64,000 nucleotides of DNA from Begonia masoniana (lineage: Eukaryota > Streptophyta > Magnoliopsida > Cucurbitales > Begoniaceae). The notes under the pieces were generated by a model. It ran no database searches. It saw only the letters and a list, made by a program, of their open reading frames with translations, and was not told where the DNA came from. Position 1 is the stretch's first letter. Each line of letters begins with the position of its first letter. The position numbers and the translations under genes are program-made. Location: positions 20,858,557 to 20,922,556 of the forward strand of contig CM039511.1 of the NCBI GenBank assembly GCA_022432975.1, written 5' to 3'. Of the stretch, positions 1 through 64,000 are shown one piece after another.

Positions 1-1220
1 CTACAGACAAATGTTAAACCACCTCAACAGAACACCGAACCGTGGCATGAATGTGCTTCAGCAACTTCAAGTAATCCTCAGTAAATTCAGGGATCACACC
101 TGCTGTCACTTCTTCACCTACATCACAAAACTCATCTATTAGCCTAATGCTAAATAAGTGAAGCAGTATTGAAACGAAATGCTGAAATGTAAATCTTAAT
201 CATGCAGTTTCTACTTTCTCAACTCAGTTACATTCGCATTCACCACGTTCTGATCTCAATAATCCATTGGGAGTGAGATCAATTCTCCCAAAGTAATAAA
301 TCCTCTACATCAATTAAGGGGCGGATTAGTTCCCTTAATAGCTATCATGATCCCCGGGAGTGGGATCAACTCTCCCAATGTTATAAATCCACTACATCAA
401 TTAAGGGGCGGATTAGTTCCCTTAATAGCTATCATGATCCCCCGATTCCCTTGGGAGTGGGATCAACTCTCCCAATGTTATAAATCCACTACATCAATTA
501 ATGGGCGGATTAGTTCCTTTAATAGCTATCATAACACGTTCTGTTCATGCCTTACCATTCATTCCATGTAAATTCATTTTCGTATTCTTTCAAAAATATG
601 ATGCATGACAAACAGAAAAAAATCAACATGCAAAAACCTACTATTTTGTGATGTAGGCCCGAAGGCACACGCATTACTTCACTTATCTGGCTTCCCGAGA
701 GGTTTCTGGTTGTAGGATATGCCCAGAGCTGGCTCACCTAAAACATAAGCACAACATTACTTAAACTTCATTCTAAACATTCAGAAATCTAAGGGGCTAG
801 TCCTGGGAGCTCTTTTCTTCACCATACTCGATTCATCGCTAAACCCCAAATCCCACCCCTCACTCACAGCACTTCTAAAACGCATACATTGCCATCTTTC
901 AGTTATCTAGACACTAAAATAGCAAGTAATCGAATCAAAACTCACCTTGGTTGAAGGAAAATCGGGCAGGGGAATTGGCAGAGGTTCCTGCTGGAGAACT
1001 AGTGGCCGAGAGAAAAAGGGATAAACAGAATGGCGGCTACAGTGCATTAAACCCAAAACCTCTTTCCTTAAATACGTTATCCACTTTTCAAATTACTAAT
1101 TACCCTTTTGTCCTCGTATAGTTATTAACTAACCTAATCACTTTCTCTCCCAATTATTTCATAAAATTAGCACATCATAATTGATAAATTAAATTTGATT
1201 TAATAGAACCGGGTGCTACA
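1..1220 (-). mobile_element. Partial LTR (Ty3/gypsy-type), runs off left edge
   Basis: Read on the minus strand, the LTR begins TGTAGCACCCGG at 1220, a typical TG start of plant gypsy LTRs, and continues past position 1. It carries the intron-like module seen in most LTRs of this window: a donor-like AG|ATAAGT at 687-684 (the GT has become AT), the pairing arm at 644-657, and an acceptor-like GTGATGTAG ending at 118. The middle is filled with a tandem repeat (256-535). It lies inside copia gag sequence, so it is an insertion. Its 3' end and TSD are outside the window, so solo versus full-length status is unknown. Confidence 0.7.
256..535. repeat. Tandem repeat, ~90-bp unit, 3 copies
   Basis: Three imperfect copies of a unit containing GGGAGTGGGATCAACTCTCC, then a 'cactacatcaattaaggggc' stretch and 'ccttaatagctatcatgatc'. 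The unit contains inverted words (ttaagggg/cccttaa), so each copy can fold. It sits in the putative intron of the LTR. Confidence 0.85.
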
Positions 1221-1239
1221 AACGTCATCTTGAATATCC

Positions 1240-1530
1240 AGCAAAAACATTTAGTTTCTCATCATCGGTACCTTTGTAATCATATTTTGAATGTTCTTGA
1301 TCGACAACTCCTTCTTCATGGTGATTCTCTCTTCATGAGCTTGTAAAGAATCCATCAGTTGGTCAACCGTCATGGTACCTAAATCTTTGGACTCCTCAAT
1401 ATCTACAACAACATAATCAAACTTTGAATGCAATGAGCGAAGAACCTTCTCATTGACACAAATGTCTTACATTCTTTCTCCATATTTCTTCAGCTTTACT
1501 AATGACTAAATTGTTTTCGTTGAGACCCAT
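1240..1530 (-). pseudogene. Copia Gag (UBN2-type) remnant
   Basis: The minus strand encodes the conserved copia Gag stretch around [14 protein letters not shown], then [15 protein letters not shown] and SLQAHEERI. This is the core of the gag-polypeptide family of copia elements. An in-frame stop precedes it, after a GERM-like segment. The sequence is cut at 1220 by the TG start of the neighbouring LTR, so it is the broken host of that insertion. No zinc knuckle or pol follows. Confidence 0.8.
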
Positions 1531-1930
1531 ATTGTGACTTCTACTTCTTCTTCCAAGTGCAAGATGTTGTGGGTTTTTTCCTACAAATTCAAAGAGGTTT
1601 TGACCGCTTTTTGTTCTCTCCAGCACTTTTGGACTGATCATATTACTACAACAAAGCAAGCTTAGGAATGAATATAATGGAACTTGAGGTCTTGCTTGGA
1701 AGATTCATTAAATGGAATAATTTTTTTGTTCAGCCTTAGTAGCAGGGTCTGATTTTTCTGTTTAGTGTGGAGGGAGGTGCTCTTTGTTGACCTTTTAGGG
1801 GACATGTTGTAATGTGAAGTTGGCAATACATGCTTGAGTCGATGATCAATCTGCCTAACATATAGTGGAAAAGGCTGGATCAATAAAAGGAAAAAAAATG
1901 AATAGAGATAAATCAATTGTGAAGTGTATG
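1531..1930. other. No recognisable gene; AT-rich unassigned sequence
   Basis: The minus strand stays open for short stretches (1662-1916), but the products have no recognisable domain and look like AT-rich non-coding sequence. The left boundary of the next LTR lies somewhere here or just to the right. Confidence 0.4.
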
Positions 1931-3292
1931 GCTAACGCAATAATGAAAGTTTCGTAAGGAACTGGAGCAGGCTATAATGAGACAAACAAATGGTTTACAT
2001 ATTGTTGCAACGTAACTCGGGATGCGAGGTAAGTGCATGTTTGCATGCGTTTTGGCCGATTGACCTACACCACAAAGGATGGCTAGAATGTGGAGTTAGA
2101 GATGTTAGTTGGAGAGTTTTGGTCTTGGTTAGGGTAGAAATTTTAGGTTGTGAGTGAGTTTATATATGGTAGTTGCTTGTTTACTTGATGATTTGTTTAC
2201 CAATTTATTATATGCTTACTGCATTCGAGGAATGCATATGTGACATGCATCCATACATCATGGTTTTTCAACGCATAGAAAATGGTTTTATGTATATGTT
2301 TTCATGTAAACAAGAGCAAAAAAACACAGTACAATAAAATACGTAAATAGTCATTGTGGGTAGGGAACTGAGTTTGGCTGTCCTGTCAGAGGGACCGTCA
2401 GGTGTGTCATTCAACTTCCCCTAGAGCGAGTTGGTCATCCCACCAGGTGGACATTCAGTAAGGCCATCTCTCCTCTAGAATCAGGACCCCAATAACTCAT
2501 GTCATGCAAGAAAATAAAGAACAGATCTAGTTGCATGATTTATGAACAACATAGCATATTCATGAGCATGTATGCATTTTCTTTTACTTACATCACTTAC
2601 TGAGCGTTAGGCTCATTAATTTACTTTGTGGTGTAGGTAATATTAACACAGGAGAGGACTTTAATCCTCAAGTGGATTGATAGAGCAGTTGGTGGATGAC
2701 GTCCATGGGGTGTGCTTGTAGCTGTTGGGGCAATTTTGACCTGTGGGCTAGTCTGCATGTATTTTTGGTAAAGGTGTATAAACGGATGTTTTAATTTTAG
2801 TTAGATGATGGGCTTACTTGTCAGATTAAGAATTTTGTTATGTTTTGCGAGTATAATAGGGATTTCTGTCGTTTTTGTTACTTAAGGAAATGATGTTGTG
2901 TTTTATTGGGATAAAATGTGAATTAGGTTGCTTTATGGTTGAATGGATGATTTGAGGTATGATTTTAAATCTTGATAATGTTTATAGGTTGAAAGTGATT
3001 TGATGAAGTTTATAAATGATAGGATGAAGAAGAGGAGAAATGAAAAGAAGGGTGATAAGGTCGAAGGTAGAAGTAGCAAGGCTGTCAATCGATCAGCCAT
3101 TAAAAAAAAAAGAGAAGAAGAAATTTTTTTTAGAAAATTTCACACACTTCTTATACGAAGTTTTATAAGGGAAATTCACTCGTTCTGGAGAATTTTTATA
3201 GACGTTTAATATTTTCTAAATTTTATTTAGAATTTCTTAGAAAGTTTCGCAATAAAGTCAAGTTAGTAATGGCCGAGTCACGGGTCATCACA
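1930..3292 (+). mobile_element. Gypsy-type LTR (left boundary unresolved)
   Basis: The right end is GGGTCATCACA at 3292, and the next base resumes the minus-strand protease ORF of a gypsy element, so the LTR interrupts it. Inside are GCGAG|GTAAGT (donor GT at 2029), GGCCGATTGACCTACACCAC at about 2054-2073, TTACTGAG at about 2598 and acceptor GGTGTAG|GT ending at 2636. The arms 2064-2077 and 2624-2637 are perfect 14-nt reverse complements. The left end was not located; 1930 is an estimate. Confidence 0.65.
2029..2636 (+). other. Putative LTR intron with complementary ends
   Basis: Bounded by AG|GTAAGT and TGTAG|GT, 608 bp. The 14-nt arm at 2064-2077 (cctacaccacaaag) pairs perfectly with 2624-2637, which spans the acceptor. 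Splicing is inferred from consensus only. Confidence 0.5.
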
Positions 3293-4645
3293 CTGATAGA
3301 CGCCATAACAGACAGCCTCTTTGTATTCTTCAGGGCTTTCAAAGTGTGTTTCACGCCATCTGGGGGTTGAAAACTCACTATTCTTAATATGCAGTCAATT
3401 GTTGCATGATGCTTGAACAACCAGTTCATCCCCAGAATCACATCATATCCCGTTATCCCCATAATAATAAGATCAGCAGGTAGAGTCCTGCTTCCCACTG
3501 ATACCACACTATCACGCATTACTTGACTAGAGTGCATGTGCTCACCAAAGGGTAAAGTCACATCATATACGTGTTCTATTGTTGTAGGCCATAAGTCCAA
3601 TTTGACGAAAAATGCAATTGCTATAAATGAATGCGTCGCACCGGAATCAATTAAAGTGTAAGCAGGTATGGTATTAACAAGCACAGTACCTGACACCACG
3701 GCTGGATGGTCATCATCTCTGAACTCAACCATGGCAAATATTCGAAGCGTCACACGCGTCGAACCTTTCTTCATCATTGGACAATCTTTGATGATGTGGC
3801 CGACCTCATTACAATTGAAGTATCGAGTTACCCTTGGCTTCGGACAATCCCTGGAAATATGCCCAGCTTCATTGCAGTTACGACATCTGCCTGAATTCAT
3901 TCTACACTCCCCCAAGTGGTGCCTCATACACTTTTGACACTGAGGAAACTTCCCAGACTCTTGTAGACGCTTGTCGCTCCTTTGGCCACTCAGGTTGTCG
4001 CCTGGTCTTTTCATGCCCCTTTGCTGCTGTTGAGGGCCTCCTCTGTTCTATTGCGGTGTGATCTCCCTGAAAAATCTTCTGGGAGCTTCGCGTTGCTTGA
4101 CACACTTGAGGTCTGCTTCCTCCACTTCTAACGCTTTAGCCACAACTTCGTTGTACGGCATGCCCTGGGTGCCCACTATTTTCACTCCCTTGTAAATCTC
4201 AAGTTTCAGCCCTTGCACGAACAGAATAACTTTGTTCTCCTCCTTACTGATCAAGTGGCTGGCAAATCATGACAAAGCTTTGAACTATCGGATGTACTCA
4301 GACACGGACCACATTTGCTTCAATTGTAAGAACTCCATCATTTTCGTGGCTTGAACCATGTTGTTGAAGTACTTCTCATAAAAAGCATCCTTGAACTCCT
4401 TCCACCTCATGGCCTGAACATCAACAGTGGCCTCTATAATGTCCCACCAATATCGGGCGTCCTTCGCCAGGTGGAAAACTGCAAAATGAACCTTGTCTTC
4501 CTCTTCCACCTTGGCACACTTGAACATACGCTCGATTGTATGAATCCATTCTTCTGCAGTAGTTGGATCCGATGATTTCCCTTTGAAAGTCGGTGGTCTC
4601 AGCCTCGAAAAATCTTTCACCACCATTGTCACTGGACGCGCTCAC
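3293..4645 (-). pseudogene. Ty3/gypsy Gag-protease, degraded
   Basis: One minus-strand reading frame runs from about 4632 down to 3293, broken only by in-frame stops (TAG and TGA near 4282-4264, TAG near 4045). The N-terminal part is the retrotransposon Gag domain (TAEEWIHTIERMF, ARYWWDII, YEKYF). Two CCHC zinc knuckles follow (CRNCNEAGHISRDC and a degraded FNCNEVGHIIKDC, where Y replaces the first Cys). A retropepsin segment with active site LIDSGATHSF comes next, so the catalytic Asp is present. The rest of pol is missing because the plus-strand LTR ending at 3292 interrupts it. In these elements Gag packages RNA and the protease matures Gag-Pol. The copy is dead; stops look like CGA/CAG to TGA/TAG transitions. 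Confidence 0.9.
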
Positions 4646-5672
4646 CCGGTGTGCGCACTGCGTGACCCCTCAACGCGCACGTTGTGTACGCTCACACGAG
4701 ATGATCGATCGGCATATGACACCGATCAATCGGCACCGTCTCGGGTGCCAGCTCTACTTACATTGATCACTCCTCGAGGTTGACACCTCTATTGGTTTTA
4801 CACTAACCGATCGACACCCGTATGCATAAGTCGACACCTTAATTGCCTCTGTTTGCATTGGTCGATCTTTGTGGTCGACACCTTCATCAGTTTTTCACTA
4901 ATAGGTCGACACTTGTGTGCACAGGTCGACACTTTGACCCAATCTGCACTGAAGGGTTGACACCTATATGCACAGGTCGACACCCTATTTTCCTCGGCTT
5001 GCACCGGTCGAACCTTGTGGTCAACACCTTTAGCAGTTTTTACACTAACCAGTCGACACTTGCATGCACAGATCGACTCTTTGTTTCTTACAGCCATCAA
5101 CCTTAGTTAAAAACTTCACAACTTTTCAAAAAATGGACAGCACAACATTTTAAATCGTTAAAACATAAAACCTGCGTTTTCCAAACCAAATCTTTCCCAA
5201 ATAGTTCCAAAATAAGTTTATACATCAAATTACTCAAAAATCGTATAAATTTATCTATCCAATCCAAATCAAAATACCATTTTCCTAAGTCATTTTCGGA
5301 ACATAAAAATACAACCTCAAACCTTACTTCCAAAACATTGCCCCACCCCGGGTTAAATCGCCCTAACAAATGGCCAGATCGTCGCACGAGAGCACTCCTC
5401 CAACTGCCCTATGCTTGAAATGCTCAAGGATCTCACCTGCTAAGTCTTCGTCATCTACATCACATAACTCAACTATTAGCCTAACGTCAAGCAAGTAATG
5501 CAATAATGAATAAAAACATCTCACACCCTAGCATATGCAATTTCTACCATCTCGTTTCGTTTCCGTTCTCGTTTTCGTTCTTGTTTTTGTTTCATTCTCG
5601 TTTCCACTTCATTTATTTACTCTTTCTCTTTTGCTTAATTAGTTCATAGGAATAGGCACACCTCACAGTTCA
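4646..5672 (-). mobile_element. 3' part of gypsy 5' LTR (split by insertions)
   Basis: This is the downstream (U5-side) part of the minus-strand LTR whose TG start is at 22493. The acceptor-like GTGATGTAG ends at 5455, and the pairing arm 5455-5463 matches 21627-21635 with one wobble. It directly precedes the gag at 4645, as a 5' LTR should, but I see no clear primer-binding site, so a small deletion is likely at about 4650. Sequence around 5640-5672 resumes at 9090, across a solo LTR. Confidence 0.6.
4680..5095. repeat. Word cluster: GTCGACAC / CGATCGACACC
   Basis: Irregular repetition of the word GTCGACAC and variants (gatcgacac, ggttgacacc, caggtcgacac), spaced 20-40 bp apart. Many words are palindromic at GTCGAC. 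It lies in the LTR just upstream of gag, the position where other LTRs in the window carry different words. Confidence 0.8.
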
Positions 5673-6692
5673 TGTAATACCGCAAATTTTTTTTTTAGAG
5701 ATTTAAGTTAATAAATTCGATTGAACTAGTCTGTTAATTAATTTATGTTCAGGTATTCCCATTGGAGAACTTAAGTAGTGGGTGAGGTGAGAGTCACTTT
5801 ATAGAAATTTAACGGTCGAAGAACGAGATTTAACGAGGTTTTGAAGGGGCCGAATGTACGGGAGGGCAAAATGATAAATGTTATTTTATTAATGTTTTAA
5901 TAGGAAATGTTTTTTTTTTAAAACAACAGAATGGCTTCGAAGAAGTCATTCTGTCGTTTGAGCGCCGGGGAACAGAACAGAGACGAGGGAGAGCAACGAT
6001 CGACCAGTCCTTTCACCGCGATTCCTCAATGTTTTTTGGCCAGACAACGTCGACGATTCCAGGGCTGCCATTTCTGGCCGTCTTCGCGCACAGGACCGAA
6101 CGGTAAGTCCTCTTTTTGCCCTGTTTCAGTTTGGTTAGAGGCCGTGAGTGATGAGCCAGATTTGGTTCTGATCATAGGCCGATTTTGGGAGTTCTCGGCA
6201 TGGGGTTGTCGACTCTTGGACCGACAATGGTCATCGGGCTGAGAGGAGCTCAATTTGAACAAAAAACAGAGAACTCCAAGGGTGTGTTTCAATTTTTGCT
6301 GTGTGAAGCCTCCGGATATTGGTTAGATTATGCTAATTAAGGGTAATTGTGGTTGATTGGTGAGGAAACAGTGAGAATCGATGAAAAACCGGGAAGGGGA
6401 AAATTTTTGGTTTAGGGCAGATTCGGGTTTTGTTATTTTTGACCTAGCTACGGCCGTTTATTTTAAATTTTCTTTTGGCAGGTTAAACTAGGTTATTAGA
6501 GGAGTACGTGGCCGCTAGAATCGTTTGATTCCGTTAGCCGATGCGAAAGTTATGCGCGTCCGAAGTTTTGGAACGGTTTTTGCCAAACCCAAATTAGTGG
6601 CCTGTTTAGTTGGGTTAGGCTAGAAATAGTAGTTTGAGAGTGAATTAGTGAATGTAAGCTTGATTTTTATGAAGTTTGAATTTTTGTCGTAG

Positions 6693-6746
6693 GTCGAGCC
6701 GTAGGTGGACAGGGAACCGAGCATCCTCAGCGAGCTAAGACGCTAG
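6693..6746 (+). other. Putative small LTR exon
   Basis: Preceded by TTTTTGTCGTAG and followed by GTAAGTAG. It contains 'gtggacagggaaccgagc', resembling the 'cgtggacggagc' exon of the other LTRs. Confidence 0.45.
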
Positions 6747-6803
6747 GTAAGTAGTAGTGTAGTTGTAAGTGCTTGAGAGTAGCCCAGAATGGCCTACACC
6801 ACA

Positions 6804-7565
6804 GTTGTATGTAGGTTATGAGCCTTATGCAGGTTGTGAGTCAGTTGCATGTAGGTTGTGAGCCTTGTGCAGGTTGTGGGTCAGTTGTATATAGGTTGTT
6901 AGCCTTGTGCATGTTGTGGGTCAGTTGTATGTAGGTTGTGAGTCTTGTGCAAGTTGTGGGTCAGTTGTATGTAGGTTGTGAGTCTTGTGCAGGTTGTGGG
7001 TCAGTTGTATGTAGGTTGTGAGTCTTGTGCAGGTTGTGGGTCAGTTGTATGTAGGTTGTGAGTCTTGTGCAGGTTGTGGGTCAGTTGTATGTCGGTTGTG
7101 GGTCTTGTACAGGTTATGGGTCAGTTGTATGTAGGTTGTGGGTCTTATGCAGGTTGTTGGTCAGTTGTATGTAGGTTGTGAGCCTTGTGCAAGTTGTGGG
7201 TCAGTTGTATTTAGGTTGTGAGTCTTATGCAGGTTGTGGGTCAGTTGTATATAGGTTGTGGGTCTTGTGCAGGTTATGGTCAGTTGTATTTAGGTTGTGA
7301 GTCTTGTGCAGGTTGTGGGTCAGTTGTATGTAGGTTGTGAGTCTTGTGCAGGTTGTGGGTCAGTGTATGTAGGTTGTGAGCCTTGTGCAGGTTGTGGGTC
7401 AGTTGTATGTAGGTTGTGATTCTTGTGTAGGTTGTGGGTCAGTTTTATGTAGGTTGTGGGTTTTGTGCTGGTTGTGGGTCAGTTGTACGTATGTTGTGAG
7501 TCTTCTGCAGATTGTGGGTCAGTTGTACGTATGTTGTGAGTTTTGTGCACGTTTTGGGTCGTAGG
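6804..7565 (+). repeat. Minisatellite, 40-bp unit, ~19 copies
   Basis: The unit is GTAGGTTGTGAGTCTTGTGC followed by AGGTTGTGGGTCAGTTGTAT, with point variants and a few 1-2 bp deletions. The array occupies the putative intron of the LTR. It has no invariant repeat plus unique spacer layout, so it is not a CRISPR array. Confidence 0.95.
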
Positions 7566-7654
7566 TATGTATGTGATGTGATGTGATATGTGGGTACAGT
7601 TGTTGTTAGTTGGTATGGTTAGCATGCAGCATGTTTTAAGCATAGGAGAGTAGA

Positions 7655-8165
7655 GGAGATGAGGAACAGTGCCACCTGGCCACGTGGGACGGCGATTCTT
7701 AACGTCACGTGGTTGAGGTTAAAATCGGGGACGACGATACGTGATGCCCCGGGGACCGTTACAAATGTGAGGAACGGTGCCACCTGGCCACGTGGGATGA
7801 GGATTCGTAACGCCATGTAGTCGAGGTTAAAACCAGGGGACGGCGATCAATGACGCTCCGAGGACTGTTACAAATGTGAGGAACGGTGCTACCTGGCCAT
7901 GTGGGACGACGATACGTGACGCCCCGGGAGCCGTTACAAATGTGAGGAACGGTGCCACCTAGCCACGTGGGACGACAATTCGTAATGCCACGTGGTCGAG
8001 GTTAACACCGGGGGACGGCGATACGTGACGCCCCGGAGACCGCTATAAATGTGAGGAACGGTGCCACCTGGCCACGTGGGACAGCGATTCGTAACGCCAC
8101 GTGGTCGAGGTTAAAACCGGGGGACAGCGATACGTGACGCCCCGGGGACCGTTACAAATGTGAGG
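7655..8165 (+). repeat. Tandem repeat, ~108-bp unit, ~5 copies
   Basis: Each unit holds GGTGCCACCTGGCCACGTGG, 'gattcgtaacgccacgtggt', 'gatacgtgacgccccgggga' and 'ccgttacaaatgtgagg'. One copy near 7878-7942 is shortened. The CACGTG and TACGTGACG words resemble G-box/CRE-like plant promoter cores, which is a suggestion only. Confidence 0.9.
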
Positions 8166-9089
8166 CACGGTGTGGACAGGCGACAGGGGGTTTGGGTGTG
8201 ACTTTTGGACCTCGTTCCTGGAGGAACCGGGACGGTGGTGACGTGCCGGTAAACAGTGCGGTGTACAAACTGACTGCCCGGTGCGGTTGCATTCCAAACC
8301 TAGGTGAGGTGCGATGCGGTGAGATGATGACAACGTGTGTAGAAACCTACATGTGTTAGGATTGCATAACCAGTTTTCATGCTTCACGTTTCTTTTTCAG
8401 CACTTTACTTGCTAAGCTTTGAGCTTACGGTGTGTTCGGTGTGTGTAGGTACTGTTGAGCAAGAAGGTGAGAACCGAGAGCCTGACCAGGAGTAGGTGGC
8501 AGTTGGTGGCGTGTGACCAGGGCCCCAGTTGATGGCAGTGTTAGGGCGATCCGACCCATGGTGCCGTGGCATGGTGTTGATAGGGAGTAGGACTTCTTTT
8601 GTTCTTTTGTTATCGTGGTAGTATTGGGTAGTCGTTGTATATATATTCATAGTTAAGGATGATGTGTCACCCTATACTGTGGATTTTCTACACTTATGTA
8701 TGATAGTACTTTAGTTTCCCTCGTTACTATTCTTTGGAGATTTCGTATGCTGGATAGTTGAGTAGGAATATCCTGGATTGGTTGAGGATTTGATTCGTTT
8801 GTAGGAACTTAGCATTTTGGGGGCGTCATTTTCAGGCGTTACTCTGTCGAAATTTTCAGGGAGGACGCCGTGGTGCCTAACGGTTAGGATTAAGAAAAAT
8901 TAGTGAGTCTAGGCAGCTAGGTAAGACATAAGAGAGCTTCGAGAGGTTAGTTTTAATTCCGCTGCGTGAGTTTTATTAGAAGGTATTTCCAGCATTGGAA
9001 GTTTAAGCGAATAGGATAATTGAGAGAGAGTCGTTTAGCTCAGAGTAGTCCCTGTAGCGAACCGGGTCGTGGTGACCCGGCGCGTTACA

Positions 9090-9110
9090 ATCCACCTCAC
9101 GGGACGGTCA
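9090..9110 (-). mobile_element. Sliver of the split gypsy LTR
   Basis: The sequence 'ccacctcacgggacggtca' is the host LTR between two insertions. It is homologous to copies at 21220-21240 and 21400-21420. The last five bases (GGTCA) are the left TSD of the copia element. Confidence 0.8.
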
Positions 9111-9319
9111 TGTTAACTTAAAATATGTTTAAGTATAACTATGTTTTTGATAATTCTGATTAACGTAAAATATATAAATTGATGATTATAAGAAATGAGT
9201 GATATTAATCATTGCAGTTAATTGGGAATGTCCTTTTACAAAAGGTATTATGTTTTTCTAACGTTTTTGATTAAGTGTTGTTAGTCAAGACTGGTGCATG
9301 CATAATGTTAACCAGACGT

Positions 9320-9700
9320 ACGAGTCGTCTGCCAAAAGAAACATCGACCGCTGTCAAAGCAGATTTGAATGTCATCCACCAGATATATCAACCGGAGAAA
9401 GCAAAGTCGACCGATGGCAGAACCAATTGAATATCGACCGATGCACTAAAGCCAGAAGTCGTCCGTGGCAATTATGTTGACCAAATTTTGAATCTACCGA
9501 AATCAATGATGACCAAAATCAAGAAGTCTTCTGCAAGACCAATGTCAACCGAACAAAGTTTTTGTCCACTAGGATAAAATCATCCGAATCAAAAAGTCTT
9601 TTGAAAGATCAATCTCGACCAAACTAAGTTTTCGTCCACTAGGATAACATCATCCGAATCGAGAAGTCTTTTGCCGAAAGTAATATCAACCGCAGACAAC
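9320..9700. repeat. Word cluster: ATCGACCG and 'aagtcttttg' words
   Basis: Irregular repetition of CGACCG/ATCGACCG, TCAACCG, 'gtccactaggataa' and 'catccgaatc' words in the first half of the copia LTR. It resembles the word clusters of the gypsy LTRs but lies in the U3 part. Confidence 0.6.
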
Positions 9701-10263
9701 AACGACTAGCTTTCTACGTACGGATTCTTCATAACGGTCATATTTTGGTACAGAAACAAGGAGTCGTTTGAGTGTGAAGCAGATTACGACACCAGTATTA
9801 ATAGACGATTGAAGGTTGGGAGAAGGACTTTTGTCAACTTGAACAATTCTCTCTCAACTCTCACGAGATCTTAAGTTTGTAATACTCTTGGATTCTCTAC
9901 ACTTCTCTACTTCTAAACTTGAGATTTTGCTTTTTGAGAGAGTGTAGTTTTGTTCTCTACAATTTTCAATCTTGTAAAAACTTGAAGGCAGTGGATTGAC
10001 ACCCGTGAAGTTCAATCCAAAGTTGTAAGGCAGTATATCGAAGCCCATGATGTTCGATCAAGAAATCTCGTTGGGAAACCTTGAAGAGGCAAGGTTGGCC
10101 GAACCACGTAAAAATATCGGTGTCAATTTCTTTCTCTTACTCTTACTTTTAAGTGTTTGTTATTAATTGCACACAAAGAGAAAAGATAAGATAAAACTAA
10201 TTTGCATTGTTAAAAATGATTAGGTTAAGAAATTTCTAATTCACCTCCCCTCACCCCACCACT

Positions 10264-10270
10264 CCCCCCC

Positions 10271-10303
<33 letters not shown>
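10264..10303. repeat. Poly-C then (CT)n tract near LTR end
   Basis: About 20 C residues followed by about 11 CT units, just before the LTR 3' end. The 3' LTR has a matching poly-C tract at about 21139-21156 without the long CT run. Confidence 0.9.
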
Positions 10304-10304
<1 letters not shown>

Positions 10305-10326
10305 TAAACAATCACAATCCTACAAT

Positions 10327-10338
10327 TGGTATCAGAGC
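10327..10338 (+). other. Primer-binding site, initiator tRNA-Met type
   Basis: TGGTATCAGAGC lies 2 nt after the LTR end, the standard plant copia site complementary to the 3' end of initiator tRNA-Met. It primes minus-strand DNA synthesis. Confidence 0.95.
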
Positions 10339-10393
10339 TTAAGTTGAATATTATCATATTTGTGAGTTAGAAAAATATTGTAATACATTTACA

Positions 10394-10715
10394 GTGGCAT
10401 TCAACACAAACACTTCACACGTAGAGGGACAATCCACTTCTAAGCCACCATTTTTTATGGTAATGACTATGTATATTGAAAAGCTAGGATGAGAATTTTT
10501 ATTCAAACAATAGACTATGAATTATGAAGTGTTATTGAAAATGGTCCATTTAAAGCTATGAAAACCGAAAATAGTATAAGTGTTCCAAAGCCGGTAAATG
10601 AATTAGATGATTCGGATAAACGTAATCTAAGTTTAAATGTCAAAGCAATAAACACCTTGTATTGTGCCTTAAATAGAGATGAATTTAATAGGGTACAAGG
10701 ATGTGATAGTGCATA
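10394..10715 (+). pseudogene. Copia Gag, N-terminal part
   Basis: Reading from a GTG at 10394 (likely a mutated ATG), the product has the copia Gag start: a Ser/Thr-rich tail, a WK-like segment, then TIDYE and ENGPFKAMKTEN, followed by KAINTLYCALNRDEFNRV and GCDS. The frame carries small lesions before 10550. It is cut at 10716 by a solo LTR and resumes at 13280 with YE. Gag forms the particle and binds RNA. Confidence 0.85.
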
Positions 10716-11104
10716 TGTAATATCCGGCTGTATGGATTATTATTATTTAATGTAAATGGTTTTTTGGTAAATATGTCAAATCAATTCATTTTGCGAAAAG
10801 AAAGCGTTATTACGATCCTAATAATTGATATGGATTTTAGGAAAATTTCAGGAATTTTAGGAGTCGTAACACAAATTTTTCGAGTAATTAAGTTTCTTGT
10901 AATATAAAGGACGTTTAAGTAAAAATAGTAAACGAGGTCCGATTTGCAAACAGACAGCTTTAATAAATCTCAAATAATAAGTTGGACTTATGGGTGAAAT
11001 AAGAAAACTTGGAGAAGCTATATAGCTAATTAATTAACGAAACAAACGACGAAACTAATATAAAAACAATGCAAGGGCAAAACGGTCTTTTGCCAAGTCA
11101 ATAT

Positions 11105-11110
11105 TATAAA
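11105..11110 (+). promoter_or_regulatory. TATA box of solo LTR A
   Basis: TATAAA lies upstream of a CT-rich leader with in-register counterparts in copies B and C. Confidence 0.65.
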
Positions 11111-11657
11111 ATAACAAAACTTCTTTTTTCTTCTTCATTTCCTCTCTCCCGCGAGAAAACCAGAGAGCTCCCTTGTGATTTCCTCTCTGCCGTCGACGGC
11201 GATTCAACCTTTCCGACCTCCGTTTTTCCTCCGTTCGTCTTCCGTTCTTCACGTTTTCTCCTCCAATCGACGCTCTAGGTATGAATCTATAGTTTTAGAG
11301 CGTTAGTTTTTTATTTTTAGAAAGTTATACATTTAGGTTTTCGTTTAGGGTTATCGTAAAAATCAAGATTTAGGGTTCGAAATCGATAAGTCGTCATAGT
11401 TTATGAATGTATTGAACGTATTAAGCGTTATTGGACGAAGTCAGATTAATTTGTGAAAAATGTTAAAATTGGAGAATTTTCGGGTTTTTAGGAAAACTCG
11501 TTAATTGTGATTTTGAACTATCGAGCACTAATTGGTGGTTTAAATGCTTTGATTAGTTAAGTTAGAACTTTTAGGAGTTTCTTTAGTTAAGGTTTTGTCA
11601 ATTTGGACGTTTAGAAGCTTAAACTCGTTTTAACGCCAATGTTGTATTTTGCCTTAG

Positions 11658-11702
11658 ACAAACAACGCTCGTGGACGGAGCTTGGGCTGCTTTGGACACG
11701 AG
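11658..11702 (+). other. Conserved small LTR exon (copy A)
   Basis: Preceded by TTTTGCCTTAG and followed by GTAAGTTCTCGTGA. It contains CTCGTGGACGGAGC, conserved in copies B and C, the 33378-36087 LTR and, weakly, in the TR-GAG LTRs. Splicing is inferred from the consensus sites. Confidence 0.55.
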
Positions 11703-12805
11703 GTAAGTTCTCGTGATCTTCTCTGGCCGATTGGCCTACACCGTACGTCGAAGTCGTCTCGAGGAGTTTTGGTGATGCCGATGTTTAAATTGTTTTGGTC
11801 GGGTAGTTAGGATTAGTTCTGTATAGGTTATGCTTTTAAATGTTTTATTGTCTCGATGGTACGAATCATGTATGTTTACTTTCTGTCGTATTGAACTGTT
11901 CACGCATCACGTGTTTTAAAAGAACATAGAAAATGAATTTCTGCATGATGTTTTAAAGAAAATGGCGATGTGGCTTAGAGAAGGGCACAACCTATTGTGA
12001 AGACTGATTATGGGTTTGTCACAATACCGCATCTATTGCATACTCATACAGTTATACAATTACAGGTCATGCGAGATAGGGCTCAGGCACGCCTGTACGC
12101 GTTGTAAGCGTGTACCCCCCTCTTCTAGCTGGAAAGAGTAGTCCGACCGCTGGATGTGCTCTCTCCGGTTAGGAGGCTGAGATCTCGGTGACACCCACAG
12201 AGTAAAGATAAAGAAAATGCTGCATGATTTCTGAACTCATATGCACAGCACGCATTGCATTTACGTAGAGCTTACTGAGATTTTTATCTCATAGGTGTCT
12301 GTGACTACGAGGAAACAGGTGAGGATGATGTTCCTCCTCCCGAGGCATGAGTCCAGTTGAGGGAGGATGATTGCGGGAGTGTACTGGCGCAGTCGAGGCG
12401 TTTCATGACCTGTGGGGATGTAGGTATTTTGGGATATTTTGAGTAGAAAACGTACAGATAGAACATTTTAGGGTGTTTGGTTCTGATTAGTTGATAGGTT
12501 TACATTTTAATGTTTTTAAACGTTTTAGAAACTGGTTTTGTAAAATGTGTGATAATAGGGATATGTTTGATTTTTAAACATATCCATGCAGTTCGTTTTC
12601 ATGAGAATATATTTCGTTTTAATTGAGATTTGAGTCGTTGTTTCGGGTGTTTGATGAAGTGTGGAATGACGAGATTTTGAGAGAGTTATATTAGAATGTA
12701 TGGTTGTGAGGTGGGATGTAAAATTGGATGAAATGGTGAAGGGTTTCGATTAATGTATGAGGAAGTGAGGGAAGAGAAGAGAAAGAAGAAGTGATGAGGC
12801 AGAGA

Positions 12806-13045
12806 GGATGGCGACCAATCGCCAGGAGGTGGCGATCGGTCACCAGGAGGAACCACGCTCTGGAAAATTTCCGAAGTGTGTGGTGATCGATCGCCTGGTT
12901 TCTGGCGATCGATCGCTCCTCGATGGTTACACGACGATCGCGGATATCCTGGGAGGCGATCGCCTAATGGGCGATTGTTCGCCACGCGATGATCGCTTCT
13001 GGCGATCAATCGCCCGTTTTGTTGCGATCGATTGCCCATACATTT
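12806..13045. repeat. Word cluster: GCGATCGATCGC
   Basis: About 12 occurrences of GCGATC/GATCGC words, many forming the palindrome GCGATCGATCGC, 230-470 bp before the LTR 3' end. Sister LTRs B and C carry different words at this position. Confidence 0.9.
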
Positions 13046-13279
13046 TTTGGGCGACAGCCCTGTTCTGCCCCTGCTTTTGTCTCCTTTCGCTGGCCGATTG
13101 TTTTAATGGTTTACAATGTTTTGTTAAATGGTTTTAAAACATAGAATTAACGATTTCAACATCGATTACGATTCCGATTTTTAAAGTCTTATTTCCGCTC
13201 ACACGTATGAGATTTATTTAGGATATAAGGATAAAAAAAAATATTACGGGAAAATGGGTACAGTGTTAGGGACGTCACA

Positions 13280-14491
13280 TCATATGAGATATGGAGATTA
13301 CTTAAGCTAACTCATGAAAGAACTAATCAAGTTAAAGAGAGTAAAATGAGTATAGTAGTTCATGAGTACGAATTATTCTCTATGGAAAAGGATGAAACCA
13401 TTAACTCTATGTTTACACGATTCACTAATATTACTAATGGTTTGAAAGTGCTTGGTGAAACTTATGCCAACGAAGAATTGGCAAGAAAAATTCTTAGATG
13501 TCTATCAAGAGCATGGCAACCTAAGGTGACAGTCATTCAAGAACCAAGGGATCTAAAGGTCCTCAAGCTTAAAGAACTTATTGGCTCTCTCGTGACACAT
13601 GAGAGCCAATGAGAAGGAGGATCTCAAAGACAAGGAGATCACCAAAAGAAAGGACATCACACTCAAAGCCTCCTCTAGCAAACAAGACAAATCCGAGCAA
13701 GAAGAGGACGATGAGGAGATAGCATTCATCACAAGGAGGTTTAGCAAATTCCTCCAATGAAAAAGAATGCAAGGGAAGAGATTTTCAAAGGGAGACAAGC
13801 CTCAAAAAGAAAAGGAAATTACTTGTTTTGAATGTGGGAAGCCGGGAGACATTAAAGCGGAGTGTCCTCAATCAAAGAAGATTCCAAAGAAATTCAAGAA
13901 GAGGGCTATGAAGGCTACATGGGACAATAGCTAAAGTGACACCTCCTCCGAAGATGAGGAAGTGGCCAATCTATGTTTCATGGCCCATGAAGATGAGGTT
14001 AGTTACTCTTCTAGTGATGAAGATGAGGATGGTGAGCATTTAATGATTTAGTAAAGCAATTTTGCATGTTAAAGACTAAATACAATATATTAAGAAAGAA
14101 AAATGCAAGTTTAATTGAAAAGCATGCTAAGGAGACTAACTTGCATGAAAAGAAAATTAGTGTACTTAAGAGTAGAAATGAGAAGTTGAATGACATTGTT
14201 CTTAAGTTTACTAATGAGAGCAAGAATTTGAATATGTTACTAGGAAGCCAAAGAGTGACATTTGACAAGGCGGAGTTAGGTTATGAAAAATCTAATAAAA
14301 AGAAAGTTTATAATAATTTCTTTATTAGATCATCTACCTGTCATGCTTGCAATGAAGAAGAACATAAATCTTATGAATGTCCATTAAAATTAGGAAAGAT
14401 TAAATCTGGCAGTGGATTACAATGGGTTCCTAAGGGAACCGAACCTAACACTAGGACCCAAAAGATTTGGGTACCTAAGAAGACCACTTGA
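13280..14491 (+). pseudogene. Copia Gag, C-terminal part with zinc knuckles
   Basis: After the nested LTR the Gag continues through THERTNQVKESKMS, VHEYELF, NGLKVLGETY and ILRCLSRAWQPKV to KLKELIGSLVTHES, followed by a frame disruption. A first knuckle lies near 13828-13870 (CFECGKPGDIKAEC, with D at the usual His position). An acidic Glu/Asp-Ser stretch and a coiled coil (14066-14280) follow. A second knuckle CHACNEEEHKSYEC is at about 14340-14380. A stop (TAG at 13933) and frameshifts make this a pseudogene. The long coiled coil between knuckles is typical of Sirevirus-like Gag. Confidence 0.88.
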
Positions 14492-14499
14492 TTATTAAT

Positions 14500-14781
14500 T
14501 TGTAGATTGATAGCTCTCCCGGGAAGAATCAATGGTACCTCTATAGTGGATGCTCGAGGCATATGACGGGGGACTCCTCAAAGTTTTCTTTTGTCAACAA
14601 AAAAAAGGGAATGTCACTTTTGGTGGAAAACAAAAAGAAAAAATTGTTGGGATTGGCAACATAGGTAATAATTCTAACCCCATTATTGAAAATGTTTTAT
14701 TAGTAGACGGGTTGAAACATAACTTATTGAGCATTAGCCAACTACGTGATAAAGGATATAAAGTATCATTCAAATCTAAAT
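14500..14781 (+). pseudogene. Copia protease and pre-integrase start
   Basis: The region around WYLYSGCSRHMTGD is the copia protease active-site segment, normally D-S-G. Here codon 14542-14544 is TAT, so the catalytic Asp is Tyr. FGGKQKEKIVGIG and LLVDGLKHNLLSISQL follow. The sequence is cut after KSK by solo LTR B and resumes at 17331 with CVIKDSSSGKV. The protease would be inactive. Confidence 0.88.
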
Positions 14782-15051
14782 TGTAACGCCCCTAAAACTG
14801 TACCCGTATTTCCCGTATTTATTTATTTATTTTTTTTTTTTTTTTTTTTTCATTTTCTTTTTCCTAATATCTTTAATTAAACTCTAGGCGGAATCTAAAC
14901 CGAAATCGAAATTGAAATCTAACTTTAAAATCATTTTAAACAATACAATTTAAAACAAATAAAATAATTTAAATAAAAACTTTTAAACAATTAACTTAAA
15001 TAAATTAAAATTAAATAAACTAAAGAAAACAACTGGGAGGGCACATCCGTA

Positions 15052-15255
15052 ATTTGCCCGCAGCAAAGGCGCTGCGCCCGATCGCTGCAGCAGCGATTGA
15101 TCACGGAGATCGATCGCTGCAGCAGCGATCGCTGCCAGCGATCGATCTCTGGCAGCTCTTCAGCTGCCAGCGATCGATCTCTGCATTACTGCAGAGATCG
15201 ATCGCTGCACTCCTTGCAGCGATCCACAAGCGATCGCCCTTCGCGATCGTTTCCC
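15052..15255. repeat. Word cluster: GCAGCGATCGATCGCTGC
   Basis: Dense overlapping GCAGCGATC, GATCGATCGCTGC and CTGCAGCAGCG words form long potential hairpins. Just beyond it, 15285-15375 has two foldbacks of CTCTCTGGAA with TTCCAGAGAG. Confidence 0.9.
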
Positions 15256-15833
15256 TGCCCTTCCTTCTCTGATTTTTCTTTCACATATGCTCTCTGGAAT
15301 CAAAACTTCCAGAGAGCAACACTTAAAATTTTTTAAAACTAACGCTCTCTGGAAATCGATTTCCAGAGAGCAGCTTCACATTTTAACACCAATTGGCACC
15401 AATAACCACAATCGATTTAGAAATTTAACTCAACCAAAACTTCCTAAATTCAACCAACTCACAGCGGACTTTGCGAAATCCAACTGCATGGATAGCTCTA
15501 AAAACCGAGCTTATCCGTAATAACTCCTAAAGTCATTTAAAACGTTTTCATAACATTTAAAATACGGTTTAAATCAAATATATCTATATATAACGTTAAA
15601 TACAATTAAACCCAAACAATTCCAGAATTTCAAAACAAGTTAAACATCCTATACATATTCATCGAAACATCCCAAAATATACTAAAAAGACCCTCAAAAG
15701 CTATACATACGTCCCCACGGGTCAAATGAGCCTCGACTGCGCCAGCACACCACCGCAGCCATCATCCGTCAACTGAGCTATGCCTCAGGTGGAGGAACGT
15801 CGTCCTCACCTGGTATCTCGTAGTCTATGTCAC

Positions 15834-16444
15834 CTACACCATACATAAACACACTATGAGATAAATCTCAGTAAGCCCTAGTAAATGCGATGCATGCTGT
15901 GCTATGAGTTCGATAAATCATGCTTTATTTTATCTTTCTATGCAATGCTCTGTAGGTGTCACCGAGATCCTATACCCTCTAACCAGAGAGAGCTCATCCA
16001 GCGGGCGGACTACTCTTTCCAGCTAGAGGAGGGGGGTACACGCTTACAACTCGTACAGCCGTGCCTAAGCCCCACCTCGCGTGACCTGTAACTGTAAGCC
16101 TTTCGGCCGGTGTACTGTAAGCCTTTCGGCCGTGAACTGTAAGCCTTTCGGCCGTGCACTGTAAGCCTTTCGGCCGATGCTATGCTTTACGTTATCTTTA
16201 AAACTCTGTGCGGAAATTCGTTTTCATGCTTTTCTTTAAAACCAAGTGATGCGTGAACAGTTCAATATCATACAATAAACAAACAACACATAGACCATCG
16301 GGACTTTAAAAACGTAAACTATAAACTCCTAAGACCTAGCTACCCAAACCGAGCAAAACTAACTAAAGGCATCTCCAAAACGCCTCGAGACGACACGATG
16401 TACGGTGTAGGCCGATTTGGCCAAAGAAAATCACGAGAACTTAC
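15834..16444 (-). other. Putative LTR intron with complementary ends (copy B)
   Basis: Donor GAG|GTAAGT (GT at 16444-16443), acceptor TGGTGTAG ending at 15834. The arms 16400-16411 and 15833-15844 pair over 12 nt with one G-U wobble. Within it, 16088-16173 has four copies of a ~21-bp word containing CCTTTCGGCCG. Confidence 0.5.
16088..16173. repeat. Short tandem repeat TAAGCCTTTCGGCCG
   Basis: Four copies of about 21 bp (TGTAAGCCTTTCGGCCGTG). They are absent from copies A and C at this position, so this is a recent local expansion in the LTR intron. Confidence 0.9.
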
Positions 16445-16488
16445 CTCGCGTCCAAAGCAGCTTAAACCCGTCCACGAGCACTGTTTAC
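16445..16488 (-). other. Conserved small LTR exon (copy B)
   Basis: 44 nt between TTGCTTAG and GTAAGTTCTCGTGA on the minus strand, containing GTGCTCGTGGACGGG. Equivalent to 11658-11702 and 52742-52785. Confidence 0.55.
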
Positions 16489-17330
16489 CTAAGCAATTTA
16501 CAAGGATTTACGTTAAACGAGTTTATTCAAAAAATCTCGAAATTTTGTAAATTCTAACATTTTTCCTAAATCAATTAGATTCGTCCAAATACGTCCAACA
16601 CGTTCAATATTTACTTAATTATTGACAACCTATCGATTACGAGCCCTAGATCTCGTTTTTAATCGAAAACCTAAACGAACCTAAACGTTTAAAACTTTAC
16701 GAAACTCGGATTTCAATGTTCCAAAACTATAGAGACTTACCGAGAACGTCGATTGGAGGAGAACGCGTGAAGAAAACGAGACGAACGGAAGTCGATTTGG
16801 AGCTCGGAAGCCGTCGGCAGGGAGAGCTTGGCGAGAGAGAAAGCTCTCTGGAAAGTTGAAGATGAAATCGCAGAGGAGGAGAAATGAATGAAAGAAAAAG
16901 AATTTTTGATTGTTTTATAATATTGAATTTGCAAATTACTAAATTACCCTTCTTTAGTTTTTATATTGATTTCGTGCTTCGATTCGTTAATCGTCCAACG
17001 AGTTGAATTCTCGAAAACTCCATAGTTTGCCAATAACTCCTATTCATTATTTGGGATTTAACAAAACTGTCCGTTTGCAATTCAGACCTCGTTTACTATT
17101 TTTACTAAAACGTCAATTATTTTACGAGAAGTTTAATTATTTGAAATATAGCGTTTGAACTCTGAAAATTCCCGCAATTTCCTTAAAATCCTTATTATTC
17201 GCTAGGAACGTACTGACGCTTTCCGTTTGCGAAACTGACTTGATTGACATATTTACCAAAAATGCCATAAATAATATAATAACAATATAATATATATTAA
17301 ATCCGAAATCCGTACGAGCCGGATATTACA

Positions 17331-18300
17331 TAAATCATGTGTAATCAAGGATAGCTCAAGTGGTAAAGTTTTATTCATTGGCTATAGAAAAGAAAATGTG
17401 TACACAATTGATTTAGATAATATTGAATGTTTTAATGAAAAATGTTTTGCTGTGAATCTGTTGGTTGATAGTTGGACTTGGCTTAGAAGATTAGGACACG
17501 TTGGAGGAAAACTCTATGCTTATGTTATAGTAGATGAATTTTCTAGGTTCACATGGGTGTTCTTCCTAAAGTCAAAGGATGAAACATTCGACATCTTCTC
17601 TAGCTTTAGGAAAAGAGTTCAAAATGAAAAGGATCTAACCATTATATCCATTCGTAGTGATCATGGTGGAGAATTTGAGAATGAGCAATTTCAACTCTTG
17701 TGCCTCAAACATGGAATTGAGAACAATTTTTCATCTCCTAGGACCCCTCAACAAAATGGTGTTGTTGAGAGAAAAAATAGGTCTCTTCAAGAGTTTGCTC
17801 GGACCATGCTCAACGAGAACTCTCTTTCAAAATATTTTAGGCAGAAGTTGTTTCCACAGCTTGCTATGTCTTAAACAGGGTCTCTATAAGGCCTATTCTA
17901 GAAAAGACCCTTTATGGGCTTTGGAATGGGAAAATCCCTAGTGTCAAATATTTTAGAGTCTTTGGGTGTAAGTGCTTCATCCTAAATACCAAGGTTCACT
18001 TGACAAATTCGATTCCAAATCCGATCTTGGTATATTCCTTGGATATTCATTAACTAGTAAAGCCTATAGGGTCTTTAACAAAAGAACACTAGCTGTAGAA
18101 AAATCCATGCATGTTAACTTTGATGAATCACTCCATCTCACAATCAATGTGGATGAGGATAATAAATTAGAAAAGCAATTGGATTCTCTCTCCTTAGAAA
18201 AACCTAGTTAAGATATTCAAAGAGAAACCATCATAGAGCCTTCGTCAAACCCTTTAGAATTAGCTCCAATAAAAGATGGAAATGATGATCTCCCTAAGGA
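17331..18300 (+). pseudogene. Copia integrase, internally deleted
   Basis: After CVIKDSSSGKV and ENVYTIDL, the integrase begins with a WTWLRRLGH segment and jumps straight to KLYAYVIVDEFSRFTWVFF. The segment that normally holds the CxxC of the zinc-binding domain and the first catalytic Asp is missing. The second Asp (SIRSDHGGEFEN) and the catalytic Glu (NGVVERKNR) are present. Frame shifts follow near 17870-17970, then the C-terminal SDLGIFLGYSLTSKAYRVFN segment. The enzyme would insert cDNA into the genome; this copy cannot. Confidence 0.9.
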
Positions 18301-18399
18301 TTGGAGATATGTCAAAAATCATCCCATAGATGACATCCTAGGTGATCATACCTTAGGAGTCAAAACTAGAGCCTCTCTTAGAAATTTGTGTACTAATGT

Positions 18400-19200
18400 T
18401 GCATTCATCTCTCAAATATAACCTAAGAAATTTGAGGAAGCCGAGTTAGATGAGAATTGGATAGTAGCCATGCAAGAAGAGTTGAATCAATTTGAAAGGA
18501 ACAATGTATGGGAACTTGTTCTAAGGCCTAAAGATCATCAAATTATAGGAACCAAATGGGTTTTTAAGAATAAGTTGGATGAAAATGGGATAGTTGTTAG
18601 AAACAATGCTAGATTGGTTGCCAAGGGGTACAGCCAAGAAGAATGAATAGATTTTGAGGAAACATTTGCTCCAGTAGCTCGCTTAGAGTCAATTAGGATG
18701 CTCTTAGCTTATTCTTGCTACAAGAACTTCACACTCTTTCAAATGGATGTAAAAAGTGCCTTTCTAAATGGATATATCATGGAATAAGTTTATGTAAAGC
18801 AACCCGTTTGTTTTGAAGCTTATGACAAGCATGATCACGTGTTCAAGCTCAAGAAAGCTCTATATGGACTTAAGCAAGCTCCTAGAGCTTGGTATGTAGG
18901 TTGAAGAATTTCCTTGAGAAAAGGAAGTTCAAAAAGGGTAAAACTGATTCAACTCTATTTACCATGCAAAAGGACAAAGACATACTCATTGTGCAGATCT
19001 ATATTGATGATATTATATTCGGTTCAACGAATGTCTCACTGTATGATGAATTCTCCTCCCTAATGCAAAGTGAATTTAAGATGAGTATGATACGAGAGTT
19101 AAAATTCTTCCTAGGTTTTCAGATTAGTCAAAATCCAAATGGTATTTTCTTCTGTCAAGAAAAATATATTAAAGAGATTTATACTGAGTTCTTCTAAGCC
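18400..19200 (+). pseudogene. Copia reverse transcriptase
   Basis: Recognised by WIVAMQEELNQFERN, GTKWVFKNK, ARLVAKGYSQ, FAPVARLESIR, FQMDVKSAFLNG and [12 protein letters not shown]. The polymerase box is YIDDIIFGST. All core motifs are visible across frames. In-frame stops after SQEE and IME, and a frameshift after RAWY, inactivate it. The first catalytic Asp (QMDV) and the DD pair are kept. Confidence 0.93.
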
Positions 19201-19938
19201 AGCTAGAACCCAATGAGCACCACTACAAAATTGGACAAAGATGAAAATGGGTTAAGTATAGATATTAAAAAATATCGATGAATGATTGGTTCACTTCTAT
19301 ACTTGACCGCTAGTAGACCTGATATTCTGTTTAGTGTGTGCTTATGTACTAGATTCCAAGCCTCTCCAAAAGAATCTCACTTAAATGCAGTTAAAAGAAT
19401 ATTCAGATACCTAAGTGGAACTTATGATTTAGGATTATGGTATCCAAAAGGTACATCATTCGATCTTATAGGATATTATGATTTTGACTATGCTGGATGT
19501 CTTGTAGATAGGAAGAGCACTAGTGGAACGTGTCAATTCTTAGGAGAATCACTTGTCTCTTGATACTCCAAAAAGGAAAATTTTGTGGCACTTTCAACAG
19601 CCGAAAGTGAATACATTACTGCCGGTAGTTGTTGTGCACAAATGTTTTAGATGAAACAAACTCTAGAAGACTATAATCTGCTCTATGATAGGATTCCAAT
19701 TAGATGTGATAATACAAGTGCTATAAACATCTCAAAGAACCCTATCCAACATTCTAGGACCAAACAGATAGATATTAGATATCACTTCATTCAAGATCAT
19801 GTTCAAAAATGTGATATCAATTTGAAATTCGTAAACTCATCCGATCAATTAGTTGATATCTTCACAAAACCTTTGGATGAGAAAACTTTTAATAATATTC
19901 GAATTTGTTTAGGTATTATTAGGAGTGAAAAACCTTAA
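19201..19938 (+). pseudogene. Copia RT tail and RNase H
   Basis: A stop near 19197 precedes a segment with MIGSLLYLTASRPDILFSV, then the RNase H: FDYAGCLVDRKSTSGTCQFL, STAESEYI, and RCDNTSAINISKNP to HIDIR-like QIDIRYHFIQDHV. Catalytic Asp and Glu positions look preserved, but single stops (about 19561 and 19648) break the frame. The frame ends at TAA 19936-19938, the natural end of pol. Confidence 0.92.
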
Positions 19939-20095
19939 ACGGTCGATATCATGTGTTCGTAAAAAATTATATCTCTCTGGAATGAACGGTTGAAAAATTG
20001 AGGCATTCTGAAGTATATCGACCGCGTCAATATATGAAGCGGACGATATGGGGAACGGTCGATATATGCATCGGACGATATCTGTTCTTAAATCT
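19939..20095. repeat. Word cluster: ATCGACCG / CGGACGATAT
   Basis: Words GGTCGATAT, TATCGACCG and CGGACGATAT recur about six times between the end of pol and the leader of the 3' ORF. The words match those of the element's own LTR only in part. Confidence 0.75.
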
Positions 20096-20234
20096 TTTAA
20101 ATTAGCATTCGGATTACAGAGACCCTACTTATCGTCTAGAGTGCGAAAAACTTTCAAAAACCTCTCATCTTCTCTTGTCTCTCCAACGATTATTTCTCTA
20201 GTCTCCAGTCACCTTTCTAATCTCTACTCGATAA

Positions 20235-20873
20235 ATGGCATCCTCCTCCAACGCCGAATTAACTTTTTCAAGGAAGAAGCAGAAGAGTGCACATCAAATA
20301 GATTTTTCACCTACCGTGCAACCTCTTTCTCTTCAATGGCCTTCTCCGCAATTTATCAATGAGGCTGCATTTAAAAGGTATTATGAAGATTTTGAATAGA
20401 AGCCTCTAATTAGAAGTCGAGGAGTTGTGTTTAATGACCTTTATGGGTTACATCTGGAGAAGTCTCTCCATGAAATGGGGTTATTAGGACTGTTTGAACT
20501 AGGCACATCTTACTGCGAAACCCCAATTAGAATGTTTTATGCAAATCTAGAACACTCCCCTACGCCTCTTGTTATCCGTAGCTATGTGTATGGAAGGCAC
20601 ATCGAGCTGACTCAATAAAAGATTCATGAACTGCTCAATTGTGAGTTTCTAAATGATATGTCCAAATATTTTGAGATTTTCAAGGATCCTCCCTTCGTTG
20701 GAAAACCAGAGGGACTTGTTTTAGCTAAAGAAATTTCCAAGGATCCAAACAACACTTCCCTGAGGCTCAATGGCAAGGATTTTAATATTAGGGCCAGAGT
20801 CTTTCATCAGATGATTAATTACAACATCCTTCCAAGAGATGGCCATCGAGACCACGTCAGTGGCATGGATCAT
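20235..20873 (+). pseudogene. Extra 3' ORF: putative plant transposon protein domain
   Basis: A single frame from ATG 20235 runs to about 20873 with two in-frame stops (TAG 20397-20399, TAA 20616-20618, the latter after CAA). It starts MASSSNAELTFSRKKQKS. Blocks are FINEAAFKRYYEDF, VVFNDLYGLHLEK, IRMFYANLEH, SYVYGRHIEL, and RARVFHQMINYNILPRDGHR. The same blocks in the same order occur in the MULE ORF at 48814-50058 (for example SYVYGKEI and KARVLHNIISHSLLPRDGHR). I assign it to the family annotated as 'putative plant transposon protein domain'; its function is unknown. It is cut off where LTR sequence starts at 20874, so its C-terminal half is lost. It replaces the env-like ORF that some Sirevirus-like elements have here. 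Confidence 0.8.
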
Positions 20874-21181
20874 GAATCCAAAGTTGTAAGGCAATAGATC
20901 GACGCCCGTGAAGTTCGATCAAGAAATCTCGTTGAGGAGAAGAAAATGATCTTCAAGGAGGAAATCTTGAAGCGTGGACGTAGGCAAGGTTGGCCGAACC
21001 ACGTAAAAATATCGATGTCAATCTCTTTCTCTTACTCTTACTTTTAAGTGTTTGTTATTAATTGCACACAAAGAGAAAAGATAAGATAAAACTAATTTGC
21101 ATTGTTAAAAACAATTAGGTTAAGAAATTTCTAATTCACCCCCCCCCCCCCCCCCTCCTCTTAGACAATCACGATCCTACA
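20874..21181 (+). repeat. Truncated copia 3' LTR
   Basis: Matches the last ~310 bp of the 5' LTR (from about 10012), with a ~45-bp difference around 20932-20980. The junction with the ORF falls inside the LTR, so U3, the polypurine tract and the ORF end were removed by one deletion. Confidence 0.9.
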
Positions 21182-22493
21182 AGTCATATTCCTTAGAGAA
21201 AGGGACTATGAGGCACACCTCACGGTCCACCTCACGGGACGGCCATATCTAATCCCCAACTCCTCCCATCTCTTAATTACGTATCTTTTCATTTCGTATC
21301 CTCTTCACTTATTTATTGTTAGAAGGAATAGGCATACGTCACAGACCACCTCACAGGATGACCATATTCCTCAGAGAAAGGGATAGGAGGCACACCTCAC
21401 GGTCCACCTCACGGGACGACCATACCTAATCCCCAACTCCACCCATCTCTTAATTATGTATCTTATCATTTCGTTCGTCATCGTTTACACCTTACCATGC
21501 TAGTTCGTAAAACCATGGAAATTCATTTTTGTCTAACTATCGTCTTTTCAAAAACCATGATGCATGCTATATAAACACACAATACATACGCATAAACCAT
21601 AAGCATACACATAACCTTATCGAACTGTGATATAGGCCCGAAGGCAAAATGCATGCATACACTACTTACCTGGCATCCTTAGAAAATCTCATAACCCTAC
21701 GCTAAGCCAAGGAAATATAGAAACCTAAAATCATAACACATTTCGTTAATTCAACCTCCTCTACACCCACTTCATAAAACTCATAAGAGACAGGTAACAA
21801 TTCTCCCAAACTTAGCTAAACCCAAAATTCCACTATTTTTGGACCAATTTTCTCAAATGCATATCTAATCCGATACTTATCCATTTTGGACGATTCGAGG
21901 TGCTACGACTTTATGAACTAATGCAAATGGCTTGGTCGAATCTAGCCAAAACCGAAATGCCCTACACATGCCCTACAAATTCCAAAATTTTCACATCATT
22001 TAACAATTAACACTTCTTTTCTCTCCACTTACACCTTTACACGATTATATAGCATCCAAAAATAGGGAAAAATCCAACTAAGAACTCTATTTTTATGCAA
22101 TCCTAAACCCTCATTCAAAACCCTAACCTAAACCCTCCCAATACACAACCTATCACACTCCCTCAACCTCCCTTAAGCTTAGAAATCAAAACCCATAAGA
22201 AAAGTGTTAGAAGTTTACCTTGGATTGAAGAAAAGGAGGGAAAAAATCAGATGAGAGGGAGAGGTGAACTTTCTGCATAATTCGTGGAGGGAGAGAGAAA
22301 AATTGGGGGAAGAAAGGGTTTTTACCCTCTTTTACGTGAAAGCCACATTTCTTTCTCCCTTTTTATTGCCCATTTTCTTTTATTCATTTTACTTTCACAT
22401 CATTTTATTTCTTTTTCTCATTTCCATTTCCATTCAAATCATAAATAATCAAGCATTCTTTATAATTAAGCCGATAAATTCTCGGGTGTTACA
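21182..22493 (-). mobile_element. 5' part of the split gypsy LTR
   Basis: On the minus strand it starts TGTAACACCCGAG at 22493. It has a small exon ending GCCAG|GTAAGT (donor GT at 21669-21668), GGCCTATATCAC (pairing arm 21627-21636) and a tandem repeat of about 180 bp (21187-21470). It continues at 9110 and 5672 on the other side of the insertions. Confidence 0.8.
21187..21470. repeat. Tandem repeat, ~180-bp unit, ~1.6 copies
   Basis: The words 'ggcacacctcacggtccacc' and 'cctcacgggacg', plus 'ctaatccccaactcc', appear twice, with a related variant at 21330-21360. Pieces at 5640-5672 and 9090-9110 belong to the same repeat. Confidence 0.8.
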
Positions 22494-23180
22494 AGTGTAC
22501 TTATTTTGGTCGTTTCCTTCTCTCTTTATATGTTATGATATGATTATTACTGAGGATGAAGTGGATAGAATAGCTAAGTTAAAGCTATACTTGGCTCGTG
22601 ATTTTGAGATGTCTTGGGTTCTCTCATTGTTTTATGGGAATTGAAGTACCTTACTCTCCTCGTGGTTATATTCTTTCCCAATCCAATTACACTGCTAACA
22701 TTCTTGAACAAGCTCGTTTATCTGATACTCGCACAGTTTATATGCCTCTTGAACTTAATGCTCGGTATTCTCCTTCAAATGGTATTCCAATATCATATCC
22801 TTCTCTATACCATATATTAGTTGGTTACTTAGTCTACCTAACTATTACTAGACTTGATATTGCTTATGCAGTTCATATTGTTAGTCAGTTTGTTGCTTCT
22901 CCTACTACAATTCATTGGGCAGTTGTGCTTCGTATTCTTCGGTAACTTAGGGCACCCAATTTCAAAGTCTACATTTCTTCTCCACTTCTGCTCTAGAGCT
23001 ACGTGCCTACTCAGATGTAGATTGGGGTGGTGATCCTTCTGATCGCAAGTCTACTACTAGTTTTTGTATATTTTTTGGTGATTCTCTTATTCCTTAGAAG
23101 AGAAAAAAACAAGATGTTCTTTCTTGCTCATTTACAGAAGCAAAATATCATGCAATTGCATTGCAAAATTTTATGACTAC
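22494..23180 (+). pseudogene. Copia RT-RNase H remnant
   Basis: The product reads as a copia RT C-terminus: DMIITEDEVDRIAKLK, GIEVPYSPRGYILSQSNY, TITRLDIAYAVHIVSQF, then RNase H pieces with YSDVDWGGDPSDRKSTTSF. The YVDD box is broken by a 1-nt loss at 'tatgttatgatatg' (about 22528-22541). Frameshifts follow near 22615 and 22944. This is older sequence that received the gypsy whose LTR starts at 22493. Confidence 0.85.
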
Positions 23181-24169
23181 ATAACACAGCACACCAAGCA
23201 ACCTATACTGTGCAAGGAAAAATTATCTTTTCATATGGTGAACCTATGCATATAGGTAGAATAAAATGAAGAAAATACATCGAACACCTAAAACCTATGA
23301 ACAAGAATGGAAGAGATTATCAATGCAAAGAAAAACTTATACAGCTAATTACTAAACTATACCTTAAACGTAGCCAACACAATGTTTCCTATTTTTTTTA
23401 CAAGTTCAAGACAAATTGGTTAATCACAAATAAAGGAAAAACATTAGTGCAGGTCACTGACTTTTTCAATTCTTGGAGGTATGCTAGAATTGGAACTTCC
23501 TCCTTGAATTATTAGAGTGGTTTGGGCTTTTCTAATGTAAAGATTTGATTTTTGGGCATAAATCATGTTAATTATGGGTAGAAATCATGCTTTTGGATAT
23601 TTCTAAGAGTCATGGACAGTTTGGAAGAAAACCTAATCAAAACAGAGAAAATTGGATGTGAAAACCAGTGATTGATGTCAAGGAAGATGATGCCAAGCCA
23701 CTGCTCAACACCATGATGATTTGAGACTCGACCAGAATTGGCGTTAGCAAATTAAACGCCAAGTCGCGCTCGAGGATGTTAATAGCGGCTAGGCCATGGT
23801 GGGCCATGACTCAGGATGTGTTAGCTTCAGCTCAGACTCTCTTGGGTCGCAGCTGAGGATGGTTGGGTCATAGTACATGTGTTTTTTGCCTTGATTTAGT
23901 TTTCGATTCAATCGTTCTAAGGTCATTTTTAGCCTAAAAATTTGAGATTCAAAGCATGGAATATCAATTCTGATATTTATAATGGTATGATGATTAGGTA
24001 TCGAAACTTTAAACAAAATTTTTGGACTTTTTGGACTTTTTGGATTCTTAGACTTCGAACTCTAGTTGGCCCATATCAAGGTAGGGGTTTAAATTCTATG
24101 TCTAATAGTTTTTCATAAATCTTATTCTAAAATGTATTCTCATATAAAATGACATATTCATTTTATGAC
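23181..24169. other. No gene; diverged repeat related to 46600-47260
   Basis: No coding signal. Stretches such as 'aatcatg...ttttggat', 'tgatgattaggtatcgaaac' and 'ttggcccatat' resemble, in the same order, 46760-47220 ('tatgactaggtaccaaaac', 'gtggcccataa'). Probably a diverged LTR fragment. Confidence 0.4.
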
Positions 24170-24467
24170 CCGAAAATGCAAGTGCGCAGTGAGCGTGGGG
24201 GCGCACGCACCGGATGCTGGGGCTGCGCCAATTTTGATGTTTTGGCATCTTTTTGCAACTCCAAGTCTCTCCATGCAATTCTATGCATCTCCATGCATAT
24301 CCATAAAACTCCATGCATCTACAGGGTTTTCTGTTCATGTTTTGATGACTCTTTCTCTTGATTTTTTATGACCAAATCATGTGATTTTTTGTAGTTTGGG
24401 TTTCCTCTGTCTTCTAATAGATCATGGTGTTTTGGCTTTGAGCTTGGTTGTACCTTTGTTTGCATCA
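24170..24467 (-). repeat. Truncated 3' LTR of CRM/Reina-like gypsy
   Basis: Direct repeat of 30230-30532. On the minus strand it starts TGATGCAAACAAAGGTAC at 24467. It is preceded by a purine-rich tract (24468-24482 read on minus) that fits a polypurine tract. The far end is lost. Confidence 0.75.
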
Positions 24468-24482
24468 TTCCTTCTCTCTTCG

Positions 24483-24573
24483 AAAAGATTTGTCCTCGAA
24501 TCTCCTACATCATATAAAGATAAGTCAATAACATTACCATATTTTTTAGGTAAGTTGATCTTATAGGCATCGT
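24483..24573 (-). pseudogene. End of gypsy integrase (3' of nested LTR)
   Basis: Encodes YKINLPKKYGNVIDLSL and a short GDSRTN tail on the minus strand. It continues the ERINDD reading that ends at 26720 once the 24574-26719 insertion is removed. Confidence 0.75.
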
Positions 24574-26719
24574 TGTCACGACCCGAAGGCGGGCCTAACA
24601 GAACGCCGTGCTCAACGACCCAATCCTCAGGGAGGACCTGATCATTCAGCCCAAGATTTAGTTCGCAGCGGAAGACTTAAACAATTAATCAAAAACCAAG
24701 ATCTGCACAGTGACTACAGGTATAATAGTGCGATAAAAGAAATAGAAGTTCAATAAGATTTACAAGTCAATATCCAAAACCAATAAACTACTACAAGACA
24801 AGTCTAACTAAAGTTAAGTCTTTACCAGAGATTCAACTAAACACTCAAATGCAGAAAGAAATAAGTATAGGTAACAGCTCCTAAGTCTCAGCTACTAACT
24901 GCTCTTATTCTTTATTGGAACGAGGAAGGGGTCGTTTGGGTGAGTGACTAACTCAATAGGAATGCTATATTAAATTCATGTGAAACTTCTTTTATCTTTT
25001 TTTTCAAAACATCATTTTGTTGAAAACTCATTTTCACCATTTAAAGAAAACAGGCTCCACGAGCCAATAATGAGCCATTAAGTAAAACTTTTATCGCGTA
25101 CATGGACAACTATACAAAAATAGGTCATTATCGTACATTTCATTTAAAAATCATCTCCGTGAAAAAGGATGGTCACTCACCCAACGACCCATTCCGGCAC
25201 ATAAACAAAGAAAGGCGGCGACCGAAGTGCAACAACACCTCAAGAGTCAGAAAAAAGAATCGAGTAACGTGTGATCCGAAGATCCAACTCCGTCACCCGG
25301 GTTTTCGGTGAACAATGGTCATCCGCGAAGCAACTCGAATAATCGATAATAAACAATAATAATATCCTGATCAGGTTTAAGGATTAGAAATCCAAGAAGC
25401 GCGTCATCACCGCCCTATTACCCATTTTGTGACGTGCATATAAGACAACTTTCACGTAGCAGAATGTGTACTAGGATGTCCTCCTGATACTTTGACACAG
25501 AGACCGTCCAAAGTATCACGAGGATCCATCCTCTATCATAATAATAATAAAATCATGAATCAATGATAAACATGTAAATCATACATATATATACATATAA
25601 AAGGCTAAAGTGCTGGCAACCAGGCCTCGTCAGGTTTTCATGGGTGATAGCTCACTAAAATAAGATTTTCTTAAAAATCATGCAATGCAATGCAAATAAT
25701 ATAAAACTCCTACCTTTACGTCGAGCGTTTCTTCTACCAACTTGAGGCGCAACCTCAGCAATTGGCTCGAAGTCCTCGAAGTCGTCTGAGTCGAATATAA
25801 AACCAAAGTTAAGATTATTCAACTTAACATTAAGGGGAGACACTAGGATTGCTCCTAAATCGGAACTAAGAACTCAATCCTTAACACTATAAATAGCCGC
25901 GAACTTTATGAAGGACTTCCTTCAAAAATAAACTGTGCGGTCGAGATTTTATGAGGGACCGGTCGACACTTATAAGTGGGTGTCAACACTTAGAACAATC
26001 GGGTTGGTCGCCATCAACACTTACTTTAAGCGATTAACACTTGAAGCTCTCGGGTTTAATCATCAAATGGCCTAGCGGTCGACACTTCATCAACAAATGT
26101 CGACCTTGCTCGGTCGACACTTCCACTACCCCAAACTTTCGAGTTTCAATCCATTTACGCTAGCGGTCGACACTTCCATTGAAGTGTTGACACTTACAGC
26201 TCTCTGTTCTCAGCGTAAGGCTTAAAGTGTCTATCGATCGTCCACAGTGGTCGACACTTTGGCGATTTCAAGCGATGAGAAGTCATGGAAATTGCTCCCA
26301 TTTGCCAGTTTTGGCCTCTAAACAACGATAACACCTACACACACTCTTAATAAACTAATATAGCCAGAAAGATTAGATGGAATCGAGCTCCATTGCTCGA
26401 ATCCATCCCCAATCTAAAACTCTAAGCTTCAATTACAAAAATAGAGTCGAAAATTTACCCTCGTTCAAAATCTTTTCACAAAAGGTGGTGTACGAAGTCT
26501 CACAAACCATCTCTTAGCCACCGAACATGACAAAATGTACAAAGCAGAATCGACCCTTTCTCCCTCTCTTTGGCGGCTCCAAGCAAAATGGGAATAGAGT
26601 TTTTTCTATTATCAAATTTCTACAAATTTGTACTTTAATCTCACAACTAAAATAATTTACAAATATCGCCCAAACTTAATATTACATTAAAAAAATTCAT
26701 AAAAATACTGGTTTTAACA
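24574..26719 (-). mobile_element. Solo LTR E (2146 bp)
   Basis: The plus strand reads TGTCACGACCCG at 24574 and GGTTTTAACA at 26719. The TSD is a perfect ATCGT on both sides (24569-24573, 26720-26724), inside a gypsy integrase. Minus orientation is inferred because CGGGTCGTGACA resembles the LTR 3' ends of the neighbours and a donor-like GTAAAGGTAGG reads on minus near 25718. It has no internal region. Confidence 0.85.
25930..26265. repeat. Word cluster: GGTCGACACTT
   Basis: GGTCGACACTT and variants (ggtgtcaacactt, gtcgaccttgctcggtcgac) occur about ten times. The words resemble those at 4680-5095 although the two LTRs are otherwise unlike. Confidence 0.85.
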
Positions 26720-27178
26720 ATCGTCATTTATGCGTTCAAGAACATAACACGATCTATCTCCTCATGGATTCGACTTGTTTTTCTATTTATTTGGAAACCT
26801 TTCTTTTCGAAGATGTAGCCAAACCCAAGCTCCGGGTTCAAAAACAAATCTTGTCGTTGCATGAAATTTCTTAATAAATTCATCTATTTTCCTTTCGTGC
26901 ACAAGAGAAAACTTATTAATAAACAAAATTAATAAATTCAACGGATTTAATGAATTAAAATCATCAATAATATCAATCAATAAATAATATCTAATAGAAT
27001 TTAAATCATTTAAAACGTTAAAATCTGATTTGAAGTTCTCAAAATGTGCATCAAATTTTTTGTCATAAACCAAGTTGTGTGCCAAGTAATTAATGACAAA
27101 TTTTTCAATAAAATATTTCAACATATTACTTATCATTATCGTATTAGGTGCAATAGATAAATCATATGGTCTTACCAA
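26720..27178 (-). pseudogene. Gypsy integrase C-terminal fragment
   Basis: The minus strand encodes FSLVHERKIDEFIKKFHATTR, then FEPGAWVWLHLRKERFPNK, the integrase C-terminal motif of chromovirus-type gypsy elements (usually GDxVWLHLRKERFP). A TAG follows where Arg/Lys is expected. The N-terminal half and the catalytic core are absent. Confidence 0.85.
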
Positions 27179-27424
27179 CTACTCAAACATATTTGATGTT
27201 TCTGGTTGACTTGGAACTAATGTACTTGGTATGACATCTTGCTTCTCAACCTCTTTTAACAAGGAAATTTTCATTCGAAACTGCTCGAGAATTTTATGTT
27301 TATTTTTTTGCAAAAGAAAAGAAATAACATTTTGAAAAAAACTTGGTAAGTCATTAGATGATAAATAAACATCTTTATATAGAAGCAAAATCATTTCACG
27401 TTTATCTTCACTTTTGTTCATCAA
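27179..27424 (-). pseudogene. Gypsy protease-RT linker fragment
   Basis: Encodes MILLLYKDVYLSSNDLPSFF and VISFLLQ, the conserved segment before RT in this gypsy group. It runs directly into sequence leading to the integrase C-terminus, so RT, RNase H and most of integrase are deleted. Confidence 0.7.
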
Positions 27425-27619
27425 AACAATTTATTTATCACTCGTCTTTTGTTCCCCTTGGTTTTTCTCACATTTTCCTCGATTTTTCTCTCTTTCTCCC
27501 TATGTTTCTCATCACTTCTTGTACTCTTTTCAACTATTTTTCTTTCTTTACTTTCTTTCTCTCTCTCGGTCTTTTGTTCAACTTCATTTTTTTCACCTTT
27601 TTTTTTCACCCTCTCGACC

Positions 27620-27949
27620 TTAATGATTTGAAATTCCTTTTGCGAGATGTCTTTCAGTCTTCAAATTTAATTTTTGAACCAACAATGTACTTGTCACATT
27701 AATGCAACTTCCACTATCGATGATCAAACTACACACCTTGTTGTTGACATGGCATCTAGTATAAAATATATTCTCTATTTGTACTTTGTCGTGATCATCC
27801 TTAACTTGTACATCTAGTGCTCTCTTCGTGACTAACAATTCACCTTTAACTGGTTCTTCCACATCCACATCACTACAATCCTTTAGTGGTGGCATCTCGT
27901 TATCACTTGAATTCCTGCTTTCCACATCTCCATTGTCCATCAAAACCAT
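27620..27949 (-). pseudogene. Gypsy protease
   Basis: Encodes LLVTKRALDVQVKDD, then ENIFYTRCHVNNKVC and active site LIIDSGSCINVTS (D-S-G kept), followed by LLVQKLNL. It lies after Gag, as expected. The downstream frame is open to 27620 but pol is missing. Confidence 0.88.
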
Positions 27950-28909
27950 TGCTCGTTTGTTCGGACAATTCGAAGCGATATGTCCAAATCATTGGCACCA
28001 AAATTACTTGATTTCTCTAGTGTGGGTTGGTGTAAGAATTTTGGCCTTACCTTTTTTGTGGAGCAACTTCAGTGGTTGCAGACTTACCCTTGGGATCTTC
28101 CCTTGGATTCGACTTTTCATCTTTCCAACTTGATTTCCAAGAATTATTTGAAGTCGTTCCTACCTTTGTGCTTCTTTTCACTTTTAGTTGTCGCTCTATT
28201 TTTATTGCCTTATGTAGCAACTTTTTCATATCGATGTAGTGTTGCAAATCTACTATATCCGCAACTTCTCGATTTAATTCTCTAAAAAAATCTCGCCATT
28301 ATGGCTTTCCCATCCTCAACGATGTTAGCCCTTATCATAGTGACTTTCATCTCCTTGTAATATTCTTCTACACTCTTAAATCTTTGAATTAAACTTTGGA
28401 TCTTACAGCACAAATCCCTATAATAGTGTGTCGGAACGTACCTTTTTTCTCATAAGTGCCTTCACACTTTCCCATGTGCAAATTGGTGGCTCTCTAATAT
28501 GTCTTTGATTCTTGACCAATTAGTCCCACCAAATACTTGTTTAGTCAATGAACTTCATTGTAACCAACTTAATCTTTTTCTCTTCAATATAGTTTTGACA
28601 TTCGAACAACGAATCCACTTTTCGTTCACATTCCAAGAAAGTCTCGGGATCACTTTTCCCTTGGAAGAAAGAAATATTTATCTTAATGTGGCGTAGGTCA
28701 TCGTTCTCTCGATCTAACTTATCATACTTTTCTCTTCGATATGGTCTATCCTTGTTCTCAAACTCGTTTTCGTCGTTAACTCTCCTTACATGAGAGCACT
28801 TAGGTGATGGTATTTCCAACCATTTCATCCTTCTTCTAAGAGCCATATATTGATCTTGTATGGCCTTCATGAACACTTTTAATTCCATTTCACTCTCCTC
28901 CCCACTCAT
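27950..28909 (-). pseudogene. Gypsy Gag (CRM/Reina-like)
   Basis: It starts MSGEESEMELKVF at 28909, with INISFFQGKSDPETFLECE and KIKLVTMKF of the Gag domain. Fragments follow in shifted frames (28500-28260). Then come MKKLLHKAIKIERQLK and a CCHC knuckle near 27960-28000 in which one residue is a TGA. Several frameshifts. It lies about 840 bp after the primer-binding site. Confidence 0.85.
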
Positions 28910-29748
28910 GATTTTCGAAACAATAAATCAAAATAAGTAAACAATAAATGGAAAATATCAATATAAGCAAATGTTAAACAATAAATAATAAGCGAATAAA
29001 TGAACCATTCATGTCCCTCACGTGTTTACACTCGTTCAATAATCACTACACTCGTGTTTCTCTCGAAATTTGGCTTTTATAAAATAAGCTCACCCTCTTT
29101 CCTCTTACCACTCAATCTCCTCTTTTGGTTCTTAACGTAAGAACTCAATCAAGAGACAATTCAACAAATGCAACTAGAAAATTTCAAAATTTTCAAACTT
29201 TAAATCCGTTCAAGAATGACTAGAATCAAGTCACTAAGGCGTTCACCATAATCAATCTTAGGATATAATGTTTTGAAGAATTTGATGCTCAATGAGTATA
29301 TAAAGAAATTACCAGAGGTGATATCTTAAAACAACTAAGGTATTCACGAGAATAGAAATTTCCCAGTAATATAAAAAAATTTACATAATTAGGTTAATAA
29401 CTGGATATTTGGCATAATATGATTTCTAAAGGGTATGAGAAATCAATACATGCGAAAATCAACCCAATAAGGCTCATGATACTCAAGATTTAACGAATCA
29501 AAATTTTTCCAAGGAATTTTGAAACTTGCAAAAATAGAAAACCGATTGCATATTCGGATTCTAGAGATCGAGATACACGACAGTATCTACTTTGCGAAAG
29601 TTTCCAACCACCTTTTTTTTTAGATTGAAAGAAATCTCGAAAACTTGAGAATTTCTAAAAGAATAACATTTTTTTTTTAATTTGAATAAGACAATGAAAA
29701 ATAGATGGAAAACAGTAAAGATAGCACCTTGAATCGTAGGAGTATTCG
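28910..29748 (-). other. Untranslated leader of the gypsy element
   Basis: AT-rich, no open frame of note, between the primer-binding site and the Gag start. No recognisable motif. Confidence 0.5.
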
Positions 29749-29760
29749 CTTTGATACCAA
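29749..29760 (-). other. Primer-binding site
   Basis: On the minus strand TTGGTATCAAAG(CG) lies 4 nt after the LTR end, a tRNA-Met-type site with one mismatch to the usual TGGTATCAGAGC. Confidence 0.75.
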
Positions 29761-29764
29761 ATGA

Positions 29765-30532
29765 TGTGAACCTAGGATTTTAAAGAATTTGAGACCCGAC
29801 AACAACGCAAAATAATCACATAAACGTCTTTATCATTCAAGAGGATAGAAGATTGACCCGAACCAAACTTAATAGTTGAATTGATAGTTTGATTTTTTTC
29901 AAGCAAACACTTGAAACAGATCAAGTTCCTTAATAAGAACTTAATAAGAGAGTTCAAAAATCTCAGCAAAAAACATAAGCTCAATTTTCATAAAATTTCA
30001 AAGTGTCTCCAAAGAGTTACAACTCTAATGTTTAAATAGAATACAAACAAACCCTAAAAATAATAGTAAATAGTCTAAAATATCTCTAAAAATATTATAA
30101 AAAGCAATCTAAAGTTAAGGGAGTTTAACTAATACATAAAAATAGGAAGAAAATCATGGAAAAATGAAAAAAGGAAAGTTTGGTAGCGGAGGATCGTACT
30201 TGGATACGATAGGGCGCTCAGGCGCTGGGCATGGGGCATGAATGCGGGCGCACGCAGCCTGCTGAGTGTGTGCCAAAGGCGCTCTCTGGGCATGCACCAG
30301 ATGTTAGGGTTGTGCCAATTTTGATGTTTTGGCATATTTTTGCAATTTCAACCCTCTCCATGCAATTCCATGCATCTCCATGCATATCTATAGTTTTTTA
30401 TTCATATTGTGATTGCTCTTTCTCTTGGCTTTTCATGACTAAATCATGTAGTTTTTTGTATTTCGGGTTTCCTCTGTTTTCTAATCGATCATTGTCCTTA
30501 TCTTGAGCTTGGTTGTACCTTTGTTTACATCA
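29765..30532 (-). repeat. 5' LTR of CRM/Reina-like gypsy
   Basis: 768 bp on the minus strand, TGATGTAAACAAAGG ... CCTAGGTTCACA. The part 30230-30532 is repeated at 24170-24467 with about 85-90% apparent identity, so the pair is old. Confidence 0.85.
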
Positions 30533-31067
30533 CTCATCCTCAAATTACTTCTAAAATTCTTCTCGAATCTCTAACCTATCATTATACTTTCATTAGTATA
30601 ATATTTTAAAATACTAAACTTTTAATGATGGACCTCTTAATTGGGATAAACCCATCTCGCGATCATTCTGAAAAATATTCAGAATTTTTCCATCCCTACA
30701 TCATGTTTTCCAGCCATATGCAACCGACCCTAAATCCAGCACCATTATAATTTAATATTCAGAATTTTTCTGAATTAAACTCATTAACGAAATTCATTAA
30801 AATCTCAAAATTTTGAATATAACTATAATTTTCTTTTTAAAATCCAATTAACTGAGCTCCCTAAATAATGGAACACTATGATAACTCACCTTATAAAGAT
30901 AATGACAACTCAAATTCTGTTGATTATTAGGGTCCAACCTATACTAGTAGGGGTGCACAATCACACATCGCTTGGAATAGTACAAAGTGAAGAGTAAAGG
31001 ATTTATTAGTAGAAATATCCTCATTACGGAGTATAATGTGTTTTGGGATTAATTTCAAGAACAAAAC
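30533..31067. other. No gene recognised
   Basis: AT-rich sequence with no open frame or repeat I can name; it flanks the decayed gypsy on the left and an LTR end on the right. Confidence 0.5.
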
Positions 31068-31542
31068 TGTAACGACCCCGGCCAGGAGCCGTCACGTGTT
31101 CATATTCTTTCATTAATCGTCTGCTTGACTTTTACTAATATTACATTCACTTACTATCTCTCAACAGACTTTCACATTTTACATATACTTTTTTTTTTAA
31201 ACTGGTATAGAGACCAGAACCAATTAAGGAAACGGGTTTTCTCGTGCCCTTCTTTTTTCCTTCTTTCTCGTATTTCTTTATCGGTATTTTTCTGATGTTA
31301 GTTACAAGTGGCGATTAGGACGTCTAAAGTCATAAAACTGACAGAGACTTCATGTTGCAGTGGTTTTCGAAAATCAGGGTTTGATTATTCGAAAGATATC
31401 GATCGATTTCAGGAGTGTAATTCGGTGAGTGAAATTGCAGCTTTTGGGAGAGAAGAAAAGGTTTTTGTTTTGTTTTTATTTGTTCTCTGCCGTGTGAAGA
31501 ACAGGGAAAGTGTGTGAAGAACAGAAAGTAGACCAGGAGAAA

Positions 31543-31575
<33 letters not shown>

Positions 31576-32077
31576 AGAAAAGCAAAGTTTTTGCTTTTCT
31601 GTATTTGTCTTCTTCCACAGAGAAGAAGAGTGCCGAGCCACAGCCCGACGCGAAGAAGAAACAGAGGGGAAGAGGGAGGAGTGCCAGAGCCGCGCCGACG
31701 AACAGAGGCCCGTAGACGCCGCTGCCGACGCGCCAAGAGAGATCGCCGCCGCCGTTTTGAGGAAGGAAACGAAGCAGACCGATTCTATGCGCTCGCCACC
31801 GCACCCGCCGTCGCACGCGCGAGAGGAGGAGGGAAGTCGATCGCCTGGAAACCGACCACCCGTGCACATCGTGTTCGGACCAGATAGAAAGAGGTAATTT
31901 TTTTTTTCGGTTGATAGAGAGAAGGAAGAATTTTCTCTTTGTGTTTGCTGGGAACTGACGGTGAAGAAACACAAGAGAAAGGAGCTGTTTTTCTTCATGA
32001 AATTTGGAGTTTGAAGGTGGAACTTTCTCAACAGAGATGAAAAGGATTTTGCGTTTTTATGAATTTGTTGGCGGCGT
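31068..32077 (-). mobile_element. Partial LTR, cut by assembly gap
   Basis: TGTAACGACCCCGG at 31068 is the terminal motif also seen at 33378 (where it is an LTR 3' end read on minus). The interior has a poly-A of about 26 nt (31547-31573) and a GC-rich Arg/Ala-coding-like stretch (31620-31880) that looks like a leader, not a gene. The other end is lost in the N run. Orientation is uncertain. Confidence 0.5.
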
Positions 32078-32177
32078 NNNNNNNNNNNNNNNNNNNNNNN
32101 NNNNNNNNNNNNNNNNNNNNNNNNNNNNNNNNNNNNNNNNNNNNNNNNNNNNNNNNNNNNNNNNNNNNNNNNNNNNN
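32078..32177. other. Assembly gap (100 N)
   Basis: Exactly 100 N, the conventional filler for a scaffold gap of unknown size. Sequence on either side need not be adjacent in the genome at this distance. Confidence 0.99.
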
Positions 32178-32678
32178 TATTTAGGAAACGTGATGACTGC
32201 GACACAGAGCCGACAGAAAGCATATGCAGACTAAAGAAGGAGGGATCTTGAGTTTGCTGTCGGAGATGAGGTCTTCTTAAAGGTTCCCCCATTTAAGGGA
32301 GTTTTAAGATTTGGCAAGAAGGGAAAGCTTAATCCACGATTCATTGGACCATTCTCTGTCTTGGCAATGATCGGTAATACAGCTTATAAATTGCAATTGC
32401 CTCCATCACTGGAAAATGTTCACAATGTTTTTCACGTGTCTATGCTAAGAAAATGCATACGTGATCCGACGCAGGTTGTTAAGCCAACAGAGATTGATAT
32501 TGAGGCGGCATTGGTGTATAAGGAGAAGCTAGTGCAAATATTAGAATCTGCAGTTAAGACTCTGCGGAATAGAGAAATTCCACTGTTGAAGGTCTTATGG
32601 ATGAATCATGGCATTGAAGAAGCCACGTGGGAACGACAGCAGGACATGTTGGCCAGATATCCTGAGCTCTTTGCTTGA
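32178..32678 (+). pseudogene. Gypsy integrase C-terminus with chromodomain-like tail
   Basis: From the gap edge the frame gives TATQSRQKAYAD, a stop, then FAVGDEVFLKVPPFKGVLRF, LNPRFIGPFSVL, YKLQLPPSLENVHNVFHVSM and LRKCIRDPTQV. The end carries a chromodomain-like segment (VQILESAVKTLRN, LLKVLWMNHGIEEATWE) finishing at TGA 32676-32678. This is the Tekay/Del chromovirus signature. The tail is intact; the upstream part lies in the gap. Confidence 0.9.
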
Positions 32679-32702
32679 TCAATTTTCGAGGACGAAAATT
32701 TT

Positions 32703-32719
32703 GTTTAAGAAGGGGTGGA
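32703..32719 (+). other. Polypurine tract
   Basis: 'taagaaggggtgga' immediately precedes the TG of the 3' LTR, the normal primer for plus-strand DNA synthesis. Confidence 0.8.
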
Positions 32720-33377
32720 TGTAACACCCGACAACGTTCGGCCAGGTATTTTCTTAACAGCTTTAACTGTCACCTCCACCATTAACCTTTACAATTTTGA
32801 ATTTAAATGCCAAAGCTTAATTGATTTTATTTGTGTGATGGCAGAATTGTAAATAAGATGGATTTCAATCGATATAAATAGAAACTAGAAATCCTTAAAC
32901 CTCACTAAAACCCCACTGTAGTAGACACTTTCCTTCTGCGATTTCTCATCCTACAGAACTCTCCTTCTCTTTGCCAACGACTCCTTCGTCGGCGACCATT
33001 CTTCAGTTTCCACCCCGACAATCCACGCTCTAGGTAAGGCTTAGACAATGTAATTGCTGGTTAGTTATTTAGAGCTCTGTTTTCAGCTAGAACTTGAAGT
33101 TTCAGATTCTTCAAAGGCAGAGTTATTGTAGTAACATTTATAATCTGCGTTTAGTAATGGCATTTCCGATTCGATTCTGGACATTAAGATAACCAACAGT
33201 GTTTAGTTGCTAGGTTGAATCTGGGCATTTTAGGTTCTGGAAACTTGATCTACGCACATAAGGTGCTTGACTAAAGAACTTAGAAATACATGTACGTTAG
33301 ATTCTAGGATGATTTTTGATTAGAACTTTTAGGATTTTGTTTTAACTCTGTAATATGAAATGTTTTAGGTGAATAAA
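32720..33377 (+). repeat. 3' LTR of Tekay-like element, first part
   Basis: Starts TGTAACACCCGAC at 32720. TATAAATA lies at 32873-32880, then a CT-rich leader ending GCTCTAG|GTAAGG near 33033. Interrupted at 33378 by a solo LTR and resumes at 36088. Confidence 0.88.
32873..32880 (+). promoter_or_regulatory. TATA box of Tekay-like LTR
   Basis: TATAAATA, about 60-150 bp before a CT-rich leader and a 5' splice-like site. Confidence 0.65.
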
Positions 33378-33639
33378 TGTAACGACCCTTAAACTATTCC
33401 TCAAAATTCCCGATAAATTTTAAAAATTTCTTTTTATACTAGGTAAATCTCATAACATTGAGCAGAAATTAAGTCATTGAAATCTTTTGGGAAATCATTG
33501 AAAAATAATTTTATTAAAACATTCTAAAACCTCAATTTAATTTAAGACAAATAATTAAACATCAATTTAAACCCTCGGCCATTTGAGATAAAATAGCTTC
33601 GAAGCAGGGGAGGGCAGAAGGGGCAATTCAGCCTGAAAA

Positions 33640-33830
33640 AGCACAGGCGACCGAACACATGAAGACGTGCGTTCGGGCGCCCCTCGCACAGCCGCCCGAA
33701 CGCTCATCTTCGAGTGTTCGGTCGGTTCACGTTCTGTTTCCAGAACGTGAAATCTGACCTTCAAGCCGACCGTACGCCACTCTACCCGCGTACGGTCGCC
33801 AAACTCTCTGGAAAACCAGAGAGTTCTGCA
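33640..33830. repeat. Word cluster: GTTCGGGCG / CGCCCGAAC
   Basis: Words CGACCGAACAC, GTTCGGGCGCCC, CGCCCGAACGC, CCAGAACGTG and CTCTCTGG recur with many inverted pairs, 260-450 bp before the LTR 3' end. Same position as the clusters of copies A-C but different words. Confidence 0.85.
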
Positions 33831-34929
33831 TTCCAACTCCTTTCCCTCTGCGAACAGTCGCCTCTCACCTTTTCTTTTCCTTCTTCCTTCATTTCCTCAC
33901 GCCCTGCACTTCACACTCACAACTCTCATCACACAACACACACTCCTCCCCTTTCTTCTTCCTTCATTACACTCCATCACATTCCACAAACACATTTCTA
34001 CACAATAACTCTATCTCTCACATACATTACTCACGCTATCGATCACTCGTCCATCGACTCAAAACACAAATAAACATAACCCATTTCGTAAAAACGAACC
34101 ACGTGGTTCCGTTTAAAAGTTTAACATATCCTCCTATTTAAAAATAGTTAAAGCATTACAAAAATTCTTTTAATTTCCAAAAAACGATATATAATCCATC
34201 CAAACCCAAAACATCCTAAAATATAACTATACATATTTCCCATATTCTATCCATCGATTCCTAAAACATTTACCTATGTCCCCATGGATCAAAATCACGC
34301 CCCAACTGCCAGCGCACTCCCACGGGCCTCCTCCTTCAACATGCTCATACTTCAGGCGGATGGACGTCTTCCTCACCTGTCTCAATATCACCTACACCAT
34401 AAAATTTAACACGTGAGCTAGAGGCTCAGTAAATCTAAGTGAATGCAAATGTATGCTATGCTATGCTATGCTCTTTCAAACCATGCTTTCTTTTCATTTC
34501 TTTTTTCATTTCTTTCTTTGGGTTTCTATGGGTCACCCGGGGCTTCACTCTCGTTAGATAGGAGCGGCACATCCTGCGATTGGATAGCCCCTCGGATCTA
34601 ACCGGGGGGAAAGCATGCTTCCTTCGACAGCCATGCCTGAACCACCGCACCCGGCGTGTCTATCTTTGCATGCATTTACTTTCTTTGTTTACCTTTTTCC
34701 ATGTAAAAGTGCTTTGAAATTCATTTTGCATGCGTGCTTAGAAAAACAATGCATGGACATGCTCGATACAATAACAAAACAATGAAAATAAAGCATTTAC
34801 AATCAACAAACACTAAACATTCTATAACTTAAAGTAACCTAACTACCCAAGCTGTCTACTCGAACACAATTCATCTCCAATTCCTCAATCGACACTATTC
34901 GGACGGTCAAACAAGTCACAGAGACTTAC

Positions 34930-34974
34930 CTCGTGTCGTTGCACACCGAGCTCCGTCCACGAGCGTTTGTTCAC
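34930..34974 (-). other. Conserved small LTR exon (copy D)
   Basis: 45 nt between ATGTATAG and GTAAGTCTCTGTGA on the minus strand, with AACGCTCGTGGACGGAGC. Confidence 0.55.
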
Positions 34975-36087
34975 CTATACATTTCACAATATACGACATT
35001 AAATCGAGTCTAAATCATCAAACTCCAACAATTGCTAACTCCTAACTAAAGAAAATCTCCTAAACTCTATTTTAGTTCGTTGAGGCATTTCGTCAAGTAA
35101 TTCGTGCTCGTGATTACCAAACTTCCATTAATGGAGGTTTTCAAGCTCCAACTTAACCAAGTCTCCAATACACCTCAACAAAACGATGAACTAAGCTCCG
35201 ATAACTATCAATAAGTCTATTAGAGGCATAACTAAACTCAATCTATCAATTTCAAACATCGATTTACGTTTTCAACGAAAACCCTAACGAACCCTATTCG
35301 TTTTAAATCCTAGAAATCGATATCTAACGTTCCAAAATCTTAGAGCCTTACCTAGAGAGCGAAGACGGAAGAGAAACGTGAAGAGTCGCTGGAGTTTGGA
35401 GGGACGTCGGCCGGCGTTCGAAGACAATCGCCGTTGAAGGAAGAAAAGTCGCGCGGTGAGTGGAGAGAAAAATGGAATTTGCGTTGAAGTGTTGGAGAAG
35501 AAAATGAGTTTTGCCTATTTTATAACTTTGGCTTGGAAAATGACTAAATTGCCCTTCCATTTGATTTCTATTTATTTCGCCACTTATCTCGTTATCTATT
35601 TCGTTATTTTGTCTCTCATTTCGGTTTCTCCAAACTTCCTTATTTCGCCTATAATTCCGATTCATTTCTAGGGCTCCAATAAAACCTTCCGCTCGTCAAA
35701 CGGATTTAATTTACTATTTTTACGAATTAAACCACTATAAGGTTAAAAACGAAAACTTGATCGTATACCTTTGATTTGGATTTCTAAAATTTCCAGATTT
35801 CTCCTAAAATTCATATTAGTCATAAGGGTTCTATTAAAATTTTCCGTTTATAAAACGGGTTTCGTTTGCTATATTTACTGAAACACCCCTATATTACGAG
35901 AAATACCAAAATCTCATAAAATTGACGTTACATCTTCAAAAATTTCCTCATTTCTCCAGATACTCCAATTTATTTATAGGGTTCCAATAAGACTTCCCAT
36001 TTGCAAAACGGGCTTCATTTGGTATATTTACGAAAATGCCATTCGTATGCAGAAAATGTAAAACTCGAAAAAGAACCGGGCGTTACA

Positions 36088-36990
36088 AGAAAAATCCGAG
36101 GTGAAGTGCTCAAGTTGCTAAAGGAAACCAGGTAAGTGAGTGAGTAGGATTCCCGGCCTTTAGGGCCCTACATCACGAGGTTACTAAGTTAAAGTTGTTT
36201 ATGATGCCCGAGAGTTGTTTGTGATATTGTCTATATGGTTATGATATATGAGTTAGCAACATGATTGTTTGTTGAATGATTGATCTGTCCTTCTAGTCCG
36301 ATGAAATAAGCGTATTCATACTCATGCTTCATGATTGTTTCCTTTTCAAGCATATGTAAATGTTTTAAGTGTATGTTTTTCCTTCACGATCAAGATATGA
36401 ATATGAAACTTATGTAACAAGGATTAAGAGAGGGTTGAGGGCGGTTTGGCGTATGTCACTGTCCAAAATGAGGACCATGAATACGGCCCGTAAGGGACTA
36501 TGTACACTTTCACTGTCAACCCCCTTTTCGGCACAAATTCTCCCTTAATCCACATGATGTAAATGATGAACATGAACGTGATGAAAACGATGAACAAGAA
36601 CAAGAAAAGATCATGAACATGTGTTTTCCTTAAACTGCATACATGTTAGCATTGCACTCCTTACTAAGCATTAGACTTATAGTTTAAACCTTATGATGTA
36701 GGTGCAGAACTACCAGGTGAGGATTCTAAATTCAGTGAGGATGTCTAAGACTGGTTGCTGGATGGAGCTCAGGGTGACAGTGAGTGGCTGGAAGGCGATT
36801 ATGACCCCTGGTTACTGCTCTTATGATGTTAATAAGAATTATACATACTGAAATTAAGTAGGAAGGGATTTTCTTAACACGATGGATTTTGGGATTTGTC
36901 TGACTGGATTTCTAAGTTTAAGAATGATCATGAAGAGATAGAATGATTTATGTTTTATTTAAGTCTTCCGCTACACGTATTCTGGATGAG
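36088..36990 (+). repeat. 3' LTR of Tekay-like element, second part
   Basis: Continues the LTR begun at 32720. Exon end AACCAG|GTAAGTGAG (donor GT at 36132), GGCCCTACATCAC, acceptor GATGTAG|GT ending at 36701. Mid-intron holds a long inverted repeat: 'ggattaagagagggttga' near 36420 against 'tcaaccccc' and 'tcccttaatcc' near 36515-36552. The right end merges into the next element without a clear CA. Confidence 0.75.
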
Positions 36991-37004
36991 TCTATTATTT
37001 ATAC

Positions 37005-37280
37005 CTGTCTATGGATGGGGTTCACAATGTTTTTCATGTTTCGATGCTGAGAAAATGTATACGAGATCCAACCCAGATCGTGGAACATGTGGACTTTGAT
37101 ATTATGCCGACGCTGACATATGAAGAAAGGCCCATACAGATATTGGATACTTCACTCAAGGTGTTGCGCAACAAGGTGGTCCTATTGGTGAAGGTTTTGT
37201 GGCGCAATCATGGTGTGGAGGAAGCCACATGGGAAAGACAACAAGATGTCAGGGCCCAATATCTGGATCTCTTTGCTTAA
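37005..37280 (+). pseudogene. Second Tekay-like integrase tail
   Basis: Encodes MDGVHNVFHVSMLRKCIRDP, then TYEERPIQILDTSLKVLRN and VLWRNHGVEEATWERQQ, ending LDLFA at TAA 37278-37280. It is homologous to the tail at 32420-32678 and intact over this short stretch. Everything upstream is missing; it abuts the previous LTR. Confidence 0.88.
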
Positions 37281-37320
37281 GCAAATTTTGGGGACAAAAT
37301 TTCTGTTAAGGTGGGTGGAA

Positions 37321-40154
37321 TGTAACACCCGGCATTTTTGCCATGTAAATATTCCCGAAATTCATTTAACGGGAAAAATGATTACATTAATACAATGAAT
37401 GTTTTAATAGGTTTATCGGAGTGTTTAATAGAAAAACCAAATTGATTAACTAATTAATAAATTTGTTGGAACTAATGAGGGGCAAATTGGGGAGCGAATT
37501 AAGGTTGGTGGGAGGAAGCCAATGGATGAATGACACATGGCTGACTTGTTGCAAAATCCATGCCTTCTCTCTTCCTCTCTTCCTTTCTTCTTTTCACTCT
37601 AGCGTGAAACATCCTTCTGCCTTCTCTGTTTTCTCTCTTCGAGGCGACAGTGCCAAATCTCCAAAACTTGTTTCTCCTGCTTCCTTCTGTTTTCTTCAGC
37701 GAAGGTAATCATCTAACCTAGTTGACAAGTATGGACATGTTAAAAGTGAGTTTTGTTGAAGTTTAAGGTTAAGGTGTTTTGGAGAAAGCTCACTATTATT
37801 ACGTGAAAACACTTTGGATCGTTTTCTAAAAGTCTGAATGGAGTTAGAAGCATATCCTACAAGCTATTAGTTAGCATTTGCAGCTTGTTTATATTCCTTC
37901 CATGCATGTACAGGTCTGTGCATAACCGAGACGTTCAAGACTATCAACTCTACAGCAAACAGGTAAGTTCATACCCGTAGGTTGGCTCTTAAGGCCCTAC
38001 ATCACGGAGACTCTAGGATTTTACTACTGTCGAGAGGTTTCAGGTAGATAAGTTGAAGTTATATTCCGAGTAACCTGTTCCTCCTTTAAGTTCTGTTGTG
38101 TTGTTTCTGTTGTCTGCTGTTTTAATTGTAAGCACAGTGAATGTCCATGCAAACACGATTTTCCCGAAAGTTAATGCAAAACGGTTTTCTGTACACGGTT
38201 TGAAGCTAAGAAATATAAAATCTGACTGTAATGTATTGGTTAAGTGCGGGACGGGGACTGACCTACTATTTTGTACAGCTCCGTCTGTTTTGTTCTGTTT
38301 CTTTTCTATAAATTTGTTATGTGCCTGTCGTGCACTTGTCAGTTCCCCTATAAGCCCCACTTATACCCCTCTGACAGATAAAAACAATGTTCTGTAATGT
38401 CACTGTATTCTGAAAAGTTCATGCATAGTATATGCATCACTGCATTTATATGTTCTTACTGAGTTTTAGACTCATAGGTGAGCTCTCTGATGTAGGTACT
38501 GAAACTGTGGGTGAGGACTTTGTGCCTCAAGATGATGATTTGATGTAGTTGGCGGATCGAGCTCATGGGGGTTGGTTGCTACAGCCAGACATATTGCTGT
38601 CCCGAAGTTTAAGTTTTTTTTTAGTAAAGTCCATGTCTGTAAACCCTACTGAAACTCTGGTGTTTTTGTTTTAAAACTCTATTGGGGTTCTGTGATTTTG
38701 TTTTAAAAACTCTGTTGGAAATTCTGTTGGGAATATAAAATGTATAGTTCTGATGTTCGAGTTTTAAATCTATGTTTGACAGTCGATAGTTGTCTCCTGA
38801 AATATTATGTTGTTGATGTATTTAAAACCTTTGTATTTGACAGTTGAATTTATGTTCTGAAGTATTCTGGAATTGTTTGGAATATTTTCTATTTCAGGGT
38901 GTGTATGGGTTATTTCTGATTTTAGAGCCATCCATGCAATCTATTTTTCTTAAATTTTTGTCGTGTTTTCCTGGTATGTCCAAGGTCATATTTCAAATCG
39001 TTTTCTGAAGCTTGAAGCTTCCATACCTTATGTTTTCATGTTTTCTGTCTCCATGTATTCCTGTCAAAAGTTGTCAATTTCTGCCTTTAAAACTACATCG
39101 CCCGCCCAGTTTATCTATATCCACCGCTGCTTTAAATTCACTTCTATAGCTGCCCGTTCTAAAAATCACGTCCACCACTACTTGTAAAATCATATCCACC
39201 GTTGCCCGCTGCCCGTTTAAAACTGCATCCACCGCTGTCTTTACAATTTCATCTTCTGCCTGACGTCATCTGTTTTGTTTTATTCACATCCACCGGTGAA
39301 CAGTGCACTTCTGCCTGCATACCCCGTTGCCTTTAAAATTTACATCATCCGCCTGACGTTATCTGTTTTGTCTTATTCACGTCCACCGGTGAACAGTGCA
39401 CTTCTGCCCGCCCCCACCGCTGCCACTGTTCATTTTTGTCGTATTCACATCCACCGCTGCTTTTAAAATTCATATCCACCGCTGCCTTTGTTTACTCACA
39501 TCCACCGCTGCCACTGTACACTTTTGTCTTATTCACATCCACCGTTGTCTATGTTTACATTTGTTTAAAATCCACTTCTTCCGCCAGTCTTCTGCATATG
39601 TTTTTCCGCCTTTATTTCCTGTTTATTCTGTTTATTTATTCTCATCGACCCTTTCTGTTCCCCGTTCTTCCCAGTCTCTTCTGTTATTCACTTCTATGAT
39701 CCGGTTATAAATTAGCTCCCAGTTTTTAAATCCAGAGAAAGTTCTATCGCTCGGTAATGTTTTTAAGGGTTTGCTTTTAAAAGTTTCAGTCTGTTTATTT
39801 ACTTCTCCCGCCTTTTATCACCCGATCCTGTCATTCACTGTAGCCCTACTTCCTGCATGACATCCAGTTAACTGTTTCCCGTCTACTTTGAAAATCAAGA
39901 GAAAGTTTTCTCTCTTTGAGAAGTTTTAAAGGTTCGATTTATAAAGGTCCTCTGTCTTCTGTTCTTCGAACTGTAATTGTCATCCAGTTTTATACATATG
40001 TCATCCAATCCCATTCCCAGAGAAGGTTTCTTCTCCCTGTAACGTTCTAAAAGTTTCAAAAAAAATATATATATAGTCTGTGTTTTTCTGTTATGTCCCG
40101 GAGTGATGGCTTGGCTCTCGGATTCCGATCGGAATCGGGTCTCGGGCTGTCACA
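37321..40154 (+). repeat. 3' LTR of the second Tekay-like element
   Basis: Preceded by a purine tract ('aaggtgggtggaa'). TGTAACACCCGGC at 37321, CGGGCTGTCACA at 40154, 2834 bp. Small exon 37914-37962 ends AAACAG|GTAAGTTC. Arm CCTACATCA (37996-38004) complements TGATGTAGG (38488-38496) at the acceptor. TTACTGAG is near 38457. Confidence 0.9.
39090..39560. repeat. Word cluster: CATCCACCGCTGCC
   Basis: CATCCACCGCTGCC and variants (atccaccgttg, cgtccaccggtgaacag, tctgcctgacgt) recur about 15 times, interspersed with TTTAAAATT. Confidence 0.85.
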
Positions 40155-41166
40155 TAGTATTTTTCAACATTAAATAAGTTGAATTCCACTTTATTATCTA
40201 CATCAATCTTTAATTTTCTTGGTTTAAGTTGGGCAGCTTTACAAAAATTTCTATATTTTTGTTATTTTGAATTAGATCAAATGATATAAGAAATTGTGGA
40301 TCTAACTAATTTAATATGAGACGAAATATATGTTATACCATCTTTAAAACCTAAATTCAAAATATGACATACACATCTCATATGAAAAGAAAAATGTAAG
40401 TAGTATCTAATCGAAAATAGTTTTTAAAATAAGAAATAACAACGTTGTTAGCACTAGCATTATCAAGAGTTATGCTAAATATTCTATCTCTAATAGAATA
40501 TTCTTACAAGGTTGCTATAATATATCTATAAATAGTAATACTAGTGTGAGGATATTCACAATTATGAAATCCTAAAATTCTTTTATTTGATTGCCAAGAG
40601 TCATCAATAAAATGAGAAGTTACAATAACATAATCTACAACATTACGTGCATTCCATAAATCAGAAGTAATACAAATAGATATTGAAGGGGCGCTTGCAA
40701 AAAATAAAATTAGTTCATTTTTCATATTATTAAATATTTTAATAATATAATTTCTAGTTGTACTTTTAGGAATACGTTTAAAATTAGGAGTAGAATACTC
40801 TTTCATAAATTTTTCAAATTCATCACTATCGGTAAGCGCTAAAGACAACTTGCATTGTGCTACAAGTTTTGCTATTCATTATCTCATTTTATTTTGTGAA
40901 TATAAAAAAGTGTCACTACCATTAGCATTCAATAATATTTGTGTAAGGTCCCTTACTAGCTCGTTTAAGTGACATTTTTTATAATGCCTACCGAGTCTGC
41001 TAGTTGAACTATCGAAAATATATACATAATTTTTAATACAATAGTTGCATTGAGTTATAGATTCTACTTTTATACTAATTTTAATTTGGTTAAAATGCAA
41101 TTTGGCCCCCAAACTATGGTGAAAAAGACAATTTTTATCGTAAACTTTGATAATGGCAAAAAACAA
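40155..41166 (-). pseudogene. hAT transposase remnant with BED zinc finger
   Basis: The minus strand, 41166 downward, gives a BED-type finger (CNYCIKNYVYIFDSSTSRLGRHYKKC spacing: C-x2-C, then H-x4-C). Next come FEKFMKEYSTPNFKRIPKST, SICITSDLWNARNVVDYVIV and HFIDDSWQSNKRILGF, then in a broken frame LDNASANNVV. These are hallmarks of plant hAT transposases of the BED/RICESLEEPER type. Frameshifts and stops abound and the C-terminal dimerisation domain is missing because the LTR ending at 40154 abuts. No terminal inverted repeats were found. Confidence 0.85.
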
Positions 41167-41465
41167 CCGTAATGTATGGTTAATGAGTAATTCACCCCCT
41201 ACCGTGCCATTTTCTGTTAAAATGACATGTTTTCGTCATGTGCCCTATTTTACTACCCGATATGCCCTTGCACTGCGTTTGTTTTGAATCGCCCGCTTCA
41301 CCCTTGTCTCTTTTCTCATCGACTCTCAAAGTCTTCTCACCGACTCTCAGCGACGTGCGACGTGTGCCTCTGCCCCCCATCGGCAAAGAGCTCCATCGAC
41401 AGTGAGTTCTCTCCCCCTCACCCTCGCTCTCTTTCTCTCTCCTTCCTTCGCTCTCTTCCCACTCT
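41167..41465. other. No gene; possible DNA-transposon end
   Basis: 'aaatgcaatttggccccc' and 'aaactatggtg' at 41092-41122 resemble the start of some non-autonomous DNA transposons, but I see no matching opposite end. Confidence 0.3.
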
Positions 41466-41617
41466 ACAGTACCATTTTTTGGGTTGTTTCTGCGGTTTAA
41501 CTAGGCATTGTTGAAATCTCAATAGTGAACTGCTATCAGACAAAACTACAGTAGTTCATTATTAGGATTTCAACAATGCCTTGTTAAACCGCAGAAACAA
41601 CCTAGAAAAACGGTACC
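41466..41617. repeat. Long foldback hairpin (~65-nt arms)
   Basis: The segment from ACAGTACC through 'gttgtttctgcggtttaact' and 'ggcattgttgaaat' is mirrored by 'atttcaacaatgcc', 'ttaaaccgcagaaacaac' and GGTACCGT, around a loop of about 20 nt. Few mismatches. Either a foldback MITE or a young small-RNA-type hairpin; it lies directly before an LTR start. Confidence 0.9.
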
Positions 41618-41620
41618 GTA

Positions 41621-44600
41621 TATAACACCCGGCATTTTAGCCATGTAATTATTCCTTGAACTATTAAATGGGATGGATTGGCCATTAATAAAATGTATTT
41701 TTTTATTGGAATTTTGTGATGCCTTGCGGAAAGATGGATTGTTGAGAAAAAACGAATCGAAGAATTTAAATAACAATTTAAATTGGAAAGCCAAACTAAG
41801 TGTAACCAAAACAAAACATTTTGGTTAGAAATCAATGGAAGGGCAAAATGGGAAGCCAATTAAGGTTAGTGGGAGGGAGCCAATGGTTGGATCCCAAGTG
41901 TTCAACTTGTTGAAGAAGCCATGTTTTTCCTCCTACGTGAAACCTTCATTTCATCTCTCTGTTTCTTCTCTTCCTTCCTGTTTTCTCTCTTCCAGGCGAC
42001 TGAAATAAATTTTCAAAACTTTGTTCTCCTATTTTCTTCCATTTTCTCTGTTACAGTAATTGTTTTTCATTAGTTAACGAGTTTAGGTTAGTTACTTTTA
42101 GTTTTATGAATGTTTAGAGTTGATAGCCCGATTATTCACGATATAGGTTTTGATCACCAAGGACGTGTGAACAAAGCATTAAGCTCTACAACCACAGGTA
42201 AGTTCATGTGTGTAGATTGGCTCTTAAGGCCCTACATTACGGAGATACTAGGTTTTACTTCTGTCGGGTAGTTTTTGGTAGATACGTTATAGTTTACATT
42301 CTGAGTTGTCTGTGTTATCTCTGTTGTCTGCTGTTTTAATTTTAAGCACAGTAAACGGCCATGCATACACGATTTTCCTGAAAGCTCATACAAAATGTTT
42401 TCTGCACATGTTTTGAAATTAAGAAAGATAAAAATCTGAATGTAATGTATCGGTTAAGTGTGGGACGGGGACTGGCCCTCTGTTTCTGTTATGTTCTGTA
42501 TTTTTGTATGTGCCTGATAGTGCACTTGCCAGTTCCCCTATAAGCCCCACTTATACCCCCCTGCCAGTGAAAAGTAATATTCTGTAATGTCACTGTATTT
42601 CTGAAGATTCATGCATAGCATTTGCATCACTGCATTTTCATGTTCTTACTGAGTTTTAGACTCATAGGTGAACTCCCTGATGTAGGTACGTAACCCGTGG
42701 ATGAGGATTTTGTGCCTCAGCCAGATGCATAGATGGTTGGTGGCACGAGCTTTCGGGGGTGGTTGTGACAGCCAGACATATTCCTGACTGAGAGAGTGAA
42801 GTTTTAAATTTTGTATTTTGTTTATGTTTCAAAAACTTCTGTTTTGGTGAATTCTTGAAATGTATGTCAAGTTCTGTACCGTTTCTGAGATTTTAAAATG
42901 GTGTATAGACTTAGTTTTGATGTATTTAAAACCTCTGTTTGACAGTTGAATGTATGTTTTGAATTATTCTGGAACTGCTCGGAATCTCTCCTTTTAGGTT
43001 ATGCATGGATTATTTCAAATTTTAAATCGATCCATGCAGTTAGATTTTTGAACTTCTGTCGTGTTTCAAAACACGTTTTAAAACTGTGTTTTGGAATCGG
43101 GTTTTGGGGTTTTGAAGTTTTCATGCTTTCTGTTTTATGTCTCCCTGTAAAATAGTCGTCCATTCTGCGTTCAGTTTTTGCCTTTCAAGTTTTCCAGTAT
43201 TTGGCTAAGTGTTAGTCGTCCACGCTGCCCTAAAAAAAAGCAGTTGTCCATTTTGCCTTTAAAACAGTCGTCCACGTTGCCCTTCAAAAACAGTTGTCCA
43301 TTTTGCCTTTAAAACAGTCGTCCACGCTGCCCTTCAAAACAGTTGGTCCATTTTTCCTTTAAAACAGTCGTCCACTGCTTCTGCAATTCTATTGTCCACT
43401 GCTTCTGCAATTCTATTGTCCACTGCTTCTGCACTTCTATTGTTCACAGCTTCTGCACTTCTATTGTCCACTGCTTCTGCAATTCTATTTGTCCACTGCT
43501 TCTGCACTTTTATTGTCCACTGCTTCTGCAATTTTATTGTCCACTGCTTCTGCACTTCTATTGTCCACAGCTTCTGCACTTCTATTGTCCACAGTCCACA
43601 GCTTTTGCACTTCTATTGTCCACAGCTATTGTCCACTGCTTCTGCAATTCTATTGTCCACTGCTTCTGCAATTCTATTGTCCACTGCTTCTGCAATTCTA
43701 TTGTCCACTGCTTCTGCAATTCTATTGTCCACTGCTTCTGCAATTCTATTGTCCACTGCTTCTGCACTTCTATTGTCCACTGCTTCTGCAATTCTATTGT
43801 CCACAGCTTCTGCACTTCTATTGTCCACTGCTTCTGCAATTCTATTGTCCACTGCTTCTGCAATTCTATTGTCCACTGCTTCTGCAATTCTATTGTCCAC
43901 AGCTTCTGCACTTCTATTGTCCACTGCTTCTGCAATTCTATTGTCCACTGCTTCTGCACTTTTATTGTCCACTGCTTCTGCAATTCTATTGTCCACTGCT
44001 TCTGCAATTCTATTGTCCACAGCTTCTGCACTTCTATTGTCCACTGCTTCTGCAATTCTATTGTCCACTGCTTCTGCAATTCTATTGTCCACTGCTTCTG
44101 CAATTCTATTGTCCACTGCTTCTGCAATTCTATTGTCCACTGCTTCTGCAATTCTATTGTCCACTGCTTCTGCAATTCTATTGTCCACTGCTTCTGCAAT
44201 TCTATTGTCCACTGCTTCTGCAATTCTATTGTCCACTGCTTCTGCACTTCTATTGTCCACTGCTTCTGCAATTCTATTGTCCACTGCTTCTGCAATTCTA
44301 TTGTCCACTGCTTCTGCAATTCTATTGTCCACTGCTTCTGCAATTCTATTGTCCACTGCTTCTGCAATTCTATTGTCCACTGCTTCTGCAATTCTATTGT
44401 CCACTGCTTCTGCAATTCTATTGTCCACTGCTTCTGCAATTCTATTGTCCACTGCTTCTGCACTTCTATTGTCCACTGCTTCTGCAATTCTATTGTCCAC
44501 TGCTTCTGCAATTCTATTGTCCACTGCTTCTGCAATTCTATTGTCCACTGCTTCTGCAATTCTATTGTCCACTGCTTCTGCACTTCTATTGTCCACTGCT

Positions 44601-45625
44601 TCTGCAATTCTATTGTCCACTGCTTCTGCAATTCTATTGTCCACTGCTTCTGCAATTCTATTGTCCACTGCTTCTGCAATTCTATTGTCCACTGCTTCTG
44701 CAATTCTATTGTCCACTGCTTCTGCAATTCTATTGTCCACAGCTTCTGCACTTCTATTGTCCACTGCTTCTGCAATTCTATTGTCCACTGCTTCTGCAAT
44801 TCTATTGTCCACTGCTTCTGCAATTCTATTGTCCACTGCTTCTGCAATTCTATTGTCCACAGCTTCTGCACTTCTATTGTCCACTGCTTCTGCAATTCTA
44901 TTGTCCACTGCTTCTGCAATTCTATTGTCCACTGCTTCTGCAATTCTATTGTCCACTGCTTCTGCAATTCTATTGTCCACTGCTTCTGCAATTCTATTGT
45001 CCACTGCTTCTGCAATTCTATTGTCCACTGCTTCTGCAATTCTATTGTCCACTGCTTCTGCAATTCTATTGTCCACTGCTTCTGCAATTCTATTGTCCAC
45101 AGCTTCTGCACTTCTATTGTCCACTGCTTCTGCACTTCTATTGTCCACTGCTTCTGCAATTCTATTGTCCACTGCTTCTGCAATTCTATTGTCCACTGCT
45201 TCTGCAATTCTATTGTCCACAGCTTCTGCACTTCTATTGTCCACTGCTTCTGCAATTCTATTGTCCACAGCTTCTGCACTTCTATTGTCCACAGCTTCTG
45301 CACTTCTATTGTCCACTGCTTCTGCAATTCTATTGTCCACTGCTTCTGCAATTCTATTGTCCACTGCTTCTGCAATTCTATTGTCCACTGCTTCTGCAAT
45401 TCTATTGTCCACTGCTTCTGCAATTCTATTGTCCACTGCTTCTGCAATTCTATTGTCCACTGCTTCTGCAATTCTATTGTCCACTGCTTCTGCACTTCTA
45501 TTGTCCACTGCTTCTGCACTTCTATTGTCCACTGCTTCTGCAATTCTATTGTCCACTGCTTCTGCAATTCTATTGTCCACAGCTTCTGCACTTCTATTGT
45601 CCACTGCTTCTGCAATTCTATTGTC
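41621..45625 (+). mobile_element. Tekay-like LTR with expanded word array, truncated
   Basis: TATAACACCCGGC at 41621 is the LTR start with TG mutated to TA; it is homologous to 37321 onward. Exon 42147-42197 ends CCACAG|GTAAGTTC; the intron ends GATGTAG|GT at 42685. The words at 43165-43370 (gtcgtccacgctgcc) pass into the 24-bp array. After the array the sequence no longer matches the sister LTR, so the 3' end is lost. Confidence 0.85.
43370..45622 (+). repeat. 24-bp tandem array, ~94 copies
   Basis: The unit is GTCCACTGCTTCTGCAATTC + TATT, with variants actg/acag and aattc/acttc. Since 24 is divisible by 3 and the unit lacks stops in several frames, it produces spurious open frames of 660-780 codons on both strands. 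Not a protein gene. Confidence 0.98.
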
Positions 45626-46480
45626 TAGTGTGTAGTTGTTCTATAACTTCATCTACAAAATTGAGTTTCACAGTTAAAAATCTTCTTTTTTTCTACTATC
45701 TTCTTTGTTTCTGCAACATTTATAGTAATACTCTCTCTCTCTCTCAAATCCTTTTATCTTTGTTCAATATTTTAAGTTTGAGAGAGCGAGAGAGAGAGAG
45801 ACTAAATATCGCTGAATGAGACCCAACATATCTAGTGGAGGGTGATCAGCTAAGAAGTATACGTCAGTTCGGGCAAGTGTTTATGCAATGTTGTAGATTA
45901 TTATTAGGGTTACACCAGTCACCACCTTAACCTACGACCTAATTAATGGTTTGGCTTTTCAATTAATGACACCCACCAATCACAAACCTTCAAATTAGTC
46001 AAACTCAAATAAAATAATTTAAGTAACAGATTCCCTGTCTCTCTATATCTATCCCATGAGTAGGAATTTCTAGAAATAGACTAGGGATAGGCTCACCACT
46101 TGAGGGATACAATGATGGATCGAGAAATAAAATGCCAAGAAATAAATTCAGTAATTTTCCGTAGACCACTTAGTACACACTCTTCTCATGTATTTTGGCT
46201 TTCCATGAGATTCTAGCCTTCCTCAAGTTTGGTAACTTGGTGGCAGAAAGATGAGCTCAAAGAGTGTATGTGATGACTGCCACACGAACTTAAGGAAATA
46301 TAGGAGGGATTCAGTTCCCCATTCGCGTATCACATTCTGCCTTTGGGAAAAACGTTTGGTTCCTTCCTCAGCATATTGGCACTGCAGACTCGGAGCCAAG
46401 GAGGTGATTAGAGAGAAATTTCGCCAAATTTAAACCTTGATCAACATTGAGTTTTCTGCTACATTCTTGAGAAGTTGATC
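45626..46480. other. No gene; CT/GA inverted microsatellites
   Basis: A (CT)n run at about 45729-45746 and a (GA)n run at 45780-45800 can pair, flanking 'caaatcc...aagtttg'. The rest (46090-46440) shows no recognisable coding or repeat signal. Confidence 0.6.
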
Positions 46481-47977
46481 GGAAAGGGAAGATAGGGTTT
46501 CTACAGATAAGTATAAAGTTCAAAATTTTGCCTTCGAGTTCGATTTTAGGTTCTTATCATGGCTTAGAGAAGTATGAATTTTTTTTTATTGGAATTTGTT
46601 ACCGAGAAGTCAAGTCGGTTTTCAGCATAGAACTACCTTGGTATCTTCGGAGTTAGCAATAAATCAAAGTATGTTTCTCTGTAAACCGTTTTTTTGTTCA
46701 GAATGTGAGTTTTTGGATGAAAAAGTTTGGGTTTTTAAATTTGAATCATTCATTTCATGGATGAAAATCATGTTTTGACATTACTCTGAGATGGATTGAT
46801 AATTTGGAAGTCTTTGTTGCCGGAAACTATGGAAATTTGGTGAAACAAGCCAGACAGCGTCAAAGCAGACGATGTTGAGCTGCTGCCGCCAGGCCCTGTT
46901 GGTCGTGGTTCTAGCTTTGTTTGGGCCGCGACTGTTTCTTTGGTCGTGGCTTGGGCCTGTTTTGTCTCTTTTGGACTTTCGACCCAAATGTTATTGGATT
47001 GTTTTAGGACCTGTTTTGACGCCTGAATTGGACTTCCGACACAATTTTTCTTGAGTCGTTATCAAACTTTAAATTTAAGATTTAATGAATGAGATTTAAA
47101 ATATGATTTTGTGATGATATTATGACTAGGTACCAAAACTTAAAACTTGAACTTGGGCTAGAATTTTACACCTACATTGTCCGATTTTTCTTTTCTTGAG
47201 TGGCCCATAATTTATTTGGGGTAAAAACATTAATTTAGGCCAAATCAGGTCCAAAAAGAAGCTGGACCACGGCCTATAAATGAGACCCATAAGAATTGAA
47301 CTGCGGTCCAAAGATAGAATCTGGATTGCGGCTCAATCATCCGCGACACAGAGTATCAAAGTTCGGCTCAATCATCCGCGACACAGAAATTGCGAGACAG
47401 CGCTTCGCTGTCTCATGATTTTGCCTGCGACCCGTGCAGTCTTGCTGAACTCTGTCAATGAGTTCGGCTACTCCAAGTCCCAGAACAGAAACAAAATCGA
47501 AGTCTGAAAGGAGCATGAATCCATTCAAAAATCTCATCAAAAAATGGAATTTCAATGACCAGAACAGAGTATCAAAGTTCCGATTTTTATCTTCGGCAGA
47601 TTGAATTTTTTGATCACCAGAGCTCGCGCCCCGACGGTGCAAGAATCGCCGTTTCTCCCATCTCGAACCCGCACCAGAAAAAACCCAAAAGTCTTTCGCC
47701 GTTTACTCCGAATTTTGTCTGAAAAAGGCTGAGGTTCCTTCCTCGCCAGAGAAGATATTTGCTTGAATAATCGAGAATGGCAGCATTAAAAATCGAAAAG
47801 GTAAGAAGGAAATCGACTTACCCAAAAGCAGTTCTTCCTTTTGTCCAAGGGCTAAAATTTAAGCTTCAAATTAACATATTAAACTAATTAGAAGGTTGTA
47901 CCTTATTCTAAAAGTTTGAAGGAATCTCCGTATATTATATATTATACCTTTACTTTTTTATCTATCGATAAAATATT
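46481..47977. other. No gene; diverged LTR-like sequence with duplicated words
   Basis: 46600-47260 resembles 23540-24110. At 47320-47400 the word GCTCAATCATCCGCGACACA occurs twice. 47393-47413 is a 9-bp-arm palindrome (GAGACAGCG CTT CGCTGTCTC). 47420-47900 looks like a leader followed by AAAAG|GTAAGAAGG. No protein recognised. Confidence 0.45.
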
Positions 47978-48084
47978 GGGTAAATTCCAAAAACCACCCT
48001 GGAGTATGGGTATTTCCCGAAAAAACCCTCAGACTATAAGTCCTCTCAGTCAAAACCTTGAAGTTTTAAAAACTAACAAAAAAA

Positions 48085-48480
48085 CTCCTGGCGGGGCCCC
48101 GCATGCCCCCCGAATGTGAATTCGGGGGGCCGCATCAATTTCGCGGCACCCCGCATGGCAATTTTGCCTCTCACATGCATTGCACGTCGACCCATTCGGG
48201 GGGCCGCACCAGAATCCCGGCCCCCCGCATTCCACGGGGGGTGAACGCGGAGGGTCTGGACCACCCAGCGCACGTGCGATGCACATGAAAAATAGCGAAT
48301 TTAAGTCGGGGGCCGACTTTTTAATTCGGGGCCCCGCTTGTTCATGTTCTTCATGCGGGGGGCCGCATGTTGAATACGGGGCCCCGATTGTGCCCTAGTT
48401 CCGAAAAACGGGGCCTCGCATATTTAATTCGGGGGGCCGAATTGTCGTTACTATTTAAACAATCGGCCCCCGGCGCACCC
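48085..48480. repeat. Word cluster: ATTCGGGGGGCCGCAT / GGGGCCCCGC
   Basis: About a dozen GC-rich words built on GGGGGGCCGCAT, CGGGGCCCCGC and 'gaattcgggg', many inverted relative to each other. It lies ~330 bp upstream of the ORF at 48814, the same relation as the word cluster at 19939-20095 to its ORF. Confidence 0.9.
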
Positions 48481-48813
48481 CCCGCACTCTGAAACCGAGA
48501 GGAAAAGGGGCGAAATTTTCAATTTTTTTCCTAAAATCCTTCGAAAGTGAGTTTTCGTTGCCGGAAATCACAACAATCGAGCGCCTAATCTTCGAGAACC
48601 CCAAAAAAACCGAAACCCTACCTCCAGCGAAAACCCTATCGCCAAACCCGACCCTTTTCTCCCAAATCCGAGCGTTTTAATCTCTGAAAATCCACAACCG
48701 ACTTGTAGAAAAGCCGAAAATCGTCAAACTCTAGCCTGTTGTTGCCGAAAATCGTGAAATCCGAGCCGTGCCTCACAAATCCGAGCAAATTTGTCCGAAA
48801 ATCCGAGGCTTAA

Positions 48814-50058
48814 ATGGCTCCAAAAATATCGTTCAAACGCCCTCGTGCCCAATCATCAGCAGCTGGCCCGTCTTCGTCACAAGGGCCTCCGGCCGAAGCG
48901 CCCCAACCACCATCAAGTTGTTTCTCGATCGAATTTTGAACCGAGGAATGTAAAAAGAGGTTTGATCGAGATATATCTTTCCGGCCGATGATTTATGGGA
49001 AGACTGTCAACTTTGCTGGATGGGAGTCTTTGCAAATAAAAGAAATGTTCGACAGCATTGGATTGCAAGGGCTGTACGACACGAGTGGAGAGACTTGCGA
49101 TCGCATCGTTCGCTTATTTTATACGAACTTGATCAGTACCGGGCGGCAGGGGATGAAATCATATGTCTATGGTAAGGAGATCTTGTTTTATGCCAAACAT
49201 GTGAACGAGCTGCTCGGATTTACGGCTGAGGGAACTGCACAGTACTATTCTGTTTCTATAGAGTGTGATTTTGCCAGAACACCCAGGGGATTGGAATTTC
49301 TTCGACAGATTCACCGCGATGCAAATATAGAAAAATTTATCAAACCGAGATCAAAGGATTTGAATGCCAAAGCTCGGGTTCTTCATAATATTATCAGTCA
49401 TTCGCTGCTACCGAGAGATGGCCATAGAGATCTAGTCAACTGGATGGATATCTATGTTATGGAGAAAATGTACAGCCGCAATTTCTTGGACCCCGGGTTC
49501 ATGATACTGGGGCACATGCACGAGATCGCCCGGACAAGTAATAAAAATCTACCGTATGGTAATTTGATTTGGCGACTCGTGCAGAGGTCACAAGTCGAGC
49601 TCCCCGCGGGAGAGCAGTTGAGAGCTCCCTGAGCCTTGGATGTATTTGACAGGCTTCATCTAACTAGGATGGGTCTAGTCAAGATTTGCGGGCTTTGGAT
49701 GCTTAAGGGGGAGCTCGGGGACGCTCTAGCTGAGGATGCTCCAGTCGAGGATGCTCCGATGAAGGATGACACCCCCACCACTGCGACGGCGCCGCCAGTT
49801 GCCCCTGAGGTTGGCAGGATGTGGGAAACGATGCATGAGATGCTTCTGGAGGAGCGTCGGGAGCGACAGCATATGCAGGAGAGGATTGAGTTCCTCATCA
49901 GCAGTGTCGAGGAGCTGACCCGGGGCCACAAGAAGATGATTGAGTCACAGGACTATTTCAGTGAGTCCATTAGAGAGATCACTCAGAAGGTAGGGGATTT
50001 GATAGGCACCAAAGACGACGGCGACGATGACGATGACGATGTTGTACCACCGGAGTAG
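48814..50058 (+). pseudogene. Putative plant transposon protein (MULE-borne), 2 stops
   Basis: One frame of 415 codons from ATG 48814 to TAG 50056-50058, interrupted by TGA 48937-48939 and TGA 49630-49632 but without frameshift. The N-terminus is a Pro/Ser/Ala-rich basic tail (MAPKISFKRPRAQ). The middle has the conserved blocks MIYGKTVNFAGWE, IVRLFYTNL, SYVYGKEILFYAKHVNELLG and KARVLHNIISHSLLPRDGHR, the same order as in 20235-20873. The C-terminus has a probable coiled coil (EERRERQHMQERIEFLISSV) and an acidic tail (DDGDDDDDD). The second stop is likely a CGA-to-TGA change. No catalytic motif is visible; its role is unknown. Starts at 48988 or 49636 would give only parts of this one frame. 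Confidence 0.82.
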
Positions 50059-50256
50059 TTTATTTTATATTTTGTATTTCATTTGATGTATTTTTATTTG
50101 AGTTTGATGTACATTATTAGTTATATTTGCGTTGATGTATATTTACTGGAACTGTTTGGGTATATATGTGTTATTTAAATTTGCAGGAACTATTTGAAGA
50201 TAGCGATGAGGAGTCATAAACAAACAAAACTATGTCCAATTTTTAACTTTTTCTAA

Positions 50257-50766
50257 TAATAATTAATTAATTAATTAATTAATTAATTAATTAATTAATT
50301 AATTAATTAATTAATTAATTAATTAATTAATTAATTAATTAATTAATTAATTAATTAATTAATTAATTAATTAATTAATTAATTAATTAATTAATTAATT
50401 AATTAATTAATTAATTAATTAATTAATTAATTAATTAATTAATTAATTAATTAATTAATTAATTAATTAATTAATTAATTAATTAATTAATTAATTAATT
50501 AATTAATTAATTAATTAATTAATTAATTAATTAATTAATTAATTAATTAATTAATTAATTAATTAATTAATTAATTAATTAATTAATTAATTAATTAATT
50601 AATTAATTAATTAATTAATTAATTAATTAATTAATTAATTAATTAATTAATTAATTAATTAATTAATTAATTAATTAATTAATTAATTAATTAATTAATT
50701 AATTAATTAATTAATTAATTAATTAATTAATTAATTAATTAATTAATTAATTAATTAATTAATTAA
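50257..50766. repeat. (AATT)n microsatellite, ~510 bp
   Basis: Near-pure AATT/TTAA repeat, about 127 units, fully self-complementary, between the two convergent ORFs of the MULE. Confidence 0.99.
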
Positions 50767-51017
50767 TAAATTAATTTGATTGAAATCGTTAATTTCAATT
50801 ATTAATCTATTGTTTTATTCAAATTACTTATTGTATTTAAATGATTAATAAATAAATAATTATAATTACTTTAGTAATTGCAATAATAAGAAATTAATGG
50901 GAAAAAAAATTATATTACATTAACGTAGCTGAAATCCAATACAAATTACAACAGTTAATTTCTTCTGCTCCTGCCTCGGCGCGCGTCGTAGATTCCTGAA
51001 ATAGCATGAAAATTATA

Positions 51018-51798
51018 TTACATTAAAAAAAAATGACAACGTATTATGAGCGAACTGTTTAGAACGTACTGTGTCTCATCATTTATGTTGAAACCCATAA
51101 ACGTGTCTTGGGAAGCAGCAGTGCCTGAAGTAGATCCTCGGTTAGGACAAGTGCGTTTATTGTGCCCGTACTGCCGACAGGTACCACACGCCATTCTTGA
51201 GTTCCACCTACTAGCTCTCGAACTTGACGGCTCATCGGCATCTTGCACTCTGGTCTTCTTGGGTCTACCAGGTTGGCGATATCTTCTTGGCGGGACTAGT
51301 TCCACCATACCTGGCACATCCGGCCACATTAATTGGCCGTTCATGGGTTGAATAAAATTAGCGTACATCTGCAGCAATGTCATCCGGTGATAGCATGGAT
51401 GCACGTAACTTTCTGGCTCCATTCTCATGAAAAATATGCATGAAATGGCATGGGCACAAGGGATCCCAGTAAGCGTCCACCGGGTGCAGGAGCACTCCCA
51501 CGTATTCAAGTCGACAACGAATTGTTCGTTGCCGTTGCTCACTTGAAATCGTAAACCTGCCCCGAGCGTAGGGGACCAATTTGCAGCTGCATCTGCGAGC
51601 TTCTCAATCTTCTTATATATTTGGGGACACAGGAGAGTCGTCAATCCCGCCATCTTCTGAAATTTTTTAACGATCCGAGTCATCATGTACGTTCGGATAT
51701 TCTCAAACATGGTGATGATCGGTTTGTCCCTGGCAGTCAATATAAGTGCATTAAATGACTCACACAAATTGTTTAAGCCAATATCGCACTTGGGAATT
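51018..51798 (-). pseudogene. MULE transposase, C-terminal part (SWIM + zinc knuckle)
   Basis: The minus strand encodes NNLCESFNALILTARDKPI, then VVDLNTWECSC-TRWTLTGIPCAH, a SWIM zinc finger (CxC...CxH), followed by YRMTLLQMYANFI-like helices and PGRPKKTR. The end is a CCHC knuckle CGTCRQYGHNKRTC. This is the standard C-terminal half of a plant MuDR-type transposase (mudrA-like). Before the solo LTR at 51799 it was continuous with 54273-54784. This half is open without stops for about 249 codons. Confidence 0.93.
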
Positions 51799-52199
51799 TG
51801 TAATATCCGGTTTGTACGGACCTTTGATTATATTATTATTATATTATTAGTGGCATTTTTGGTAAATATGTCAAATCAGGTCCGTTTCACAAAAGGAAAG
51901 CGTCATTACGATTCTAACGAATAATAAGAATTTTAAGGAATTTACGGAAATTTTCGGAGATCAAACACTATATTCCGAGTAAATACGCTTTTCGTAATGT
52001 AAAAGACGTTCTCGTAAAAATAGCAAACAAGGTCCAAATTGTGAACGGACAGTTTTAATAAATCCCTGGCAATGAATAGAAGTTGTTGGCAAAATATGGA
52101 ATTTTCGAGAATCCGAATCGCTGGACGATTAACGAACCGAACGACGAAATCAATATAAAAATCAATGAAGGGCATTTTAGTAATTCGCCAAACTAAATT

Positions 52200-52207
52200 T
52201 ATAAATA
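52200..52207 (+). promoter_or_regulatory. TATA box of solo LTR C
   Basis: TATAAATA followed by a strongly CT-rich leader; in register with copies A and B. Confidence 0.65.
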
Positions 52208-52741
52208 ACCTAATTTCTCTTCTCTCCCTCACTTCTCTCTTTCTCTTCTCTGGAAACAAATCGACAGAGAGCTCCAACCCTCACGGCCGCCGGCGATTTC
52301 CATCGATCCCGTCCTCCGTTTTCCTCCGTTCTTCCTCCGATCTTCGTCATTTCTTCTCCTCTCGCTACTCTCGGTATGTACCTACAACCTTGGGGCTTTT
52401 ATTCCGAGTTTTACGGTGTTTTAGCAAACTAGGGTTTCGTTCGGAATTCGTTAAAAACGCGAATTAGGGTTCGTAATTAATAGGTTAGCCTTGATTAAGT
52501 ATGTATTGAACGTATTGAACGTTATTGGACGAAGAAAAGTCGATTTGCGAAAAAGTTATAAATTGGTAAAATTTCGGGTTTTAGGGGAAAACTCGTTATT
52601 TGGATAATCGAGCTATAATTAATGTTCGAAAAGCTTTAATTAGCTAAGTGAAGAATTTAGGAGAATTCTTTAGCTAAGTTTTGAAATTTGGACATTTATG
52701 GTTTAAATTGGTTTTAACTGTGAATGTCGTATTTTTCTCAG

Positions 52742-52785
52742 ACACACGACTCTCGTGGACATAGCTCGGGTTCTGCGCGCTCGAG
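52742..52785 (+). other. Conserved small LTR exon (copy C)
   Basis: 44 nt, preceded by TATTTTTCTCAG and followed by GTAAGTTCTCGTGA, with CTCTCGTGGACATAGCTCGG. The best-looking splice sites of the family. Confidence 0.6.
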
Positions 52786-53366
52786 GTAAGTTCTCGTGAC
52801 TTGCTTGACCGAAAGGTCTACACCATACTTCGTCGTCGTATCAAGGATCCTTGAGGGTTCCTTGTTTTACGTTGTTTAGGTTGGGTAGCTAGGTTATGTT
52901 GTATTGTCTGGTTAATATGTATGTTGTTTGTTTACTTTCCGCTGATATGAACTGTTCATGCATCACGGTTTTCGAAAGTCATGAAAAGGAATTTCCGCAC
53001 GTGTTTTTAAGAAAAGGAACGTATATCTGAAATGAAATCTGTAACGAAATCTGAATGAATAAACGTAATCTGTCTGTTTCTGGTCATGCGGGATGGGGCT
53101 CAGGCACGGCTGTGCGTGTTGCAAGCGTGTACCCCCCCTCTCTAACCCCACGGGGTAGTCCAACCGCCGGACGGGCCCGCTTGGGTTAGTGGGTCGAGGT
53201 CTCGGTGACAATTCTGTCTGTCTGTGACGTAATGAATCTGTAATCTGTAATTTTGTATCTGTAATCTGAATCTGAGCATGATTTCTGAATGACATACGCA
53301 CGCATGCATCTGCATTTACGTAGCTTACTGAGATTTCAATATCTCATATGTGTCTGTATGGTGTAG
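52786..53366 (+). other. Putative LTR intron with complementary ends (copy C)
   Basis: GT at 52786, TGTAG at 53366. Arm CTACACCATAC (52818-52828) is the exact reverse complement of GTATGGTGTAG (53356-53366), which includes the acceptor. Confidence 0.55.
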
Positions 53367-53794
53367 GTGATCTGCTAGGTGACGTAGACCCAGGTGAGGA
53401 CGACGTTCCTCCTCCTGATGTCGGAGGCAGTTGATGGATGATGCTCGTGGGAGTGCGCTGAGCAGTCGAGGCGCTTTGACCCGTGGGGATCGTCTGTGTA
53501 CGTATTTTGGGGGATTAATGTTAATTATGAATGTATAGACATTTTAGGTTGCTTGGATTCTGGATAGGGATTAGATAACATTTTGGTAAATGTATGTAAA
53601 ACGTTTTGTTTTGAACTGTTTAATGAATGTTTGAAAATGTTTTGATTGACTTTAGATTTGGTATGCTCGGTTTTAGAGCTACCCATGCAGTTGGACTTCG
53701 CAAAGTCTGCTGCGAGTCGATTGGGTTTAAGTTATAAGCGTTGCAATAAAGTATGAAAATGTGATAGAAAATGGGTAGAGAATGAAAGAGGATT

Positions 53795-54025
53795 TGCTCT
53801 CTGGAATCGGATTCCAGAGAGTGAAGCTGGGGGAGTTAGCTCTCTGGAAATTTCAGAGAGCTAAGTGTTCTGGTTCTGGAAAGGCACAAGGCGACTGGGC
53901 GCCGTGCTGGTCGCTGCATTATGCAGCGACCAGGCGCTGCATAATGCAGCGATCGTGCGCTGCATTATGCAGCGCACATGGCGACCAGGCGCTGCATATA
54001 GCAGCGCCCGGTCGCCGCTTCACTT
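53795..54025. repeat. Word cluster: GCGCTGCATAATGCAGCG
   Basis: Palindromic words GCTGCATAATGCAGC, GCGACCAGGCGCTGC and CTCTCTGGAA/TTCCAGAGAG. Same LTR position as the GATCGATC words of copies A and B. Confidence 0.9.
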
Positions 54026-54272
54026 TGAGGGCAGAATTCCAGTTCTGCCCTCCCACTTTTTCAGATCTGTTTTTAAGTTTTTAATTAAAGTTTTAAATTT
54101 ATTTTAGTTTGTTTTTAAATGGTTTCAAAGCTTTACTTAATTCCGATTTCAGTTCCGTTTTCGATTTCGCTTTAATTTCCGCGTAAGGTTTTATTTAAAG
54201 TATAAGAAAGTAATAAGTGAAAAAAAAAAAAATTTATACGGGAAATACGGGTACAGTATTAGGGGTGTTACA

Positions 54273-54784
54273 GAATTGGAGAAGGCATGACTAGCCCAAT
54301 ATCTAGGGTCTTCTCCTTGAAGCCCGCCGAGCTGAGCCTTCGTAATTTCCCCATTTCTAAATTGAAATGAGCTCTTGTGGGTGCCCTAGCTGCCTTCCAC
54401 ATCGCTTCTTTATATGCTTTGCCCCGAAACAGCCCTTTAAAATTATTGTACATGTGCCGCAGGCAGAAGCGGTGTTCGGCTTCACTAAATGCGTCATCCA
54501 CGGCATTCCTCAAACCCTGATATTAAAACAAGTTAGTTAGTTACACACTTTAATTACACAACAACTAATTTAATTAAACAACATACCTTTTGTCGATCCG
54601 AAACGATCGTCCAGCCGGTTCCATCTCCAGTGTATAGGTCCGCCTTCAAAAGTCTCAAAAACCACGTCCATGTTTCCTCGGTCTCTTTTTCGACGTTGGC
54701 AACAGCGACGGGATATATTCCATCATTAGCGTCAATACTAACGGCTGTCAGTAATTGTCCCGGAACAGGAGCCTTCAAAAAAAA
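54273..54784 (-). pseudogene. MULE transposase, catalytic part with one intron
   Basis: The minus strand encodes PVPGQLLTAVSIDANDGIYP and NVEKETEETWTWFLRLL, then SDRQK. A 70-bp intron (54517-54586, GTATGT...ATCAG) follows, then GLRNAVDDAFSEAEHRFCLR and HMYNNFKGLFRGKAY. These are the DDE blocks of MULE transposases, with Asp in SIDAND and in SDRQ. A frameshift near 54320 leads to the Y-W-A-S-H-A-F-S segment that continues across the solo LTR. The N-terminal domain is missing: coding stops at 54784 where unrelated sequence begins. Confidence 0.9.
54517..54586 (-). other. Transposase intron
   Basis: GTATGT at the 5' end and TATCAG at the 3' end; removing it joins SDRQK to GLRNAV in frame, matching the family. 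Confidence 0.85.
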
Positions 54785-55670
54785 ATTTTTTCCGACGTTG
54801 GACTAGGGAACCAGGGGGAAATCGAAGAAATGGATTTGATGGAAGGAGTCGGAGGAGCTCGTCGACCGCCTAGGAGCTTCGGAGTGTCTGAACCACGATG
54901 GCGGCTAGACGTGTATAAACCGACTAGTGGAGAGTAGACACGAGATTGTGTGCATCCGAGTTTCGCGAGCAGCTGGACGCTCATTCCATCGCTTACCTCT
55001 AGGTATCAAATTTTGATTTGATCTTAAACTAGTAACAGATTTTTGAGTATAAGCACGTGGGGAAAAAGATTGACGATGAAAGCTATTGTATGGTTGGGAC
55101 TCAGGAAAGATTCATCGTTTTTATGTAAGAAGAACTCAAACGACCACTNNNNNNNNNNNNNNNNNNNNNNNNNNNNNNNNNNNNNNNNNNNNNNNNNNNN
55201 NNNNNNNNNNNNNNNNNNNNNNNNNNNNNNNNNNNNNNNNNNNNNNNNGGTCGCAACTTTGGTGGTCCGAGCTGCGGCTGGCCCAACCGAGCCACGACCC
55301 ACGAAAATTGGGTTGGGCTGCTGGGCCGCGTCTGGCTCAACCTGAGTGGCACCTATAGAGGATGGGTAATGGCTCAAGATTACCTAAGTCGCGGCACCAC
55401 GTCTTCTGGCCAGTCGTCCGCCCACCTTTCTGGTTGGATTCCTCCATTTATTTCGATAAAATTGAAACCCAAGAAGCAGCAAATTATAGATACAACCCAA
55501 AGCATGATATACATCAATGAATCACAGATCTTGAGCCGATTCTTAATCGAAAATCAACACCATGACAAATCCAGAAAACTGAAGCTTACCTCTGAAAAAT
55601 GAATCTTGAACGACACGTTGCCAGTTTCCTACAAAATGATCAGATTCTGGACTTTTAGAACAAAACCTTT
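54785..55670. other. No gene; unassigned repeat with assembly gap
   Basis: 54785-55148 and 55249-55670 flank an N run. Words such as 'ggccgcg' and 'gggttgggctgctgggcc' (55290-55330) recall 46870-46960. No coding signal. Confidence 0.4.
55149..55248. other. Assembly gap (100 N)
   Basis: Exactly 100 N, a scaffold gap of unknown true length. Confidence 0.99.
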
Positions 55671-55904
55671 TGTGACGTCCCTAACACTGTACCCTTAACT
55701 TCCCCGTATTATTATTTTGATTATTTTTTTCTCCCATAAACTTTAAGTTTATTGTTAAAGTGGAAAACCATTTGAAAATCCTTTAATAAAACGTATTTAA
55801 AGTAAGGAAAACTAAAGAAAATATTTAAATAAAACAATTAAAAACAATAAAAGAAGAATCGACCAAGCAAAAAAAAAGGGCAAAGAGGACTCAAGCCCAA
55901 AATT

Positions 55905-56225
55905 TTTCCTGTTCACATCTACCGCTCAACTTTTTCCAAGCAACATCCACCGCTGATAACATCCACCGCTCAACACTTCTATCGCTCACATCCACCGCTC
56001 AACAGTAACCTAACACATCTATTGATTGACTTTGACCAAGCAACATCCACTGCTGATCACATCCACCGCTCAACACTTCTATTGCTAGCATCCACTGCTC
56101 AACAGTAACCTAACACATCTACCGATTGACTTTGACCAAGCAACATCCACCGCTGATCACATCCACCACTCAACACTTCTATCGCTCACATCCACCGCTC
56201 AACAGTATCCTAACACATCTACTAA
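55905..56225. repeat. Word cluster: CATCCACCGCTCAACA
   Basis: CATCCACCGCTCAACACTTC, 'tatcgctca', 'cagtaacctaacacatctac' and 'ttgactttgaccaagcaac' recur in ~120-bp higher-order blocks. Partner at 61790-62170 in the 5' LTR. Confidence 0.92.
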
Positions 56226-56941
56226 TTGACTTTGACCAAACACTTAACCGAAATTCATACAATTTCCCTCCTGTACTTACACACCATTCACTCAGAACTT
56301 CCAAAAACATTAAAAATAACATTCTCCATTTCCAGAGACATCAAATTGAACATTATATACATATATGTTCACGAACTGTCCATAAAACACATCCAAACAT
56401 CAATATTAACTATCCAGAAACCAAGCATCCTAAAATGTTTCTAAGCAATTCATTTCATATCATTACCCATCGGCCCATTTAAACCCATAACCCTCAAAAT
56501 ACATAACCTATGCTCCCACGGGTCAAATTTACACCGACTGCAAAGCGCACTTCCACGACATTCTTCTTCAATCAACTCATTCTTCGGGTGGAAGAACCAC
56601 ATTCTCTCATTGCTCAAGATTACCTACACCATAAAAACATTCTATGAGCTAAAAAGCTCAGTAAGCTTCGTAAATGAGACATGCATGTTGTGCGTATGCA
56701 ATTCATAAAATCATACTGTTCTTTTGTACATTCATTTCTTTCATATCCTTTCGTTACATATTAGAGGGGTAGGCAACCTCTGCCCCACCTAAAGCAGACA
56801 ACCTTTGTTCCACTTTAAGCAGGGAATGCCAACTTCTAACCCTTGTTGACAACCTTTGCCCCACTTGAAACAGACAACCTTTGTTCTGTTCCCAGCAGGG
56901 AATGCCAACTTCGAGTAGACAACCTCTGCCCCACTTGAAGC

Positions 56942-57552
56942 TAGGGGTGTGCAAAACCAGTTTCGGTTCGATTTTGGGAAGGAACCGAACCAAACCGAGC
57001 GGTTTCGGGTTCAGATTTACCCAGAACAAAATGGTCTTACGTACCAAAACTGAACTTAGGAACCAACGAAATTGCTTTACAGGTTTCGTGGTTCGGTTTC
57101 GGTTCGATTTCGGTTCGGTTCGGTTTTGGTTCTACAACTTATTTTCCAAAAATTTAAATAATGTTAAACTTTCAAATGGAGGAGATAAAAAACAATTCGT
57201 ATTAGTCAAAATATAACAAAAAAAGTAGTAGAAGATAAAAAACATAAAGTAAAGTCAAAAGTACAATAACTCTTTTAGGAAAATAAAAGTATAATCATAA
57301 CAAAAGCAATTTTAATTATTAAAAAGATTCTTTATTTATTATTATTATTTTTTTAATAATTAAAATTCCTTTGTGCAAAACCTATTCGGTTCGGTTTGTA
57401 TCGGTTGTAACGATCCAAACCAAAAAACGACTAATAAGCGGTTCCTACAAATGAAACTGAAGATCGGTTTTCAATGGTCAAAATCGCTCCGACAGAACCT
57501 ATTTCACCGGTTCCGGTTGATTCATCGGTTCTGTTCGGTTTGCACACCCCTA
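56942..57552. mobile_element. hAT-type MITE, copy 1 (611 bp)
   Basis: Termini TAGGGGTGTGCAAAACC and its inverted match ...GGTTTGCACACCCCTA. Flanked by the perfect 8-bp TSD CTTGAAGC (56934-56941, 57553-57560), which fits hAT. The interior is built of GGTTCGGTTTCGG words around an AT-rich core. No transposase. Confidence 0.93.
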
Positions 57553-57703
57553 CTTGAAGCAGACAACCTTTGTTCTACTTTAAGCAGAGAATGTCAACTT
57601 CGAGCCCTTGTTGACAACCTTTGGCCCACTTGAAATAAACAACCTTTGTTCTGTTCCCAGCAGGAATGCCAATCGAGTAGACAACCTCTGCCCCACTTGA
57701 AGC

Positions 57704-58313
57704 TAGGGGTGTGCAAAACCAGTTTCGGTTCGATTTTGGGAAGGAACCGAACCAAACCGATCGGTTTCGGTTTCAGATTACCGAACCAAAACTCGTCTTT
57801 TATCGTACCAAAACTGAACCGGAACCGAACAGAAAGTTTCGGTTCGGTTTCGGTTCGATTTCGGTTCGGTTTCGGTTTTGGTTCTACAACTTATTTTCCA
57901 AAAATTTAAATAATGTAAATTTAAATTGGAGGAGATAAAAAACAATTAGATATATAGTCAAATATAAAAAAAAATGTATTAGAAGAATAAAAAACATAAA
58001 GTAAAGTCAAAATTACAATAAATCCTTTTAGGAAATAAAAGTAATATCATAACAAAAGCAATTTTAATTATTAAAAAGATTCTTTATTTATTATTATTAT
58101 TTTTTTAATAATTAAAATTCCTTTGTGCAAAACCTATTCGGTTCGGTTTGTATCGGTTTTCACCGATCCAAACCAAAAACCGAACCTAATTAAGCGGTTC
58201 CTACAAAATGAAACTGAAGATCGGTTTTCAAATGGTCAAAATCGATCCGAACCGAACCTATTTCACCGGTTCCGGTTTGATTCATCGGTTCTGGTTCGGT
58301 TTGCACACCCCTA
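57704..58313. mobile_element. hAT-type MITE, copy 2 (610 bp)
   Basis: Same termini and same TSD CTTGAAGC (57696-57703, 58314-58321) as copy 1, 762 bp further on. The two arose by duplication of one insertion together with the flanking LTR repeat rather than by two insertions. Confidence 0.93.
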
Positions 58314-58804
58314 CTTGAAGCAGACAACCTTTGTTCTACTTTAAGCAGAGAATGTCAACTTCGAGCCCTTGTTGACAACCTTTGGCCCACTTGAAATAAA
58401 CAACCTTTGTTCTGTTCCCAGCAGGGAATGCCAACTACGAGTAGACAACCTCTGCCCCACTTGAAGCAGACAACTTTTGTTCTACTTTAAGCAGGGAATG
58501 TCAACTTCGAGCCCCATAGTATCGTTTACATGCATTGCTTTAGTTCGTTCTTTCTTACATGAAAACGTATGCATAAATCCTTTTTCCATGCTTTTTCATT
58601 TTAAACATGATGCATGATCGTGAACGAAGCATTAAACAGAAAACAAGCATAAAGCAGTATTAAAACCTAAGAAAACCTTGTAGAATAACAGATACCTTAA
58701 CCTAACCATCAAATCTACTCCTAGACCATAAACTCACTAAATCCTCAATCAATGACAATCTTTATGGTGTAGGCCAATCGGCCAAGTAAGTCACAAATAC
58801 TTAC

Positions 58805-58849
58805 CTGATGTCCTTAGCAAACCAAGTGTTGTCCGTGTGCTTTGTTTAC
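58805..58849 (-). other. Conserved small LTR exon (TR-GAG 3' LTR)
   Basis: 45 nt between TTGGCTTAG and GTAAGTATTTGTGA on minus, with AACAAAGCACACGGACAACA. The 5' LTR copy is 63799-63843. Confidence 0.55.
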
Positions 58850-59482
58850 CTAAGCCAATTCACAACACTTGACATTAAAACTGAGCTTAATCAATCAAAC
58901 CCCGAACTAAACAAAATCTCATTAATTCTACTTAACTATCCTCCATAACCATAAATATCTTCATTTCAACTGTATCTACTGTGAACCTAACCATTTTTAA
59001 TGCACCCGATCAAACCTCAACCGAACCCTAGCTGTTTTACAACCTGAAAATCGAGAATAAACTTTCCAAAACTATAGAACTTTACCTAGGGTGTCGTTTG
59101 GAGAAGGAAACGTGAAGAATCGATCACCGGAATGGAAGAATCGCCAGCGTGAAAGGGGAATCGCCGTCTGGAAACCAAAATCGCCAGAAGAGAGTTTTTG
59201 GAGATTTTCGTGAAGTGTTAGAGAAATGAAGGAGATTGTGGTGTTTTAATAAAACTTCTCATGGCAATTACCTTTTTGCCCCTCAATACTAAATCCTCAC
59301 TTATTTAGTTAATTAGCCTATCGTTTCGGTTTCTCCAAATTTCCTTAGCTCACCAAGTATTCCAATTTATCGCTGGGGCTCTAACAAAACTTCTCGTTCA
59401 TAAAACAGGCTTAATTTACTATTATTACAAAAACGTATTTATATTACTAAGATTCAAAACCCGCAAAGCCGGGTGTTACATT

Positions 59483-59500
59483 TCCTCCACCTTAATTAAA
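59483..59500 (-). other. Polypurine tract
   Basis: On minus, 'taattaaggtggaggaaa' lies immediately before the TG of the 3' LTR. Confidence 0.85.
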
Positions 59501-60319
59501 ATTTTGTCCTCAAAATTTGACTTAACTTATAACTTCAATTCTTAAATGCCTTATTTCTTATCCTATGATTATTCTGCACTTTAGAGCCCACTGCACAATT
59601 CAAGTTCTTGTTTAAACTTCGATCTTAACTATTCTTGGGATCCATCTCTATGGTTCTAACCCAAAACTCTTTAAATCTCCATGTTGTACAATCTTAGCCT
59701 CCTAACTACGTTCACTACTCTCACATATTTTGGTTTTTCTACTTAATCATCCGTAATTAAATTATTCTAACTCATCAACTCGACTAAAGCTTATCTCCTA
59801 TACTCAATTCTTAAAATAACTTTAAGGTTTTCCTAAGTCAATGTTTCCTTACAGTCATCCTTTTGGATCACAGCTTTACTTCACAAACTATATTAGCGAA
59901 ATATCACAAGATCTCAATGAGTCCAACAGAGAGCTAAAGTCTCTACTATCTCACGATCTTGGTTCCCTTGCTAACAGGACCCTCCGACACCACATTTCAT
60001 AAAAAAAAAAACTATATTAGTGGGCTCTCTTGCTCTGCTCTTAATTAAAATTCTTATACTTCTATCTTTTTAATCTAACCAATTTCCTTTACTTAACCTT
60101 AAGCCCACCTATCACTAAGTTCTTAAGTGAAAACCACTCCTCGTACCCTTCATCAAATAATCTAAATCGCATGCTTCTAATTTTGTTTTCATCTAAATAC
60201 TTCCAACTTCTGCCATTCATTTTACCTTCTTATTCCCAAGCCTACTTTGATCTATCGCACAATTGGTATAACACTCGCTCTATACCCCATCTCTATTCTA
60301 AAGTTATTAATTACAATAA
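59501..60319 (-). other. Non-coding tail between Gag and 3' LTR
   Basis: No protease, RT or integrase motif on either strand; AT-rich, closed in all frames. Supports a gag-only element rather than a frameshifted full one. Confidence 0.7.
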
Positions 60320-61384
60320 CTATTGAGGTACAACTATACCTGGAACAGATGAAGGTTGGGCAGTTTCCTCGTTCTCGATCAGGGTAAATACCCTCGGGGT
60401 AACTATCTCCCGATCTCCGCTTGTTCTCGGGCAATTCCTGGCATAGTGGCCACTTCCTCCACATCGATAACACTTATCCGTACCAAATTTACAATCGCCA
60501 AAATGTTCTCTCAGGAACTTAGGACACAAAGGCTTTTGAGTAGCTTCCTGGACTTGTTTTCCTTTCCCTTGATCACCTCTTCCATCATAGGGCCTCTTAG
60601 TACCTCTTTGTGGTTGTTGTTGTCATCTTGGTTGCCAACCTTTGTTCTGAGGTTGAGGCTGAGTCTCTCGGGAGAACCCTCTAGCTGGTTCCCTCGGTTT
60701 AACATAAGTCTGCTCAGCAGCCTCAATCTCCAATGTTCTCTCTACAATCTCAGCATAGGGCACATTCCGCACCCCTGATATGATGACACTTTTTCGGATC
60801 TTCTGACTTAGCCCTTGCATAAACCGATGAACTTTGTCCTCATTAACACTGACTTGGCGCGGTGCAAACTAGGACAGGGCCTCAAACCTTCTGACATATT
60901 CTGCAACAGAGCCGGCCTGTCTCAATTGCATGAACTCCATCATTTTGGCCTCCCGTACCGTATGGCTAAAGTACTTATCAAAAAACACGGTCTTGAACCA
61001 CTCCCAACTCATTATTGTAACATCTATGGTTGCCTTGATGGAGTCCCACCAAAACTGAGCGTCTAATGCTAAATGGAAGGTGACGTATGTGACTTTATCT
61101 CCGTTCTCTACCCCTGCATATCCCAGCATATCCTCCATAGTTCGGATCCACTCCTCAGCTAAAGTGGGGTCCGTAGACTGTCCATTAAATACGGGAGGTT
61201 GTAGCCTTTGGAACCTCTCCATACCCTGATGGTTTAGAACGACCACCTCTTGGGCCCTATAATCCTCACGATTTACTAGTCTCTTGATTTGCTGGGCTTG
61301 TCTATCCATATGCTGAGCCTGACGGTCCAGCAAATCTGTTAGCCTATCCAGGGCTTCATCCCTAGCATCTCTACCTCTGGCCAT
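60320..61384 (-). pseudogene. Gag of TR-GAG-like element, two in-frame stops
   Basis: One minus-strand frame from ATG 61384 (MARGRDARDEALDRLTDLLD) to the stop at 60320-60322, about 354 codons. An N-terminal Gln-rich heptad region (DRQAQHMDRQAQQIKRL) is probably a coiled coil. The Gag domain follows (AEEWIRTMEDML, AQFWWDSIKATI, FDKYFSHTVREAKMMEFMQL). The C-terminus has a CCHC knuckle CYRCGGSGHYARNC. Two stops break it: TAG after FEALS (about 60867) and TGA after GWQPR (about 60623), with no frameshift. Gag would package RNA, with other functions supplied by an autonomous relative. It resembles the Gag at 3293-4645. Confidence 0.92.
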
Positions 61385-61530
61385 TTTGTAATCCTATAAA
61401 AGGTAAAGACAAATAATCCTAAGAAGTTAAAATAAAAGAAAACTCATAACGTACTTACAGTTGAAGAAGCAAGTCTGTGTAGTAGCTTGTGCAGTCGAGC
61501 AGTCTACATAATCGGTTTTAAAACTCAGGA

Positions 61531-61542
61531 GCTCTGATACCA
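61531..61542 (-). other. Primer-binding site
   Basis: TGGTATCAGAGC on minus, 4 nt after the LTR end: a perfect tRNA-Met-type site. Confidence 0.93.
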
Positions 61543-61789
61543 TAACTGTGACGTCCCTAACACTGTACCCTTAACTTCCTCGTATTATTATTTTTATTTT
61601 TTTTCCCATAAACTTTAAGTTTATTGTTAAAGTGGAAAACCATTTGAAAATCCTTTAATAAAACGTATTTAAAGTAAAGAAAACTAAAGAAAACATTTAA
61701 ATAAAACAATTAAAAACAATAAAAGAAGAATCGACCAAGCAGAACAGAGGGCAAAGAGGACCCAAGCCCAAAATTTTTCCTGTTCACAT

Positions 61790-62170
61790 CTACCGCTCAA
61801 CTTTTGCCAAGCAACATCCACTGCTGATCACATCCACCACTCAACACTTCTATCGCTCACATCCACTGCTAAACAGTAACCTAACACATCTACCGATTGA
61901 CTTTGACCAAGCAACATCCACCGCTGATCACATCCACCGCTCAACACTTCTATCGCTCACATCCACCGCTCAACAGTAACCTAACACATCTACCGATTGA
62001 CTTTGACCAAGCAACATCCACCGCTGATCACATCCACCCCTCAACAGTAACCTAACACATCTACCGATTGACTTTGACCAAGCAACATCCACCGCTGATC
62101 ACATCCACCGCTCAACACTTCTATTGCTCACATCTACCGCTAAAAAGTAACCTAACACATCTACCGATTG
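61790..62170. repeat. Word cluster: CATCCACCGCTCAACA (5' LTR)
   Basis: Same words as 55905-56225 but a different number and order of blocks, so it changed after insertion or by gene conversion. Confidence 0.92.
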
Positions 62171-62492
62171 ACTTTGACCAAACACTTAACCGAAACCCAT
62201 ACAATTTTGCCCCTGTACTTACACACCATTCACTCAGAACTTCAAAAAACATTAAAAATAACATTCTCCATTTCCAGAGACATCAAATTGAACATTATAT
62301 ACATATATGTTCACGAACTATCCATAAAAACAAATCCAAACATCAATATTAACTATCTAGAAACCAAGTATCCTAAAATATTTCTAAGCAATTCATTTTA
62401 TATCATTACCCATCAGCCCATTTAAACCAATAACCCTCAAAATACATAACATATGCTCCCATGCGTCAAATTTGCACCGACTGCACAGCGCA

Positions 62493-62918
62493 TGTAACGA
62501 CCCCTATTCCCAGCAAGATATTGTCTGCTCTGGGGATTGGGCCGCAGCCCAATATCCTCCTCTCACGGCTTTGTGTAGCGAGAACTTCCCAGAAGGTCAC
62601 CCAACCTGGAATTGCTCTCGCCGAAGCACTTTTAACTTCGGAGTTCTTATGGGATCCGTTGTCAATTGAGCTCCAAAACGCGTCTTGCTATTTTGGGAGG
62701 ATCTCCTTACATATGTTTCATTTCCACATACTTCTCCAAGCGATGTGGGATTGTGACGACCCCCCCCCCCCCCCTTTCCACGACCAAACCCTCTGGCCCA
62801 ACCCTCTGGGATCCGCGGAGTTTTAACCCACCTCCGGCCCCAACCGGGCTCTCGAGCCTTTGAGGATCCGCGGAGGATGGGTGGTTCCACCACATACGTG
62901 TCAAGTCGGGTCATCACA
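62493..62918 (-). mobile_element. Cassandra-type TRIM solo LTR with 5S-like segment
   Basis: Plus strand TGTAACGACCCC at 62493 to GGGTCATCACA at 62918, 426 bp. The TSD is a perfect GCGCA (62488-62492, 62919-62923), and the empty site is seen in the sister LTR near 56540. It contains a 5S rRNA-like stretch on minus, the hallmark of Cassandra elements. It has a poly-C run of about 16 at 62760-62775. No second LTR, so a solo LTR. Confidence 0.9.
62577..62660 (-). ncRNA. 5S rRNA-like segment in Cassandra LTR
   Basis: The minus strand reads CGGATCCCATAAGAACTCCG, 'aagttaaaagtgcttcggcg' and 'gggtgaccttctgggaagtt', matching about positions 30-110 of plant 5S rRNA with several changes. It covers the A box and C box of the internal pol III promoter. 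It is a retrotransposon part, not a functional 5S gene. Confidence 0.9.
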
Positions 62919-62997
62919 GCGCACTCCCACGACATTCTTCTTCAATCAACTCATTCTTCGGGTGGAAGAACCACATTCTCTCCTTGCTCAAGATTAC

Positions 62998-63798
62998 CTA
63001 CACCATAAAAACATTATATGAGCTAAAAGGCTCAGTAAGCTTCGTAAATGAGACATGCATGCTGTGCGTATGCAATTCATAAAATCATACTGTTCTTTCG
63101 TACATTCATTTCTTTCATATCTTTTCGTTACATATTAGAGGGGTAGGCAACCTCTGCCCCACCTAAAGCAGACAACCTTTGTTCCACTTTAAGCAGGGAA
63201 TGCCAACTTCTAACCCCTGTTGACAACCTTTGCCCCACTTGAAACAGACAACCTTTGTTCTGTTCCCAGCAGGGAATGCCAACTTCGAGTAGACAACCTC
63301 TGCCCCACTTGAAGCAGACAACCTTTGTTCTACTTTAAGCAGGGAATGTCAACTTCGAGCCCTTGTTGACAACCTTTGGCCCACTTGAAACAGACAACCT
63401 TTGTTCTGTTCCTAGCAGGGAATGCCAACTTCGAGTAGACAACCTCAGCCCCACTTAAAGCAGACAACCTTTGTTCTACTTTAAGTAGGGAATGTCAACT
63501 TCGAGCCCCATAGTATCGTTTACATGCATTGCTTTAGTTCGTTCTTTCATACATGAAAACGTATGCATAAATCCTTTTTCCATGCTTTTTCATTTTAAAC
63601 ATGATGCATGATTGTGAACGGTGCATTAAACAGAAAACAAGCATAAAGCAGTATTAAAACCTAAGAAAACCTTGTAGCATAACAGATACCTTAACCTACC
63701 CATCCAATCTACTCCTAGACCATAAACTCACCAAATCCTCAATCAATGACAATCTTTATGGTGTAGGCCAATCGGCCAAGCAAGTCACAAATACTTAC
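62998..63798 (-). other. Putative LTR intron (TR-GAG 5' LTR)
   Basis: Donor GT at 63798-63797, acceptor ATGGTGTAG ending at 62998. Arms 63755-63767 and 62997-63009 are exact 13-nt reverse complements. Confidence 0.5.
63134..63512. repeat. Tandem repeat of the TR-GAG 5' LTR intron
   Basis: Units GCAGACAACCTTTGTTCTAC and 'gggaatgccaacttcgagta'. Near 63310 'ccccacttgaagcagacaac' is the empty version of the MITE target site. Confidence 0.92.
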
Positions 63799-64000
63799 CC
63801 AATGTCCTTAGCAAACCGAGTGTTGTCCGTGTGCTTTGTTTACCTAAGCCAATTCACAATACTTGACATTAAAACCGAGCTTAATCAATCAAACCCCGAA
63901 CTAAACAAAATCCCATTAATTCTACTTAACTATCCTTTATAACCATAAATATCTTCATTTCAACTGTATCTACTGTGAACCTAACCATTTTTAAAGCACC

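Follow-up and report, generated by a model that had tools for sequence, protein, structure and literature searches.

Do the long terminal repeats (LTRs) in this part of the Begonia masoniana genome carry an intron whose 5′ region pairs with its own 3′ splice site, and how might an element that passes through RNA keep such an intron? The window, by which the whole analysed stretch of 64,000 nucleotides is meant, has 13 LTR sites that bear on the question, assigned here to families designated F1, F2 and so on.

Complementary arms in the LTR leaders

All eight pairs of a 5′ arm and a complementary acceptor listed in the first-pass annotation are present letter for letter, including the single G-U pair (Table 1); the range given there (2029–63798) leaves out the pair at 117–657 from the same list. 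Together with a copy at 42198 (one G-U), the pair is found at nine of the 13 sites. It is missing at 11703, where the 3′ arm is lost, at 34929 (minus), where the 5′ arm is lost, and at 6747 and 21669 (minus), for which no 3′ side was found. A AGGTAAGT at 24548 is without an arm and looks unrelated. When helices anchored at an AG were scanned over at most 2.6 kb, arm and acceptor formed the longest run in F1, F2, F3, F3c and both F4 copies; the 9-bp pairs of F5 and F6 are not the longest because a mismatch comes next after the 9 bp.

Judged from the letters, the LTR leader appears to be ordered as exon A, intron 1, a short exon B, intron 2 and exon C, with the helix (P1) in intron 2. The limits of intron 2 are of the GT-AG type with a consensus 5′ splice site (AG/GTAAGT and TGTAG/G across families), exceptions at the 5′ splice site being ATAAGT at 686 (minus; the mutated copy with the arm at 644–657) and TTGG/GTAAGT at 63798. 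Pyrimidines occupy 8–11 of the 19 positions −22 to −4 of intron 2, most of which belong to the arm, and 9–13 in intron 1. A conserved poly(A) signal in intron 2 was considered and rejected: AATAAA occurs in F1, F3 and F3c only and in none of F2, F2b, F3d, F4, F5, F5b and F6.

The host elements are, by their sequence, Ty3/gypsy LTR retrotransposons. The F3 solo LTR is complete, with TG...CA termini and a 5-bp target-site duplication on both sides. Directly inside the 5′ LTR lies a primer-binding site (TGGTATCAAAGC in copy L031, TGGTATCAGAGC in copy L043), which we take to be of the tRNA-iMet type, and purine tracts (polypurine tract) precede the LTRs of L042 and L134. For F3 only, the integrase end of pol was recognized upstream of the LTR in L042 (PF24626 SH3_Tf2-1, 92.7 bits); a Chromo domain gave no match in the F3 tail and a match below threshold in a neighbouring element in L034 (17.4 bits, cut-off 25.1). 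The elements may belong to the chromovirus Tekay (Del) clade. Across the 795-Mb assembly, the pattern AGGTAAGTN{14,40}CTAYAYC for the beginning of intron 2 is matched 61,359 times and its reversed form 183 times, so that its frequency is far above chance. In viral contigs, AGGTAAGTN{16,40}GCCTACAYCA has 40 matches, one of which (L110) is followed by TGRTGTAGG at the right distance; this match is taken as chance.

Table 1. Features of the LTR leaders in the window (a slash within a motif marks a splice junction; nt, length)
Feature	Position	Strand	Details and basis
F1 intron 2	2029..2636	+	608 nt, CGAG/GTAAGT ... GGTGTAG/GT; sequence
F1 P1 5′ arm	2064..2077	+	CCTACACCACAAAG, 14 nt; P1 probability about 1.0
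F1 P1 3′ arm over 3′ splice site	2624..2637	+	14 nt; AG at 2635–2636
F1 hairpin H1, immediately upstream of 5′ arm	2054..2065	+	GGCC-GATT-GACC; sequence
F1 hairpin H2, upstream of 3′ arm	2601..2615	+	TGAGC-GTTAG-GCTCA; sequence, covariation
F2 intron 2	118..686	-	5′ splice site mutated in window copy (ATAAGT)
F2 P1 5′ arm	644..657	-	14 nt; sequence
F2 P1 3′ arm	117..130	-	14 nt; sequence
F2 exon B	687..737	-	51 nt; sequence and intron-1-less copies
F2 intron 1	738..945	-	208 nt, GTGAGT ... TTTTAG; missing from 6 copies
F3 solo LTR	51799..54272	+	TGTAATATCC ... GTGTTACA; sequence
F3 target-site duplication GAATT, left	51794..51798	+	
F3 target-site duplication GAATT, right	54273..54277	+	
F3 intron 1	52374..52741	+	368 nt, CTCG/GTATGT ... 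TTCTCAG; missing from 7 copies
F3 exon B	52742..52785	+	44 nt; sequence and intron-1-less copies
F3 intron 2	52786..53366	+	581 nt; sequence, AG-anchored helix scan
F3 P1 5′ arm	52818..52828	+	11 nt; sequence
F3 P1 3′ arm	53356..53366	+	11 nt; sequence
F3 hairpin H1	52807..52818	+	GACC-GAAA-GGTC; sequence
F3 hairpin H2	53329..53346	+	TGAGAT ... ATCTCA; sequence, covariation
F3c intron 2	15834..16444	-	611 nt; arms 16400–16411, 15833–15844 (12, one G-U)
F4 intron 2	62998..63798	-	801 nt; arms 63755–63767, 62997–63009 (13)
F4 intron 2, length swollen by internal repeats	56624..58804	-	2181 nt; arms 58761–58773, 56623–56635 (13)
F5 intron 1	37705..37913	+	209 nt; missing from 11 copies
F5 exon B	37914..37962	+	49 nt; sequence and intron-1-less copies
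F5 intron 2	37963..38495	+	533 nt; arms 37996–38004, 38488–38496 (9)
F5 second copy, intron 2	42198..42685	+	CCTACATTA / TGATGTAGG (one G-U); absent from first-pass list
F6 intron 2	36132..36701	+	570 nt; arms 36167–36175, 36694–36702 (9)
F3-like copy, 5′ side and H2 kept, 3′ arm deleted	11703..12290	+	right limit approximate
LTR copy with 3′ arm, without 5′ arm	34392..34929	-	3′ arm TTTATGGTGTAGG

Genomic traces of probable splicing

That these are introns, as had been proposed in the first-pass annotation, is supported by genomic copies from which intron 1 or both introns are gone. Copies without intron 1, recognized as one unbroken match over exon A and exon B, number 26 in five families (F3 7, F2 6, F1 1, F5 11, F4 1), counts that are lower bounds since they come from the best 40 scored candidates per probe. 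Their match lengths agree with the probe to within −1 to +2 nt, and the sequence of one, L036 of F1, was checked base by base. Two F3 LTR pairs without intron 1 are spaced by 6791–6792 nt, as compared with 7147–7219 in seven of 12 ordinary pairs, the intron being 368 nt long. In 25 of the 26 copies the match ends as expected if exon B runs into the GTAAGT at the start of intron 2; the remaining one (13–105) ends earlier and is uninformative on intron 2.

A junction of exon B with exon C was found neither in the five family searches (best 40 candidates each) nor with a dedicated F3 probe (best 40 candidates). When one mismatch is allowed, the junction pattern GGACRCGAGGTGATATHR is matched 162 times; the 100 matches listed comprise 99 occurrences of a string that translates as GYEVIL, found likewise in the protease reading frame of L032, and a single other, L133. 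This last belongs to an LTR (L133–L135) that adjoins its polypurine tract and is without both introns; its exons were identified by similarity to several families, a close intron-bearing sister not being among the sequences compared. The predicted splice sites of intron 2 can therefore be used, and the idea that intron 2 is no intron at all was dropped in view of this copy. The junctions predicted for U2-type spliceosomal introns are seen, as genomic traces, for intron 1 in five families and for both introns in one copy, and we infer that the intron-lacking copies were reverse-transcribed from spliced RNA. The losses of intron 1 and intron 2 stand at 26 to 1 when copies are counted (2e-7), although independent losses are possibly only five (one per family) to one (one-sided 0.11, not significant). 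The scarcity of copies without intron 2 would favour sequestering of the 3′ splice site over its presentation.

Folding, covariation and the possible role of the helix

In ViennaRNA folds the probability of P1 is mostly above 0.9 in five of nine introns (F1, F2, F2b, F4 and F3d) and lower in F5 (about 0.66), F3 (0.2), and F3c and F6 (0.01–0.02); only four of the nine minimum-energy folds contain P1. Relative to shuffled sequences intron 2 is slightly more stable (z +0.6 to −2.2), with F4 as an exception discussed below. Among the 100 intron 2 copies listed out of the 61,359 matches, 74 of them distinct, H1 has a stem of at least four pairs in 70, of three pairs in 16 and none in 14, as compared with 23% of shuffles having at least four pairs.

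The covariation between families that the first-pass annotation had described is borne out by a shuffle test and reaches an additional hairpin, H2. For P1 and H2 together, compared between ten families or subfamilies (including L087/L088 of F3g and L091/L092 of F13, and leaving out L085/L086 and L089/L090, in which the 3′ side is not contained), 94.7% of the cells are paired versus 84.4% in shuffles. The covariation score is 0.382 versus 0.179, a value reached by none of 500 shuffles, in which relatedness is not modelled; permutation p is 1e-4 to 2e-4. Three of five covariation measures lie above every shuffle, and two are unremarkable: 22 of 500 shuffles do as well in pairs with both partners changed, and 150 of 500 in additional pair types.

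Within F1 no compensatory change was found in 26 of the 29 relatives (L019, L021 and L025, being partial matches, were left out): relative to the window copy, 18 single changes break P1 and 8 keep it. Changes breaking the pairing as often as keeping it, which the first-pass annotation had named as evidence against the helix, thus occur inside F1 and not between families; within F1 they are expected of copies decaying after insertion. The P1 arms of F1 are conserved to 96.4% versus 85.9% for the whole stretch, its 5′ splice site and H1 being barely above average (0.89 versus 0.86). The arms of F5 are not specially conserved, 42% and 37% of windows being equally conserved.

The reading we prefer, with a probability of roughly 0.55, is that the helix in intron 2 covers the intron's own 3′ splice site and is likely to restrain splicing, intron 2 thereby staying in the RNA that is copied into DNA. 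H1, which starts 21–25 nt inside the intron (F3, F1), is predicted to stack on P1, and P1 to pair the terminal AG, enclosing about 0.44–0.75 kb of the intron (2.1 kb in one copy). Hidden within P1, the AG would be poorly used; the genome taken up by reverse transcription would likely consist of transcripts retaining intron 2, and spliced transcripts, the minority, may have another use, e.g., in translation.

It is unlikely, for several reasons, that P1 has nothing to do with splicing and is the closing stem of an intron 2 RNA domain needed by the genomic RNA (for packaging, dimerisation or export), spliced RNA simply remaining unreplicated. The 5′ splice site of intron 2 is indeed retained in 25 of the 27 intron-lacking copies (one is without intron 2, one uninformative), and intron 2 of F4 is very stable (z −5.1). 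However, z-scores are modest except in F4, one intron-2-less copy was replicated, and the 3′ arm extends to the splice junction in ten of ten families, which a packaging stem would not need; in F13 (L091) the AG position itself has changed, the acceptor AG now being AA with another AG one base on.

Slightly less likely again is that P1 aids splicing by looping out about 0.5 kb and bringing the 3′ splice site to within about 30–35 nt of the 5′ splice site. In eight window copies, the measured distance from the start of the intron to the 5′ arm is indeed 29–35 nt, and L133–L135 shows that intron 2 is removable at the predicted sites; yet folding predicts a paired AG in F1, F2, F2b, F4, F3d and F5 (unpaired probability 0.00–0.03), and among the candidates scored copies without intron 2 are far rarer than those without intron 1. 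That the complementarity is a by-product of common ancestry and of an invariant 3′ splice site, relatedness inflating the covariation, is very improbable: the near invariance of P1 positions 2–6 and 8, the two unremarkable measures and the uncompensated changes in F1 would agree with it, but both sides change at P1 positions 7, 10, 12, 13 and 14 and at H2 positions 2 and 5, H2 position 2 occurs as G-C, A-U and U-A, and sliding the partners by 1–3 columns lowers the score from 0.382 to at most 0.192.

Extending the preferred reading of a covered 3′ splice site, one long-range LTR helix might set the choice between messenger and genome across a group of plant LTR retrotransposons: folded RNA would stay unspliced and be replicated, RNA escaping the fold would be spliced, as the elements multiplied into many families and tens of thousands of copies, compensatory change would have preserved the rule, and intron-less LTRs would record failures of the switch. 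We offer this tentatively, at somewhat less than even odds.

Comparison with known systems

Two introns appear to lie within the LTRs themselves, at very high copy number, and the 3′ splice site of the second bears a structure that covaries. How a retrotransposon keeps an intron despite its passage through RNA thereby becomes testable, the two introns of one leader serving as internal controls and the intron-less LTRs in the genome as a tally of failures. In cellular genes, splicing is controlled by long-range helices in which a remote part of the intron base-pairs with a splice site; here, by comparison, the helix is borne by a mobile element, is present on a genome scale and still covaries between families. 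Most acceptors of retroviruses lie outside the LTR, and leader introns of HIV-2 and SIV are located in the LTR. Ogre, a Ty3/gypsy element of the Tat lineage, has an intron in its internal part that separates the coding regions gag-pro and rt-rh-int, whereas the introns described here lie in the LTR leader and are hence duplicated in both LTRs. The coding-region type of intron (Ogre, BARE, EVADE) is thus not matched, both introns being within the LTR. BARE1 and EVADE are Ty1/copia elements with introns; unlike for these, apparent intron-lacking genomic copies exist here.

Among the titles and abstract openings listed in searches of the open-licence literature, none describes a leader intron inside a plant LTR whose 3′ splice site is paired. 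According to the parts available of a 2025 review, plant LTR retrotransposons are generally without introns, exceptions being Ogre and EVADE, the latter named as intron-containing (PMC12786077). For BARE, an excerpt describes pools of translated and replicated RNA separated through splicing (PMC3735527). The sunflower elements Tyran and Varan produce unspliced genomic RNA and isoforms with two introns spliced; splicing affects their gag and RT-RH reading frames, and the excerpted text mentions neither an LTR intron nor a structure at a splice site (PMC7730604). The leader of HIV-1 is, in the excerpt available, structured around the major splice donor (PMC4974535). The likeness, as far as this excerpt goes, is in a leader structure at a splice site of a retroelement that must retain unspliced genomes; the difference is that in HIV-1 the structured site is the 5′ splice site, whereas here both sites lie in the LTR and it is the 3′ splice site that is covered.

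Elements and predicted leader layout

The first-pass annotation had claimed that many LTRs carry an intron with a 5' region complementary to its own 3' splice site, and its eight arm/acceptor pairings are all exact in the window sequence and located inside LTRs. In relatives (L031 of family F1 and L043 of F3) the LTR is directly followed by a primer site, which we take to be of the tRNA-iMet type, and the internal end preceding an F3 LTR encodes an integrase C-terminus (PF24626); the elements are likely members of the chromovirus/Tekay group. Three further coding frames in the window (see table) mark a nest of elements.

The predicted LTR layout in F1-F5 starts with the promoter side and a pyrimidine-rich exon A, continues with an intron 1 of 208-619 nt and an exon B of 44-61 nt, and ends with intron 2 and exon C; intron 2 measures 0.48-0.8 kb, except for a single copy of 2.2 kb. 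Intron 2, the intron of the earlier claim, begins with AG|GTAAGT, hairpin H1 (GGCC-GATT-GGCC, GACC-GAAA-GGTC, GCC-TTCG-GGC and others) and the arm CCTACAYCA..., and it ends with hairpin H2 and a 3' arm terminating in TGTAG|G, the two arms forming the predicted helix P1 over the acceptor. H2 (stems TGAGC/GCTCA, TTAGC/GCTAA, TGAGT/ACTCA and TGAGAT/ATCTCA; one mismatch each in F6 and F13) is an addition of the present analysis. The first two Cs of the arm have alternative partners, one set in H1 and the other in the G|G of the splice junction, from which we infer that H1 and P1 compete there. In L091 (G000:C1:3091639-3091789), an F13 stretch, P1 pairs 3-15 are intact though the acceptor AG has become AA, and an AG lies one base further.

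A pattern requiring only the 5' splice site and the arm of intron 2 has 61,359 matches in the 795 Mb assembly versus 183 for the reversed pattern. Among 100 matches listed, the variable position is C in 60 and T in 40; an H1 stem of at least 4 pairs is found in 70 (23% in shuffles) and none in 14, and both sides of the stem vary (GGCC/GGCC 48, GACC/GGTC 5, GGTC/GACC 1).

By eye, introns 2 of F1, F2, F3 and F4 have a common inner motif like CATGCATCA...GAAAATG.ATTT, and CATGCAT recurs 5' of H2 in F3 and F4; possibly these form a second helix within P1. A further donor-like CAG|GTGAGG, about 15-28 nt into exon C (window 53367 onward, F3c and the 34929 copy), makes a third intron possible. Tandem repeats are expanded in and beside intron 2 of the F4 copies (55914-58514, 61785-63508) and 3' of the 5' arm in the 6747 copy (6802-7612), as if the interior of intron 2 tolerated growth. 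Elsewhere in the window are a long tandem array of 24-nt period with open frames on either strand (43482-45635), a near-perfect palindromic stretch 5' of the F3 solo LTR (50243-50776), the many overlapping inverted repeats of which suggest a simple repeat, and a minus-strand SWIM zinc-finger frame (PF04434; 51021-51827), which we take to be a likely MULE-type transposase and within which the F3 solo LTR begins at 51799.

Features of the window and LTR families, with copies in which exon A is joined to exon B (lower bounds, the best 40 candidates being scored per probe)
Feature	Position or stretch	Strand	Joined copies	Remark
F1	2029		at least 1	= L036
F2	686	minus	at least 6
F2b	L033
F3	52786		at least 7
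F3c	16444	minus
F3d	L034
F3g	L087/L088
F4	63798	minus	at least 1
F5	37963		at least 11	including one partial match, 13-105
F6	36132
F13	L091/L092
F3 complete solo LTR	51799-54272			GAATT both sides
Gag-protease frame (PF08284, PF00098)	3223-4047	minus
Integrase core (PF00665)	17275-17871	plus
Transposase_32 (PF20167)	48940-49629	plus

Covariation and predicted folding

The helix had also been claimed to covary, which is borne out between families and not within F1. With one representative each of ten families or subfamilies (F1, F2, F3, F3c, F3d, F3g, F4, F5, F6, F13), 140 of 160 P1 positions are paired versus 127.6 with arms swapped among families (p 2e-4), and at positions 7-14 73 of 80 versus 61.2 (p 1e-4). 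When P1, shortened to 14 pairs, is taken jointly with H2 (190 cells), 94.7% of cells are paired (84.4 ± 1.4 in shuffles), 23 cells have two-sided changes (7.4 ± 2.0) and the covariation score is 0.382 (0.179 ± 0.022; at most 0.192 with slid partners), each value being reached by 0 of 500 shuffles; the 7 pairs changed on both sides were matched by 22 of the 500, and the 17 further pair types by 150. It should be noted that these p values and shuffles ignore relatedness and that the H2 arms were chosen by eye. Of 364 P1 cells in 26 F1 copies, 338 show no change, 18 carry a single change that breaks the pair and 8 one that keeps it, with no compensated case; we read this as decay following insertion. 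Arm conservation is 96.4% in F1 versus 85.9% for the whole stretch (7.6% of windows are equally conserved), 99.3 and 100% versus 93.0% in F2, and barely above the stretch in F5 (92.9 and 93.8% versus 90.6%).

Computed on isolated RNA for nine introns 2, the probability of P1 exceeds 0.9 over most of the helix in F1, F2, F2b, F4 and F3d and is lower in F5 (about 0.66), F3 (0.2), and F3c and F6 (0.01-0.02); the minimum-energy fold includes P1 in F1, F2b, F3d and F4 only. Relative to dinucleotide shuffles, F4 intron 2 is more stable (z -5.1), F5 less stable (z +0.6), and the other seven lie between -0.45 and -2.2 (flanks: +1.8 to -1.8).

Probable intron loss in genomic copies

L036, the one intron-1-less junction read letter by letter, lacks intron 1 with an exact junction in comparison with L032, at 91% identity across the 183 nt as far as the junction. 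All joined-exon matches are uninterrupted and differ from their probe by -1 to +2 nt. Of the 26, 25 extend beyond exon B by exactly the letters common to exon C and GTAAGT (F3, F2 and F1 2, F5 3, F4 4), as predicted if intron 2 was kept. When each LTR pair, and likewise the F2 cluster on C5, is scored once, there are about 17 such loci among the best 40 candidates per probe, and at least five independent losses, one per family. Two F3 pairs that lack intron 1, each taken as both LTRs of one element, are spaced 6791-6792 nt apart; 7 of 12 ordinary pairs are spaced 7147-7219 (the rest 5870, 5885, 7274, 7374 and 8859). Because the deficit of 355-428 nt agrees with intron 1 (368 nt), both LTRs of the two pairs seem to be without it, as expected from one spliced RNA template.

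The exon B-exon C junction was found 0 times by any family probe, including a dedicated F3 probe (best 40 candidates each). Among the matches listed in a pattern search, one LTR (C8:13238971, L133-L135) has exons A, B and C all joined, the exons being identified against L016, F3, F4 and others rather than a close intron-bearing sister; it starts with TGTAACACC and adjoins its own polypurine tract. On at least one occasion, then, the predicted splice sites of intron 2 look to have been used; replication of fully spliced RNA has apparently occurred, though rarely.

Since the arm extends to the splice junction in 10 of 10 families, P1 would, once folded, conceal the acceptor of intron 2, and it would likely act as a brake on the splicing of this intron. 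That replicated copies without intron 1 are commoner than those without intron 2 fits such a brake, judged from genomic copies. It is also what one would expect if intron 2 contains something required by the genome RNA, and the brake and this need may both be true.

Comparison with known systems

In the accessible parts of the open-licence literature we found no description of a plant leader intron that lies inside an LTR and bears a covarying helix at its 3' splice site; in the published accounts examined, plant retrotransposon splicing concerns coding regions, the stretches between them, or reading frames (PMC12786077, PMC3735527, PMC6317226, PMC7730604). For BARE, attempts to amplify DNA copies of spliced RNA were unsuccessful (PMC3735527), whereas for the Begonia LTRs apparent copies of this kind are present in the genome.
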